DNA of 64,000 nt from Spiroplasma taiwanense CT-1. Its GTDB lineage: Bacteria > Bacillota_I > Bacilli_A > Mycoplasmatales > Mycoplasmataceae. The notes beneath the pieces were generated by a model. It was given only the letters and a program-made list of their open reading frames with translations. It did not search any database and was not told the origin of the DNA. Below are positions 1 through 64,000 of the stretch, in pieces; position 1 is the first letter of the stretch; each line of letters begins with the position of its first letter. Both the position numbers and the translations under genes were made by a program. Location of the stretch: NCBI RefSeq assembly GCF_000439435.1, contig NC_021846.1:558001-622000 (forward strand), in the 5' to 3' direction.

Positions 1-990
1 ATTTCCATCTTGAATTGTACCAATCATTCTTGTTGAAACAGCACTAATAATTGCAAGTGATCCACTTAAAACAAATGGACCAACTCCGTTTAATCAAATT
101 TCACCATTTTCTTTTAGATTAAATTTGTAACTACTAAATTTTGGTTTTAAAAATGTATTTTTTGAAAAAACAATAACTATGATTGATGCAATAATCATAA
201 ATGCTCAAGCTACCATTGAACCATAAACAGCACCAGCCATTCCAAGTTTTAATATATCTAAAAAGATGTAACCTAAAACCATATTTATAATTAATGATAT
301 TGATTGAATTGCTATAACAGTATAAATTTTGCCCTCAGTTCTTAACATTGTTGTAAAGAATGTTCCAAAACTAAGTAGTGGAAAACCAAAGACAAACATT
401 TTACAATATTCAATCGATAAAGAATATGATAATGCAGAGTCCTTATTTGCAAAATCAACTCCTGATTGAAAAACTAAGATATATTGAGATAGAAAATACA
501 TTATTAACATTATAAAAAATGATGAAAAAAATGTTTGAATAATTCCATTAATAAATGTTTCATTCATTTTATTTTGATTTCTAGCCCCCATGTGTTTTCC
601 AAAACTAATTGCAGTACCTACAGCTGTCAACATTGATATTGCAGATAACAATACTACAACTGAATTTGAATATTGTGTTGATACGTTAATAACTTGTTTA
701 AAAATATCTGTTTGAGATTCATTTACTAGAGAATCAGCATAAATATTAATTCCAGGTCCTCCAGTTTGATTTAAAAAATTTTCATATAATTTTTCAACTT
801 CACTAATTGCAAAGTTTAAAGTTAGTTGTTTATCAACAATTCCATATAGTCCATTTACTAATGTAATAATTATCATTGGTCCTGCCATAAACATTAAAGC
901 AATAAATGGATTTGAATATCTTAAAATCCATTCTCTTTTTGTTAAATGAACTGTTGCTTTATTTTCAAATTCAATAGAATTAAAATTCAA
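1..990 (-). CDS. MATE-family efflux transporter, 5' part (3' end outside window)
   Basis: Multi-spanning membrane protein of the MATE/DinF drug or metabolite:cation antiporter type. The visible part has a cytoplasmic N-terminus, then a helix starting MFMAGPMIIITLVNGLYGIVD, a periplasm-type loop, and helices with GTAISFGKHMGARN and FGTFFTTMLRTEGK, the conserved MATE helix-connecting motifs. TGA at about 205 is read as Trp and the frame stays open to the left edge, so the C-terminal half is missing from the window. Start choice is unclear: the frame offers only TTG at 990, while the well-placed AAGGA ribosome-binding site precedes an ATG at 1019 that runs into a stop after four codons because an A7 run (1009-1015) is one base short. 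Family call is good; substrate unknown. Confidence 0.8.
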
Positions 991-1098
991 TTCATTTTTT
1001 TGTTTTACTTTTTTTCCATATTTTTTCCTTTCTGTTTTAAAATAGAAACTTAATAAAATTAAATAATAAGTACTCTCTTAATAATTATAAAACTTAAT

Positions 1099-1139
1099 TT
1101 AGAATATAAAAACATATTTATATTTTTTTTATATTCTAA
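1099..1139. terminator. Inverted repeat between divergent genes
   Basis: Perfect 14-bp arms (TTAGAATATAAAAA at 1099-1112 and its complement at 1126-1139) separated by 13 bases. It lies between the divergent MATE gene and the plus-strand gene at 1176, so it is not at a gene end. It could be an old terminator, an operator, or the border structure of the mobile island that starts here. Confidence 0.45.
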
Positions 1140-1175
1140 GAAAATAAGCGATAAAAATTAGGAGGTGAAAATAAT

Positions 1176-1619
1176 TTGAAAAATTTTAAATATTTTATTA
1201 TTTTATTCATATCATTATTGGATGGAGTTGTTTTCTATTTATTATCTAATTCCTCAAAAGAAGAAAATAGTCAAATTACAAATTTAGAAACTTATCAAGT
1301 TTATTTTAAAGTAAAGTATGATATTAAGTTAAAACAGAATCGATTGTTACCAATAAAATTAACAAATGAAAATAAAATTAATGATCTTGATAATTTTATT
1401 GAAGAAAAGAAAATTGATTATTTATATAATTTTTTTAGTATTGATAATAATAAAGAATTACTTAAAAAAAATGAAATTATAGTATATCCACTTGAAAATA
1501 CTGAAATAGTTAAAACAAGTAGATATATAGTGAATTTTGAGTTTTTTAAATCTAAAGATGTTAGTGAAAATATTTCTAAAAAAACTGTTCTTATTTTAAA
1601 TGATATAAAAAATGATTAA
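1176..1619 (+). CDS. Hypothetical single-span membrane protein
   Basis: 147 residues, TTG start chosen because a strong AGGAGGTG lies 7-8 bases upstream. Residues about 5-23 form one hydrophobic helix without a lipobox Cys, followed by a charged Lys/Asn/Glu-rich domain, so it is probably membrane-anchored with an extracellular domain. The motif ETYQVYFKVKYDIKLK resembles NTYQVSEVKEKYILFK in the damaged next gene, suggesting tandem paralogues. It opens the mobile-element island. Function not recognised. Confidence 0.6.
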   Translation: MKNFKYFIILFISLLDGVVFYLLSNSSKEENSQITNLETYQVYFKVKYDIKLKQNRLLPIKLTNENKINDLDNFIEEKKIDYLYNFFSIDNNKELLKKNEIIVYPLENTEIVKTSRYIVNFEFFKSKDVSENISKKTVLILNDIKND

Positions 1620-1672
1620 GATGATTGCTTAAAAAAAAATTAAAAAAATCTATGTAGGAAGTAATTTTATTA

Positions 1673-2470
1673 ATGAATTTTATTCAAAAGATATTCCAAA
1701 ATTGCTTTTTTAATTTTCTTTTTTTAACATTTATTTTAATTTGTATTTTTGTTTATTTTGTATGTTGAATACCATATATTTTAAAAATAAAAAAGAAGTA
1801 TAAATTTTTTATATTACTTATTTTTTTTGAAATATTTTTTAATTTTTTATAAATTTGATGTAAATATTTTTATAAATTCAAATACTTATCAAGTGAGTGA
1901 AGTAAAGGAAAAATATATTTTATTTAAAAAAATATAAAAGTCTATATTATTTACAAGTAGGGGAGCAAAAGTTCTCAGTAGGGGAGTATGTAAAGGCAAT
2001 AGGGGAATTTAAAAAGATCAGTGTTAATGCTAATTATTGAGAATTTAATTTTAATAACTATCTTTTAAATAACAATGTAAAATAAAAAATCCAAAATGCT
2101 AATTTATATCAAATTAATAGATATGGAGTAAAATATTGATTTTATAAATTGATAAATGAATCTAATTCTTTAACAAAATTATTTGTTTTTCAAAGAAGAG
2201 AAAATAACGAAATATATTTAGAGTTATTAGGTTTAGGTTTAAGTTATTTAATAAATTTTAGTGATCTAAATATTTATTTATTAAGTTATTTTTTAAACAA
2301 AAAAGTTTTTAAATTTTCAAGAAAACAAAAAAAATATCGAATAATATTAATAATATTTTTTTTATTTTATAGCTGAATGCTTAATTTCAAATTATTTATT
2401 TTAAAATCTGGTATTTTGCTATTAATTGAATGAATTGAAATAAATTTTAATTTTAGGGAGAATAACAATA
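1673..2470 (+). pseudogene. Broken membrane protein gene, paralogue of the preceding gene
   Basis: An ATG at 1673 with AGGAAG 11 bases upstream opens a protein with two hydrophobic helices (LTFILICIFVYFVCWIPYIL, then FFILLIFFEIFFNF). The frame is lost at a T6 run (1843-1848), regained with NTYQVSEVKEKYILFKK, lost again at an A7 run (1926-1932), continues as LQVGEQKFSVGEYVKAIGEF, meets TAA at 2083-2085, and continues in the same frame as IQNANLYQINRYGVKYWFYK and more membrane-like sequence to about 2470. So one longer gene with at least two frameshifts and one nonsense codon. The 3' limit is approximate. No family recognised; a small phage or plasmid membrane protein is plausible. Confidence 0.55.
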
Positions 2471-2473
2471 ACT

Positions 2474-3372
2474 ATGTTATCAGGTGCTGACACCTTTACC
2501 GGTGGAGCTGCTGGAACAGCACTTAAAATAGCTAAAAAAACAGGGGGAGCTGTTGGTTTAGCTGCTATGGCTCTTTCATCTATTTATTCTGCTAAAGCAA
2601 GGTCTGGAATGAGTGCTAAAACAGCAGGTTTTAGAAACTCATTAGCACAAAAAAACAAGCTGTGCAAAATTGAGTTAAGCAAAATTCACCTATAGACAAA
2701 GATCCTGTCAAAAGAGCTAAACAGGAAGAAATTCGTAATGCTAAGTTAGAAGCTAAAAAAACCAAAAAAAGCAAAAACTTTGAAGAATACAAGTCAAATA
2801 TCCAAGACAAAATTTCTTCTACAGATTCAGGAATGCAAAAACTCTTATACCAACAAGAACTTGCTAAAAAAGAAAGAAAACACAAAAAACAACAAGCAAG
2901 ATACGACTATCTTAAATTTAGTTCATCAGATTCTAAAAATGATAATGCTCGTAGGATTCATAATTGAAGAAAAACTAAATTAGAATATAAAGCAGCTAAA
3001 CATGGTGATTTATTCCCTTCAAAAGCTCAATCTAAATTACAAAAATTTAATTCAAAAGAAGAAAACTGAATGAAGAAAAAAGGAATTGATCTAAATTTAG
3101 ATAAAAAAGGTCAAAAAGATGATTTCAAAACTCTTTCTTCAATGAATAGAAACAGTGAAACTAAAAAGGATATTAATTCTATTTTAGAAAAATACACTGC
3201 AAATGATAAAGATAAAAAAGTTAGAAAACAAAATCAAAAAAATATAAATAGAAACTTAAATAAAGAACAATTAGAAATTTTAAGAAAACACAAAAATCAG
3301 AAAAAAGAAAGTCACATTAAAGATGAATTTAAAAATCAAAACTATCGTTTTGATGAAAAACAAGGAAAATAA
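2474..3372 (+). pseudogene. Lys-rich mobile-element protein with one frameshift
   Basis: Starts with ATG after AGGGAG. N-terminal residues include a Gly/Ala-rich low-complexity hydrophobic stretch (GGAAGTALKIAKKTGGAVGL), then a very basic, Gln/Lys/Asn-rich helical region to a real TAA at 3370. The frame breaks at an A7 run (2649-2655); with one extra A the protein continues as QAVQNWVKQNSPIDKDPVKR and stays open for about 240 more residues, TGA being Trp. Expected full length about 300 residues. Charge and shape suggest a nucleic-acid or membrane-associated protein of a plasmid or phage, but I do not recognise the family. Confidence 0.6.
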
Positions 3373-3379
3373 CATTTTC

Positions 3380-3404
3380 AAAACATACTTCGTATGTTTT
3401 TTTT
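3380..3404 (+). terminator. Rho-independent terminator
   Basis: AAAACATAC, loop TTC, GTATGTTTT followed by T's, eight bases after the stop of the Lys-rich gene. Confidence 0.75.
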
Positions 3405-3458
3405 GTTTTTTGATGGTATAATTAATTTATAAATAATCTAAAAGAAAGGTTTTAAATC

Positions 3459-4630
3459 ATGGTGAGACTTAGAACAAAAAAAATATACTAACAATTTAAC
3501 AATTCCAAATGATTGATTAATTCCAAATTATAATCATAAAAATTGGATTGATTCATTTCAAAAATCAACGCGTAATAGAAAACTTTTAGAGACAGGTGAA
3601 GGTATTTCAGCTGATTTTTTATCAGAGTTGAGATTTTATTTTCTTTTAATAAGAGAAAACGCTGCAATTGATGATTGTAGAAAAACACGAGATCTAAGAG
3701 CTAAAAAAGGTTATCAATATGAAATTGATGAAATAGAAAAAGGTGTTGAAATATTTAATCGACTAATGCATGGTGCTCCTATTCAAATTCCAAGTGATTC
3801 ACCTATTTGAGATGGTTTTTTGAGAATACATTGTTGCTCATGGAACGTTGAATGATCCATTGAGTGTAGGAATTAGGTGACCAACACATGAGTCAAACAC
3901 ACACCAACCTCATACTATTAATTTATCAATTGAATCAATTCAACAACACAAAGATTATAATTATATAACTGGACTTGCTTATTTGTGAGCAGACTTTGTT
4001 TCACAAAAAGAAAAGTGAAATGAAGAGATGAAAGAAGAAGGTGAATACTATAATTTAGGATATGGTGTAATAGAACCTTATAGATCAACAGCTTCTGAAG
4101 TTGTATTTAATTTTATAAACATAGCTTTTTGATATCACCACCCATTTTTCAATTATCCCCCACTTTATAATACTTATCCTTCAACAACAAGACCAGATGA
4201 TGCAACAATCGAAAGAGTAAAACAAAATTGACCTAATATAAGATTGAAAGCAGAAGAATTATTTAAAAAAGAAGTTGAATATTTACAAGGTCCATATTAT
4301 ATTGAAACCCATAAACCTTTAACAGATGAGAATTGAGAAAAACATTTATTGTATGCAAAAGAAGTTGAATTTATTAAACAACAAGCTGAAGCAGCAGAAA
4401 AAGAAAAGTGAGAAAAAATGAAAAGACAACAAGAGGATAGAGAAATTTCTCAACCTCACAATGCTAAAAAAGAATTTGAAAGTTTACCGATTGATGAACA
4501 AAAAATTATTTTAACAGCTTCTCAGTATAATGAAATAAAAAGAGTATTTAAATCTCAAAAAGAAAAAATACTAAATGATGAAAAGTTGATAAATGGAATA
4601 TTTGGTTCAATTGACCGAGAATTAGAATAA
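3459..4630 (+). pseudogene. Large hypothetical mobile-element protein, two frameshifts
   Basis: ATG at 3459 preceded by AAAGAAAGG. The frame is lost in an A8 run (3476-3483; A7 would keep it open) and again in a T6 run (3816-3821; T5 would keep it open), then runs without interruption to TAA at 4628. The restored product is about 390 residues, Trp- and Tyr-rich in the middle (IAFWYHHPFFNYPPLYNTYP), with a charged helical C-terminus (KQQAEAAEKEKWEKMKRQQE). No signal peptide or membrane helix is evident. Function not recognised. It sits 12 bases upstream of the restriction-modification gene, whose AGGCGGTG ribosome-binding site follows its stop, so the two were probably co-transcribed. Confidence 0.6.
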
Positions 4631-4642
4631 AGGCGGTGAAAT

Positions 4643-6790
4643 ATGAAAAAAACTGAGTTTGAAAATGTTAAATATTTCAATAAAATTATAGGTATAGAAA
4701 ATAAAACGGATGGAACTTTATTTATATATCCTACTCCAAAAGATAAAAAGTTAGGAGAAAAAATAAGTAGAAAACCAGACGGATATTATTACATGGATGG
4801 AGTAACTTTCATATTAGATGCTAAAGCAGAAGGTAATGAATTTTCTGGGCAACTAGAAGATTATTTGAAATTAGAACAAAATAAAAATAATGTTGGTTTT
4901 AAATATTCTGGCATTTTTTTTCAATGTTTTATTAATGGTGTTTTAATGGAAGAAGAAATAGAACCTAAAAATGCTGAATATTACATTTCGAAATATTTCA
5001 ATAATAAAATAACTAACGAAGATATAGTTAATAACTCTGCTAAGAAATTAGCAAATATGTTTAGAGATTCATCAATAGATAAACAAATGAATGTCCCATT
5101 TATAGGTTCCGTTATGCTTTGTCAAAAGTTTGGTAAAGATATAAGTGGAGATAGCACTAAAAACATTATCAGAAACATTAAATCAGCTATTGAAGAAATT
5201 ATTTTAAATGAACCAAAAACAAGACAAGAAAAAAAAGAATTTATAAAAACAATGTTAGATGATCCATCTTTGAATAAAACAAAAATAAGCGATATTATTC
5301 AAATAATTTCTGAAATTTCAACAGTTTACAATTTCATTAATGTATCTGATAAAAAAGGTCATGACACAATGAATAGTTTTTTGAAAATTTTTAGAAAATG
5401 AAATTCAGCTAACTCTAATGAAAAAGGTGAGGTTTTTACACCAGATCATATAGCTCAACTTATGTATAAAATTATTGATATTAAATTTAGCGATACTGTT
5501 TTGGATCCTACTTGTGGATCGGGGACTTTTTTAGTTAATGCTCTAACAAATATGCTAAACGAAACTGATGATGAAAATGAAAAAAAGAAAATAATGGAGG
5601 AAAGGGTTATAGGTATTGAAAATTTGAGTTTCAATGCAACTTTGGCAGGAATAAACATGTTACTCCATGGTGACGGTGCAAGTAATATTTTTGAAGAAAA
5701 TTGTTTTAAAAAGTTACCTCAACTAAAAGGTGAGTATAATAAAGTTTTAATGAATCCACCTTTTTCTCAAAAAGATAAAGAACTTAAATTTGTTTTAGAA
5801 GCATTGAATAATATGAAAGAAGGCGGAAAACTGGCAACAATATTACCTATAAATTGTATTTTAGGTAGAGGTGATAAGCAAAATGATAATTTAAAACTAA
5901 AAAAAGAAATTCTTTCAAAACACAAAATTATAAAATCTGTAAAATTACCTAATAAACTTTTTGAACCAAACGCTAGTACAGAAACTTGCATAATTGTTTT
6001 TGAATCTCACGCTAAATTAGAAAAACAAGTAATAGAATTATATGATTTTAGTAATGATGGGTATGAAATTAGGATGAGATCGGGTAGAGTTCCTATAAAT
6101 GAAGAGGAAGCTATGATTAGTTTCCAAAATCAAAAACCTATAATTAAAGAAGTCACTGAAAAAGATGATTGACTAATAGAACCTACACTTGATATAAATT
6201 CTTTTTCATCAGAAATTTTTCAAGCAGCAAAAATAGATTATGAAATGAGAGAGAAAAATTTAATAGAAATTTTGTATAAGAATGAAGGCAAAATAGATTT
6301 AAAAATCAGCACTAAATTCAAAGAAATGAGTTCTTATAATTGAAAAGAGTTTTTAATTTCTGATATTTTCGAAATTGAGGGAAAAGGTTTAGATAAACCA
6401 TTGTACAACTTTGATGATGAAAATAAAATAGCTTGCATAAATGCTAAAAAAAATAACAACGGTATTGGTGGTTATTGTTATAACCCTAAGAAGATTTTTA
6501 AACCTAAAAGATTTACTGTTGTTTCACAAGGCGATGGAGGAGCAGGGATGACTTATTTTCAAGATGATTATTTTTGTGCTACAACATCTGTTTTTGTATT
6601 AAAACCAAAATTTGAGGTTAATGTTAATGTGGGTATTTTCATAGCAAAAATTTGTAGTTTAAAGTGAAAAAGAATTTATTCACATGGTAAAACAATTACT
6701 AGGGAAGTTTTGTTGAAACAATCAATACCTTTACCTGTATCAGATGAAAATAAAATAGACTTTGAAACTATTGAAAATATAATGAAATAA
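4643..6790 (+). CDS. Single-chain restriction-modification enzyme (nuclease + N6-adenine methylase + recognition domain)
   Basis: 715 residues, intact once four TGA codons (5402, 6170, 6341, 6665) are read as Trp. N-terminal nuclease-like domain: PD at 45-46, then LDAK at 58-61 and Q70, the PD-(D/E)xK pattern. The middle is an HsdM-like gamma-class adenine methyltransferase: [10 protein letters not shown] near 266, SAM motif [11 protein letters not shown] near 288, catalytic NPPF at 371-374, and [10 protein letters not shown]. The C-terminus from about 565 ([16 protein letters not shown], then [14 protein letters not shown]) looks like one HsdS-type target recognition domain. The order nuclease-methylase-TRD in one chain is that of type IIG/IIC (BcgI-like) enzymes. 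It is the only undamaged long gene in the decayed island. Recognition site cannot be read from sequence. Confidence 0.85.
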
Positions 6791-6878
6791 AAATTAAAAA
6801 TTCTTAATTTTATAATTTGATTTAAGCGGAAAATATTTTTAGTAGTCGTTATAATTAAATAGACAAGCATAGCACATA

Positions 6879-7382
6879 TTGTCTCAATCAAAAAATATAA
6901 CAGAATTAAGAACTTTTAATTCTTGGTTAAAAGATGGGATAAATGTTAAAAAGGGATCTAAAGCTTTTTATGTATTGTCACATTTAAAACTCTGTAAAGA
7001 ACATCAATATGCCAAAAATTGCCCTTTGGAGTGTAAGGAACAATTTTTTAAATACAAAAAGGTTGTTTTGTTTGATGCAACACAAACTGATATGAAAGAA
7101 TTAGAAATAAACAAAATAATGAAAATAAAAGAAGAAAAAATTAAAAACAATAAAGAATTCACCCCATTGGTTAATTTCTTAAAAAGTGTAAAACCTTTTG
7201 ATTTGGAATTCGCAATGTCCACCGAAGGGGAAGGAGGGTTCACCAATGGGGAAAAAATAGTTATATCCTTGGATTTAAAGGATGAATATAGATTCAACAC
7301 TCTACTTCATGAATTTGGTCACCATTATTTAGATCACGCTGTTGATGGTAAGGGTTATGAAGGACATGTAAGAGGCATAAAG
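6879..7382 (+). pseudogene. ArdC-like antirestriction metallopeptidase, truncated
   Basis: About 168 residues remain. The N-terminus (ITELRTFNSWLKDGINVKKG, then KKVVLFDATQTD) matches the ArdC/DUF1738 ssDNA-binding domain pattern of Trp, VxKG and VFDxxQT. The second half carries a zinc-peptidase HExxH motif, HEFGHH at residues 144-149, with a preceding FNTLL helix. ArdC-type proteins protect incoming plasmid or conjugative DNA from restriction. The TTG start at 6879 has no visible ribosome-binding site, so the 5' end may also be lost. At about 7340-7385 the coding frame passes into a different, phage-like protein, removing the C-terminus. A candidate tail lies at 8508-8634. Neighbourhood with the restriction enzyme fits a conjugative or plasmid origin. 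Confidence 0.65.
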
Positions 7383-8492
7383 GAAAGATTTTATATGAAA
7401 TTAATTTATATTCTAATGATAAGCAAAATAAAGATTGAACTTTTAATATTGTTTATGATTCTGAAATTAAAGAATTTAGATATAATTTAATTCATTATTA
7501 TGAAAATAAAGTTGATAAAAGCTTTAGTGAAAAATTAGATACTCATTTAAATTCAAATAATTTTTTTAGGTATTTTTTTTACACCTTTAATTGAAAATCA
7601 AAGTCCATACTTATTTAATGCAAATAATTTAGTTTTTAATTTTATGTTTTCAGATTATTTAAGAAGTATTGCTAAAGAAGAAATGGCAAATTATTATGAA
7701 AGTTTTTTTGTTGATTTAACTAAATATTTTTTTGAATTAAACCCATTAACCTCTGTTGAATTTATAGTTCCTAATTATAAAGATAAAAATGGAGTTTGGA
7801 AAAAAATAAATTTAAATTATAATATGTTCATTAAAAATGGGTTTAATTTATACCCTAAAACTTTATTAATAAGTAGATTAGACTATAATGGTGGTAATGC
7901 TCCTTACCCACCAAATATCAATTTAAATTATAAAAATATTAGTAATATAAACTATGATACTAATTTAAATTATTATAGTTATTTAAATTCCAAAGATATA
8001 ATAGGTCAGTATATAAAAGTCGGAAGTACAAATTATTTGAATGAAATAAAAGCTTATACAATTGATAAAAATGTTCAAGGTTTTAATTCTGTTACTGCTA
8101 AAATTGAATCTACCGTACTTAATACAGGTAATGCTAATAATATAGAAAGTAAAAAATCTAATTTTTATGGTTTTAATTTTGTTATTTATAATAGTGATGA
8201 TTGAAATAATGTTGTAAATTCTCCAGACCAATTTTTTAATATTCCTTACCAAAAATGTGGAATAACAAATATTATGGGTTGTATTGCAAATGGGTTTATA
8301 TGAGCCGTAAATACATTAATTGATTTTACAGGTTTTAGTAAATTTGTTTCTCCTATTGTAACTGCAGGAGTTGCAACAACAGATTTATTGAAATCAATTC
8401 AAAACTTATTTGCATTTAATGTTACTTTTTCAATTATGATTTATTCTATTATGACTTTAGCAATTATAATTGCGATAGGAAAAATATTTTAG
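7383..8492 (+). pseudogene. Phage-like surface/adsorption protein fragment, one frameshift
   Basis: Reading frame with GKILYEINLYSNDKQNK runs to a T7 run at 7561-7567; with T6 it continues FLGIFFTPLIENQSPYLFN and stays open to TAG at 8490. The product is Asn/Tyr-rich, extracellular-looking, with two C-terminal hydrophobic helices (MGCIANGFIWAVNTLIDF and FSIMIYSIMTLAIIIAIG), a layout typical of large surface or adsorption proteins of Spiroplasma filamentous phages. That family placement is from general resemblance, not a match I can verify. No start codon is seen: its 5' end is joined directly to the ArdC-like gene, so this is an integrated or recombined 3' fragment. Confidence 0.5.
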
Positions 8493-8507
8493 AAAAAATT
8501 TCTAGCA

Positions 8508-8634
8508 TATATATTTAATTTACTATAAACATTGATTTATTTTAATTATCGATTTTCTACATGATAAAAATTTCTATGGTTCTCAAGAATGGTGAAGAGA
8601 TTATTTAAACAATTTATTTGATTTAAATTTATAA
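8508..8634 (+). pseudogene. Orphan C-terminal coding fragment
   Basis: With TGA as Trp an open stretch of about 41 codons ends at TAA 8632, with the protein-like end HDKNFYGSQEWWRDYLNNLF. No start or ribosome-binding site. It follows the phage-like gene and may be the displaced tail of the truncated ArdC-like gene; that link is inference. Confidence 0.35.
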
Positions 8635-8642
8635 AAATTAAA

Positions 8643-8677
8643 AGCGCAAAAAACATTTATGTTTTGCGCTTTTTTTG
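8643..8677 (+). terminator. Rho-independent terminator closing the mobile island
   Basis: AGCGCAAAA (8643-8651) and TTTTGCGCT (8662-8670) pair around a short loop and are followed by T7. Confidence 0.85.
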
Positions 8678-8701
8678 TTATATTATAGATAGTGTTGTGT
8701 A

Positions 8702-8749
8702 CTTGCCCGAAAGGGCAAGATATTAGAAAACGAGCGAAGCGAGTTTTCT
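8702..8749 (+). promoter_or_regulatory. Structured GC-rich 5' leader with two hairpins
   Basis: Hairpin 1: CTTGCCC, GNRA-type loop GAAA, GGGCAAG (8702-8719). Hairpin 2: AGAAAAC, then GAGCGAAGCGA, then GTTTTCT (8725-8749), in which the inner part can form two G-C pairs and tandem sheared G-A pairs around a GAA loop. A TATTATAG -10-like box lies just upstream at about 8681-8688, and TTGAGGAG just downstream before ATG 8770. It does not match a riboswitch class I can name. A REP-like repeat is an alternative. Confidence 0.45.
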
Positions 8750-8769
8750 TACTTGAGGAGAATGGATTA

Positions 8770-9332
8770 ATGAAAGAGGAAAACAAAGAAAGTTTAAAAA
8801 TCTTATTTTTGAATACAATATCATCAATTTTTTGCAGATTAACATATTTAATTCCAGTTTTAATTATTGGTATTTTTTTCAGATGAACATCATGAAATAT
8901 GTTTATTTGATTAACATCATTTCAATTTTTACCAATTACTTTAATAGTAATTTCATTAATTTATCAATTAAAATTTTTAAAAAATATTAATAAAAATGGC
9001 TATAAAATATTATTTATTTTTTTACCACTTGTTTTTTAATAATTGTTTTAATAAGTAAACAAGATTTATTAGTAAATAAAGAAAATAGCAAAAATTATAA
9101 AAAAATATTTACTGTTTTATTTATCATCTTATTTGTTTTTATTTCAATTAGTTATTTATTAGCAATTATTTTTTCATTTGGCTTTATTGATACAGTTACT
9201 TTAAAGGATATTTTAATTTTATTATTACTTCTCTTATATCTTTTAGTATTACCAATAGTATATATTGGAATTAATGAATTTATTTCAAAAATAATTACTA
9301 AAAATAAGAAAAAATTAGTTGTTGAGAATTAA
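8770..9332 (+). pseudogene. Membrane protein upstream of ABC exporter, one frameshift
   Basis: ATG 8770 follows TTGAGGAG. The first frame encodes about 89 residues with hydrophobic helices (YLIPVLIIGIFFRW, FLPITLIVISLIY) ending at a TAA inside LPLVF. If the T6 run at 9032-9037 had one more T the frame continues LPLVFLIIVLISKQDLLVNK and runs to TAA 9330 with two or three more helices, giving about 187 residues with 5-6 helices. So a single gene broken by one base, or a sequencing error. Position and orientation suggest a partner of the ABC-2 exporter that follows. No family recognised. Confidence 0.6.
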
Positions 9333-9406
9333 ATAAAATTATAATTAAGTAAAATATATGCTTACTTAGGAGATTATTAATGTTATTATTTCAATGGTGA
9401 TAAATA

Positions 9407-10135
9407 ATGAGTATTATACAAGTTCAAAATTTAAAAAAAGAATTTGGTAAAAAAATTGCTGTTTTTAATCTTTCTTTTGATGTTTATGAAGGAGAAATTT
9501 TTGCTTTATTAGGAACTAATGGTGCTGGTAAATCAACAACAATGGAGATAATTACTAAAATGATAAATAGTACTTCAGGTTCTGTTAATATTTTTGGAAA
9601 AAACATTAATACAAACTGAAATGAAATCTCTCCAAAAATAAATATAGTTCCACAGGAAAACGCAATTTCTGATAATCTAAATGTCAGACAAAATTTGGAG
9701 CTTTTTTATGATTTATATAATTTGGATAAAAAACAAAAGGGCGAAATTTTAGATAAACTAATTTTAGATTTTGAATTAACTGAGTTTGCAAAAATAAAAG
9801 CAAAAAAATTATCTGGGGGTTTAAAAAGAAGACTTAGCATTGCTGTTGCTTTAATAACTCAACCAAAAATTTTAATTTTAGATGAACCAACAACAGGGTT
9901 GGATGTTATAAGTAGAAAACTACTTTGAAAACAATTATTATCACATAAAGAAAAAAATAAAATGACAATAATTATTACAACCCATTATTTAGAAGAAGCA
10001 GCAGAATATGCAGATAGAGTAGCTATTATGCATAATTCATACTTAAAAATTATAGATACAGTTGAAAATATGTTAGAAAAAACAAAAACTTCTAGCTTTG
10101 ATGATGCTTTTATTAAAATAACGGAGGGCATTTAA
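9407..10135 (+). CDS. ABC transporter ATP-binding protein (ABC-2 type exporter)
   Basis: 242 residues. Walker A GTNGAGKST near residue 39, signature LSGGLKRR near 137, Walker B ILILDEPTTGLD near 160, and switch THYLEEAAEYADR, in the right order and spacing for the CcmA/drug-resistance exporter ATPase family. TGA codons at 9617 and 9926 are Trp. Energises the permease encoded immediately downstream; its TAA is followed directly by the permease ATG. A tiny upstream frame, MLLFQWW then stop (9379-9402), sits behind the better AGGAG and may act as a translational leader; the gene itself has only a weak GGTGAT. Substrate unknown, a drug, peptide or lipid being typical. Confidence 0.9.
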
Positions 10136-10885
10136 ATGAATTTTCAAAGAATATTTGCTTTTTCTAAAAAAAATTTAATTGAGTTATTAACTGATAAAAT
10201 TGCAATTTTTATGACAATTTTATTTCCTTTTATATTTTTAATATTTTTTTTAATTATTGGTGTTTTAAGAATTCCTGAAACAAATCATTTGGAATATTTT
10301 TACAGAACACTTACAATTAGTACTTTGTTTGCATATGTTTTATTATGTTTATATATTGTTAGTGCAATTTCTAAAGAAAAAAAGACAGGTCTTTTAAAAA
10401 GAATTGCAATTTCACCAATAAAGCCAGTGGAAATAATAATTGGATATTCAATTCCATATATTATATTAGGATATTTTGAATTTTTATTTTTATCAATTAT
10501 TACTTTTTGTTTTGGAATGAACTTTAATGTATCATTTTTATTAAATTTTATTATTTTAATTCCAATTTTATTGTTTTTTATTTCTTTTGCTATTTTGTTT
10601 GGTTCACTTGTAAATGAAAAAATGGCAGGAGTAGTTGGAATAATAGTAACGGGTGGTATTTTTATTTTTACTCCATATTTTTTAGATATTTCAATAAATT
10701 CTGTTGATGCTATGAGTATAATTTCATATATTTTACCTTTTGCAAATATTTATGATTCTATATTTAAATCAATTACATCAGAATTTAATTTTATTATTGT
10801 AAATATTTTTATAACTATTATTTATTCATGTTTATTTGTTTGAGGTTCAGGAGCAGTTTTAAAATTAGTTTTAAGAAAAAAATAA
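10136..10885 (+). CDS. ABC-2 type transporter permease
   Basis: 249 residues with six hydrophobic helices in the ABC2_membrane arrangement: a helix after the cytoplasmic N-terminus (IFMTILFPFIFLIFFLIIGV), two around 60-110, two around 120-170 and one at the C-terminus. The loop SKEKKTGLLKRIAISPIKP is the typical coupling region. TGA near 10841 is Trp. The start abuts the ATPase stop and has ACGGAGGG in front, so the pair is translationally coupled. Forms the membrane half of the exporter with the ATPase. Confidence 0.88.
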
Positions 10886-10909
10886 AAAACACATTTTAAA
10901 TGTGTTTTT
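10885..10909 (+). terminator. Rho-independent terminator
   Basis: AAAAACACATTT, one-base loop, AAATGTGTTTTT directly after the permease stop. Symmetric A/T flanks mean it could also serve the convergent rpsT gene. Confidence 0.8.
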
Positions 10910-10931
10910 TTAAAAATCTTTATAAATTATA

Positions 10932-11174
10932 TTATTTCATAAGTCTAGATTTTTCTCTAGCTGCTTTATTTGCTTTGTATATTCCTTTAGTAACTGATTT
11001 GTCTATTAAACTAACAGCTTCACTTACTAAAACATCTTTTTCTTTTAAATCCTCAGATTTTGCAACTAGTGCTTTTTTTATAGCAGTTTTAACTTTACTT
11101 CTAAATGCTTTATTTGCAAGTCTAGATTTTTCATTTGTTAAAATACGTTTTTCTTGTGATTTTATATTTGCCAT
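10932..11174 (-). CDS. rpsT: Small ribosomal subunit protein bS20
   Basis: 80 residues, usual length for S20. Starts MANIKSQEKRILTNEKSRLA, the family's conserved basic N-terminus that binds 16S rRNA, and ends NKAAREKSRLMK. AGGAGGT lies seven bases before the ATG. Stands alone between convergent and divergent neighbours. Ribosome assembly protein of the 30S body. Confidence 0.95.
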   Translation of the reverse strand: MANIKSQEKRILTNEKSRLANKAFRSKVKTAIKKALVAKSEDLKEKDVLVSEAVSLIDKSVTKGIYKANKAAREKSRLMK

Positions 11175-11370
11175 TTTAATACCTCCTTTAAGTAAGAATT
11201 ATATATACAAATAAAGTATATAGTAAAAATGGTTATTTTTTAAAAAAAATTAAAAATATTGTATATTTTTAATATATTATTTAAGTAAATAGTTAAAAAA
11301 AGGAATGTTATAAATGTAAGAAATAAAATTATTTTTTATTTTAGTAATTAAGTATATAAAGGTGATTTAA

Positions 11371-12321
11371 ATGATATTTGTTCAATCAAAAGATGATTTT
11401 TTAGTAAAAAAACAAGTAAATAAATTAATCGAAAAAATAAATATTAACAATCAATATGAAATTTACGAATACTCATTAATTGATGATTCAGTAATTAAGA
11501 TTCTGGAAGAAATTAAAACATATTCATTTTTTTCAAATAAAAAAATAATAATAATTAATGATTGTTGATTTGTTAATGAAAGTAAAATTAAATTGCATAA
11601 AGATTTTGATATTAAATATATTGAAGAGATTTTTAATATCAAAAATACTGAAGTAGAAATAATCATGTCTTTAAATTCTGAAAAATTTTCAAAAAAATTA
11701 AAGATTGCAAAACTTACAGAACAAAATGTTAGATTATTTAAAATTGAATTGCCTACATATAATCAAAAGAAAGACATTTTTATAAGAAAAATGCAAAAAG
11801 CAAATATTGATTTTGATCATAAATCAGTTGATTTATTCATTGAAAAAATACCAGAAAGTATGCAAATTTTTTCAAATGAAATTGATAAATTATTATCATT
11901 AAATAAATACATTGATAATAATTTAATTGAAGAAATTGTTTCAAAGTATTATAGCTATGATACATTTGAAATTGCAAATTGTTTTATTTCAAATGACATA
12001 AGTAATTTTTTAACTCAATGAAGTTCTTATAAGCAAATGAATAATGATATTTTTTCATTTATAGCATTGTTATCAAGTAATTTTATTTTATTAAGAAATA
12101 TTCTTTTATGTAAAAAATTAAATTATTCAAATAATGAAATTTTTTCAAAATTAAATGTAAATCCATATAGAATGACAAAATTATTGGAAAAAAATAGATT
12201 AAATATAGAGCAGATAAATGATAAAATCAAGGTGATGTATTCTTTAGAAAAGAACATTAAAAATGGAAAATATGATAGCAAAGTTATTCCTGAAATTAAA
12301 TTTCTAAAGATGTTTTTTTAA
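11371..12321 (+). CDS. holA: DNA polymerase III delta subunit (clamp-loader)
   Basis: 316 residues, normal for HolA. N-terminal MIFVQSKDDFLVKKQVNKLI matches the family start (Y/F-L-L-x-G-x-D-x-F-L), followed by EEIKTYSFFSNKKIIIINDC, the delta-domain strand pattern, and the C-terminal helical collar domain (FSFIALLSSNFILLRNILLC). It is the subunit that opens the beta clamp for loading. TGA at 11566 and 12019 are Trp. GGTGATTTAA precedes the ATG. A hairpin without a clear T-run follows at 12319-12343. Divergent from rpsT, a frequent arrangement in Firmicutes and Mollicutes. Confidence 0.85.
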
Positions 12322-12361
12322 TCTAATGAAATTAGATTAAAAACAGAAGGGAAGAAAAAAA

Positions 12362-13804
12362 TTGGAAGCTAACAAAATATACCAAAATTCAATTACAACA
12401 TTAGCTAATCTAATTAAAAATGAGAAGTTAAGAACAAATCTTTTGTATTTAATTGAATTAAAAACACAATCAATTCAAATTATAAATAATTTATTAGTTT
12501 TAGAATTAGAACATGAATGTACATTTAAAGATAAAAAATGAAGTGCAATTTTTGGAAAATCACTAGTGAATATTTTAAAAGAAAAAATTAAATTTGAAAA
12601 ACAAGATAATAAAAGTTTAGAAGATATTTTATCAGACATTGTTTTTTTTCAAACATATTGTTTTAATAACCTACAAGTTTCAAGAGATGAATTGACCAAT
12701 GAAAGTTTTGAAATAACAGAAGACTTTGTTAAGGAAAATTCAAAAATAACAGAAGAATTAAAAGCAAAATATGGAGAAACTGTTACTCCTGAACCTGAGG
12801 TTGTTGATAAACAAAAAGAAAAACCAAATGATAAGAAAAGTAATAAAACAGCGGGTGCTGGAATTGGGGGAGGACCCATCCCGGGATTTAATAGTCAATT
12901 TAATAATACTTTTACCCAAAATGGTAATCTTCCATTGCATCCACTTCAAGATCAAAGATTTTATCCATATAATGGAAAACCAAAATATATGAAATATTTT
13001 AAATGAGGTTTAGGGGTTTCTTTAATTTTAAGCGCATTATTTTATTTTGTTATTTCATTGTTTATAACTTTTGATTATTTTACAATAAATAAAGATACTC
13101 TAAATGGTTTAAGTTCAGTTGATCAAACTGTTTTGGAAAAATTTACTTCAATAAAATGAACTTTAAGTAATTCAATATATTCTAGTGGAGCAAATGGTAT
13201 TTTTGGAATAATAATATTAATTTTGATGGTTTTAATGATTGGATGGATAGTTTATACAATAGTTCAACCACCAAAAATATATAAAGAAAAATTTATGATT
13301 CCAGGAATGACACTTGTTGTTCCATCAATGTTTATATTTATGATGATTTTTTCTTTTCTAAATGGATTTAAGTTTTTGTTTGGAACAGATATACAATTAA
13401 GTGTTCTGGCAAGTTATTTTGGTAACGAAATTTTGGGCAAAGAGGGCGATGCACTAAATACTTGAGCAAATGAAAATAAAGCTTGATTGACAGAACTATC
13501 TTCATTATTGGATGGAGAATTAAACTTTACATTATTGCGCGTTTTATTATGATTATTCTTTATTTCATTAATTGCATCAGGAGTTATCATTGTTTTAATA
13601 TTAATTCTAAATCCAAAAATTGATAGACAAAAACTTTCTTTTGCAAATGAAGAATATCAAAAAATGATTACAGCTGCAATGCAAGGACAAAAATATGAAA
13701 TTGATTCATCAATTTATGAACCTCAAGATGAAATTGATGCTTTTAATGAAGAATTAAAAAATCGTCAAGAGAAAAAAAAATACGATCAAGAAGATGAACA
13801 ATAA
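12362..13804 (+). CDS. Lineage-specific membrane protein with Gly/Pro linker
   Basis: 480 residues from TTG 12362, chosen for the AAGGGAAG ribosome-binding site; no ATG fits. Residues 1-120 are soluble and helical; 140-200 form a Pro/Gly/Asn-rich linker (GAGIGGGPIPGFNSQFNN); then four hydrophobic helices: about 217-240, 285-305, 318-340 and 398-420; the tail is acidic and Gln-rich. The linker is more GC-rich than its surroundings. In-frame TGA codons are Trp. A cytoplasmic N-terminal domain tethered to a membrane domain is the simplest reading. I do not recognise the family. Confidence 0.75.
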
Positions 13805-13820
13805 TTAAAAATATTTTTAG

Positions 13821-13850
13821 AAATAAACTAGTACAACTAGTTTATTTTTT
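13821..13850 (+). terminator. Rho-independent terminator
   Basis: AAATAAACTAGT and ACTAGTTTATTT with an ACA loop, followed by T's, 16 bases after the preceding stop. Confidence 0.85.
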
Positions 13851-13878
13851 TATCTATAATATATATAGAGGTAAAGAA

Positions 13879-14157
13879 ATGAGTTATTATTATAAACATA
13901 AATACGGTTTTTCAACGCATTCAATTCAAAGAATAAGGCAAAGATTAAGTTTGCCTGATGAAGAGGAATTTAAGTTAAAAGATAAAATTATAAAACTTAT
14001 TGAAAAATCAACTTATAGCTTTGATACTTCAAAGTTTACTTATATTAAAACTCCAAAAAAAGATGTTTATTTTGTAATTGACATAATTACAAATACAATA
14101 ATAACAGCAACCCCAATTAGTGCAAGTAAACAATTATGATTGATTGAAAATGAATAG
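13879..14157 (+). CDS. Small conserved protein, DUF4258-like
   Basis: 92 residues with TGA 14137 as Trp. The pattern FSTHSIQRIRQRLSLPDEEE followed by beta strands (YIKTPKKDVYFVIDIITNTI) resembles the short RelE-fold DUF4258 proteins, whose hallmark is a THAxxRxxER-type helix. No antitoxin-like partner is visible, and it sits 16 bases before the next gene, so a free-standing toxin is unlikely. AGAGGTAAAG precedes the ATG. Confidence 0.6.
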
Positions 14158-14173
14158 ATGAGGTAATTTAAAA

Positions 14174-15214
14174 ATGAAGAAGCTTAAGAAAAACTTAATT
14201 CTTCCAACAGATTTTTTAACAAATTGGTTAAGTGAAAATGATGATGGAACTCTTTCTTTTAAATATATAGATTTTGCAAGTGATAATATTGAGGAAATTG
14301 AAATAGAAAATGAACCATTTATTAAAGTTTTATTTGATAATTTTGATAATTTTGATTCAAACAAGATTTTAAATCAATTTAATCAAATAGCAAAAGTTGC
14401 AAGAGCAATTGTTATTAAAAGAATAAAAAAAGCTAATGGTGAAATAAATTTAACTGGTAAAGAAGTTTTATTTTTAAAATACTTTTATTTTTTAATTACT
14501 CTAATTAATGGGGAATATAAATATGCATTTGAAAATGTAAATCAAAAATATAGAGTTTTTGATGTATTGAATGAAGAAGTTGATTTAAAAATAAGGGTTA
14601 CAATTTTAAATGTTTTAAGTTATGTTTTATTTGAAATGTATGACTATATTTTTAGTCAAAGAACATTTGAAAGTTTATATGAATATGTTGAAAATTCATC
14701 AGTTAATTTTGATTATCAAGAATATCAAAAAAGAATTATTGTACCAATTGAAGCATTAAGAAATCAAAACTATAAATTTGTTGATGTTTATTTTCATAAT
14801 ATTGTTAATAATACTTTTTTTAAATTTTTTGAAGTAAATCAGTTGGATAGAAGTGGCTTTTTATTGACAAATAAGACAATTGCAAATTTTATTGACGATA
14901 GAACAAAATTTAATATTTTAAGTTTATTCGTAGTTGATCCAAGATGAGCTATAGGAATAGTTAATTTAGGGCCAGGAAGAGGTGAATATAGACCTATGTT
15001 TAAGTATTTAACAAATAATATAATTAATAAAGAAATTATTCCAAATTGCTTAGTTCCTGAACATAAAATTGAAGAAAACGGAATATATTTATCTGGGGAA
15101 CAAAGATTTTCATTTACAGTATTTGAATTAGTAGAAAATCAAGTAAAACTAATTAATGATTGTTTAACATATAGAGATTTAAAAACTGATTTTGAGCAGT
15201 TTTTAAAATATTAA
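14174..15214 (+). CDS. Hypothetical cytosolic protein
   Basis: 346 residues, no signal peptide or membrane helix, mainly acidic, Asn/Phe-rich and helical. TGA at 14945 is Trp. Distinct spots are GEINLTGKEVLFLKYFYFLI, FVVDPRWAIGIVNLGPGRGE and LSGEQRFSFTVFELVENQVK. Follows the DUF4258-like gene at 16 bases with GATGAGGTAA in front, so the two form an operon. I do not recognise a family. Confidence 0.7.
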
Positions 15215-15295
15215 ATTTTTTATACTTTTTAATTAGCACTCAAAATTCATTATGGTAAACTAATTATATGCTTTATAGGGAGGAATTTGAGAATT

Positions 15296-15763
15296 ATGAA
15301 ATTATCATGAGCATTTCTTGTAGGAAATTTTTTCTTACTAATTATATTTTCAATGTTATTTTATCTTTTACAAGATAGTAAGTTTTATATTTATGAATGA
15401 TTTTGGGGAAGTAGTTTTCCAGGAAATCAAATAAATATTTGACCTGTAATTATAATTGTATTTTCATGAATTGGTGCTGCAATAGGAATTTTAATTTTAT
15501 TTTTAAATTTTAGAGAAAATGTTGATTTAAATAAAATATCGATATATATTATTATTGCAATTAATATAATAATTTTAATTTCAGCAATATTAATTATTAC
15601 ATCAGCTATTATGTGAAAAAGTGATAAAAGATTATCATTAGTAGTTTTTTCATTTTTATCAATTTTTTCAATTTCGACTATTGGAACAACTTTTTGAGTT
15701 GTTAAAAATGAACTTTTAAAAGGAAAAACTAAAATTAAAAATGATATTGAAGAATCAAAATAA
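15296..15763 (+). CDS. Four-helix membrane protein
   Basis: 155 residues, ATG behind AGGGAGGAATTTGAGAATT. Four hydrophobic helices near residues 5-25, 45-65, 80-103 and 114-133, and a short basic tail. Several TGA codons are Trp, which is common at membrane borders here. No family recognised. Confidence 0.7.
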
Positions 15764-15786
15764 AATTTTAGTTAGATTAATAAAGG

Positions 15787-15827
15787 AAAATTTTAAATAA
15801 AAAAGTTACTTTTTTATTTAAAATTTT
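15787..15827 (+). terminator. Terminator-like perfect inverted repeat
   Basis: Two 20-base arms (15787-15806 and 15808-15827) around one unpaired base, followed by T's. It ends the four-helix gene. Confidence 0.8.
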
Positions 15828-15912
15828 TTTATTTCGTAAATGAACTGTTAATTTTGCTGTTTTAAAAGTTAATAAAATAGTGTATAATAATTATAATTCT
15901 GAGGAAATATAC

Positions 15913-17448
15913 ATGGATAAAATAAAATTATTATCAAAAAATAAAAAAGCAAAATTTATGTTGTGATTTTTATTAATTTTTTCTTTAATTTCTTTTTTAT
16001 TTGGTATTTTATTATTTATTTCACCAGCCATTAACGACGAAAATATTAATAATATAAATAATTTATTTTTAAATAAAGAAGATCAAACTCAAGGATATAA
16101 ATCTTTTTTTCTGATTTTTTTAGTTAATTTAAATGGTAATTTTGTTATTATGACAAGTACTATTTTAATTATTTGACTTCCTTTTGCATTTGGATTAATT
16201 GGAATAATTTTATTTTCATCTAGATTTATTATTCATTTAGTTGGTTATAATTCAAAGACAAAAAATGGTGTTGCAAGAATTGTTAAACCAATTAGAAGTT
16301 ATCAATTGACAATGATTTTTGCTTGAATATGACTTATTTTATTATCTTTTATATTATTAATTGCATATTTATCTGCCTCACCGTTTCTAGTTGGTTCTAC
16401 TTGAGTTTTTAGTTTTACAGGTGCTCCTGTAATTTCTCCTGAAAGTTTGGAAATACCTAATCTTTTACAAGGCCAATTTTCAAATATTTATTGATTAACT
16501 TATTCTTTATTTTCTGAATTAAATTTGGGTATTACAGCTGAAGTAGATTCTGGAAATAAGTGAATGTGAGTTTTAATGCCTGTAATTATTCAACTAATTT
16601 TTTTATTTTTTTCATTTATTGGTGTAGTTTTAGGTGAGTGTAGTTGGTGATCAATTAACTTAAAGGTTTTAGAAAGTATTGACTCACAAGTTGGAACACA
16701 ATTATCTCATGAATATACTAAAATTGAAAAACCTATAATTAAAAAGGAAAAAATCAAAAAGACAAAAGTTAAAAAGGAAAAAGAAATAATAAAAGATCAA
16801 ACAGATAATGATATTGTTACTTCAGTTGTTAAAATAAAGAAAGTAAAAGAAAAATATTCTAATAAAAAATTAGAAGCAATTTTATATTATAAAAAATTAA
16901 TAAAGTTACTTGAAGAGTCAGGCAATTTAAATTCTTCTTTATATAAAAATGCAATAGAAAAGTTAGATATTTTTAGTAAAAATGAAATTAGTGATTGAAA
17001 TGAAGTAACAAATCAAATTGAATTGGAAATGGAAAATTATACATCAACAGATCAAAAATTTATTGCTTTAATTGAACAATTAATGGAAAATTCAAAAATT
17101 AATTTATTTGGTAAATATAAACATGACCTGGTTAATTTAATAAAAGAATATAATAAAGCGTTAATTTCTAAAGACTTATTTGAAGCTGAAATTAAATTAG
17201 AACAAATATTTGCAATTACTTTTAGAAAAGAAGAATTATTAGCAAAAGTTGGATTTTGCTTAAAAAATAGGATACTTACAAATTATAAGTATATTGATGA
17301 AAATTTAAATGTAATTAAAAGACTAAACGAAGCAAGAGAATTTGATGATATTGATGGTTATAGAAAAATTTGTTTTGAAATAATTAAGCAAATGTCACCA
17401 ATTAAACCAATAATTAGTAGTTATATTGAGAAAATAATTTATAATTAA
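15913..17448 (+). CDS. Large membrane protein with Lys-rich cytoplasmic tail
   Basis: 511 residues from an ATG with GAGGAAATATAC in front. Helices near residues 16-37, 75-110, 136-160 and 220-240, extracellular-looking loops (SPESLEIPNLLQGQFSNIYW), then a charged linker (KKEKIKKTKVKKEKEIIK) and a C-terminal helical domain of about 220 residues. Five or more TGA codons are Trp. Similar in design to the 480-residue protein upstream, possibly a shared surface or division-related system. Function unknown. Confidence 0.7.
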
Positions 17449-17450
17449 TT

Positions 17451-17484
17451 AAAAGAAAAATCATATTATTATGATTCTTTTTTT
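17451..17484 (+). terminator. Rho-independent terminator
   Basis: Imperfect hairpin with AAAAATCATA and TATGATT arms followed by T7, directly after the preceding stop. Confidence 0.7.
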
Positions 17485-17502
17485 AAAGAAAAGGTGTTTT
17501 TA

Positions 17503-18081
17503 ATGATAATTATTGGAGTTAGTGGTGTGATTGGTTCTGGTAAATCAACAATGCTAGAACATTTAAATAAAATGGATGGTGTAAAAGTAATTGAAGCAGA
17601 TAAAATTTCAAAGCTAGTCTTAAATGATGAAAGTATAAAAGAGTTTTTAAGAGACCAAATTTCTGAAGTAATTGAAAATAATGAAATAAATAGATCATTG
17701 TTGAGAAATAAGGTTTTTAATGATCATGAATTAAATGAGAAATTTACAAGTAAAATGTGACCTTTGATTTCAAAGGAAATTAATAATTTAATTTCCAAAC
17801 TGAATTTGAATTATTATAAATTAGTTTTTGTAGAAGCAGCTGTAATTACTGGATTGCAAGTAAAATTTGATAAAACTATTTTACTAGAAAAAGAAAATAA
17901 TAAAAGAATTAAAAGTGTTCAATTTAGGGATAAACGAGATCATCAAGAAATTGAATCAATTTCAAAATTTCAAATGGAAAAAATAAAAAATTATAAGTTT
18001 GACTTTATTTTAGAAAATAATTCAAATAAGGAAAAATTCTATAAAGATATTGATAATTTAATAAATAAAATTAAGAAATAA
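17503..18081 (+). CDS. coaE: Dephospho-CoA kinase
   Basis: 192 residues, near the usual 195-205. P-loop GVSGVIGSGKST at residues 5-16, then EADKISKLVL (the D-A-D region binding dephospho-CoA), WPLISKEI, and VFVEAAVITGLQVKFDKTIL (the family's V-P-L-L-F-E substrate-binding stretch, here divergent), and RDKRDHQE as the lid. Catalyses the last step of CoA synthesis. TGA 17758 is Trp. ATG 17503 is preferred over upstream starts because AAAAGGTG precedes it by eight bases. Confidence 0.88.
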
Positions 18082-18111
18082 AAAAGCAAATGAAATAAAT
18101 ATAATAATTAT

Positions 18112-18834
18112 CTATTTTTCGTTATTTTCTTTTTTTGTTTTATTAACTTGACTATTATTCTTAGTTTGTAAGTTTTTTGAAATGGGTGCTTTACTTGAAG
18201 AAGTTTTCTTAATATTTATATCTTTTTTCTTTTTTCCACTTTTCTCGTCAATTATTCCAACTTGTATTAAAGCTTCTTTAACAGCATCTTGAATTAATTC
18301 TTGTGTTTCTTCTTTTGTAAAAAGTTTTTCTCTATTTTCTTTAGTAGTAGTTGCTTTTTTTGCATTTGCATTTTTTTTAACTAAATTAGTAGATAAATTT
18401 TTAGAATTAGTTTCTTTTTTGATTGAGCTCTTTTTAATAGCTTTTTTTGTGATAGGGGGGACTAAATTTTCTTCTTCAGAGGAAAGGGGGGAGTCTCCTG
18501 ACATTTTTGCTCTTAAAGCAGCCATCCTATCACCTATTTCAGATTCAATAACAACTTGTCCTATTTCTTCATTAACATTGTCTATTCCCACAATGTTTTT
18601 TTGTTCTTGAATTCTTTGCTTAGCTTTTTCTAAAATATCTCCAAGTGTACCAGGTAAATGCTCTCTTTTTTTATCTTCAACTTTTAATTCTTCTTCGGTT
18701 TGTGTACCGTGTAATCTTCTTACCTTAGCACCAATATCTTCTTCAATTTCCTTATTTTTATTAAAAACATTTTGTAATTCACACACATGTATTTTTAAGT
18801 GAGTGGGGCAAAACTTTGGTGCAAAACTACTCAT
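18112..18834 (-). CDS. Hypothetical Lys/Ser-rich protein
   Basis: 240 residues. N-terminus SFAPKFCPTHLKIHVCEL contains Cys-Xn-His-Xn-Cys that might bind metal; the middle is charged helical (LPGTLGDILEKAKQRIQEQK), and the last 100 residues are a low-complexity Lys/Ser/Asn tail interrupted by the helix EETQELIQDAVKEALIQVG. GC-rich runs such as GGGGGG and CCCCCC at 18455-18495 differ from the local base composition. No family recognised. Confidence 0.65.
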   Translation of the reverse strand: MSSFAPKFCPTHLKIHVCELQNVFNKNKEIEEDIGAKVRRLHGTQTEEELKVEDKKREHLPGTLGDILEKAKQRIQEQKNIVGIDNVNEEIGQVVIESEIGDRMAALRAKMSGDSPLSSEEENLVPPITKKAIKKSSIKKETNSKNLSTNLVKKNANAKKATTTKENREKLFTKEETQELIQDAVKEALIQVGIIDEKSGKKKKDINIKKTSSSKAPISKNLQTKNNSQVNKTKKENNEK

Positions 18835-18900
18835 ATAACCTCCATATATTGATAATATAATTTTAACATTTTAATAAATAAAAATAGATTTGACTTTATT

Positions 18901-18940
18901 TTTTTAATTAGTGTATATTACAATATACACTAATTAAAAA
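18901..18940. terminator. Bidirectional terminator
   Basis: Perfect 19-base arms (18901-18919 and 18922-18940) with a two-base loop, T-run on both strands. The stop codon of the SprT-like gene lies inside the right arm. Confidence 0.85.
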
Positions 18941-19550
18941 TTTTGAAATTTAAATTACAATCCAAACATTTTATATTCAATTCTTTTTCTCTTGTATTGT
19001 TAATAATTGTGTTACACCCTTTACATATATATTTTTTAGATTTATTATATCCTTTTGGTGTATGTTCAATAGCATCTTTATGAATTAATTTTTTAAATAC
19101 ATTTATATTAAAGTCAATTCTATTATTTATTAATCAAATTAATTCTTCACTAAGTTCTGTATATGCAAAACCTAATCTTACATCTCGAGATTTAATTTTT
19201 AATTTTGCAATATTTATTGCTGTATTTCTAAAATTTTTGTTATGTCTTTGATTATTCTCAGTATCTTTTAAATTATTTTCAAAATTAAATTGATGAATCA
19301 TTTCATGAAGTAATACACCAATTATTTTTAAATAATCTCCATTTAAAGCTAATGTTCAAATAGTTATTTGATTTCTTTTATCACTTCAATCTTTTGAAGT
19401 AGAAAAGTGACCCAAAGTTAATCTATTTTTTCTTATGCTTGTTTCAATATTTATTTTGATTGGTTGAAGAGAATTATCAAAAAGAATTTTATTTAGTTGA
19501 TTGTGTATTGAATGTAATTCAAGTATTAAATCATCAATTCTGTATTCCAT
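18930..19550 (-). CDS. SprT-like zinc metalloprotease-fold protein
   Basis: 206 residues. HEMIHQ (HExxH) zinc motif in IGVLLHEMIHQFNFENN, preceded by the SprT pattern LTLGHFSTSKDW and ITIWTLALNGDYLKI, followed by RHNKNFRNTAINIA, and a C-terminal zinc ribbon CKGC...CLDC. This is the SprT/Spartan architecture; eukaryotic relatives cleave DNA-protein crosslinks, bacterial role uncertain. AGGAGG lies just before the ATG and overlaps the dinB stop, so it is the last gene of the tlyA-dinB operon, a DNA-repair-compatible context. Confidence 0.82.
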
Positions 19551-19564
19551 TTATGTAAATCCTC

Positions 19565-20878
19565 CTATTTTTTCTTACTTCATTTATCTATTATTTGATT
19601 ATTCGAAATATGTACGTCATCATTCTTTAAAAATTTTGATTGACTTATATTTTTATTCATATATTTCAATAATTTTTCACCAGTAAAAATTTTTTCTTTT
19701 CCAAATTTTAAATTTAAATTGTAAATTATTTTTTCTATTTCATTAAAATTTAATGTTTCATCTAAATTTATTTGATCTATTGAAAGTTGTTTCACTTCTT
19801 CAATTTGATTAGAAAGTTTTGATAATCTAACTCCAAGTAATAAAATAGGATCTCCTTCTCATAGTTCATAAAAACATTCTTTTGCAATAGAATAAATCTT
19901 TTCAACATTATTTGTTGGTTTTGAAATTGATTCTTGCTTTGTAATATGTTTTTTTCTTTTTTGTTCATTATAAATTTCAAATGAGTTATCTTCTAAAAAT
20001 TTTAAAACAATTGAAACTGTTGAACCTTGTAAATATCTTTGCTTAGCTCTGTTAGAAACTTTTAAACTTAATTCATAAATCATTTCTTCAATTTCATCAG
20101 AATCTGTTGTTGTAAAGTTTAAAGTTAATTCGTTACCAATACTTTTAAATTCACTTGCATCACGTGAAATTTTATTTTCACCTTTTCCATTTGCCCAATA
20201 TCATAATACCAAACCTCTTTTTCCAAAAAATTTTGAAATTCTATTTACATCAAAAAAAGCTAAATCTTTTATTGTAAAAATATTAAATTCATTAAATTTT
20301 TTTTCTGTCGAAGGACCAACCATAAACATTTTTCTAACCTCAAGTGGTCAAAGTTTTTCTTCAATTTCTTCTTCTAATAAAAATGAAATTCCATTTGGTT
20401 TATTAAATTCAACTGCCATTTTAGCTAAAAATTTATTTGTACTAATTCCAATTGAACATGTTAATTTAGTTAGTTTAAATATTTTATTAATAATTGTTTG
20501 AGCAGTTTTTTTAACACTTCCATATTTTTTTCAAATATTTGTAACATCAATATAACATTCATCAATTGATGCAACTTCAAAGTTTTTTGTAAAATATTTA
20601 TATATTATTTCAAAAACCATTTCTGAATACTTTATATATAATTTAAAATCAGAATTAACAATGTATAAATCCTTACACAACTCTTTTGCCTTAAAAACAG
20701 GTGTTCCTGCTTTTATTCCAAACTTTCTTGCATTATAATTAGCTGTTGTAACAATTCCTCTTTTATTTGGAGAAGATACAACTAAATTTTTATTTATTAA
20801 ACTTTGATCTTCTGCAATATGACAACTTGCAAAAAATGAATCCATATCTAATAAAAATATAATTCTTTTACTATTCAT
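19565..20878 (-). CDS. dinB: DNA polymerase IV (Y-family translesion polymerase)
   Basis: 437 residues, TGA codons as Trp. Catalytic motifs: FLLDMDSFFASCH (first metal-binding Asp), the palm YNARKFGIKAGTP, and ASIDECYIDVT (SIDE motif). Then ISTNKFLAKMAVEFNKP and the little-finger domain. Longer than E. coli DinB (351) because of a 90-residue C-terminal extension rich in Lys and Asn, where a clamp-binding motif would be expected. ATG 20878 overlaps the tlyA stop by eight bases. Error-prone bypass of damaged template bases. Confidence 0.9.
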
Positions 20879-21689
20879 AATTGTTTTCAAAAAAGTCTCA
20901 ACAAGTATTAATTAAGTTTGAAATATTATTGATATTAAATTTATTTTCAATTTTTTTAGTTTTTTTAATATAACACAAGTATTCAATATTTTTTTTCTTA
21001 TTTCCAAGTATAGGAGATCAAATAATATCTATTATTGAAAAATTATTTTTGTTACAATAATTTAAAACTCTAGTAATAGATTTCATATGTGCTTCTTTTG
21101 AATTTATTTTTCCTTTTTTAACATCTTCTTTATCAGATTCAAACTGTGGTTTTATTAAAATAATACCAACAATATTTTCTCTTATAATATTTTTTAAAGG
21201 AATTAATATTTTTTCTACCGATATAAAACTCACATCGCAACAAAAAAAATCAATTTCTTTTTCAAAAAAATTTATTGTAACATTTCTAAAATTTGTTTTT
21301 TCCAGTGATTTAACTTTTGAATTATTTCTAAGTTTTCAATCTAATTGATTCGTGCCAACATCAACTGCAAAAACAAAACTTGCACCATATTGTAAACAAC
21401 AATCGGTAAATCCACCAGTAGAACTTCCTATATCTAAACAAGTTTTATTTTGTAAATTAATTTTTCATTCTTCAATTGCTTTGTATAATTTTTTTCCAGC
21501 ACGACTTACAAATTCTTTTCCCTGTGCCAACAATTTTATTTTAATTTTTTCTTGATTAAATAATGTTCCTGGTTTAGTAATTTTTTCATCATTAACGAGA
21601 ACTTTACCATCAATTATAAAACCTCTAGCTTTATTTCTATTTTCTACTAAATTTAAATCTAATATTATTTGATCAAGTCTTTGCTTCAT
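20871..21689 (-). CDS. tlyA: TlyA-family rRNA 2'-O-methyltransferase
   Basis: 272 residues. N-terminal S4-like RNA-binding domain ([20 protein letters not shown]...[14 protein letters not shown]), then [19 protein letters not shown] site [51 protein letters not shown], and [10 protein letters not shown]. Full family set in order. Known relatives methylate 16S/23S rRNA cytidines. ATG 21689 has AAAGGA in front. Overlaps dinB and follows a gene of unknown function by 27 bases. Confidence 0.9.
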
Positions 21690-21716
21690 ATTTTTTTTCC
21701 TTTCTACCAATTTATT

Positions 21717-22562
21717 TTATAATTTTGATTTTTTCTTTTTTAAAGCTTCAATTTTATTTATTCTATCGATATTACTATATAAAGCATTTTCTTCTTGAAT
21801 TCAATTTTTTATTTTTTTAAATAATTCAGAACCATAAGTTTTTTCAAAACCTGTTTTCAATGCTTCTAATTTTTTCATATATCTTGCACATGATATTGTA
21901 ATTGGTTTTTTCAAATTTAATTTTTTATAATGACCTGAATTTAAAATGTTTTTTATATTTGAAATAATAACTTCTTTTTCTTCTTCATCATTAACAATTA
22001 TTTCTTTTTGATTTGTTAAATAAGGTTCTATTTCATCTTTTTCTAGTAATTTTGAAACTAAACTTTTGTCTTCCCCAAAATATTCATTTGTTAAATTTTC
22101 TTCTAAATCTCTAATTGTAATATCATTAAGTGGGTCAAGTGCTGTTTTTTCTCATAAATCTGTAGTTCTTTCTAAATCACTTGAGTAATCTTGAATATAA
22201 GGATTAGATAAATTTAATATATTTTTAGGTGTTGATATTTTTTTATTATATTTATCTTTTTTTATATTTTCAAAATCCAATGTATAAAAATCTGGAAAAT
22301 CGTTATACATCTCTTTATTAAAAATATGTAGTTCTCTTATTAAAGTTTCTTCAGTCCCTGTTGGAATAATAATTAATTCATCAAATTCATCTAAAATTCT
22401 TTTATCCGTTTGATCTTTAATATGTAAAACTCTTCTAATTTCTTGCAAATTTTCAAAAAATGATAAATTATCTTTTCTAGACTGGTTTGAAATTAAATTA
22501 TTAATTTTTCTATCTTTCAAGAGTTTATTTAAAAAATAATTTTGATCATATATCCTTCTCAT
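21717..22562 (-). CDS. Hypothetical helical protein between dxs and tlyA
   Basis: 281 residues, charged and helical, no membrane segment. Start ATG 22562 is preferred over ATG 22574 because TGAGGA sits six bases before it; the dxs stop ends one base upstream. Notable stretches are DEFDELIIIPTGTEETLIRE and ISCARYMKKLEALKTGFEKT. Tight coupling to dxs suggests co-expression only. No family recognised. Confidence 0.65.
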
Positions 22563-22563
22563 T

Positions 22564-24204
22564 CTATTCCTCATATTCTATTTGATTTACAATACTTTCA
22601 ATATCCATTTTTAATGCTTTTAATATATTTTTTTTATCACCATGATGAATATTTGTTTCAGAAAAAGAAAAACTAAAAATATCATTTTTATTATATAAAT
22701 ACTCTTTAATATTAGTAAATAAATTATTTTTGTCAATCACTTGTTCATAGACAAAAAGCTTATTTTCTTTATGTTTTTCAAGCATAGTCTTATCTATTGG
22801 ATTAATAAATCTAGCATTAATTAAGTTTATTTTTAAATTATTTTCTTGAAAATAATTTAAAAAATCTTCAAGAATTGAACCATAACTAATTAATGTAACT
22901 TTATTATTTATATTATATTTTAATTCTTCTCATTCTCCAATTTCAAATTCATTTTTATTATCATTCATTATAGTTTTTTCATTTTCATAACGTATAAAAA
23001 ATTGTTTATCATTTGTAAAATATGCCAAATCAATTAGTCTTTTTAAATCACTATAACTATAAGGTTGAGCAATTATAGCTTTTTTGAAGTTATTTATAAG
23101 AGATATATCAAAAATACCATGATGACTGATTCCCCCACCATAGTTTAAACCTCCCCTATCAATTAAAAAAGTCATTGGTAGATTATTTCTAAAAACATCA
23201 TGTACTAATTGATCAAAAATTCTTTGTAAAAATGTTGAATATATTGAAATAAAAACTTTCTTTTTTGAATTTGCAATAGCACAAGCTGTTAAAATAGCAA
23301 ATTCCTCATTAATTCCAACATCGATTACATTATTTTTAAATTTTTGTTTTAAATTATTAAAATTGGATGAATTTAACATTGCAGGACATACTAAAAAATC
23401 ATTCTTTGAAAATTTTGTTTCAATATACTCTGCAATTAGTTTTGAATATGAATTTTCAATATTATTTTCAATTGAATGATTAAAAACAAGAGATCTTTCT
23501 CCGTTATAACCAAGTGCTTTTTGTGTTAAACAATGAATTACAATATGCTTTTTTGCTTTTTTAGCAATTTTAATAGCAAAAAATAGCTTTTTAAAATCAT
23601 GACCATTTTCACAAAGAAAGTACTCAAAACCTAATGATTCAATATATTTTTTTGAATCTTTTAGAAATAAAGCATTTTCTCCAATTGCTTCTCTATTATC
23701 ATTTAGAATTGTAATTGTTTTTTTATTAACATTATTTAAATTTAATAACCCTGAATGAACATAGCCTGTTAAAAATGCAGCATCTCCAATTATTGAAACT
23801 ATATTTTTCATATTATTTGCTAAAGCATATCCAAATGCATATCCAAGTGAAGTTGAACTATGCCCTGTACTAATTCAATCAAAATTTGATTCATTTATTT
23901 CTTGAAAATTACTTAAACCATTATATTTTTTTAATGATTTAAATTTTTTAATTCCATTAACTAATAATTTATATACATGAGATTGGTGGCCTGTATCAAA
24001 TAAAAGAATAGTATTTTTTAAATCAAATTGTGCAAAAATTGCAATTGTTAATTCAACAACACCTAAATTACTTCCAATATGACCGTTATTTAAATTAACA
24101 AAATTAATTAAAAAATCTCTAATGTTTTGCGATAGTTCTTCTAATTCAGCAATATTTTTATTATTATATAATTCTCTAAAAGTTAATAGTTTATTTAATT
24201 TCAT
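22564..24204 (-). CDS. dxs: 1-deoxy-D-xylulose-5-phosphate synthase (divergent)
   Basis: 546 residues versus about 620 in most bacteria. Transketolase-like order is kept: LNNGHIGSNLGVVELTIAIF, DTGHQSHVYKLL, ThDP motif SIIGDAAFLTG...NDNREAIGENA (Gly of the usual GDG is Ala), GINEEFAILTACAIA (Glu of the AEQHAV motif kept, His replaced by Phe), FLQRIFDQLVHDV, and DRGGLNYGGGISHHGIFDIS. First enzyme of the MEP isoprenoid route, making DXP from pyruvate and glyceraldehyde-3-phosphate. ATG 24204 follows GGAGAATT. TGA 23879 and 22935 are Trp. Family certain; full activity less so. Confidence 0.85.
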
Positions 24205-24397
24205 AATAATTCTCCTATATAATTTTACAATATAGTTGATAAAAATAGAATAAATAAAAAAAACCACATAAAATGTAGATAAAAAATTCATTTTTACTTA
24301 CTTATTTTTTTTGGAATTTAAAAATAAATTATAAGTTTTTTCTTTAGAATTTGGAGTAATATTTATTTTTAAAATTTAATTCATTTTTTAATAAAAA

Positions 24398-24601
24398 TTA
24401 AAACTCTTCAGTTTTATTATCATCTAAAACTTTTTTTACTTCTCCTTCAAGTGATAATAATTGTTTTTTTGCTTCATTAATTAGTTCTGTACCTTTTTTA
24501 AATAATTCAATTGATTCTTCCATTGAAGTATTTGAGTCGTTTAATTTATCAGAAATAATTTTTATTTCTTGTAAAATTTGATTGAAGTTTTTTTCATTCA
24601 T
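24398..24601 (-). CDS. xseB: Exodeoxyribonuclease VII small subunit
   Basis: 67 residues, normal size. FNQILQEIKIISDKLNDSNTS MEESIELFKKG is the family core (Leu-Glu-Glu-ri-v-x-x-L pattern, then sLEEslelye.G). Binds XseA to form the ssDNA exonuclease. Starts one base after the xseA stop, so translation is coupled. The 193 bases between it and dxs hold no gene. Confidence 0.92.
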   Translation of the reverse strand: MNEKNFNQILQEIKIISDKLNDSNTSMEESIELFKKGTELINEAKKQLLSLEGEVKKVLDDNKTEEF

Positions 24602-24602
24602 A

Positions 24603-25871
24603 TTATTTTTTTTCTCCTTTAACAGTTAAATTTATTTCTCCATCGTTAATAATTGCAACAATGTCTTTAGTTTTATCTATTTGTTTTATACTTTTAATAA
24701 CTGTATTATTTTGTTTTAAAATCGAATATCCTTTACTTAAAGGCAAAAATGGGTTTTGTAACTCAATTTTATCATTAAAAGAATTCAATATATTTTTATT
24801 AACATCTAATTTATGTGAAATTATTCTTTTTCAATTATTTAAACTATTAGTAAAATTTTGAGTAATTAAATTAAGTTTATTTTTAATAATAGAATTAAAA
24901 ATATTTGAACTATTTCTAAATTCTTGTTTTAAATAACTAATTTTATTATTTAAATCGACTTTTAATTTATTTGAGTAATTATTTACTTGATCTTCAATTT
25001 TATCAAGTTTATTTTTTAAATTTTTTCCAAAATCATTTAGTTTTGAATTTAAGAGATTAATTATAGTTTGATAATCTGGAGTTGATTTTTCTGCTGCTGC
25101 TGTTGGAGTTGAAGCACTAAAATCTGCAACATAATCAGATAATGTAGTATCTGGTTCATGACCAATACCTGTTATAACTGGAGTAGTACACTTTTCAATT
25201 GCATAAATTACTTCTAATTCATTAAAACTTCATAAGTCCTCATAACTTCCTCCCCCTCTTCCAATAATTAATGTATCTAATTTAGGAATAAAGTTATCAG
25301 CTTGAATTATTTTTTTTGAAATATCTTTTGCAGCTTCTTCTCCTTGAACAAGTGTAGGAAAAATAAAAATATTTACAATAGGAAATCTTCTTTTTATTGT
25401 TGTAACTACGTCTCAAATTGCGTCTCCAGATGCAGCGGTTATGATTCCAATATTTTTAGGAATATTTGGAATTGTTTTTTTCTTTTGTTGATCAAATAAA
25501 CCTTTATCTTTTAACTCATTATATCTTTTTTCATATATTAAAGAGAGCTCTCCGATACCATCAATTTTTACAGAACTAATTGTGAAAGTAAATTTACCAC
25601 TTGGTTTATAAAAAGTTAAAACCCCTTTTGCTATTATTTCTGTCCCCTCTTTAACAGATAAATTTATAAAAGATTGAGTATTACTTTTTCAAATTGCACA
25701 ATCAATTCTTGCTTCATTATCTTTCAAAGAAAAATAAATATGACCAGATTTATTAAAAGTTAAATTAGAAACTTCTCCTTTAATATTTATATTTTTAAAT
25801 TGATTTGTTTTTTCAACAAAGTTTTTTATATTTTCATTTAATTCACTAATTTTAAATATTACCTTTGACAT
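24603..25871 (-). CDS. xseA: Exodeoxyribonuclease VII large subunit
   Basis: 422 residues. N-terminal OB fold ([22 protein letters not shown]), catalytic core [51 protein letters not shown], and [27 protein letters not shown], then a long coiled coil and [10 protein letters not shown] near the end. All family blocks present. Degrades single-stranded DNA from both ends. TGA codons at several positions are Trp. AAAGGATTTTTT precedes ATG. Confidence 0.93.
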
Positions 25872-25893
25872 AAAAAATCCTTTCTATAAATTT

Positions 25894-27354
25894 TTAATTA
25901 ATAAATTCAATTTCATTTAAGCAATTTTTAATTTTAATATATAAAAAATAAAAATTCATTAAATCCTGTTTTGAAATTTTTTTACTTTTTAAATCCATAA
26001 TTAATAAATCTTTTTTACTTACTAAAAATTCCATTACTTCTCTGATATTTCTATTATTCATTTTCTTTTTAAAGATTTTATATTTTTTACTATCAAAATT
26101 TGTAGAAGTTAAACTTATTTCATTTTTAACTTTATCAAATAAATTTATAAAACCATTAAATTCTTTTATAATATTTTTTAAATCGTTATTAAAATAAAAC
26201 TTCTCTTCTTTAGTAATATGATCAATAATACTAATATTTTTATTTTTATCGTGTTTATTTGATTGAGAAAATTTTTCTGCTTCTCCAAAAGTAACTGTTT
26301 GTAAAAGATCTTGTGTATCATTTCTTTCACTTGTATTAAATTCATCAATAAGAGCTTTATTTTTATTATCAGAAATAATATCTGATCAATATCTTGTTAA
26401 TGTATTTGTAATTTCTGTTTTCTTTTCTTTAATTATTAGTTTTTTAACAACTTTTTTATTTACATTTAAATTAAAATCAGAAATATTTTTAAATTCATTT
26501 AATGTTAATACTTTTAATAAGTTAAAATATTTATTTTCACCAACTATATAGATTGGACATTCATTTTTAATTATATTATAAAAAATGTTTAAATTATTTA
26601 ACATTGCGGTCTTGTAATAAGATTTTTGTTCTAAGTTATTTAAAAAAATAAAAATAGTTTCTTCATTAAAAGTTTGACTTATTTTTTTCAATTTTATTTT
26701 TAAATATTCTTCATCGTATTTAATTGGTGTATGAATAAATTTTTCTAAACTTGATATGATTTTTTTATTAAAAAAATCATATCAAATTGATTTAAAATCA
26801 AGTTTAATTCCCCTAAATTTATTTTCTGTAACTTTATTAAATAATTCTTCATCATATTTATAAAAGATTCTTTTTACTTCTTTAACATATTGTTCTAAAT
26901 TTTTTGAAAATTTTATATCTTTTAAAAAATAATCGGCATTGTATCAATCCAAATTTCTTATAAATACATTTAATTTTAAATCTTTTGTAATATAATCAAT
27001 TGCTTTATTAACTTCTTGATCATTTTTTAAAATAGGTTTTGCAGAAATAATTACAATATTTTTAAAAACTTTTTGCTCAATTTTTTTAGAACAATTTTCT
27101 AAATAATTTGTTATTAATTTATAATTTTTTAAACTAAAAATTGTATTTTCAAAATTATTAATGTAGCTTAAAGAAATATATTCACAAAAAGCATTTGTTA
27201 AATAACTTTTTTTATCAATATCATTAATTTCAAATTTAATTTTATAAATAAAATTTTTAAATTCTTTAAACATCATTTCTTTTATTTTATACTTTTCAAT
27301 ATTATTAAATTTCTGAAGTTCTTCTTTTAATTCTAATGGATTATTTAAACTCAT
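25894..27354 (-). CDS. Hypothetical protein between nusB and xseA
   Basis: 486 residues, Lys/Asn/Phe-rich, no signal or membrane helix. It starts 18 bases after the nusB stop behind GAAAGG and ends 23 bases before xseA, so it belongs to the same operon. Segments such as VFKNIVIISAKPILKNDQEV and CPIYIVGENKYFNLLK look like alternating strands and helices. No known family recognised; a lineage-specific gene embedded in a conserved operon. Confidence 0.7.
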
Positions 27355-27371
27355 ATTACGAACCTTTCTAA

Positions 27372-27773
27372 TTAAATAATTTTATCTAGTAAACCATTTA
27401 TAAAATTTGTATCTCAACTTGGAAGATACTGTCTTGTTAATTCAATACTTTCATTAATAACTATAGCTTTTAAAGTAATATTATTTTTTATTTCATAAGC
27501 TCCATTTATCAATATTGCTTGAATTATTTTTGGAATTCTATTTCAATTTCAATTATTTTCTAATAAATTTGAAACAATTTCAATTAATAAGTCTATTTGT
27601 TCTAATAAATTAAATAAAAATTCATTTTGATTTTCATCTATTGATTTTAATTGAAAACCATCTAATATTTCTTGTTTAATTTTATCAATATTATTATCTA
27701 ATAAAAAAAGGCGATAAAGTATTTGAATCGCTTTTTTTCTTCTATTTTTTAGTTCATTTATCGATTTTTGCAT
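27372..27773 (-). CDS. nusB: Transcription antitermination factor NusB
   Basis: 133 residues. All-helical; RRKKAIQILYRLFLLDNN matches the N-terminal RxxAlqaLYq block and NWNWNRIPKIIQAILINGAYEI the family's W-x-l-x-R-i-x-x-i-x-r-A-i-L-r-l-a-x-x-E block, followed by KAIVINESIELTRQY. Part of the rRNA antitermination complex with NusE. First gene of the nusB-xseA-xseB group. Confidence 0.88.
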
Positions 27774-27808
27774 AATTTATTGCCTTTCTTTATTAAATTT
27801 TTAAAGAA

Positions 27809-28708
27809 CTATTTTTTTTGAAATTGAATCTTTTTTTCTTCTGTTGTTATACCAAGAACAGTTGCAAGTTCAACAATTTCACCATTTTGTAACTTTTTAA
27901 AAAAATCCTTAAATTCCGTATTCTTATTAGCACTTATAATTCAATTAATAAATTGTTGTTCAGGACTTAAAAGAATATAGCCAGCCTTGACTTCTCCTTT
28001 AATTGAATAATTTTCTCAAGATACTCTCCTTTCAAAAAATAAATTACTATTTTTTGATTGTAATGTTTTTAAAATACCTTTAATAAATTTTAATGATGTT
28101 GAATTTTGTATTAATTCAGTACCATTGCTGATATTTGCCCATGTTACTTTTGAAGATAAAAAATAACTATCTAATTGATAAAAACCATCTGTAAAAGTAA
28201 AATTATTAAAATCAAATTCTGAATTTAATGTTGGTATGTTTGTTATATTTATTGGCAATTTTGAACTTTCACTAGTTTCAGTTTTATTATATGTAAAATA
28301 AATAGTTTTATTTGCTTGTTCATTATTATATTCTGTAAACTTTGAACCTAAGTAGCTAATTAAATCATTTTCAACATCTAAATTATTACCGTTTGAATAA
28401 TAAAAATTAAATTTCAAATTTTTAAATTGATCTTCTTCCACCAAATTATCTTCATTTTTAAATCTGTAAGCAATTAAATTTTTTAATAAATTTTCTAATT
28501 TAGTTTTATCTAAAGTTACCTTATTATCATCTCCAAATTTAGCAATATCAAAAATACTAATTGTTTTAAATTCTTTAAAATCTCAATATTTTTCTATATC
28601 AGATAAAGTTTTAAAAGTATTATCTACTGGTGTAACACAACTTATAATTTGAGTTGCTGGAGTTAATGTAATTGTAAAACTTGATAATAATATTAATAAT
28701 TTTTTCAT
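27809..28708 (-). CDS. Lipoprotein of unknown function
   Basis: 299 residues. Type II signal MKKLLILLSSFTITLTPATQ then IISC, Cys at 24, matching the Mollicute style (S-C at the cleavage site). The mature part is Asn/Phe/Thr-rich. TGA codons are Trp. GGTGAAAAA precedes the ATG. Anchored on the outer face of the membrane. No family recognised. Confidence 0.75.
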
Positions 28709-28787
28709 TTTTTCACCTAATTTACTATTATTTTACATTATTATAGTAGTATTTTTTCAATAATACTTTTAAAATAACACTTTTTTT

Positions 28788-28822
28788 AAAGAAATAAAGT
28801 AAAAAAGTTACTTTATTTCTTT
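28788..28822. terminator. Terminator overlapping the nfo stop
   Basis: AAAGAAATAAAGTAA and TTACTTTATTTCTTT perfect arms around six bases; the nfo TAA lies in the right arm, T-run on the minus strand. Confidence 0.8.
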
Positions 28823-29713
28823 ATCATTAAATGGATTTGTAAATTTTTTTTCCTTTAACATTTCTATTTCAACCTTATAAGGACTTGTTTTTGCATCAAG
28901 TCAAGGAGTTTCAAGCAAAATTGGAATTTCTTTAAATAAGGGGTTGTGAACTACCTTACAAAGTGCATCAAAACCAATATATCCATAACCAATATTTTCA
29001 TGTCTATCTTTATGAGAAGAAATTGAATTTTTACTATCATTTAAGTGAATAGCCATTAATTTTTCCAATCCAACAATATTGTCAAATTCTTCTACAACTT
29101 TATCAAAGTTATTTTTTACATCATATCCTGCATCATGCATATGACATGTATCAAAGCATACTCCAACTTTTTCTTTTTGTTCTACTAGATCCAATACTGT
29201 TTTGATTTCTTCAAAAGTGATACAAACTTCAGTCCCTTTTCCAGACATTGTTTCTAATGCTATTTTTACTGGTGAATTTGGCAATTCTTTATATACTAAA
29301 TTTAAGCCTTTAGCAACACTTTTTAAAGCATCTTCTTTTAATGCCCCAACAGCAGCTCCTGGGTGTAAAACAAGTAAGTGAACCCCAATTGCTTCAAGTC
29401 TAATTAATTCTTCTTTTAATAGTCTTACACCAAAATCAAAAGTTTCTTGTTTTACTGTATTTGCTAAGTTAATTGTATATGGACCATGACAAATTACTTT
29501 TGTAATATCAATTTCGTTTTCAATTAATAATTCTTTAAATTCTTTTATATTTAATTTTTCAGTTTCTGTTCTTCGAGTATTTTGTGGTGCTCCTGTAAAA
29601 AACATTAAAGTATTTGCATTGTTTTGGATTGCTTCAAGTGCACTTCCAACTAAAAATTTTCCAACCCCGTTCATTCCAACATGGCTTCCAAGATAAAAAT
29701 CAGGTTTTTTCAT
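28808..29713 (-). CDS. nfo: Deoxyribonuclease IV / AP endonuclease (Nfo family)
   Basis: 301 residues. Metal-binding and family motifs in order: LGSHVGMNG, MFFTGAPQNTRR, VICHGPYTINLAN, LVLHPGAAVG, IALETMSGKGTEV, VCFDTCHMHDAGYD, MAIHLNDSKN, KDRHENIGYG and PILLETPW. Cuts DNA 5' to abasic sites using three zinc ions; all visible His/Glu/Asp ligands are kept. TGA near 28898 is Trp. Start ATG 29713; GTG at 29722 is possible. Confidence 0.95.
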
Positions 29714-29755
29714 ATTTTTCACGCTCTTTCATTTCTAGTTTGATTATAGCAAACT

Positions 29756-29781
29756 AAAAAGAGATTATATAATCTCTTTTT
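29756..29781. terminator. Terminator between ribF and nfo
   Basis: Perfect 13-base arms AAAAAGAGATTAT and ATAATCTCTTTTT. A second weaker hairpin (AAACAAG ... CTTGTTT) lies at about 29821-29842, so ribF transcription probably ends in this double structure. Confidence 0.8.
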
Positions 29782-29879
29782 AACACCATCAAAATTAAAT
29801 GAAATATTACCAAAAAATAAAAAAACAAGTAAAAACTTGTTTTCTAATATACGATAAATATTTTATTTGACCTATTTAC

Positions 29880-30770
29880 CTAAAATTTTAACATTTCTAT
29901 TTTTTTAGTATTTTCAATATCTAATGCTAACATTTCTTTTAATTCTTCAAGATCATTTACTTTAACATTTTCTCTTAATTTTTTAAAAGGAGTTATAACT
30001 ACTTTTCATCCATAAATTTCTTGATCAAAATCAATTATATTTGTTTCAAAAACAAGCTGATTTAATTCATTTGTTCAATAACAACCTGCTCCTAGAAAAT
30101 GTTTTTTTAAGTGATCGATATAAACGTCACAAACATATACTCCTGGTTCAACTAATATTTTTTGAGGAGTAATTAAGTTAATTGTTGGAAAACCAATTTG
30201 TCTACCAAGTTGTTTACCGATAGATACTCTACCTGTAAATTGATAATAGAAATTTGTTTTTTTCTTAAACTCATTAAAATCACTATTTTTAATCAAAGAA
30301 ATAAGTTCTTTACATTCTTTTTTTTCTTTAAAATTCCCAACAATTAAAGCGTTTTCTTTTCAATTATCTTTAATAAATTTTGTTGTAAATTTAGGTTCTA
30401 TTTCACTTTTAAAATCCTCTGCAATCATTATTTTTTCAATACTCAAAAAATTTGAAATATTATCAAATAATTGTTGTTCTGTCATTAAATTAAACATTGG
30501 GTTTATAAAATAAAATAAAATTAAATCAATATCAACTTCATTTGCTTTTTTTATTAAATTTTCTTGATTTCATAATCCAAAATTCAATTCATCTTTAACA
30601 AGAACAAATAAAGTTGATTGCAAATTTTGCTCTTTTGCTTTTGCTTTTAACTCTTTAATTTGATTATCTTCAAACTCATTTCAATTCTCAAAATCTGTAA
30701 TTAAACCAATTGATGGTTTTAGATGTACCATTATTAAAGTCATATTATTATAAAAAAAAGATTGAACCAT
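29880..30770 (-). CDS. ribF: RibF-type riboflavin kinase with degenerate FAD synthetase domain
   Basis: 296 residues. The C-terminal half is a clear flavokinase: FYYQFTGRVSIGKQLGRQ followed by IGFPTINL, PGVYVCDVY and IIDFDQEIYGW. The N-terminal half has the length of the FMN adenylyltransferase domain but lacks its hallmarks: the GxFDGxHxGH box is replaced by IGLITDFENWNEFEDNQ, and no ISSTxIR motif is seen. So FMN production is likely, FAD production from this protein doubtful. AAAAGGAA precedes ATG 30770. Starts five bases after the stop of the gene upstream. Confidence 0.85.
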
Positions 30771-30774
30771 ATTT

Positions 30775-31050
30775 TTATTCCTTTTCCTCTTTTTTTATTT
30801 TTTTAATTTCACTTATAAATCTTTTTTCTTCATCTTTAAAATCAAAATATAAGACTATTCTTGATTTAAATTTTTTCACTCTTTTTTCATTCATTATAAA
30901 TTTTGTAAAACATTTTGTGCATTTATAAGAATTATCTCTTTTATCAACTGCAATTTTTAAATGAATGCATCTAGAAATTCCTTGTGTAACATAATATTTT
31001 TGAATTTCCCATTCTAGATTTTCATCTAGATCAAATATATAATCTCTCAT
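30775..31050 (-). CDS. Small hypothetical protein with Cys/His cluster
   Basis: 91 residues, highly charged C-terminus. RCIHLKIAVDKRDNSYKCTKC offers Cys-His...Cys-x2-Cys, a possible zinc site. It stops five bases before ribF starts, so co-transcribed. Function unknown. Confidence 0.6.
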   Translation of the reverse strand: MRDYIFDLDENLEWEIQKYYVTQGISRCIHLKIAVDKRDNSYKCTKCFTKFIMNEKRVKKFKSRIVLYFDFKDEEKRFISEIKKIKKEEKE

Positions 31051-31167
31051 ATTTCCAACTCACTTTTTAATATTTTACCATATTATTTGTAACTAACAAA
31101 ATTGATTACTTATTATGCTACAATACTTTTTTACTAAAAATCATACTAAATAATACTGATTAAATTA

Positions 31168-31954
31168 TTAATATTTAAAATTTTTCTTATTTATTTTTTT
31201 TATTATTATTGTGTCAAGCATAATAAAAATAAATGAATATATAAAATTAATTCTATAAGTTCAATAATTTGAAATAACTAAAGGTTCAACTTTTGTGTAG
31301 TTCATAAAAATAATATTTAAAAACGGTAAATACATTATTGTATTTTGAATATAATAATTGATATTACTATTTAAAATAAGTTGTAACATTTTAAATAGTA
31401 TTGAAAAAATAAAAATTGAATATGAAATTATATAAAACCAGAACAATTTATTAGTTCTAATTTTAAAATAAAAAGCAAGCAAAACAAATATTCAATATAT
31501 AGTAGTTAAAAAAATAATAGAAAAAACAATTCATAAATTAAAAAATCTTTATTAAATTGATAATCAGCTGCATATTTTCCTATAATAAAAATAAAAAACA
31601 TAAATATTAAAGTTGCTGAAATAATTATTAAGTAATTTATAAAAAATTTATTTATAAATATATATAAATTATTATTTTTTTTAAAAAATTGTTATAGTTT
31701 GTATTATTAAGTTCGATTGTTATAAAAATTAATATTGCTCCAATTAAAAAAAGTGAACTAGACAATACACCAAAAATTTTTAAATTATTTATTCCATCTT
31801 CAAATACAATATATAAATAAAAAGTATTAACATCAGAAACAATGTATGTAATTAAAAAAATAATTATATATTTTTACCATTTATCAAAAATAAAGTTTCA
31901 ATTTAATTTAAAATTTATTTTTAAAAAAATATTTTTCTTAAAAATTATTTTCAC
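31168..31954 (-). pseudogene. Decayed multi-helix membrane protein
   Basis: From GTG 31954 the frame begins KIIFKKNIFLKINFKLNW, meets TAA after FDKW, continues in frame (YIVSDVNTFYLYIVFEDG), then shifts at an A8 run (T8 near 31675-31682 on plus) and again in a T6 run near 31548, ending at TAA 31168. Restored product about 260 residues with six hydrophobic helices, like an ABC-2 permease or immunity-type membrane protein. Last gene of the decayed export locus; overlaps the lipoprotein remnant upstream. Confidence 0.55.
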
Positions 31955-32713
31955 TAAAGTCTGAGTTTTTTGCTCTAACACAAAGACAAATCTCCATTTT
32001 TGTATATAACCCATTAACATGATAAACATTGTTAAATACAGTTGCAATTTCTAACATTGAAAGTCCTAACACTGCGCCAATAGATATTCCAATCACTGGA
32101 ATTTGTGTAAGACCATTTAATATTTCTAGTATTTCTGCTAATCCTGCTCTTCCAGTGTATAAAAATCTTCAATAGAATTTATTAATTTTTCCTCAGCTTC
32201 AAAATTTCATAAACCAATAATAACTTCATATCATTGATATCTTGTTATATATTTATAACCTTTTACATTTCATTTTTTTCATAAGTTCATCTTGTATTAG
32301 TTCAATCAAAATTATTAATTAATATTTTAAGTACTTCTTTTGGTATTGCTAAATTTATTAAAATATTTATTGTTTTTTTAGTTAATAAATTCAAATTCAA
32401 TATTTCATCAATTATTTTTTGATCATTTTTATATTTATATAAAAAATTTAAAATTTTATAATTTTTTTCTTTTGTTAAAATACTCATTTCATTAATAAAA
32501 TTATCTTTATAATCATTAAGCATCAAAATTTCTAAATTTTTATTTATAAAATTTAAATTATTATAAAATTTTTGATTTTTTAAAATTTTTTCACTACTTT
32601 TATCAAACAAATCTTTTTTTATTTTCACAGGAAAATTATTGCAGCTTACTATTGTTAAAGTACTAGAACTAAATAAACCAATAGAACAGACAGTAGATAA
32701 TAGTTTTTTTCAT
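31938..32713 (-). pseudogene. Decayed lipoprotein with hydrophobic C-terminus
   Basis: ATG 32713 is followed by an A7 run; with A6 the product begins MKKLLSTVCSIGLFSSSTLT then IVSC, a lipoprotein signal. The body is Lys/Asn/Leu-rich helical. Further single-base shifts occur near 32275 and 32160, after which RAGLAEILEILNGLTQIPVI and the hydrophobic GISIGAVLGLSMLEIATVF complete the C-terminus to TAA 31938. So at least three lesions. A membrane-inserting C-terminal segment on a secreted protein next to dedicated ABC exporters suggests a bacteriocin- or toxin-like product; inference only. Confidence 0.55.
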
Positions 32714-32926
32714 CTTTTTTCTCCTTAAAAGTTTTTAAAAATTATTATTTATAAATTAGTAATTACTATTAGATTTTTATTTTGATACAAAATACTTTAT
32801 GTTAATTCAAGTTAATAAAAAAATAATTATTTTTACCCTTTTTCTCCTTTAATCAACATTTTTATATTATTTTTTTTATAAAAAAAATCAATTTTATTTA
32901 ATTATTTTTAAAAAAAACTAATAAAA

Positions 32927-34346
32927 TTAACTTAAGTCAATTATACTATCAATTAGTTTTTAATTTTCTTCTGTAAAATTAGGAGAAACCATAATTGCAG
33001 TTTTACCTTTTTGAGATAAAACTAATTTTTCAATATCATTTTTTTTAATTGAATCCAAATTTGCAGTTAATTCATCTAAAATAAGTATTTGCTTTTGATT
33101 ATACATATTATAGGCAATTGACTGTTTAAATAGGTAAATATTTTGATCAATATAATCAATTTTATCTCTAAAACTTAAAAAATTATTTTGATTTATTTCA
33201 ATATTATTTGCAATCAAATTACCATTTTCAATATCTACAATTCCAACAATTGCTTTTAATAAAGTTGACTTACCAGATCCACTTGTACCTGTTATTAAAT
33301 ATTTTTTGTTTTTTAAAAAATTATAATTAAAGTCTTTAATTATTTTTCTATCTGCAATTGAAATATCAATATTTTTTAATGAAATATCATTTATTACTTC
33401 TAATTTTTTTGATTTAGAAAATTCTTTTTGAGTATAATTAAATTATTTATTTAAATATCGCCCATTTTTTATTTGTCCAAAATAAATCCCAGAAGATATT
33501 ACTAATGAAATAAAGGCTTCACTAACAGAAGACATTAAAATAACGTTTGCAATACTTAATCCCCCATTTAAATAAAGATAAACTACTGCTGCTAATATTG
33601 AAGCTGAAAATAAAACGACAAACATTTTTAAAGGAATATCCACAATTCCATATATTTTTGTAAATTTATTATAATTTTTTTATCTAATTGATATGTTAAA
33701 GTTATTTTTTCTTTAAATTTTTTTATTCTATTTCCAAAATAAAATACTTTTATTCCTAAAAGAGTTGACATTAGCCCATTTACATAAATTCCATAATTTT
33801 GAATATATTCAAAAATAGCTTTATTAAATTTTTTATATAAAATATTTGAAACTAAATACATTATTAATGCAAAAGCTAATAAGATTAGAAATAATACTCA
33901 ACTAATTGTTAGTAATGCAGCACTATAGCTAATAGCACTTGCAATTATTCCAATAAAACTAAACAAAGTTATATAAATTTGTCCTGAAATTGTTGGAACA
34001 TCGATACTATAGTGATTAACAATTTGACCAACTTCTTTTTTATTGTTTGAGTATAATCAAGATTTATAAATTGCTTTGTAACTCTTTTTCTTAAATCAAA
34101 ATTAATAAGTGAAAGTGTTACATCTTGAAAGTATTTTGCAATAACTTTTGCCATTTATGCTCCAACTCAGATTCCAATAATAATATAAAGTTGAGTTCAA
34201 TTAATATTTGTTTTATTTGTTTCATCAACAACAGTATATAAAAATTTTAATTGATAAATAGAAAAGAAATCAACAATGGATGAAATTAATAAAACAATTA
34301 TTATTAAACTAAATAATAATTTAGTTTTCAATGATAATGTTTTCAT
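32927..34346 (-). pseudogene. Decayed ABC exporter (copy 2), ABC signature deleted
   Basis: Type I exporter design, membrane domain plus ATPase. ATG 34346 starts MKTLSLKTKLLFSLIIIVLL; TAA interrupts after GIWVGA; frameshifts follow near 34045 and 33680; TAA again after GRYLNK (about 33443). The ATPase keeps Walker A TGTSGSGKST and ILILDELTANLD, but the stretch between IAYNMY and NQKQILILDE, which should hold about 80 residues with the LSGGQ signature, is missing. The last stop is a TAA where copy 1 has Leu (SENLKLIDKQ against EEN-stop-KLIDS), an apparent TTA to TAA change. Clearly non-functional. Confidence 0.75.
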
Positions 34347-35926
34347 TTTCTTTTATTCCTTTAAGTTCTATTTGTTTATCAATTAATTTTAAGTTTTCAC
34401 TTGTAAAATCATGTGAAATCATAATTACTGTTAATTGTTTATCTTCTAATATTAATTTTTCAATTTCATTTTTTGTATTTGGATCTAAATTTGCAGTTGA
34501 TTCATCAAGTAATAAAAATTTTTTATCACTATATAAAGCTTTTGCTAAAGCAATTCTTTGTTTTTCTCCCCCACTAATTTTTTGACTAATTCCCCCAATT
34601 TGAGTTTCTAAACCTTCATTTGAATTCTCAATTAAATAATCTAATTTCACTTTTTTAATAATTTTTTCAATTTTATCTTTGTCGTATTTTTCAGGTAATG
34701 CAATATTAAATGCAATTATTTCATCAAATAAATATATTTCTTGTTATATATATTCAATATCCGATCTTAAATTTATTAAATTCTTTTTTTTAATTTCTTT
34801 TGAATTTATAAAAACTTCTCCATTATTTATTGGAAGTAATCCAATAAAAGAATTTAGTAATGTTGACTTTCCAACACCACTTTTACCTGTTATTAAATAT
34901 TTTTTATTTTCTTTAAAAGTAAAAGATAAATTTTTAATTATTAATGAGTCATTTCTTTTTATAGAAATATTTTTAAATTCTAAAGTTTTAATTTTTCATT
35001 TACTAATGTCTTTAATTTATTCATTATTTTTCATTTTAAATTTTAAAAATAAATCTTTTGAAGATTTAAAATTTTGAATATTTTCAAAAATACCAAAAAT
35101 ATTTGTCGAAAAAGTTATTGCAGTTAGACTTATTGAAAGTAAAACCCCAATTTGTACAAGATTAAATTTATATAAAAAAACAACAATTAAAAACATCCTA
35201 ATAATTATTGCTGTTTTAAAAAATGATGTAAAAAATTCAATAATATTTTTTTTGACTATTATCTTTTTGTTCAACATTCATTTTCTCATTTGAATGTTTA
35301 TAAATTAATTTTTCATATTCATCAATTTTATTTGAAGAATAATAAATTTAATAACCTGAAATTACATCAACTAAATTATTTTTATAACTTTGGTTACCAG
35401 TTGATATAGAAATATTTATCTTGTTTAGTAATTTTGAAGAAATTGTTAAAATAACTAACAACATTAAAATTGAAATTAAACCGAACAAAGATAATCATGG
35501 ACTAAAAATAAACATTGTTATTAAATTTGCTAATAATAATGTAGAAAAATTAAATATTTCAAAAATAGCACCATATCTATCTTTTGTTAATACATCAAGA
35601 TCGTTTGAATATCAAGAAATAAAAATTGCAGAATTTATTTCTTCAATTTCACTATAAGATAAATTTAAAATTTTATTTGTAATACGAACTTTTATATTTT
35701 CTCTAAATAATGTTTTTACTTTTATAACTATATAATAATTTAAAAAATAAAAACAAAATCCAATAATTGAAGTTGTAATAATTATTGAAACTAATATTAT
35801 AATTTCTTTTGTATTATAATTTCCTATTTTACTTAAATTTGCCATAAAATAAGTAGAAACAGAAAAAAAGCCAGCACTTAAAATTATTGTAAGAATTGCA
35901 ATAAAAATTCAAATTTTCATTTTCAT
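34321..35926 (-). pseudogene. Decayed ABC exporter (copy 1)
   Basis: ATG 35926 (GGGAG before it) starts MKMKIWIFI and six membrane helices. Lesions: TAA after LVDVISGY (about 35350), a frameshift near 35265, a frameshift near 34985, and TAA in place of the residue before QEIYLFDEII (about 34743). The ATPase is otherwise complete: Walker A TGKSGVGKST, signature KISGGEKQR, Walker B FLLLDESTANLD, switch ISHD. Tandem paralogue of copy 2, whose ATG overlaps this stop; together they would have formed a heterodimeric exporter. Confidence 0.75.
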
Positions 35927-35946
35927 TTTTTCTCCCTTCAATAAAA

Positions 35947-35974
35947 TAGTGCTAAATTATTTAATTTAGCACTA
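35947..35974. promoter_or_regulatory. Perfect palindrome upstream of ABC exporter copy 1
   Basis: TAGTGCTAAATTA and TAATTTAGCACTA, 13-base arms around TT, 21 bases upstream of the ATG at 35926. Could be an operator or a leader attenuator of the decayed locus; the minus strand continues TTTTAT rather than a pure T-run. Confidence 0.5.
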
Positions 35975-36156
35975 GATACTACTTAATAATTATAATAACT
36001 AACCTTGATTTAATCATAAAATCTCACTTTCCTTTTAAAATAAATATATCATAATTAAAAAATTTTATTTATCTTTAAGTAATACAAAAGAAGTTTTATT
36101 TTTTTAAAAAAAATACTTTGCAAATGATAAAATTTTATTGATTACAGGAGAGAATA

Positions 36157-36795
36157 ATGTTTGAGTTTACTTTAGTGGATATAATTTCATTAGTTACAGG
36201 AATTATAAGTTTAATATTAGCAACTTTTATCTCAATATGAATTTATAGAAAAGATGACTTTAAGGATTTTTATAGAGAATTTAAAGAAAAGTATTTTTTT
36301 ACTTTCAATAAAAATTTATTAAAAGAAATTAATGCTTATATAAATATTAGTGAAAAAAATAGTGAGGAAATTGATTCAATTGAAAATCAATTAAATAAAA
36401 TTTTATATTTTCTAAGTTTTTTAATTGAAAATAAAAAAACTATTAAATCAATTTATAACAAATATAAAAAACATATTAAAAATCATTTGAAGAAAATGAA
36501 ATTTAATTCTTTTAGTATTAGAACAAATAAATCAACTAGACAAATTACTCTAAATAAAATTCCAGATACAGAAATGGATTTTTTACAAAACTTTAAAGAT
36601 AAAAAAATAAATGAAATATTTAATAATTTTAATAAAATATATAATAACCTTTTCAGTATTTTTATTGATAAAAATACTGAAAAACAAAAACTGGATCAAA
36701 CTATACAAGTTTTAAGTTTTTTATCTAAAACTGAACCAGATATTATTTTAACAATTCTTTGAATTTTTAAATTATCAAAAGCTGTTAGTGATTAA
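36157..36795 (+). CDS. Hypothetical membrane-anchored helical protein
   Basis: 212 residues with one N-terminal helix (VDIISLVTGIISLILATFIS) and a Lys/Asn-rich coiled-coil-like cytoplasmic domain; TGA at 36238 and 36760 are Trp. ACAGGAGAG precedes ATG. Stands alone between the decayed locus and a convergent beta-glucoside module. Function unknown. Confidence 0.65.
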
Positions 36796-36823
36796 AAAAA
36801 CCTTACTTTTGTAAGGTTTTTTT
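36794..36823. terminator. Bidirectional terminator
   Basis: AAAAAAACCTTAC and GTAAGGTTTTTTT arms with TTTT loop between two convergent genes. Confidence 0.88.
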
Positions 36824-36835
36824 AATCACTCAAAA

Positions 36836-38224
36836 TTATAGACCATTATTTTCAATCACTTTTTGATATCAATAAAAACTTTTTTTTCTATATCTTTTTA
36901 AATCTTTTAGATCATCATCAGTTCTATTTACAAAAACAAAACCATATCTTTTTTTAATTCCTTCATGAGTTGAAACTAAATAAATTGCACTTCATGGATT
37001 ATATCCAATTAATTCAACTCCATCATTAATAGCTAATTTTAATTGTTCAATATGTTTTTGATAATAATCAATTCTATAATCATCATTAACTTTGTCATCA
37101 ATTAATTCATCATATCCACCAATTCCATTTTCTGTAATGATTAAAGGAAGTCTATATCTATCATAAATTTCTCTTAATGTTGTTTTTAATCCAATTGGGT
37201 CAATTTCTCAACCAAATTGAGTTTTTTGTAAATTTGGATTATATACTTGTCTGTATACTCCTTTGATTGATCTCACTTTTTGTTGATCTGTTAGAGTTTT
37301 AAAATTATCATTTTCATATGACATTTCAGCAGTTCCAGAAGCATAATAATTAAAAGCAATAAAATCAGGTTTTGATTTTTTTAAAATTTCTAAATCTTCT
37401 TTATAAATTTCGAACATAGAATTGTGTTTTTCCAAATAATTTAAAACAAATTTATTGTATATTCCAAAAATATAACAGTCTAAATAAAATCAATTTCTAA
37501 ATATTTTCATATTTAGAGCTGCGATTTGATCTTCAGGTTTATTTGTATTGGGATATATTGCAGCAATGTTTGGAGCTGAACCAATTTTTCCATTTTTTAC
37601 AGTTTGATGGCATATGTCCATTGCTTTTGCTTGTGCTAACATCATATGATGATTTACTTGATAAGTATTTTTTAATCTCTCTTTTCCTTCACCAAATTTA
37701 ACACCAACTATTTCACCAAAAATAATCATTACATTTTGTTCATTTATAGTTAATCAGTATTTTACTCTATCCCCAAAATTTTCAAATAGAATTTTTGCAT
37801 AATTTGCAAAATGATCAATTGTCTCACGATTTAATCAACCTCCATTTTTCTCAAGTTCATTTGGTAGATCAAAGTGATACATTGTAACAATAGGAATTAT
37901 ATTATATTTTAATAGTTCATTAATAATATTATTATAAAAATTAATTCCGTCTTTATTTATTTTACCAAATCCTTTTGGCAAAATTCTTGTTCAAGAAATT
38001 GAAAATCTATATGATTTAAAACCCATTTCTGCCATTAAAGCAATATCTTCTTTTCAATTATTATAATGATCTGAATCTACTTTAAAATCAGTTGTTCCAT
38101 TAGGTATATTTTTTCTAACATCTTGAATTAAAGGACCTTTTCCATCACTATCCCATCCTCCTTCAAATTGATAAGCACTTGTCGATGCTCCTCATAAAAA
38201 ATTTTTTGGGAATTTATTTGACAT
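36836..38224 (-). CDS. bglA: 6-phospho-beta-glucosidase (GH1)
   Basis: 462 residues, usual GH1 length, intact. FLWGASTSAYQFEGGWDSDG KG at the start, acid/base Glu in YWLTINEQNVM, nucleophile Glu in LIITENGIGGYDE, and SFYWYQKVI at the end. Cleaves phosphorylated beta-glucosides delivered by the PTS permease encoded immediately upstream; the ATG lies inside the remnant 3' end of that permease gene. TGA codons are Trp. Substrate range (cellobiose, arbutin, salicin) not decidable. Confidence 0.92.
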
Positions 38225-40699
38225 TTTGTTTTATCTTTCTATTTTCTTTAAAAAATTTTTTAAATATAAAATAATCTATTTCCTGTTCTTTAATTACTTC
38301 ATAACTAATTTCCAAATTATTAATAGCATTTTGATAAGTTAATAAAATATTTTTTAATAGTTTTTCATCTATTATTAATTTTGAATTTTCTAATAATGTT
38401 TCTATTTCTGATATTATTTTCATATTAAATGTTTTATAGTTAAGAGTTACTTCATCAACTTGTTTAGTTAATTGTTAAATCTCTAATTTTATTTTTTCAA
38501 ATTTTTCATCTCTTTGATAATTATTATAATTTGTTGCAAGTAAATTATATTTTTCTTTATTAGTTTCAATATTTTTAATTGCCCTATTATAAAGTTTATC
38601 CTTATGAGTTGTAAATATTTCATTCGTTCTTTGTAATTTAATTTCTTTATTTGAAAGAGAAATTAAATTCTTTTCATATAACTTATAATTATTTTCTAAT
38701 TTAATTTTATTTTTTATATTTTCTAATTCTTTTTTTAAATTAATTATTTTAAAATCATTTTTTTCAATATTATTGCTTGAAATTATTACTTTAAATAATA
38801 AATTGCTTACTTTATTAAATTCTTTGACTTCAGATTTTCTGTCAATATATAAAATAAATGTAATTAAAAATGCACTTGTAATTGAGATTGCTGATGCAAT
38901 TAAACCCATAATTAGATTAGAATCAAGTCCTAAACCAATATATGACATTACACCAGTTCCAGTTCTTGAAACTTGATGAACATCTAAAATTCCTCCCACT
39001 GTTGCCCCAATTAATGCTCCAAAACTACCATACAAAAATGGTCAAAATTTTCTAAGATTTACACCATAAATTATTGGTTCTGTAATTCCAAAAATAGAAC
39101 CAGGTAAACCATCAAAACATGCTTGTTTTATTTTGTTATTTTTTGTTCTTATAGCAACAGCTATTGTTGCCCCAATTTGTCCCACAATTGCAATTTGAAG
39201 TGCTGCATACATTACTGAAGGTTCAACTGGAGTTTGAGTCATTGGTAAACTTATTGCAGTAACAACAGCAACATGAGTTCCTGTTAATACTAAAGTTTGT
39301 CATAACATTGCAAATATTCCAAGTCCTAAACCATAAGGGATTTTTTCAAGTAATATTACAAATTGTGAAATTAATTGTTCAATAATTCTAAAAAATGGTC
39401 CTACTGTAAACATTATTATAATAAAACTAACAAATACCACAAATGCAGTTCTAAAAACAACATCAATAGCTGAAGGCATTCATTTTTTAATTCATACATT
39501 TAAATAATGAACTAAAAATCCTGCAGCAATCATTGGAAGTACAGTGCTTTCATAAGATTTTATTGAAATAGAATTACCAAGAAATGTGAATAATACTCAA
39601 CCTGCACCAAATATATATCTACTTGTTAATAATAAGGCAAGTAATAGTGCCATTGAAGTTTCACCTTTTAAATATTTCACAGTACTATATAGAAATGCAA
39701 CACCAATTAATTCAATTCCTACTCTTGATCCTACATAAAATAAAGCACTTGCAATATCATGATTCATAACTTCTGATGGACTTGCTGGGTTTTTTAAAAC
39801 ACCCGAAACCACTAAAATAGCTTGTAATCCCCCAATTATTCCAGTTCCAATTAATAAAGGAATAGTTGGAAATAAAATTGATGTAATAGCTGGTGCAAGT
39901 TTTTTCTTAAATGGAATTTTTTTATTTCTTCTTTAACATCTAAATTATTTTCAATAATATTTGAACATTCTTGCCTAACTTTATATACTTCTCCCCCAAT
40001 TATTATTTGCAATTCCTGACCAGCTCAATTTATTCCTTTAACAATTGAAATATTTTTAATTTTAGTTTCATCAACAAGATCTTTATTTCTAATTTTAAAA
40101 CGAAGTCTTGTCATGCAATTATAAAAATTTGTTTGATTTTCTTTCCCCCCAATTGCAGATAATATTTTTTGAGCTGTATCTACATATTTATTTATTTCTC
40201 TATCCATTTTTACAAGATCACTTGTATTAACTTCTTTTCTTTCAAAATCAATTTCAAAAAGCAAATCTCCTTGTTTTACTGTTTGATTTATTTTTTTTAG
40301 ATTTATTTTATATTTTTTAAAATTTAAAGTTTCTATTAAAATAGATGTTTCAAGTGAAATATGACTAGATATACTACTTTTATCTAATTTCATTATTTCA
40401 CTTTTTTTAGAAACTTTATCTCCAAGTGTTTTTAGTAATTCAAAAGGTTTACCTTCCAAATTTACTGTGTCTAAACCTACGTGAACTAATAGGTTAAAAT
40501 ATTTATTTGAAAAATAATATGCATGTTTTGTATCTGCAATTAATTCAATTTTTGCATTATCAAGAGGACTTGTCATTATATTATTTTCTGGAATAATAAA
40601 TACACAATCTCCAAGTGATTTGGATGCAAATGCAGAATCACTTATTTCTTCAATTTTTTTGACATAACCATCAAATGGTGAATATACATTTACTTTCAT
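38214..40699 (-). pseudogene. Beta-glucoside-type PTS permease EIIABC, frameshift and nonsense
   Basis: Order EIIA-EIIB-EIIC. EIIA: VHVGLDTVNLEGKPF (phosphorylated His). EIIB: FYNCMTRLRFKIRN (phosphorylated Cys). EIIC: IPLLIGTGIIGGLQAILV to GITEPIIYGVNLRKFWPFLY. Between EIIB and EIIC the frame breaks in an A7 run (T7 at 39917-39923 on plus; A8 would give EIKKIPFKKKLAP). After the last helix the protein has an unusual coiled-coil tail of about 130 residues, interrupted by TAA at 38475-38477, after which the same frame continues QLTKQVDEVTLNYKTFN to 38214. AGGAGGTAAAAA precedes ATG. Imports and phosphorylates beta-glucosides if functional. Confidence 0.85.
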
Positions 40700-40755
40700 T
40701 TTTTACCTCCTAGTTTTAATATAATAGGTGTAGAAAAAAATTCTATATAAGAAGC

Positions 40756-40794
40756 AAAAAAGTCTAATACTTTCCAAAAAGAGAAATATTAGAC
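40756..40794 (-). terminator. Terminator after RpiR-type regulator
   Basis: GTCTAATA and TATTAGAC arms (40762-40769, 40787-40794) followed by T's on the minus strand; the stop of the regulator lies in the arm. Confidence 0.7.
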
Positions 40795-41536
40795 AATCAT
40801 ACTTTGTAAAGTAAGTAGTATATAGTCAATACATATTTTTCTATATTTAAAATTAATATATTTTTCATTATTATAAATAACAAATTTATCATTAAATAAA
40901 TTTATTTTATTGGATTGAGATTCTGAACTAATTATAAATAAATTTTCTTTTTTACAGTCTTTATTTAAAAAATTAATAAATTCTACTAAAAATGTATTAT
41001 CTTGGCCAGCAAGTAGCAATAAAACAGGTGTATTTTTAATATTATTAGCAACAATCTTATCTGATATTATTCGAATTTCTGAAAATAAAACTTCTATACC
41101 AATTTCTGAAAAAATATCATTTGCATATTTTGCACAAGGAATAAGTTGATAAGAAGAAACAATTATTATTTTTTTTGTTTTAATTATTTTTTCTATCAAT
41201 TTTTGTGAAAAATCATTATTTTTCAAAATTAAACTATGAAAATAATCAAAAATTGTTTTATTAAGTTTATAAGATTCATTAAAATTTTTTTTTAGAATTA
41301 TAATATCTTTAATATTCATTTTTTAAAGAAAAATTAAATTCTCTAAAACCACTAAAACCTAATTTTTTTGCAAATTTTGTAAGTACACTTTCACTTACAA
41401 AGCACTCTTTTGCAAGTTCAATTTGATTTTTAAATATTCCTGTATTGTAATTTTTCAATATTATTGTTGCAATACTTTTATATGAACTTTTTGAATTACT
41501 TTTAGATAAATCAACTAATAATTCTCTTATATTCAC
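40789..41536 (-). pseudogene. RpiR/MurR-family sugar regulator split into two frames
   Basis: First piece (41309-41536, 75 residues) is the RpiR helix-turn-helix domain: NQIELAKECFVSESVLTKFA KKLGFSGFREFNFSL. Second piece (40789-41319, 176 residues) is a divergent SIS-like sugar-phosphate-binding domain (KKIIIVSSYQLIPCAKYAND). The frames overlap by 11 bases at an A6 run (T6 at 41319-41324); a change of one base would fuse them into a normal-length regulator of about 248 residues. Either frameshifted or two coupled proteins. Next to the beta-glucoside PTS, which it probably controlled in response to a sugar phosphate. Confidence 0.75.
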
Positions 41537-41573
41537 AATAATTCCCCATTCATTTTTTTAATTTAATACTGAT

Positions 41574-42808
41574 TTAATGCCCAATTAAATTATCAGTTTG
41601 TTGTTCACCAATTTTATGAACATATTTTGTTCATTTTCCATTAAGTCATCGTATTACATATGTAATTGATCTTGAAACTGGATCTGTAATTAAAGTTAAG
41701 TAAATTAACAATAACCCTCAACCTTCAAGAAATTCAAAACCATAAACAACAAGCATAGGTAGACCAACCATCCCTATTCCCATTGTTATAAAAGAAACAA
41801 AAATTGGATATCACAAGTCACCAACACTTCATAAAGCTCTTAGTAAAGTCATATTGACTGTATCAAATAAAATTTTAATAGCATAAATTGTTAGTAAAGA
41901 TATTCCTCAAGGCATCAAGTATTTTTAGGTCCCATTAATTCTAATAAAGGTCAACTCAAAGCAATCATTATTACATTTGCAATTAAAGTTGCATAAATTG
42001 ATGCTTTTCAACAATTAATTGCAACTTCATATGCACCTTGCTTATTATTTTCTCCAACTTTTCGAGCAACAAATACACTTGTAACTGTTCCCATAGCTTG
42101 AATAAAAGCAGAAGAATATTGGCCAATGCTTGTTGCACTTCTATGTAACACTAGTCATGTATCGTTTCCTGCATTTGGAGATAAATGGGCAATTGCAGCT
42201 CCTGTTCCAAAATTACATAAGTTTCAAACACCCATTTCAATTGTAACAACTGTACTTTTTTTCATTGATTGTAGTCCTGCAATAAATACTTGAGGTAAAG
42301 ACATCATTATTAATTTTATATTCATATATCTATAATAATCTGCAACAAATTTTAGTTCATTTGGTTCTAAAATAACATTATTATAGATAATTTGTGTATT
42401 ATTGCTTGCACCCATTAAATAACCAATTTCATTTGCAGCAGCTTCTATTGAAATAAAAATTACACCTGTAATTGTAAAATTTACTAAAAGTCCTGTAACA
42501 ACAACTTTTGAAACTTCTTCTTTTTTTCCTTGTCCAATTAAGTTTCCAGCAACAACAATTGCTCCTGTTGCAATTAAACTTGGGATAAATTGTAGAGTAT
42601 TATAACTTAAAGTTGCTTTTGCAACAGCACCAGCATAAACTTCATCTTTATAATGATTCAAAGCAATTAAATTTATTTGAGAAATTAAAATATTAAAAAG
42701 CAATTGTATAAAAATTGAAATTGCCATTATGGCAATATCTTTTACATTATCAATTTTATAAAAAGGCGTCTTTATTTTTTCAAAATGACTTACTTTTTTA
42801 GTTTTCAT
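41574..42808 (-). pseudogene. MATE-family efflux transporter, one frameshift
   Basis: About 411 residues when restored, with 11-12 helices. TLSYNTLQFIPSLIATGAIV and VAGNLIGQGKKEEVSK is the MATE signature in the first half; AMGTVTSVFVARKVGENNKQ the counterpart in the second. The frame is lost at a T5 run (41922-41926 on plus): A6 would read GPKKYLMPWGISLLTIYAIK. Stop TAA 41574. Many TGA are Trp. A second, separate MATE gene from that at the left edge. May be functional if the shift is a sequencing error. Confidence 0.8.
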
Positions 42809-42897
42809 TCTTTTTTCCTCGTTACAATTATTTTATACAAAAAAAAGTTTTAATAATAAAACTTTTTAAATTATAGTAATTATTTTAGAAATTTCTT

Positions 42898-43191
42898 TTA
42901 GATATTATCAATTTTTTTCTTAATGATTTGAATTTCTAATTCAAGATATATTAAGTTTTCTTTAACTTTTGCTAAATTATGATAATTTTTATCATTTGTT
43001 TTTCTTTTATTTAAATGAATTTGATAAATTAATAGTCCAAAACCTGGAATAAAGTATCATCAAAATAAATTTTTTTTTAACTTTTTATTTACTTCTTTTT
43101 CTTTTTTGAAAATATTTTTATATTCAATTTCTTTTTCTTTTAAATTATTTTCTAAATCAGGTTTTTTCATATTATTATATTTTTCAAACAT
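42898..43191 (-). CDS. Small membrane-associated coiled-coil protein
   Basis: 97 residues: charged helix (LKEKEIEYKNIFKKEKEVNK), one hydrophobic stretch WWYFIPGFGLLIYQI using two TGA-Trp, and another charged helix. AAAGGGATTTT precedes the ATG. Follows the next gene upstream by 22 bases. Function unknown. Confidence 0.55.
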
Positions 43192-43213
43192 TTTAAAATC
43201 CCTTTTCTCTCTT

Positions 43214-43900
43214 TTAGTTAGATACCAATGCTTTTAAAATCTCATTTATTAAATTATTCATTGATTGAAAAATTATTTTTAATTCGTTTGTTTGAGAAAG
43301 AAACACTGATTTATGTGCTTCAATTCCTACACCCTCTAAACTTGAATAAATATTTTTTGTATCCTGAATAAAATGTACCATTTTTTCAGTTGCTTCTAAT
43401 TTTTTTGTAAAATCAGGATTATAAGTCATTTCAATAAGAATCCTTTTTAATTCTTCAACAAATTTTTTATTTCAAGATTCAACATCAAAATCTTGAATAG
43501 ATTTTAAATAATCTTTATTAAAATAATCAATTTGAGCTGCAAAAAATTCTGAAATATAATCCATAAATATCATTCCTGAATCTGTTATTGAAATATCTTC
43601 TTTAATATCATTACAATAACCTATTCATTGAATAACTGCATTATTAAAATAATGATATCTTTGTAGTAAAAGAGTTAGCATTAAATTAAAATCCATTGAA
43701 GATGATTCTTGATATTTATTAAAGAAATTATCAAGTCCTTCAAGTAATGTTTTACTGTCTTCTGTTTTTGCAATTGCTTCTAATTCTTCTTTTTGTTCCT
43801 GACTGACTTCAAAGTCAGGAGAAGTAATAAAATTTTTAATATCCTTTTCATAAAACTTGAAAATTATTTTTCTAAAGTCTACTAGTTCAATTAATTTCAT
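43214..43900 (-). CDS. Hypothetical soluble protein
   Basis: 228 residues, acidic and helical, no membrane helix. GGAGGAAATTT precedes ATG 43900; divergent from plsY. MDFNLMLTLLLQRYHYFNNA and SITDSGMIFMDYISEFFA are the most regular segments. TGA codons are Trp. No family recognised. Confidence 0.65.
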
Positions 43901-44012
43901 AAATTTCCTCCATAAATAATTATTATAAATAATTTTAACTCATTTATTTGCATAATACTATATTTTTATAGTATGATTATGATTGTATAAGAACAAGAGA
44001 GGGAGAAAAAAT

Positions 44013-44813
44013 ATGTATTTAGGTACTGTTTTAGCCTCTATTATTGGTTATTTTATAGGAAGTTTTAGTTTCTCAATTACAATTGTCAAATTTAAAGCTA
44101 ACAAAGATGTTAGAGAATTTGGAAGTAAAAATGCAGGAGCAACAAATGCAAGTAGAATAATTGGTAAAAGTTGGGGTGTTGCAATTATGTTGTTGGATTT
44201 AACAAAAATCTTATTTACAGCAGTTGTTGCAATGTTAATTAATTTAATTCCCTCTGATTTATTTAATCAAACAAGCTTTATTATTCCAGGAATAATTGCA
44301 TTAATTGGTCACTGTTGACCAATATATTACAAATTTAAAGGTGGAAAAGCTGTTAGTTGTTTTTTTGGTGTTTTACTTATTAGTAATCTTATTATATTTG
44401 CACTATTTTTTATTTTATTTATGATTTTACTTTTTACAACAAGAAAAGTAAGTATTGCCTCACTTTCAAGTGCTATTATTGCAACAGCTTTAATATGAGT
44501 ACCTCAAATTTCAGGAGGTAATCAATTTATTTTTAGTGGTTATGACTTTTTTTATCAAGTATATGAAAATAATTTTTATGCAGTTTGATTTAACAAATTT
44601 CATGATTTAAGTGTAGACAATAAATTTTATGATAGCTTTATAACAATTGATATTGTTGTTACATTAGCTTTATTTCTGTTACTTTTTAGACACAGAGAAA
44701 ATATAATAAGAATATTTAAGGGCACTGAACCTGCCTTTTTAAAATCAAAAAAAGAAAAAAAGAAATCAGAAATTTTAAAAACAAATAAAGAAGATATAAA
44801 AATGATCAATTAA
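44013..44813 (+). CDS. plsY: Acyl-phosphate:glycerol-3-phosphate acyltransferase
   Basis: 266 residues. PlsY motifs: IGYFIGSFSFSITIVK, EFGSKNAGATNASRIIGKSW (GSKNAGATNxxR), LIGHCWPIYYKFKGGKAVS (the GHxFPxxxxFKGGKxVA block, with TGA Trp). Membrane enzyme that makes lysophosphatidic acid for phospholipid synthesis. It is longer than usual (about 200) through an extra loop near 165-205 and a Lys-rich tail. GAGAGGGAGA precedes ATG 44013. Confidence 0.92.
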
Positions 44814-44829
44814 AAATTGATCATTTTTA
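44797..44829. terminator. Bidirectional terminator overlapping two stop codons
   Basis: TAAAAATGATCAAT and ATTGATCATTTTTA perfect 14-base arms. It contains the stop of plsY and touches the stop of the convergent hydrolase gene. Confidence 0.85.
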
Positions 44830-45528
44830 TATTTCAAGATAATTTCTATTTTCTTCTTCTAATAGTTTTATATAATATTTTTTTAATATATTTTCTTCTT
44901 CTAAAATATTTCTTATTAAAAATCCATATTTATGATGACCTGGAAATATTGAATATTTTTTTGAAAATGACTGAAATAATCATTTCATTGTTCTTAAAAT
45001 TTCTTTTTCCTTTATCTTATCGTTTTGGCTAAGATTAAGTCCATCAAATTCATTATAAATTAAATCTCCAATAAATAAACAATTTAATTCTTCAAAATCA
45101 AATATTAAACTTCCATTAGTATGTCCAATTTTTAAATAAATATTAATGTTATAACCATTTATAAGAGTTTTTATATCATTTGAAATAACTTTTAAATTCT
45201 TAATTGGTTTTGCAGCATACAAATCAATTTCTTCATATAATAAACTTGTATTTTTTCTTGGATCAAATAAAAATAATAAATCATCTTTACTAATATAAAC
45301 ATTAGGGTGATTTTGATTTTCACAAATTTCATTAATACCATAAAAATGGTCAAAATGACCATGTGTAATAAAAATATCTGTTATCTTAATATTTTTTTCT
45401 AAAATAAAACTTAAGATATCAGTATAAGAAAGATAGCAAGTGTCAATTAAAATTCCTTTACCCTCTTCATTATAAATAAGAAAAGAATTAGTGTTCTTAA
45501 ATTTCTTGCATGAAAAGATTTGTATCAA
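44827..45528 (-). CDS. Metallo-beta-lactamase-fold hydrolase
   Basis: 233 residues from TTG 45528 (AAAGGAAG before it). ITHGHFDHFYG gives the HxHxDH zinc motif, LKIGHTNGSLIFDF the third His, and LFIGDLIYNEFDG the bridging Asp, then FPGHHKYG. This is the glyoxalase II-like group of general thioester or ester hydrolases. Substrate unknown. Confidence 0.85.
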
Positions 45529-45874
45529 AATATACTTCCTTTCTTTTAGCAAATATATATATTGTTTCCCTTTAAATTATATATAAAATAAAATATTTTA
45601 CAATAAATAATTTTTTAATGGTTGTATAAAAAATGTGGGGGTTTTATTATTATAAATTTGTAATAAATAAAATATTCAGTTTTTGCTTGATTTAATTATA
45701 ACTCTATTTTATAAAAAATATTTAAAAATTTAAGGGTGTATAACTTAAAGGTAGGGAATGGAAAATGCGATTTTTTCATTCAATTGTACTTTTATTATAC
45801 ATTTTTTAACATTTAAACAAAACAAAAATTACAAATTTTTTAGATTTGTTTGTCATTTATTAAATTACATATTA
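45529..45874. other. Non-coding flank of the transposase gene
   Basis: About 350 bases without a gene in any frame. It contains isolated G-runs (GTGGGGG at about 45635, GGTAGGGAATGG at about 45752) in otherwise A/T DNA and presumably holds the left end of the insertion element, but I could not identify a terminal inverted repeat or target duplication. Confidence 0.4.
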
Positions 45875-47019
45875 TTAAAAGATTAAATTATTGTTCAATT
45901 TATATGCTCTTTCATTGAGCATATTTTTTAATACGGTTAATGAATATACTTTACTTCCATAACCCAACGCAGACTTTACAAGCCTTGAAACATCTGATTC
46001 AGCCGATACTCCAATATTTCATTTTGTACCTTGATTGATTATTCCTACCTTATTATTTTTAAAGTATTTAAAGACTTCTTTTGGAGCCTCAATTTCTAGT
46101 AATTCTATTAGATCATCATAATTACCTGAATAAAATAAATCTATGGCGATTTTAAATAATTCTTTACCATGATATTTACCACTAAACAAAAATAGCTTTC
46201 TAAATTCTCTAACAGCATGAAATCTATCTAAAATATAGTTAGCTCCCATAAACGAAGCTAATTCCTTAATTCAAGTAGCGCCATCTCCTCCAACTACCAA
46301 TTTAGCATTTTCAAAGTTTTCTAGAAATTGCATCCTAATTCATAAATTCTTATAGCTAGTTCTTCAGTTGTTAACTTTTCATCTTTTCCCATAAAAAATG
46401 TAGTTCTTTTATCTTTTAATTTTCTACGCTTTTTATGAATTGTTTTAATATCAAAACCTGTGCAAAAAGAAATTACTCTTATTTGAGTATCCTTATTTCT
46501 TTTTAATTTTCTTCATTTATATTTATTTTTAAATCTATCAACATTAACAAATGCATCATCAACAAAAATATATACTCTTTGTTTATCAACTAAATTAACT
46601 TTCCTCTCAACTTTATTTCTTTTATCTTGATTTTCTATAGATTTAAAGATTCTTGAAATAGTCATTGGTGATAATTGAGCTTCAGGAAACATGTCAATAA
46701 TATCTCTATAACGTTTACCAGTACCTAATTGTTCTTTGATTAATTCAATTAAATTTGAATCCAGTTTAGATCATTTCTTTAATTTTAATTCTTCATCAAT
46801 TAGTGCTGTATATTTTCATTTTTTATTTATATAATGTTTATAGATATGTCTATCGAATGTTAAATTTTCAAACTCTGTCGTAATTGTTCTGGATTTGACT
46901 TTAACGAGAATGTATCTTTTTTTGTCTCTATTTTCAAGAAGTTCCATGTCTCTAGTCTCTATTTCTTCCTTTCTTTTGTTTAATAAATATTTATATTCTT
47001 CCTTACGATTAAATAACAT
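45875..47019 (-). mobile_element. ISLre2/UPF0236-type transposase, one frameshift
   Basis: About 381 residues when restored. LSPMTISRIFKSIENQDKRN, VYIFVDDAFVNVDRFKNK, ISFCTGFDIKTIHKKRRKL, VVGGDGATWIKELASFMGAN, YILDRFHAVREFRKLF and ESDVSRLVKSALGYGSKVYS follow the UPF0236/ISLre2 transposase pattern. The frame breaks at about 46320 (NF-stop against ENFENAKL; one extra base restores it), so the copy is dead unless frameshifting is used. AAAGGAGGT precedes ATG. Element borders not determined. Confidence 0.8.
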
Positions 47020-47066
47020 ATTATTTACCTCCTTTCTAAATAATTATATTATTTAATTAAATAAAA

Positions 47067-47086
47067 AATAGAGCTTATGCTCTATT
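47067..47086 (-). terminator. Terminator of lipoprotein gene
   Basis: AATAGAGC, TTAT loop, GCTCTATT, T-run on the minus strand; the lipoprotein stop TAG lies inside. Confidence 0.8.
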
Positions 47087-47693
47087 CAAATTTAGTATTA
47101 ACTTTTATACCATCTCAATATCAATTATTTATATTTTCACTATTTTGTTTCGGTTGCAAATTTCCAATACCAATAATTGCAAATTTTATTATTTCTTCAT
47201 ATTGATCTATTTCTCATTTAGAACTTTTAATATTCATAACTAATTCTTCCAAAGACAAATTCAATGCGCTTGGCAACATTTCAAAATATTCGCCATTTTT
47301 ATTCAATAAAGAATATTTAATAACTTCTGAATCCTCATTGGAAGTAACATCAAATTTAGGATTAAAAAAATAAATTGAAATATCTAAATCTTTAAATTCA
47401 TTTCATTTATTTTCAAATTCTTTTTCCGAATAAAAGTTTATTTTTTCATTCTTAAAAGAATTAAATATTTCTACCTTTTGGTCATCCAATTTATCAAAAA
47501 AATCCTTAACTATTATTGATTTTTCTATATTAAAATTATCAATTTTTTTTGATATTTCAGTAATTAAAGACAAATCCTCATTAGTTAAAGAATAACTTAA
47601 TTTATCATTAGAACAAGAAATTACAGCCATTGGCGTTGCCGTTAATACAGATAATGATAATAAAGATAAAAGTTTTTTAAATATTTTTTTCAC
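47082..47693 (-). CDS. Lipoprotein, last gene of the phage-like cassette
   Basis: 203 residues. Signal MKKIFKKLLSLLSLSVLTAT then PMAVISC, Cys at 27, a classical Mollicute lipoprotein start. The mature part is acidic. Intact. It lies 89 bases after the stop of the large cassette gene, so it may be its accessory surface protein or an unrelated resident gene. GAGGTG precedes the ATG. Confidence 0.75.
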
Positions 47694-47781
47694 CTCTATG
47701 TATTATATTATCATTTTTACCCTAGTAATATTTTGTTTATTAATTTTAAATAATGTCAAATTATCTATTGAAATAACCTTA

Positions 47782-49738
47782 TTATTTTTGCCAACTAACT
47801 TTATTTTTTCAATTACCTGAACCATAAATTCCGGAGATATCTATTAGCTTTGGATTTAATGTATTTAGTTCAAAATTATATTCTAATAAGTTATTGTTAT
47901 TTAATTTAATTATATTATGATAATTAATTTTAAATAATTCATCTTTTTTACCAAAATAATTAATTCACTCCTTTGAAACTTGAACAATAAATTTTCCTAT
48001 GTTTTCGTCTTCTAATTTAAAATCTTTAACAGATAATGAAGGTAATTGTGTTTCATCAATTTGATTAGGTAAAAAAGGTCAAATGAATCTATTTTTAGTT
48101 GTCTTAATTGTCAATGAATCTGAAATAGTATTTTTTAGCGAAATATTAGTTGTACCATTCAAAATATTTTCTAAATTAAAATATAAACTTTTTAATTTAA
48201 CTTTAATTGAGTCTTTAAATTTTCAAATCCCAGTACCATCATCTTCAATAGTTCCAGTTCATATAGGTTTAGTTTGTAGTTCAAAAAATCAAGGTAACAA
48301 AATTTTATTATCTTCATTTAAACCTTGATTAATTGATAAAGAACCAAATATGTTATGTGATAACATTGCTCTAATAGATTTATAATTTTTGTATTGTTCT
48401 TTATCGATGTAATCAGGAAAATTTTGTTCTCAATTTTTTTCTAAACCGTCAATATATTCAACAATTGTTTTACCTTCAAATTCTTGTTTATATTTTGCCA
48501 TTTCATTAAGTTCACCAGTCTGATCATTTTTATATCCCGAACCTTTAAAATTATTTTTATAATTATAACTAGCAGTAAGAACTTCATATAATAAGTTTAG
48601 TAGACTATTTGTTATTAAAATTTTTTCTCTATATAGTGTAATAGAATGTAATTTTTCATAACTATTAGCATATTTAATTTTTCCATCTTGTTTCTCAAAT
48701 GAAGGACTATTACCAGGGATTTGCTGCGTTTTTCTTTCAGGATAAAATTCTTTTGTATCTCAATAACCTTGTCCAATACCTGTTATTACTCATGTTTTTT
48801 TCAGTGTAATGACCCTTATAATCAAACTCAATTTTTTTTAAATTTTTACCTTGTATGGTTTCTATTTCTATTTCAGTTTCTTCTGAATTATCTACAATTA
48901 AATCATTTATTTCTTTAGTATTTATAAATTCTTTTGCTTTCTCTCAAGGCAAAATATCTTCTATCATTCAAAAATTAAATAAATTAGCTTCTCCTTGATC
49001 ATTGATTTCAATTGGATTAACTCAAATGGGTATTAAATCACTTTTGGATATAATTTCAGGAAATAACTCAATGCCCTCTTTTGTTTCTCCTAATACTTTT
49101 AAATTTGAAAGTAAAAATGAACTTGGTGCAGTTATTTTTAATTTCTTTAATTCAAGAGAATCTAACTGTTTACCAATTCTAAAAATAGCATTATTACTAT
49201 CACGTGCAGCTCATGTATTTAGATCTACAATTTCGATATTTTTATTTCCATTCATATTATCTGTCAATGGACTATCTGCATCTATTTTTTGAATTAAATA
49301 ACCAAAATTAGTAATGTCATCATCTGTTTCTAAAATGAACTCAGATACCATGTATAACTTATTTCTTGAGTATTTAAATGTCTTCCCATTTTCAAAATTT
49401 AAAGAACCTGTTAAATCCAAATATGAATATACGTTCTCTTTTTCGTATTGTGCAATATCAACTTCACCATCCATATTAGATACAGATTGTTTTGTACGAT
49501 ATTCATATGTTTGAGCATCTGGTCTTCAAGTTTCAAATTTTAAATACTCATCTTTATAAATAATTACTAAATTTACACTATTTGGTGAAAAAGTTAAAAG
49601 CGAATCTGTCTTACCTTTTATAAGTTTTTTAAGCTCATAAAGATAATATGTCTTTCTTTGACCGCTCGGAAGACTTTCTATTTGATCATCTTCTTCATAT
49701 ATAATTTCATTTGGATTTAAAGTCATAGGATTTGGCAT
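47782..49738 (-). pseudogene. Large beta-rich hypothetical protein, one frameshift
   Basis: About 651 residues when restored. Starts PNPMTLNPNEIIYEEDDQI; no signal peptide. The frame is lost in an A7 run (T7 at 48795-48801 on plus; A6 would read HYTEKTWVITGIGQGYWDTK). Both halves are rich in short strands and Gly/Asn/Asp turns, like phage structural or receptor-binding proteins, with many TGA-Trp. GGAGAT in front of ATG overlaps the stop of the small gene upstream. Codon use is less A/T-extreme than in core genes. No family recognised. Confidence 0.6.
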
Positions 49739-49739
49739 A

Positions 49740-49946
49740 TTAATCTCCTTCGTATTCTAAACGTTCTTTTTTCATGTATGAAATATAATTTTTCATCATT
49801 GCATATGTTCTAGCTTTACCATCTTTTCAACCATTTTGTTTAGCTAGTTCATTATATTCTTCTTCTATTTTTTGATAGTTTTCTTCTATATCTTTTTTAA
49901 ACCTGTGGTAATTCACTGGGTCTATCTTCTTGCGAATCTTTGGCAT
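49740..49946 (-). CDS. Small basic hypothetical protein
   Basis: 68 residues: PKIRKKIDPVNYHRFKKDIE then NYQKIEEEYNELAKQNGWKDG and ARTYAMMKNYISYMKKE. GGAGGAAATAT precedes ATG and its 5' end overlaps the previous gene by about 50 bases in another frame. Helical and charged, perhaps DNA-binding or a scaffold. No family recognised. Confidence 0.6.
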
Positions 49947-50328
49947 ATATTTCCTCCATTGATGGTGTATCCATCGCCTTCTTTAAATAATTTCATTTAT
50001 CATAAGAAGAATTAGCTTTATGTGTAGTTTCTTCTAACTGATTTTTTAAAGTATCTAATTCTTCTAATAAATTAGAATTTATTAATTTACTCTGTTGAAC
50101 ATCTTCATATTTAATTGAAATACCTTTTTGTTGTTCTAGATGCAATTGGTATTCTTTAAATTTTCTATTTGTTTCTTTTTTAATTTCTTGTTGTTTTGCA
50201 ATTACTTCTTTTTCTAGGTCATTTTTATAAGCTAAATTTAGTCCATGTTTTTTTTCTAATTCTAAAATCTGCTTTTTAAGATTTTGAGTTTTTTTATACT
50301 CACTAATTCATTTTTGTTGTAGATCCAT
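49897..50328 (-). CDS. Coiled-coil protein of the phage-like cassette
   Basis: 143 residues, almost all heptad-like: KTQNLKKQILELEKKHGLNL, LEELDTLKNQLEETTHKANS. The ATG overlaps the stop of the upstream membrane protein, so translation is coupled. Short Pro/Ser-rich C-terminus. A scaffold, tail-measure or chaperone role is possible; no family recognised. Confidence 0.65.
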
Positions 50329-50857
50329 CTTGTTTCTCCAATCTTTTTAATTGAACTATTTTCTTTTCTGTTTTGATTAGATACCAACACACAATTAATG
50401 TAATAACGGGAATAAGTTTTATAATTGCATTTACAGTAAACTTAGCCTTTTTACTAGGAATAAATTTATGAAAATTATGCAGTAGCGCGCCACTGGCACC
50501 TGGGATTAAAGTAAGCATTAATTGATTACCTCAATTATTAGCTCCAAAACCTTCCATGCCCATATTAGCCCATTCTAGTCAATATGGTAAGTCAATTAAA
50601 GAAGGTAATAAAGTTCAAAGTGTAGTAATAATTAATATGAATAAAGCACTAATGCTATTTATCATTTGACCTTGTTTCTTTCTAATTTTTTCAATTGGAT
50701 TTAAAAACTGATCTTCATACCTTTCTCTATCTTTTACATAATCTCTCTTAGTTCTATTAAATGGTATAGAGCAATGTCAGGTATAATTAGGTTTTTCAAT
50801 TTTATTATTTTCTATTATTTTTCTCCTTTTATAGTCTATTAGAAACCATATAATCAT
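50303..50857 (-). CDS. Two-helix membrane protein of the phage-like cassette
   Basis: Up to 184 residues. Soluble N-terminus (KPNYTWHCSIPFNRTKRDYV), helices around INSISALFILIITTLWTLLP and AIIKLIPVITLIVCWYLI, with the Gly-rich stretch TLIPGASGALLHNFHKFIP between them. The only in-frame ATG (50857) lacks a ribosome-binding site, whereas AAAAGGAG at about 50835 is followed only by ATA/ATT codons in frame, so the true start is unclear. Holin-like topology is conceivable but not supported by a motif. Confidence 0.55.
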
Positions 50858-50884
50858 ATAAAAATTCAGGTACTCAAATATAAT

Positions 50885-51616
50885 TTATATTTTCAATTTG
50901 ACCCTTTCATTAATAATAGTAAATGATGTAATAGTACTTTGACCATTAACTTTAAGGACTTTTCCATTATCATTAATATAAATACCATACATAATGATTA
51001 AAGAATTTAATGGTCTTTCGTTTTTTAATCTATCTTTTCAAAACTGATCGGATAATAATACTGTTTTTGGATTAAGTAATGTTTTGCTTAGTAAATTTAG
51101 TTTTTCAGTGAATTTAATTTCTAATTCGTTTTGTTTAATTTCTAATTCGTTTTGTTTAATTTCTAATTCATTTAATTTTTCAGTGAATTTAATTTGTAAT
51201 TTTTCCTCAAATTTATTTACTAAATCTTCATTATCTACTAATTTAGTTGCAATATTGTTAATTAACTCTCCATCTTGACTTAATTCTTTTTTATATTTAT
51301 CTAATCTATCTTCAACATAAGCAGCAATATCTTTAAATAAATTTTCAGATTTAATTCTGATTATTTCAATTAATTCATCAATTTCAGCTGCTGTGTATAT
51401 ATAATCAAAATTTTTATCCTTAATATGAGAAAATACTTCTTCTCATGTTGAATATACTTTTCATAGTTGTTTGATTTGAGTTTGATTAAGTGCCTTAATT
51501 GCGCTTGGAGTAAATATATCTTGATAATGGTTAGTTTCTCGTGTTTGATTTTCTTCGATTGAATATCCAGAATTATTTGAAAATGTTTGCTTTACATTTT
51601 TATCTGTAATTAACAT
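50885..51616 (-). CDS. Coiled-coil protein with heptad repeat array
   Basis: 243 residues from ATG 51616; the frame is open further upstream to the junction with the PTS gene but without a start, so the 5' end may be lost. Helical domain TPSAIKALNQTQIKQLWKVY, then NELEIKQNELEIKQNELEIK encoded by a 21-base repeat, then a globular end (SLIIMYGIYINDNGKVLKVN). At the 3' end one extra A (near 50872) would extend the protein as KGQIENINYIWVPEFLYDYM. Looks like a fibre or tail-type protein; family unknown. Confidence 0.55.
51101..51194. repeat. 21-bp tandem repeat encoding heptads, with flanking direct repeat
   Basis: Two exact 21-base units (51121-51141, 51142-51162) and a partial third, in frame, each coding for one ELEIKQN heptad. 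The array is bordered by a 20-base direct repeat at 51101-51120 and 51175-51194. Length variation would lengthen the coiled coil without breaking the frame. Confidence 0.8.
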
Positions 51617-51696
51617 TCCATATAATTTTGAAATAAATGTAGAATAGCATGCTGCTTTAATTAATTTTAATTTATTAATAGAAAGTACATATATTT

Positions 51697-53495
51697 CTAT
51701 GTGAGAAAATAATTCATTAAAGAAAAAAGTACACCATAAATTGCAGGTTCAGTTATACCAAAGATTCCAGAAGGAATTGCTGCAATTGAATCATTTTTAG
51801 TTTTATTATTTTTTGAAATAATTGCCAATCCAATTATTGCTCCCAAACACCCCCATTGTGTCATTCCAACAGCAGATTGTAAGAAAGAAACTCCCCCATC
51901 TTTTTGAGCAACAGCAGTTAAAATTGTAATTATTGGTAAATGCATTCCCATCATAACCATTAAAGGTCAAAATATGCAAGAATTGCTTGTGCCATTCCAA
52001 ATGGTGTAAGTGTCAAATAATAAACAATTCAGAAACAATTTGTTCTATTACATAGTAAATTGATCCTAATATAAAGAATGTTATTAGTGCAATTGAGAAA
52101 ATAACTAATAAAGGTCTAAAAACTGTTTCAAATGATGGTTTAATTCAACTTTTAATTCAAACATCTAATTTACTTGCAAGATATATTCCATAAATTATTA
52201 CAAATGGTCTATTTGTAAAAGGCATTACTTTAATTTGTGCAAGACCATATCACGCAGGGTTTTCATTTACACTTCCATTAATTCCTGTTTCAAATAATGT
52301 TCATTCAGTTCCATAAAGTCCATTTACAGTACTTCCACCATTAAATAAAATAGGATTTGCAATAACTAAACCAATTGCAGAACCAATTATTGGTGAAAGT
52401 CCAAAATAATTTGCAGCAGTAATTGCAGCAAATAGATCTAAAAATTTTAAAGGTGCATCTGAAATTACTTTTAAAATTGCTAAAAATACATTAGCATCTT
52501 TTAACAAAACAGAACCTTCTGGTATTATTCCATTTGGTGGAGTTTCATAAAGTACATTTGGCATTACTTTTGCAATTTGTAAAATAGATACAATTCCCAT
52601 CATCATTACAGATGCAATTAAGACAGGAATTAATGGAACCATAACTCCACCAATTACACCAAAAAATCTTTTAAATAATGAGTTTTTTTGATTATTTGTT
52701 TTTACTGCAAAATTTGCTTGAGAAGAATTATTTAACTTAACAATTTCATCCTTTACTTTATAAACATCTTGACCAATTACAATTTGAAGTTCAACTCCAT
52801 TTCAAATTAAACCTTTAACTCCCTCAGTATTTTTTATTTCTGATTCTTTAACATTAGTTTTATTTATTACAGTAAATCTTAATCTAGTTATACAATTATA
52901 AACTTTACTATAATTATCTTTTGAACCAACTAAAGTATTTAATTTTAAAGCTAATTGTGAGTAAAAATCTTTTTGATTAAAATAACTTTCAAGATCAATA
53001 TTTAAATTTATTTCTTCATTTTTTACATTTGCAATAAATGTACCTATTAACTCTCCCTTTTTATAATTCAATTTATTTTTAAATATAAATTCATAATTAA
53101 TATTTTTATTTTGATTATCAATTGTTATTGGACAACTATATTCATATCCTTCATTTTTAATACTTTGTAAATCAACATCAACAATTTTTGTATTTAAATT
53201 AACTGTGTCACCTAATTTAACATATTGATTAAATGGTTTACCATTTAATTTTACAGTGTCCAAACCAATGTGCATTAAAATATTTACATTTTCATTTATT
53301 TCAAAAAAATATGCATGTTTTTTATCAGTTACTAATGATAATTTTGAATTTTTTAATGGTGAATTAAAAAAACCATTTAGTGGTTCAATTCAAAAACCAT
53401 TTCCAAGCATTCTAGTTGAAAATAATCCATCATTTAATTCTTTTAAATCATGTGCAATACAATCAACTGGTACATATATCTGAATTTTTTCCATT
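51697..53495 (-). pseudogene. PTS permease EIIABC, truncated and frameshifted
   Basis: Paralogue of the EIIABC at 38.2-40.7 kb with the same EIIA-EIIB-EIIC order: EIIA MHIGLDTVKLNGKPF, EIIB VYNCITRLRFTVIN, EIIC PLIPVLIASVMMMGIVSILQ to GITEPAIYGVLFSLM. Two short frameshifts sit in EIIC at about 52015 and 51970 (FII-LTLTPFGMAQAILAYF-WPLMVMMGMHL). The last 70-100 residues expected after GITEPAIYG are absent: the frame ends at TAG 51697 where phage-like DNA begins. No catabolic gene remains beside it. Sugar specificity unknown. Confidence 0.8.
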
Positions 53496-53527
53496 TTATT
53501 ATTCTCTTTTCAAAATAATTTTCCAAT

Positions 53528-53542
53528 AAAAAAAAAAAAAAA
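53528..53542. repeat. A15 homopolymer upstream of PTS gene
   Basis: Fifteen A on plus (T15 on the coding strand), 33-47 bases upstream of the PTS start codon, where the promoter is expected. Longest homopolymer seen in the window. Confidence 0.9.
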
Positions 53543-53561
53543 CAATTTTATTAAGAAACTA

Positions 53562-53594
53562 AAAAATTACTTTCATTAATAGAAAGTAATTTTT
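53562..53594 (-). terminator. Terminator of TauE-like gene
   Basis: AAAAATTACTTTC and GAAAGTAATTTTT perfect arms; the gene's stop codon lies at its edge. Confidence 0.75.
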
Positions 53595-54324
53595 AAACTA
53601 TATCAATTATCATTTTAATTATTGAAGCTCATATTAAGATGATTAATAATCATTTTATATATATTTCTTTTGTAAAATATTTTTTTAAAAAAAGGCAGAA
53701 ACAGTTGAAATTATTGCTGCAAAAGAGAGCGGTAATAAGAAGTTTAAAGTTATACTAGAATTCGTAAAATTCTCATTTTTTATAATTAAATTAATTAGAC
53801 TTGAGATCATTATTATTGTGTGACTAATTGGTGCAGCTTCTTTCATATTTAAATAACACAATAAAACTAAAGCAGGCATAATAATTGGTCCTCCACTCAT
53901 TCCAGTTAATGAAGTTATAATTCCTGCAAAAAAAGTAATTAGAGATATTTTTAGCATATTAATTTTTGTTTCACTTTTTTTATTAATATTAATAATTAAG
54001 AAATTTTTTTTATAAATTATTTTATTTGAACTTTTTTTTAAAAACATATTCAGATAAAATAAGCAAAATAGTCACAATTGTCAAAAATATTATTATTATA
54101 TAATTTATATTTTTTTTAAAGCACTCTAAAATTACATTAAATGTTGCACTAATAAATACTAAAAAAGTCGATATAAATTTAATTTCTTCAAGTGCATATG
54201 TAGTTAAAATAACTAGAAGCAATGGAACATAAAGTACTCCTCCACCAACTCCAGAAATTGAACCTAAAAAAGAAACTAATAATGTTAAGAAAAGTAATAA
54301 AATGACAATTTCAATTGTTCCCAT
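53593..54324 (-). pseudogene. TauE/SafE-family anion permease, two frameshifts
   Basis: About 243 residues when restored, eight helices, normal for the family. First half: FLGSISGVGGGVLYVPLLLV (the conserved G-x-x-GxGGG motif); second half: FFAGIITSLTGMSGGPIIMP ALVLL, the repeat of that motif. Frame shifts at an A8 run (T8 54032-54039 on plus) and at a T7 run (A7 53687-53693). Family members export sulfite, sulfoacetate or related anions. The GAGGTAAT before the ATG overlaps the stop of the FGE-like gene, so the two form an operon. Confidence 0.75.
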
Positions 54325-54336
54325 TTTAATTACCTC

Positions 54337-55173
54337 TTAAGTTATATCTTCTACAACTCTAAATCCTGTATTACTTGATGAAGTTGCAGCAGAAGCACCA
54401 TTTCTAGAATAAACTTTATATCTTTTGCAATAAGAATCATGATATAAAAATGACCCTCCTCTAATTGCAAACATTTGATCTGAATTATAGCTAAATTATT
54501 CTTTCATTTTTAAAGCACTCATTTCATTAAAAAATTTATAATCAATTCTTGCTGGATTTAAGCATCATTCTCAAATATTTCCAACCATTTGATAAAGTCC
54601 ATAACCATTTGGTTCAAAACTCTTTACTTTTATTACACCATTTTTAGTTTCAAAATTAGTAGTTTCACTATATTTAAATTCTCCTTTTCAAATATTACAT
54701 CTCATTTCATTATTGCTATCAAGAAAATCATTTCCTCATGGATATATAGAATTTAGTAAACCACCACGAGCAGAATATTCTCATTCAGCTTCTGTTGGCA
54801 ATCTTTTATTTGCTCATTTACAATATTCTAATGCATCATTTCTTGAAACATGAACAACAGGAAAATCTCACCTATTATCAATGTTGCTTTCTATTCCTTC
54901 TGGATGATCTCAAGTTGCTTGAGTAACAACATATCATCAATCAGCATTTGGAACTTTTGAATATTTTTTTCTTTGTTCATCATTTAATAATGAAAAAAAT
55001 ACATAACTAAATCCAAATTTTTGCGCGTCAGTAATGTAATTTGTTTTATCAATAAATTCTTTAAATTCCAAATTTGTAATTGGTGTTTCACTAATTTTAA
55101 AATCATTTACTTTAACAAGTAATGCTGGAGAATCATTATCAACTGTTTTATCTTTTATTTGTTCATTGCCCAT
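54337..55173 (-). pseudogene. Formylglycine-generating enzyme-like (SUMF1/EgtB) protein with nonsense codon
   Basis: 278 codons. FGE-sulfatase domain: FKISETPITNLEFKEFIDKT, PVVHVSRNDALEYCKWANKR, LPTEAEWEYSARGG, YPWGN, GLYQMVGNIWEWC, and IRGGSFLYHDSYCKRYKVYS then TGFRV. TAA at 54496-54498 interrupts it 47 codons from the end. The active-site Cys pair of FGE (CHxxYC) reads YHDSYC here, so one Cys is Tyr; aerobic sulfatase activation is doubtful even before the stop. SUMF1-fold relatives with other roles are possible. No sulfatase gene is in the window. Confidence 0.75.
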
Positions 55174-55310
55174 TAAAAACTATTTCCCTTAATTTTAATC
55201 ATACATTCACCATTTTCTTTCATTATAATTAATTTGATTATATCATTTATAAAAGAAGTGTTTTTCCCTATAAAAAAATAATTAGCATAATTTTATATAG
55301 TAATAAAAAT

Positions 55311-55335
55311 ACATGAACTATTTTTTCATTCATGT
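55311..55335 (-). terminator. Probable weak terminator
   Basis: ACATGAA and TTCATGT arms (7 bp) with a T-rich stretch following on the minus strand, 44 bases after the lipoprotein stop. The rest of 55174-55378 holds no gene. Confidence 0.4.
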
Positions 55336-55378
55336 TTAATTTAAATTTAATTGCTACAATTACTTTTTTTACTTATTA

Positions 55379-56515
55379 TTAAATAATAGTTATTTTGAAA
55401 CTAAAGTTATCTGTACCTGGATAAAAAAGTGTTATTACTGTTTCACCAAGTTTATAGATTTTAAAATTAATAAATATTTCTTCACTATTAGTATCATTAT
55501 AAGAAATTGAATAAAATTCAGCTACAGAAACATCACTTGATAAAATTTTTGAAAATGGTCTATAAAATCAATCTTTTATAATAACTTTAACTTTTTGAAA
55601 TGGTAAATTTTTATATCATTTAAATTCTTGATCTGTTGTTCCTATTATAACTGCTTTTTTTGTTGTTTGAACAGTTAATGATCCCTTAAAAAAATCTGAA
55701 TCTTCTATTGCAATTATTGTTACTTCTTTATTTGCAATTATAATATCATTCTCTATAGCAGAATCTTTTAGAAAATCTATCATAAAATCTTTTTCATAAG
55801 ATACACGGTCAATTTTTAATAAAAGATTTAATTGATTTTTGACTAATTCCAAAATATCATTTCTTTTATTTCCTGCTTGTATAATAACTGAAAAATTAAA
55901 TATATCAAATTTCTGAGTTATATATTCTTTTGAACCTCTAAAAAATTTATTGTTTGCTTTACACTCTACAATTAAATTTTTATTTTCCATAATTTGATCA
56001 TTTAGTAAATTAAATGAATTTTTTTCATAAATAAAATTAAAGTCATTTTTAGAAAAATAATTAAATTTATTAAAAAATAAAGAAATACTATTTTGAAAAT
56101 TATTTTCTATTTCTTCTTTTAGGAAACCTGCATTTGGAACAAAATTTAATTCATCCAATTCTAAAAAGCTTGATTTTATTTTTTTAACCCCTTTAAGAAT
56201 ATTATTGACATTATTATTTGCAGAAATAGTAATTATTTTGTCTCCTACAAGAAAACCATTATCAAAAGATTCGTTCTCGTAACTAATTGAAAAGTTATCA
56301 GCAGTAAATACATTTTTATTATTTAATTTATTTAAATTTTCAAGCACTTGCTCTAAAATAAATTCTTTTTTTGAGCCTGCATTAATTTTCAAATCTAAAT
56401 TTTCTAAATCTAATCTTAAATCTTCATTTTTTTGTTTTTCTTCACAAGATACTACAGTAATACTTGGAAAAGAAAATAAGCCTATACTTCCAAATAACCA
56501 TATTATTTTTTTCAT
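55379..56515 (-). CDS. Lipoprotein with three internal repeats
   Basis: 378 residues, intact. Signal MKKIIWLFGSIGLFSFPSIT then VVSC, Cys at 24. The mature protein contains three similar modules of about 85-100 residues, recognisable by LKINAGSKKEFILEQVLENL, FVPNAGFLKEEIENNFQNSI and VIIQAGNKRNDILELVKNQL, each ending in a strand and a Gly turn (ILKG, FFRG, FFKG). This resembles the repeated beta-sandwich modules of Mollicute surface lipoproteins. ATG follows the stop of the preceding gene by two bases. Confidence 0.78.
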
Positions 56516-56517
56516 AT

Positions 56518-56817
56518 TTATTTTTTTCCTTCTATTTTATGTTCACGTTTAAATATATTATTTTTTTCTTTTGAATTATTTTTCAATAATTTTTCTTTCT
56601 TAAGTTTTCAATCTTTAATAATTTTTCTAATTATTTCTATTTCAAATTCAAGATCTTGAGTTTCTCTTTTATAGAACTCAATTTCTTCTTCTAAATAATT
56701 CTTTGCACCAATCTTTTTTTCAAATTCACTCTTTCTTTTTTTAGCAATTACTTCTTTTTCTTTTATTTTTTTATCCAAATCTGTTAAATATAAAAATGAC
56801 TCTTTACAATATGACAT
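56518..56817 (-). CDS. Coiled-coil protein upstream of lipoprotein
   Basis: 99 residues, charged heptads (KEKEVIAKKRKSEFEKKIGA, LEEEIEFYKRETQDLEFEIE). AAAAAGGG precedes ATG. Its stop is two bases from the lipoprotein start. Function unknown. The 130 bases between it and the next gene upstream are A/T-only and hold no gene. Confidence 0.6.
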
Positions 56818-56947
56818 ATTTTTCCCTTTTTAGTTTTATTCTTATTTATTTTATTGCTAAAAAAAATAACTAAAAGATTTAAAAAAAAATAAAATATTTT
56901 TTACAAATAGTAAAAACATTTTATTTTTCATAAATAATCTAAAGTTT

Positions 56948-57466
56948 CTATTTTTCAAAACTTTTATATAAGAATGATTTTTTAAAAATCATTCTTATAA
57001 AAATTATTTTTTTGAATTTTGAATTTGAATTTTTACAAATTACAAAATTTTTAAAACTTTTTAAAATTTCAAAAGTTACTACTTTTTCTCCAAATAACAT
57101 AAGAGAATTATTTTCCATTTTTAATATTGAAAAATACTTGCAAAATAGAATCATATATATTACAAAAATAATTTCATAGATAAAATAAACTGCAGATAAA
57201 ATAATATAATTTTTGATAAAAAATTCATTTGTAATGTCTACTTTTAAAATTAGTTCTGGATTAAATAATATTAAAAATCAAAAAATACTTATAAATAGTA
57301 AAGATAAAAAAAAGAAAATATTTATACCTAAATAAGTGTAGGATATTTTAGTTTCTTTTATTTTAATAATTTTTAAATAATTAATAATAATTCATAAATT
57401 AATTAAAATAAAATTAGTAAATGAAAAATACGATAAATACTCAAACAATATTAAATATCAAGCCAT
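56948..57466 (-). CDS. Membrane protein partner of GH123-like gene
   Basis: 172 residues with four hydrophobic helices (INLWIIINYLKIIKIK region, YLGINIFFFLSLLFISIFWF, NYIILSAVYFIYEIIFVIYM) and a basic tail. Its ATG overlaps the stop of the GH123-like gene (TAATG), so translation is coupled. No family recognised. Confidence 0.65.
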
Positions 57467-59673
57467 TACTTTAATTCTCCCCTTGAATATATTTTTATTA
57501 AGTTAATTAGATTTTTATATCCTTGAATTTCATCATAATCAGATAGATTTAATTGATATTCAATAAAAGACTTATTAAAATATAAATTCTTTTTAAAATT
57601 TGTATCACTATAATTAAAATCAAATTTAGTATTACTTAATTTTGGACCTTTTTTTAGTTCCCTTGATATATTAGACTGTAAATCACTTTTATTTAAAACT
57701 CCTTTGTTAATTAAGAAATTAAATTTATTTGTTAAATTTGTACCAACTTTTAATTGCTCAAATCTAATTGAAGGAAGAAATTCAACACTTAAATCACTCT
57801 CAATTTGACCTGATTGAGTAACATGATCATATTTTGGATAAGCCCACATTGTATCTCCAGAAATATAATTTAAGTCTACTCATGGATAATCATCAAAATC
57901 TGAACTTCAAACATTATTTCCATTTTGTCATCCTGTTATTACATATTTTAAGAATGAAGGAGACCCTTGTAGTAATAGTGCCATTTGCATATATCCCAAA
58001 ATACCTGGTTCTGATTTTGGTAAATTAAACGTGTTATCAACATCTAATGAATATTGACCTGTTTTTAATCCCAATTTATTTCTATTATTTAGCAATTTAT
58101 TAAAATTTGGATTTGCTTCATTATAAACATCTAAAAAATATATTCATAATTCATCAACAAAGTCATAACCTGAAATATAATTATAATCAATGTCTCTATC
58201 TCAATCAGAAACAGCTAATTTTAAGTATTTCTTTTCTGGATCAATTTCTTTCATTCAATTATTATGTTGAGTTGTAGTTCACTTATCTTTTTCATCAATA
58301 TAAAAATACAAATCTAGCTTATCAAATCAATCAGGATTTTTTGAATCAATATGATTTTTAAACTGCTCAAATCATCAAGTATTAAATTTTTTACCATTTT
58401 TATCTAAAATTGAACTGTTTGCAGTAAAATATTTTTTAGTTTTATCATTGTAAATCATCAAACCACCTTGATTTTGGCCTCAAACTGTATTAATTGAATT
58501 TAACATACCCCTTTTCATTCCAACTTCAACCATTAAATTTAAAAATTTATCAAATGTTGCTCAACTTTCATCACTAATATATAAATCATTTACAATTTCT
58601 TCAAAAACAATATCATTACCAAATAAATTATCTGTATTTAAATCACCCTTATATTGTCAAGGAATAAAATTCATTTCTTTTCTTCTATTTTCTCATCCAT
58701 TATTTAATTCTTTTTCACCAAAATTAGAATTTCATTTTTCTGAAATATTCATTTGAAATCAATTCATACCCATTTCTGACATATAAGTAAATTCATTTTT
58801 TCAGTATTTTTCTCAATTATAATCAATATATTCATTCATATCATTTTTATTTAAAATAGTACTTGGTACTTTTCCATTATTATAATAGTAAGAACTTCAC
58901 TCTGGAAAATGAAATAAATTATAATCAGAAACTGTATTATCAAATGATAAATTTAATGCATTTATATTAATATCTAAAATATTTGAAAATATATTTAAAT
59001 TTTCTTGATTTGATGAAAAAACTTTAAATTTTGCTTTTATACTTTCATTACTTGTTGAAAGATACTTTGAAAAATCATTTGATTTAAATGAAATATATAC
59101 AATATAAATTCTATTTTTAATAGCATTATTTAGTGCCTTATTTGAAGTCATCTTATCAGGAACAAGTAAAGTTCTATTAATTCCATAAGGGTTATACATT
59201 CCATTAGATAATTTACTACCTGATGCATAAATAAATTCTGCAAATCCATAGTTAACTTCAATTCCAATTTCTTCTAATTCCTCTTTATTTTGCAATTCAA
59301 CAGATAAATTTAAGTTACTTATATCATTTTTTATAACAATTTGTGAATTTCAAAAATCATTATTTCATAAATCAATTGAATAATTTGAATTATCACAATA
59401 AGAATAATTATCATAATTTCCATAAAAAGAGGCATTTTCCAAATTATTGCTTTTCTCATTAGTAGTATATAAAGCAAAATTTTCAAGCCCATCTGCTGCA
59501 AATGAATGAATTTTTTCATTAGAGATATCTGTTGATGTTTCGCTAGAATGTTCACAACCTTCTAAAAAAACATCTCTAGTTAAATCTTTTTTTAAAGCAA
59601 AAGTTACAATTATTAAAATAAGTAAAGCTGTTTGAAATACTAAAATAGTAAATATCAAAAATTTGGTTTTCAT
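57466..59673 (-). CDS. Membrane-anchored DUF4091/GH123-like protein
   Basis: 735 residues, intact with many TGA-Trp. One N-terminal helix (FLIFTILVFQTALLILIIVT) with no lipobox, then a beta-rich domain (about 100-260), a TIM-barrel-like domain with YMSEMGMNWFQMNISEKW, LDLYFYIDEKDKW (Asp-Glu pair as in GH123 catalytic barrels) and ISGYDFVDELWIYFLDVYNE, and the C-terminal DUF4091 pattern SGDTMWAYPKYDH...FLPSIRFEQLKVG. GH123 enzymes are N-acetylgalactosaminidases with substrate-assisted catalysis. An extracellular glycan-active role on the host side is plausible but is inference. Confidence 0.72.
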
Positions 59674-59765
59674 GTTTAATACCCTTCTTAAAAAATTAGT
59701 ATAAAGTTTTTTATGTTTTTATAATATCAAAAAAATAGTTTTTTATTTTTTAAATTAGATAATGA

Positions 59766-60203
59766 TTAAAAATTTGAATATTTTTTAATCATTATCTTAA
59801 ACATTAATGATAATTCTTTTGTGTTTTGTTCTGTAAAACCCATTTCTTTTTCATATTCATTAACTCATTCAATAATATCATTAACAACACTTTCTCCCTT
59901 TTGAGTCAAATAAATTTCATTTTCATTTGCTCTTGAAGAAAGTTTTTTTTCAATGTAATTATTTTTTATTAAGCTTTGAATATTTCTATGCATTGTTGAA
60001 GTATTTGTGTCTGTTAAATCTGCTAGTTCAACTTGACTTATTCCTTCCACATGTTTTATAAACATTAAATGTAAATATGCAAGTCTATAAAGATCTTGGT
60101 ATTTTCTGATCATTTTTAAACTTATTCTTTTACTTAAAATAATAATTACTAAATTTCCTTTAACTAAAGTGCTTAAATTATCTAAATTATATTGTTTTTT
60201 CAT
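59766..60203 (-). CDS. MarR-family transcriptional regulator
   Basis: 145 residues. Winged helix: LAYLHLMFIKHVEGISQVEL then ADLTDTNTSTMHRNIQSLIK and KNYIEKKLSSRANENEIYLT, the MarR wing with its Arg/Asn pattern. ATG 60203 has GAGGTGTCA in front. Divergent from an ABC exporter with a palindrome between them, so it most likely represses the exporter and itself, released by a ligand of the exporter. Confidence 0.85.
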
Positions 60204-60230
60204 TGACACCTCTTAATAGATATTATATGA

Positions 60231-60258
60231 TTAACTTGTTTCATATGAAATAAGTTAA
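60231..60258. promoter_or_regulatory. Palindromic operator for MarR-type regulator
   Basis: Left arm TTAACTTGTTTCAT and right arm ATGAAATAAGTTAA form a 28-base palindrome with a single mismatched pair, centred 41 bases upstream of the marR-type start and 81 bases upstream of the exporter start. Size and symmetry suit a MarR dimer. A shorter palindrome TTATTTGAAATAA lies next to it at about 60259-60271. Confidence 0.7.
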
Positions 60259-60325
60259 TTTATTTGAAATAAAAAATGTTACTACCATAATTTATTATAA
60301 ACAAAATAAAGGAGAAAATAATAAA

Positions 60326-62281
60326 ATGCTTATTAAAAAAAGGAAAAAAATTGAACTATACACGCATTTATTCAGTGCACTAAAAAATAAAAAATTCTTA
60401 ACTTTTTTAATGTTTATTTTAACAATAACTATTGCTTTACTTTTTATTTGAAATATTAAAGCAATTGAATATATTACAGCACTATTAGTCTCAAAAAGTG
60501 TATTGGATTCAATGTTATCAATGAATACAACAGATATTTATGAAATAATTCAAAAATTAGGTTTAGATTATACTCAAAGTCAAATTGATGAAATTTGAAA
60601 AAGTTTAAATTTTGGTTCAAATGTCTATGAACAAATAATTCAAAAATTCTTTTATGATTTTGTTTATTATGATGATGGCAAAAACTTATATTTGGTTTTT
60701 TGAAATATGAAATTTAATCTTTATTCACTTTCATTTACTATGATTGGTGATGTAAGTATTATAGTAGTACTTTCATATTTTAATTTTATTACAAGTGGTT
60801 TTATCGCTCAAGCTTATGAAAATGATTTAAAAAGAAAATTAATAAATAAAATAATTCTTCAAGATTTACATTATTTTAATTCAAATAAATCAGGTCAATT
60901 AATTTCAACAATAGTAAAAGATAGCTCAATTGTTACTTCATATATTAAAGAAGCACCAATTATCTATTTCTTATCAATTATTACAATTTTATTTTCAGCA
61001 ATTGTTATGTTTAATATAAGCTGAAAATTAGCTTTATGTGTTTTTGGTTTATTACTAGTATTTATGCTAATAATTTTTATTACTATTTTAATTTCAAATA
61101 GTTCTACAAGAAAAATTAGTAAAATTTCACAGGGACTTGATAATGAACTTAGTGAAAAAATTTATAATATCAGACTAATTAAATCAGTTGGAACTTTTGA
61201 AAAAGAGAAAAAAAATTTTGATGATATGATCAATCATGTTGGAAAGAAAAAAAAGAAAAAATTCTTTGCTTCTGAAATCCCTTCTGCATTAATAATTGGG
61301 GGAATTGGAAGTTTCTCAATGGCATCAATTATATTTGGAGTATTTCTATTTTATAATGAAACACAAGCGCTTATTAGTATAATGACCTCTTTTACAGCAG
61401 GCGTTATTGTAATGACAATTCCAATTATGCAACTAAGACAAATAATTGGTGATGCTCCTCAAGCCAGAGTTTCTGCTGTAAATATTAGTAATTTAATAAA
61501 TAGTGAAATATTTATTGAAAAAAATAATACTTTAATGATTAATGAAAAAATTAATTCTATAGAATTAAAAAATGTTGGTTTTGTATATTCTGAATCAAAT
61601 GAATATGTAATTAAAAATTTTAATATAAATTTAGTAAGAGGAAAAAAATATGCTTTTGTTGGACCAACTGGTAGTGGAAAATCAACAATTGCAAAATTAT
61701 TATTAAGATTTTATGATCCACAAGATGGAGAAATACTGATAAATAACAAATTAGATTTTAAAAAATTGAATTTAAAATCTTGATTAGATAAAATTGGTTA
61801 TGTTGATCAAGAGCCCCAAATTTTAAGTGGAAATATTTATGAAAATGTAAGTTATGGTTTAGAAAATAAAACTCAAGATGATATTATTGAGGCCTGTAAA
61901 AAAGCAAAAATACATGACTTAATTATGAGTTGACCAGAAAATTATGAAACTGTTTTATATGAACGTGGAGCACAATTAAGTGGTGGACAAAAACAAAGAC
62001 TAGTTATTGCACGATTAATTTTAAAAGACCCTGAAATTTTAATTTTAGACGAAGCTACAAGTGCACTTGATAATATTGTTGAAGCAGAAATTCAAAGTGA
62101 ACTTGAAAAATTAATGGAAGGAAGAACAACCATTTCAATTGCTCATAGATTAAGTACAATAAAAAAATTTGATGAAATTTATGTATTAGAACAAAATAAA
62201 GGAATTGTTGAAATTGGAAATTTTGAAAAATTAATTTCTATTGACGGTTTATTCAAAACATTATATCAACTTTCAAAATAG
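60326..62281 (+). CDS. ABC multidrug/lipid exporter (membrane + ATPase domains)
   Basis: 651 residues, intact. N-terminal six-helix domain with an unusually large extracytoplasmic loop between helices 1 and 2 (about residues 65-125). ATPase: Walker A GPTGSGKST, Q-loop YVDQEPQIL, signature LSGGQKQR, Walker B ILILDEATSALD, switch His in SIAHRLS. Type I exporter, working as a homodimer or with another half. TGA codons are Trp. AAAGGAGAAAATAATAAA precedes ATG. Likely controlled by the divergent MarR protein; substrate unknown. Confidence 0.9.
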
Positions 62282-62282
62282 A

Positions 62283-62313
62283 AGAACCTCATAATATTAT
62301 GAGGTTCTTTTTT
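62283..62313 (+). terminator. Rho-independent terminator
   Basis: AGAACCTCATAAT and ATTATGAGGTTCT perfect 13-base arms followed by T's, directly after the exporter stop. Confidence 0.92.
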
Positions 62314-62314
62314 A

Positions 62315-63432
62315 TTAAATTTTAAATAATGTTTCTAAGGTTAATTTATGAATTTGTAAATCTAAATCTACTATTGGAACAATTATAAAATCTTCTTTAA
62401 AACCAAAGTAAGGAATTTCAATAATATAATTATTACCATCTTGCTGTTCAATTATATTTTTTTGATTTGAATTTTCATAATCATTAATAAAACTTCTATT
62501 TCTTCATAATTCAAATTGTCTTTCATTTTTATTTTTTGGAATATAATTTTCCACTCTTAAAAATAAACTTTCTTTAACCATAACTTTGCAATCATTAACC
62601 TCAGTATTACATCAACCTTTTTTAGATTTTTCATCAACAGATATTTTCATTTTTTTTGCATTAAAATTTGAATTTATATATAGAGTAATTCAATTAAATG
62701 AATTTGTTGTAGCTTCACTAATAAATAACTTTTCATAATATTCTGGTAATTTATTATTTAAACCAATAACATATAAATCATTATTTTCTCACCCTATTTC
62801 AAAATATCCATGCAAAGTAAATTTACTTTTATTAGAAAAATTTAAGTAGTCTGATTTGAAAATAGTATTTTCAATTATATTAAAAGATAATTTCAATTTT
62901 TTATAGTTTTTGACACCCTCTAAATGAAATCAATTTTTTTGTCCATCATTTTTTACTTCAATTATATTTTCATTAGAAGTTTTAAAACCATTACTACTGT
63001 AATTAAGTATAATATCAAATTTTTCAGTTTTTATTTCATTTATATTGAAATGACATTCATTCAACCCATAATATTAACTTCAATTTTTTTATAATTTACA
63101 CCTTTAAAAGTGTCATCATAAATTAATTTAAAATAAATATCATTTTTATTTATATTAAGAGATAAATAAAATTTATCATAAAATTTTACATTATAAAGTT
63201 TTGTAAAATTTTCTTTTAAGATTTCTGTTTTTTAAATTAAGTCTTCCATATTTTTAAAGTTTCCATCTTCATATAATTCCTGTACTTTTTTTAAAAAAAT
63301 TTTTTCAAAATTTGGTGATTTTTCATAAACTGGTGGATCATATACAAAACTTGTATTAGAACATGAATTTACAAAAGTTATAGGTATAAAAGTAAGATAT
63401 AACACAAAAATGCTTTTAATAATTTTCTTCAT
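62315..63432 (-). pseudogene. Lipoprotein gene with nonsense codon and frameshift
   Basis: Signal MKKIIKSIFVLYLTFIPITF then VNSC, Cys at 24. TAA at 63232 interrupts after NFKNMEDLI, the frame continues KTEILKENFTKLYNVKFYDK, shifts near 63065 in a TGAATGAATG duplication, and then runs open as ECHFNINEIKTEKFDIIL to TAA 62315. The restored protein is about 370 residues, Asn/Lys-rich with beta-type modules. Its ATG follows the stop of the upstream gene directly. Confidence 0.65.
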
Positions 63433-64000
63433 TTATTTTATTTCTCATTTTAAAATTTTTAAATCTAATGAAGTATTTTGTCATTTACTACCAAAACCTG
63501 TAACTCCTATAGAACCATAAATTTTATATTCCAAATCATAATTTAAATTTATTCTAACTGTTATATCACTATCAACTTCTGAATATACACCAAAACTAGT
63601 TTTTTTAAATTTTATTAATTCCACTTTTTGTTCAACATTTAATTTCATTTTTTCTAATGAAAAATTTGAATAATTTTTAATGTTATCATAACCATTTACA
63701 TTAAATTTTAAATTTTTAAATTTATTTGTAAAAGCTTTAAAGTAATCATAATTGGCTGTTTGTTTTTGCTCATCTGTTAAGTAGTCTTTCAAATTTAAAG
63801 CTTTATATCAAATATTATTATTTTCTCAAAAATATGTATTAAGCGTACTTCAATTTGAACTAATTTTTTTATTTATTTTATGAAAAATTTGACGATTTAA
63901 ACTGCTATAGTCATATGTAACATGAACAATTGCATTTAAAGAATTATGATTAAAATTAACAAAATTTGTTGAATTAATTATTACTTCGAAATAAGCTTCA
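63433..64000 (-). CDS. Hypothetical (probably surface) protein, 3' part
   Basis: The frame is open from the right edge to TAA 63433 (at least 188 residues, TGA as Trp), start outside the window. Asn/Lys/Tyr-rich, with alternating strands (TVRINLNYDLEYKIYGSIGV TGFGSK). Its stop abuts the ATG of the broken lipoprotein gene, so both were one operon. Similar composition suggests another lipoprotein. Family unknown. Confidence 0.6.

Follow-up and report, generated by a model that had tools for sequence, protein, structure and literature searches.

Gene decay beside a lesion-free conserved block in the Spiroplasma taiwanense chromosome reaches conserved DNA-uptake and recombination genes

Spiroplasma taiwanense is a mosquito-associated bacterium whose genome, in the parts of two published accounts covered here, is described as degraded: many pseudogenes (65, compared to mostly fewer than 10 in relatives), a low coding density (81.7%, compared to about 88-93%) and low expression of almost all pseudogenes (PMC5726471) are accompanied by degraded DNA repair (PMC5091035) and lost carbohydrate genes (PMC5726471, PMC5091035). 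The published explanation for weak selection, in the parts covered, is a small effective population size, and the review attributes such decay to small population size, selfish elements, the loss of repair genes and slippage at homopolymers (PMC5091035). The same parts name none of comEC, dprA, ruvAB and recU, and a search of the main text of PMC5726471 for ruvA, ruvB, dprA and comEC returned 0 matches; the 2013 genome paper may list these genes.

Damage to recombination genes is reported for other mollicutes in the sections of the publications drawn on here. S. atrichopogonis shows extensive pseudogenization, with recU, ruvB, recO, recR and dinB pseudogenized or absent (PMC4607517). Within the recombination set of S. 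mirum only recA and recD are complete, and ruvA/B, recU, recO and recR are not (PMC9666726). S. poulsonii is a symbiotic Spiroplasma with a recA pseudogene, for which transcripts of ruvA, ruvB, recU and comEC are reported (PMC5874924), and Mycoplasma pneumoniae subtype 1 is described as carrying a recU nonsense mutation (PMC3364216).

We analyzed a window of 64,000 nucleotides (positions 558,001-622,000) of the 1,075,140-bp S. taiwanense chromosome; the assembly also has an 11,138-bp contig (C1). GC skew and gene strand both switch near 18.1 kb of the window, which marks the probable replication terminus. Lesions were called by three-frame alignment to homologues, with TGA read as tryptophan. 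Homologues were taken from five sisters of the same genus (80 kb each around the terminus), from spaced samples of genomes G002 and G008, and from targeted searches. By this approach, 12 window genes were found to carry, between them, 16 frameshifts with homology support and 6 in-frame TAA codons (Table 1); six of the 12 carry at least two shifts or stops, and the MatE gene combines one shift with a deletion. For TauE, and likewise for UPF0236, Pfam fragments line up consecutively along a single profile, and one PTS gene is split by Pfam between EIIA/EIIB and EIIC frames. The original prediction, which had noted more than twenty single-base shifts together with several TAA codons, was upheld for the TAA codons; of the shifts 16 have homology support, and a figure above twenty is plausible only. 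All 12 broken genes lie inside the blocks of decay that it named, and its block at 62-63.4 kb is unconfirmed because usable homologues are lacking there. Stretches without usable homologues, at about 2.6-7.3, 8.7-9.3, 31.2-34.1, 49.7-51 and 62.3-64 kb, were not judged. An apparent shift in the ORF at 3.8-4.6 kb was left out of the count, as this ORF had no homologue among the 39 other genomes searched.

Table 1. Intact and broken features of the window, in window coordinates (G-numbers are our labels for other genomes).
Feature	Coordinates	Strand	State or content
Gene directly upstream of comEC	1173..1711	+	One frameshift, one in-frame TAA
comEC, N-terminal part only	1682..2490	+	Two frameshifts, one in-frame TAA
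Stretch absent from sisters, comEC remnant to rpsT	2491..10900		N6-methylase (4631-6787, open); ArdC-like fragment (weak, below Pfam cut-off); membrane protein fragment; ABC-type ATPase and permease ORFs (9404-10882, open)
Membrane protein, C-terminal part of 496-aa G017 homologue	7394..8490	+	One frameshift
Conserved syntenic block	10935..31065	both	20 homology-supported genes, no lesion
ABC exporter remnant	34362..35326	-	One frameshift, three in-frame TAA
Two open accessory genes	36118..38224		Hypothetical 85% identical to G001; Glyco_hydro_1 (36.8-38.2 kb)
PTS EIIA-EIIB-EIIC gene	38267..40699	-	One frameshift, one in-frame TAA
RpiR-family regulator	40902..41539	-	One frameshift
MatE-family transporter	41609..42820	-	One frameshift, 77 residues missing compared to homologue
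Second conserved block	42903..45528		Four genes including G3P_acyltransf protein and MBL-fold hydrolase, no lesion
UPF0236-family IS	45723..47114	-	One frameshift outside homopolymer
Protein of unknown function	47705..48747	-	One frameshift; island common to G013
Second PTS gene (EIIA, EIIB, EIIC)	51328..53488	-	Three frameshifts (two in shorter alignment), missing segments
TauE-type exporter	53595..54330	-	Two frameshifts, 32 residues missing
FGE-sulfatase domain protein	54342..55292	-	One frameshift near start; lowest confidence of set
Open ABC exporter	60326..62278	+	Open

The calls among the accessory genes differ in certainty. The reference for the ABC exporter remnant is 35% identical and the call is therefore less certain; nearby fragments match parts of ABC_membrane and ABC_tran, and Pfam places ABC exporter pieces at 33-36 kb. 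The open frame of the FGE-sulfatase protein stops short of the ends of its homologues. The UPF0236 element was identified by its profile match and by its presence in more than one copy, the second of which (98.6% identity, at about C2:637.3-638.7 kb) carries a different nonsense codon. Because two ORFs of the transposase overlap in open frames, a programmed frameshift was considered; it was rejected, as the second copy and the G013 copy, the latter open, are single-frame at this position. The surrounding island (45691-51726) is about 84-87% identical in nucleotide sequence to G013:C1:292.3-298.7 kb, at a protein identity of only 78% between the endonuclease IV of S. taiwanense and that of G013, which suggests horizontal exchange between species.

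By contrast, none of the 24 conserved genes at 10.9-31.1 and 42.9-45.5 kb was judged to be broken, as had been predicted for the core block of 10.1-31.0 kb. Three flags were set aside by hand: for holA (named through NCBIfam), a TAA that lies just 5' of the start; for the gene that we take to be rpsT, one shift and one TAA that arise where the reference ORF extends upstream of the true start; and for the 22.5-24.2 kb gene, its own natural stop seven codons before the reference end. The gene at 18.1-18.8 kb is open but 36 residues shorter than its reference. Others in the 10-31 kb block are, to judge by their protein sequences, presumably nusB, xseA, dinB, coaE, ribF and the gene for endonuclease IV. 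The last of these is open in S. taiwanense, and what we take to be the same gene in G011 (C1:544495-545380) is split into two frames. The dxs-like gene inside the block (22545-24291) is present in five of five sisters; its score against the best NCBIfam model falls short of the cut-off (360 compared to 395 bits). Neither a tRNA nor an Rfam match at gathering score was found in the window. Counted by gene, 12 of the 17 others tested were broken compared to 0 of 24 conserved genes (hypergeometric P of about 8e-7, own arithmetic), a comparison biased by the choice of references, which were picked for suspect genes and thus not blindly. Were lesions as frequent in the conserved blocks as in the broken ones, the former would be expected to hold 23 (22 without one lesion at 7.6 kb that lies outside the block list), and the Poisson probability of none, about 1e-10, overstates certainty because lesions inside one gene are not independent.

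The comEC region shows that a conserved position is also affected. In five of five sisters comEC is an open ORF of 687-691 aa and, together with its upstream partner, adjoins rpsT; in S. taiwanense an 8.4-kb stretch intervenes, and the comEC remnant corresponds to reference residues 5-279 of 691, the rest being unmatched in the window. The sister ComEC matches PF03772, and its match to TIGR00361 is below the cut-off of that model. The partner has ORFs of 158-183 aa in all five sisters, with no Pfam match for the sister protein, and by position we presume it to be comEA. No convincing repeats were found to flank the 2.5-10.9 kb stretch in its AT-rich background. A relation of this stretch to contig C1 was considered and rejected, as no C1 ORF matched the window (tblastn, E 1e-8). 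C1 itself (L112:1-11138) had no near match in the plasmid collection, from which records of the same genome may be left out; its beginning and its end have T17 and T16, each followed by the same 20 bases, a pattern that fits a circular plasmid whose ends overlap.

Further conserved genes were found to be broken elsewhere on the chromosome. In the control sample, RuvB (one TAA and two shifts) and DprA (one TAA) were identified by Pfam through the sister proteins; the gene directly upstream of ruvB has one TAA and is named RuvA by position only, because its sister protein has no Pfam match. All three are open in five of five sisters. RecU, with one TAA and one shift in S. taiwanense, is open in all six genomes read, and a search of the 19 other genus genomes showed it free of TAA and TAG in every one. 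RecA is open in S. taiwanense and free of stops in 19 of 20 genomes, with one TAA in G013; RecO is likewise open in S. taiwanense, at 264 residues. Open frames of RecO have 182-188 residues in G006, G008, G015, G017 and G019 and 260-267 residues in the other 15 genus genomes, S. taiwanense among them. Among the control genes, PTS genes, MupG, an ABC protein and a dicarboxylate symporter are broken as well. For the six broken recombination and competence genes, the changed fraction of sites that are invariant in the five sisters was 0.157, 0.123 and 0.227 at codon positions 1, 2 and 3, compared to 0.161, 0.096 and 0.228 for 25 intact genes. As the excess is small and confined to codon position 2, the six genes appear to have been near-normally constrained until recently; with change at these sites hardly raised, any relaxation of selection on them would have been recent or weak.

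This set of genes corresponds to the degraded DNA repair published for S. taiwanense, in that recU, ruvB, probable ruvA and dprA are broken and recA and recO open. Its broken recU and ruvB are shared with S. atrichopogonis; unlike in that species, recO is open, as is the gene that we take to be dinB. S. mirum has the same contrast of a complete recA with incomplete ruvA/B and recU; recO and recR are incomplete there as well. S. poulsonii, although likewise a symbiont with a damaged recombination set, presents the opposite arrangement, with recA as the broken gene.

Lesions were also more frequent in S. taiwanense than in its sisters. By the same uncurated pipeline, 33 of 244 genes were broken in 404 kb of S. 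taiwanense compared to 26 of 892 in the five sisters pooled (Fisher P 2.7e-9), with sister values of 10/332, 11/336, 2/73, 1/75 and 2/76. No doubtful rows were removed before counting: those of the sisters are mostly small overlapping or upstream-extended ORFs, and some of those of S. taiwanense are low-identity paralogue or tandem-gene rows. If only genes with at least 50% identity to the reference are counted, the difference is weaker and in the same direction (11/165 compared to 22/763).

The shifts tend to lie near A/T runs, and this raises the question of their origin. With 11 shifts from control genes outside the window added to the 16 within it, 20 of 27 have an A/T run of at least 5 nt within 12 nt, compared to 9.4 expected for random positions in the same genes; the other seven have none. 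Sequencing errors fall at the same places, and the calls are made on the assembly sequence alone; since replication slippage and sequencing error both predict clustering at runs, the clustering cannot separate the two. Most frameshifts being sequencing or assembly errors at homopolymers is nevertheless very improbable. The 24 conserved genes are lesion-free despite a comparable run density (477 A/T runs of at least 5 nt in 22,757 bp of conserved blocks, 21.0 per kb, compared to 379 in 21,724 bp of broken blocks, 17.4 per kb), which bears out the earlier remark that core genes hold equally many homopolymers. In addition to the seven shifts off runs, of which the IS shift is one, with its second copy bearing a different nonsense codon, there are lesions of types that homopolymer error does not make, namely the in-frame TAA codons, missing segments such as the 77 residues of MatE, and the truncated comEC. 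The published pseudogene annotation, with its low expression, and the contrast with the sisters agree, and the view that the decay is real and not uniform sequencing error was sustained. A second alternative is that some shifts at A/T runs are reversible, in which case the genes would stay usable through phase variation or transcriptional slippage. Runs of 9 nt adjoin the shifts at the comEA position and in RpiR, a 15-nt run lies beside a PTS shift outside the window, and a T15 tract is placed 34 nt upstream of the PTS gene at 51.3-53.5 kb; but half of the 12 window genes carry multiple shifts or stops, MatE has its deletion besides, and nearby runs reach no more than 5-7 nt at 15 of the 27 shifts and are shorter still at seven. 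We consider this alternative unlikely, though less so than sequencing error.

The original prediction also held that decay is confined to accessory regions, where transport, surface and mobile genes would be lost. PTS genes, exporters and an IS are indeed among the broken genes, and 10 of the 12 broken window genes are not conserved-block genes: they comprise five transporters, among them the MatE protein that is absent from the five nearest sisters, a regulator, an IS, the FGE-domain protein and two proteins of unknown function. A strict limit to accessory regions is refuted as stated, however, by comEC and its partner in the window and by recU, ruvB, probable ruvA and dprA elsewhere, all of which are conserved and open in five of five sisters. 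Conversely, the accessory Glyco_hydro_1, ABC exporter (60.3-62.3 kb) and N6-methylase genes are open. The lack of lesions in the 10-31 kb block presumably results from selection on the particular genes that it holds, rather than from a general sparing of conserved genes.

The lengths of A/T runs in the samples are bimodal, with none of 12-14 nt and a second peak at 15-20 nt. Runs of 15-20 nt number 5 in 404 kb of S. taiwanense, 13 in 480 kb of G002 and 18 in 480 kb of G008, and 2, 6 and 6 per 80 kb in G006, G001 and G017. In the five sisters none of 45 such runs is inside a homology-supported gene, and 20 of the 45 are poly-T tracts 29-144 nt upstream of one; in S. taiwanense two of five are inside genes, both of them broken, and the T15 tract upstream of the second PTS gene occupies window positions 53528-53542. 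One long tract precedes the same MBL-fold gene in each of five sisters and is absent there in S. taiwanense. Some long tracts follow hairpin-like sequence and may be terminators; the tracts could be promoter contingency tracts or reflect a slippage equilibrium.

Taken together, these results indicate that S. taiwanense is very probably undergoing recent, ongoing genome degradation. Under weak selection, slips in A/T runs as well as deletions, insertions and nonsense substitutions would reach fixation in dispensable genes, a set that would comprise carbohydrate PTS genes, exporters, and regulatory and mobile genes, and also the conserved DNA-uptake and Holliday-junction genes comEC and its partner, dprA, probable ruvA, ruvB and recU. 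Stronger selection would keep the 10.9-31.1 kb block, recA and recO open. We infer that the broken genes have lost their function and that drift had a role in this loss. It is conceivable, if somewhat short of probable, that ComEC and its partner, DprA, RuvAB and RecU were lost together and recently as one DNA-uptake and Holliday-junction module, with RecA, RecO and the Pol IV-like gene remaining under selection. If so, RecA would be left with only fork repair or translesion synthesis to serve, and the chromosome would in effect be clonal, a state that would itself hasten further decay.

The decay of the S. taiwanense genome is already described, and our finding is a local view of this known process; what is added here is the naming of conserved genes that are broken, together with a correction to the idea that decay is confined to accessory regions. 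A clean block beside decaying blocks would reflect gene-by-gene selection, with no wall between core and accessory genes. With recombination and competence genes broken here and open in close sisters, S. taiwanense would offer a natural comparison on the question of whether the loss of recombination follows or drives the decay of symbiont genomes.
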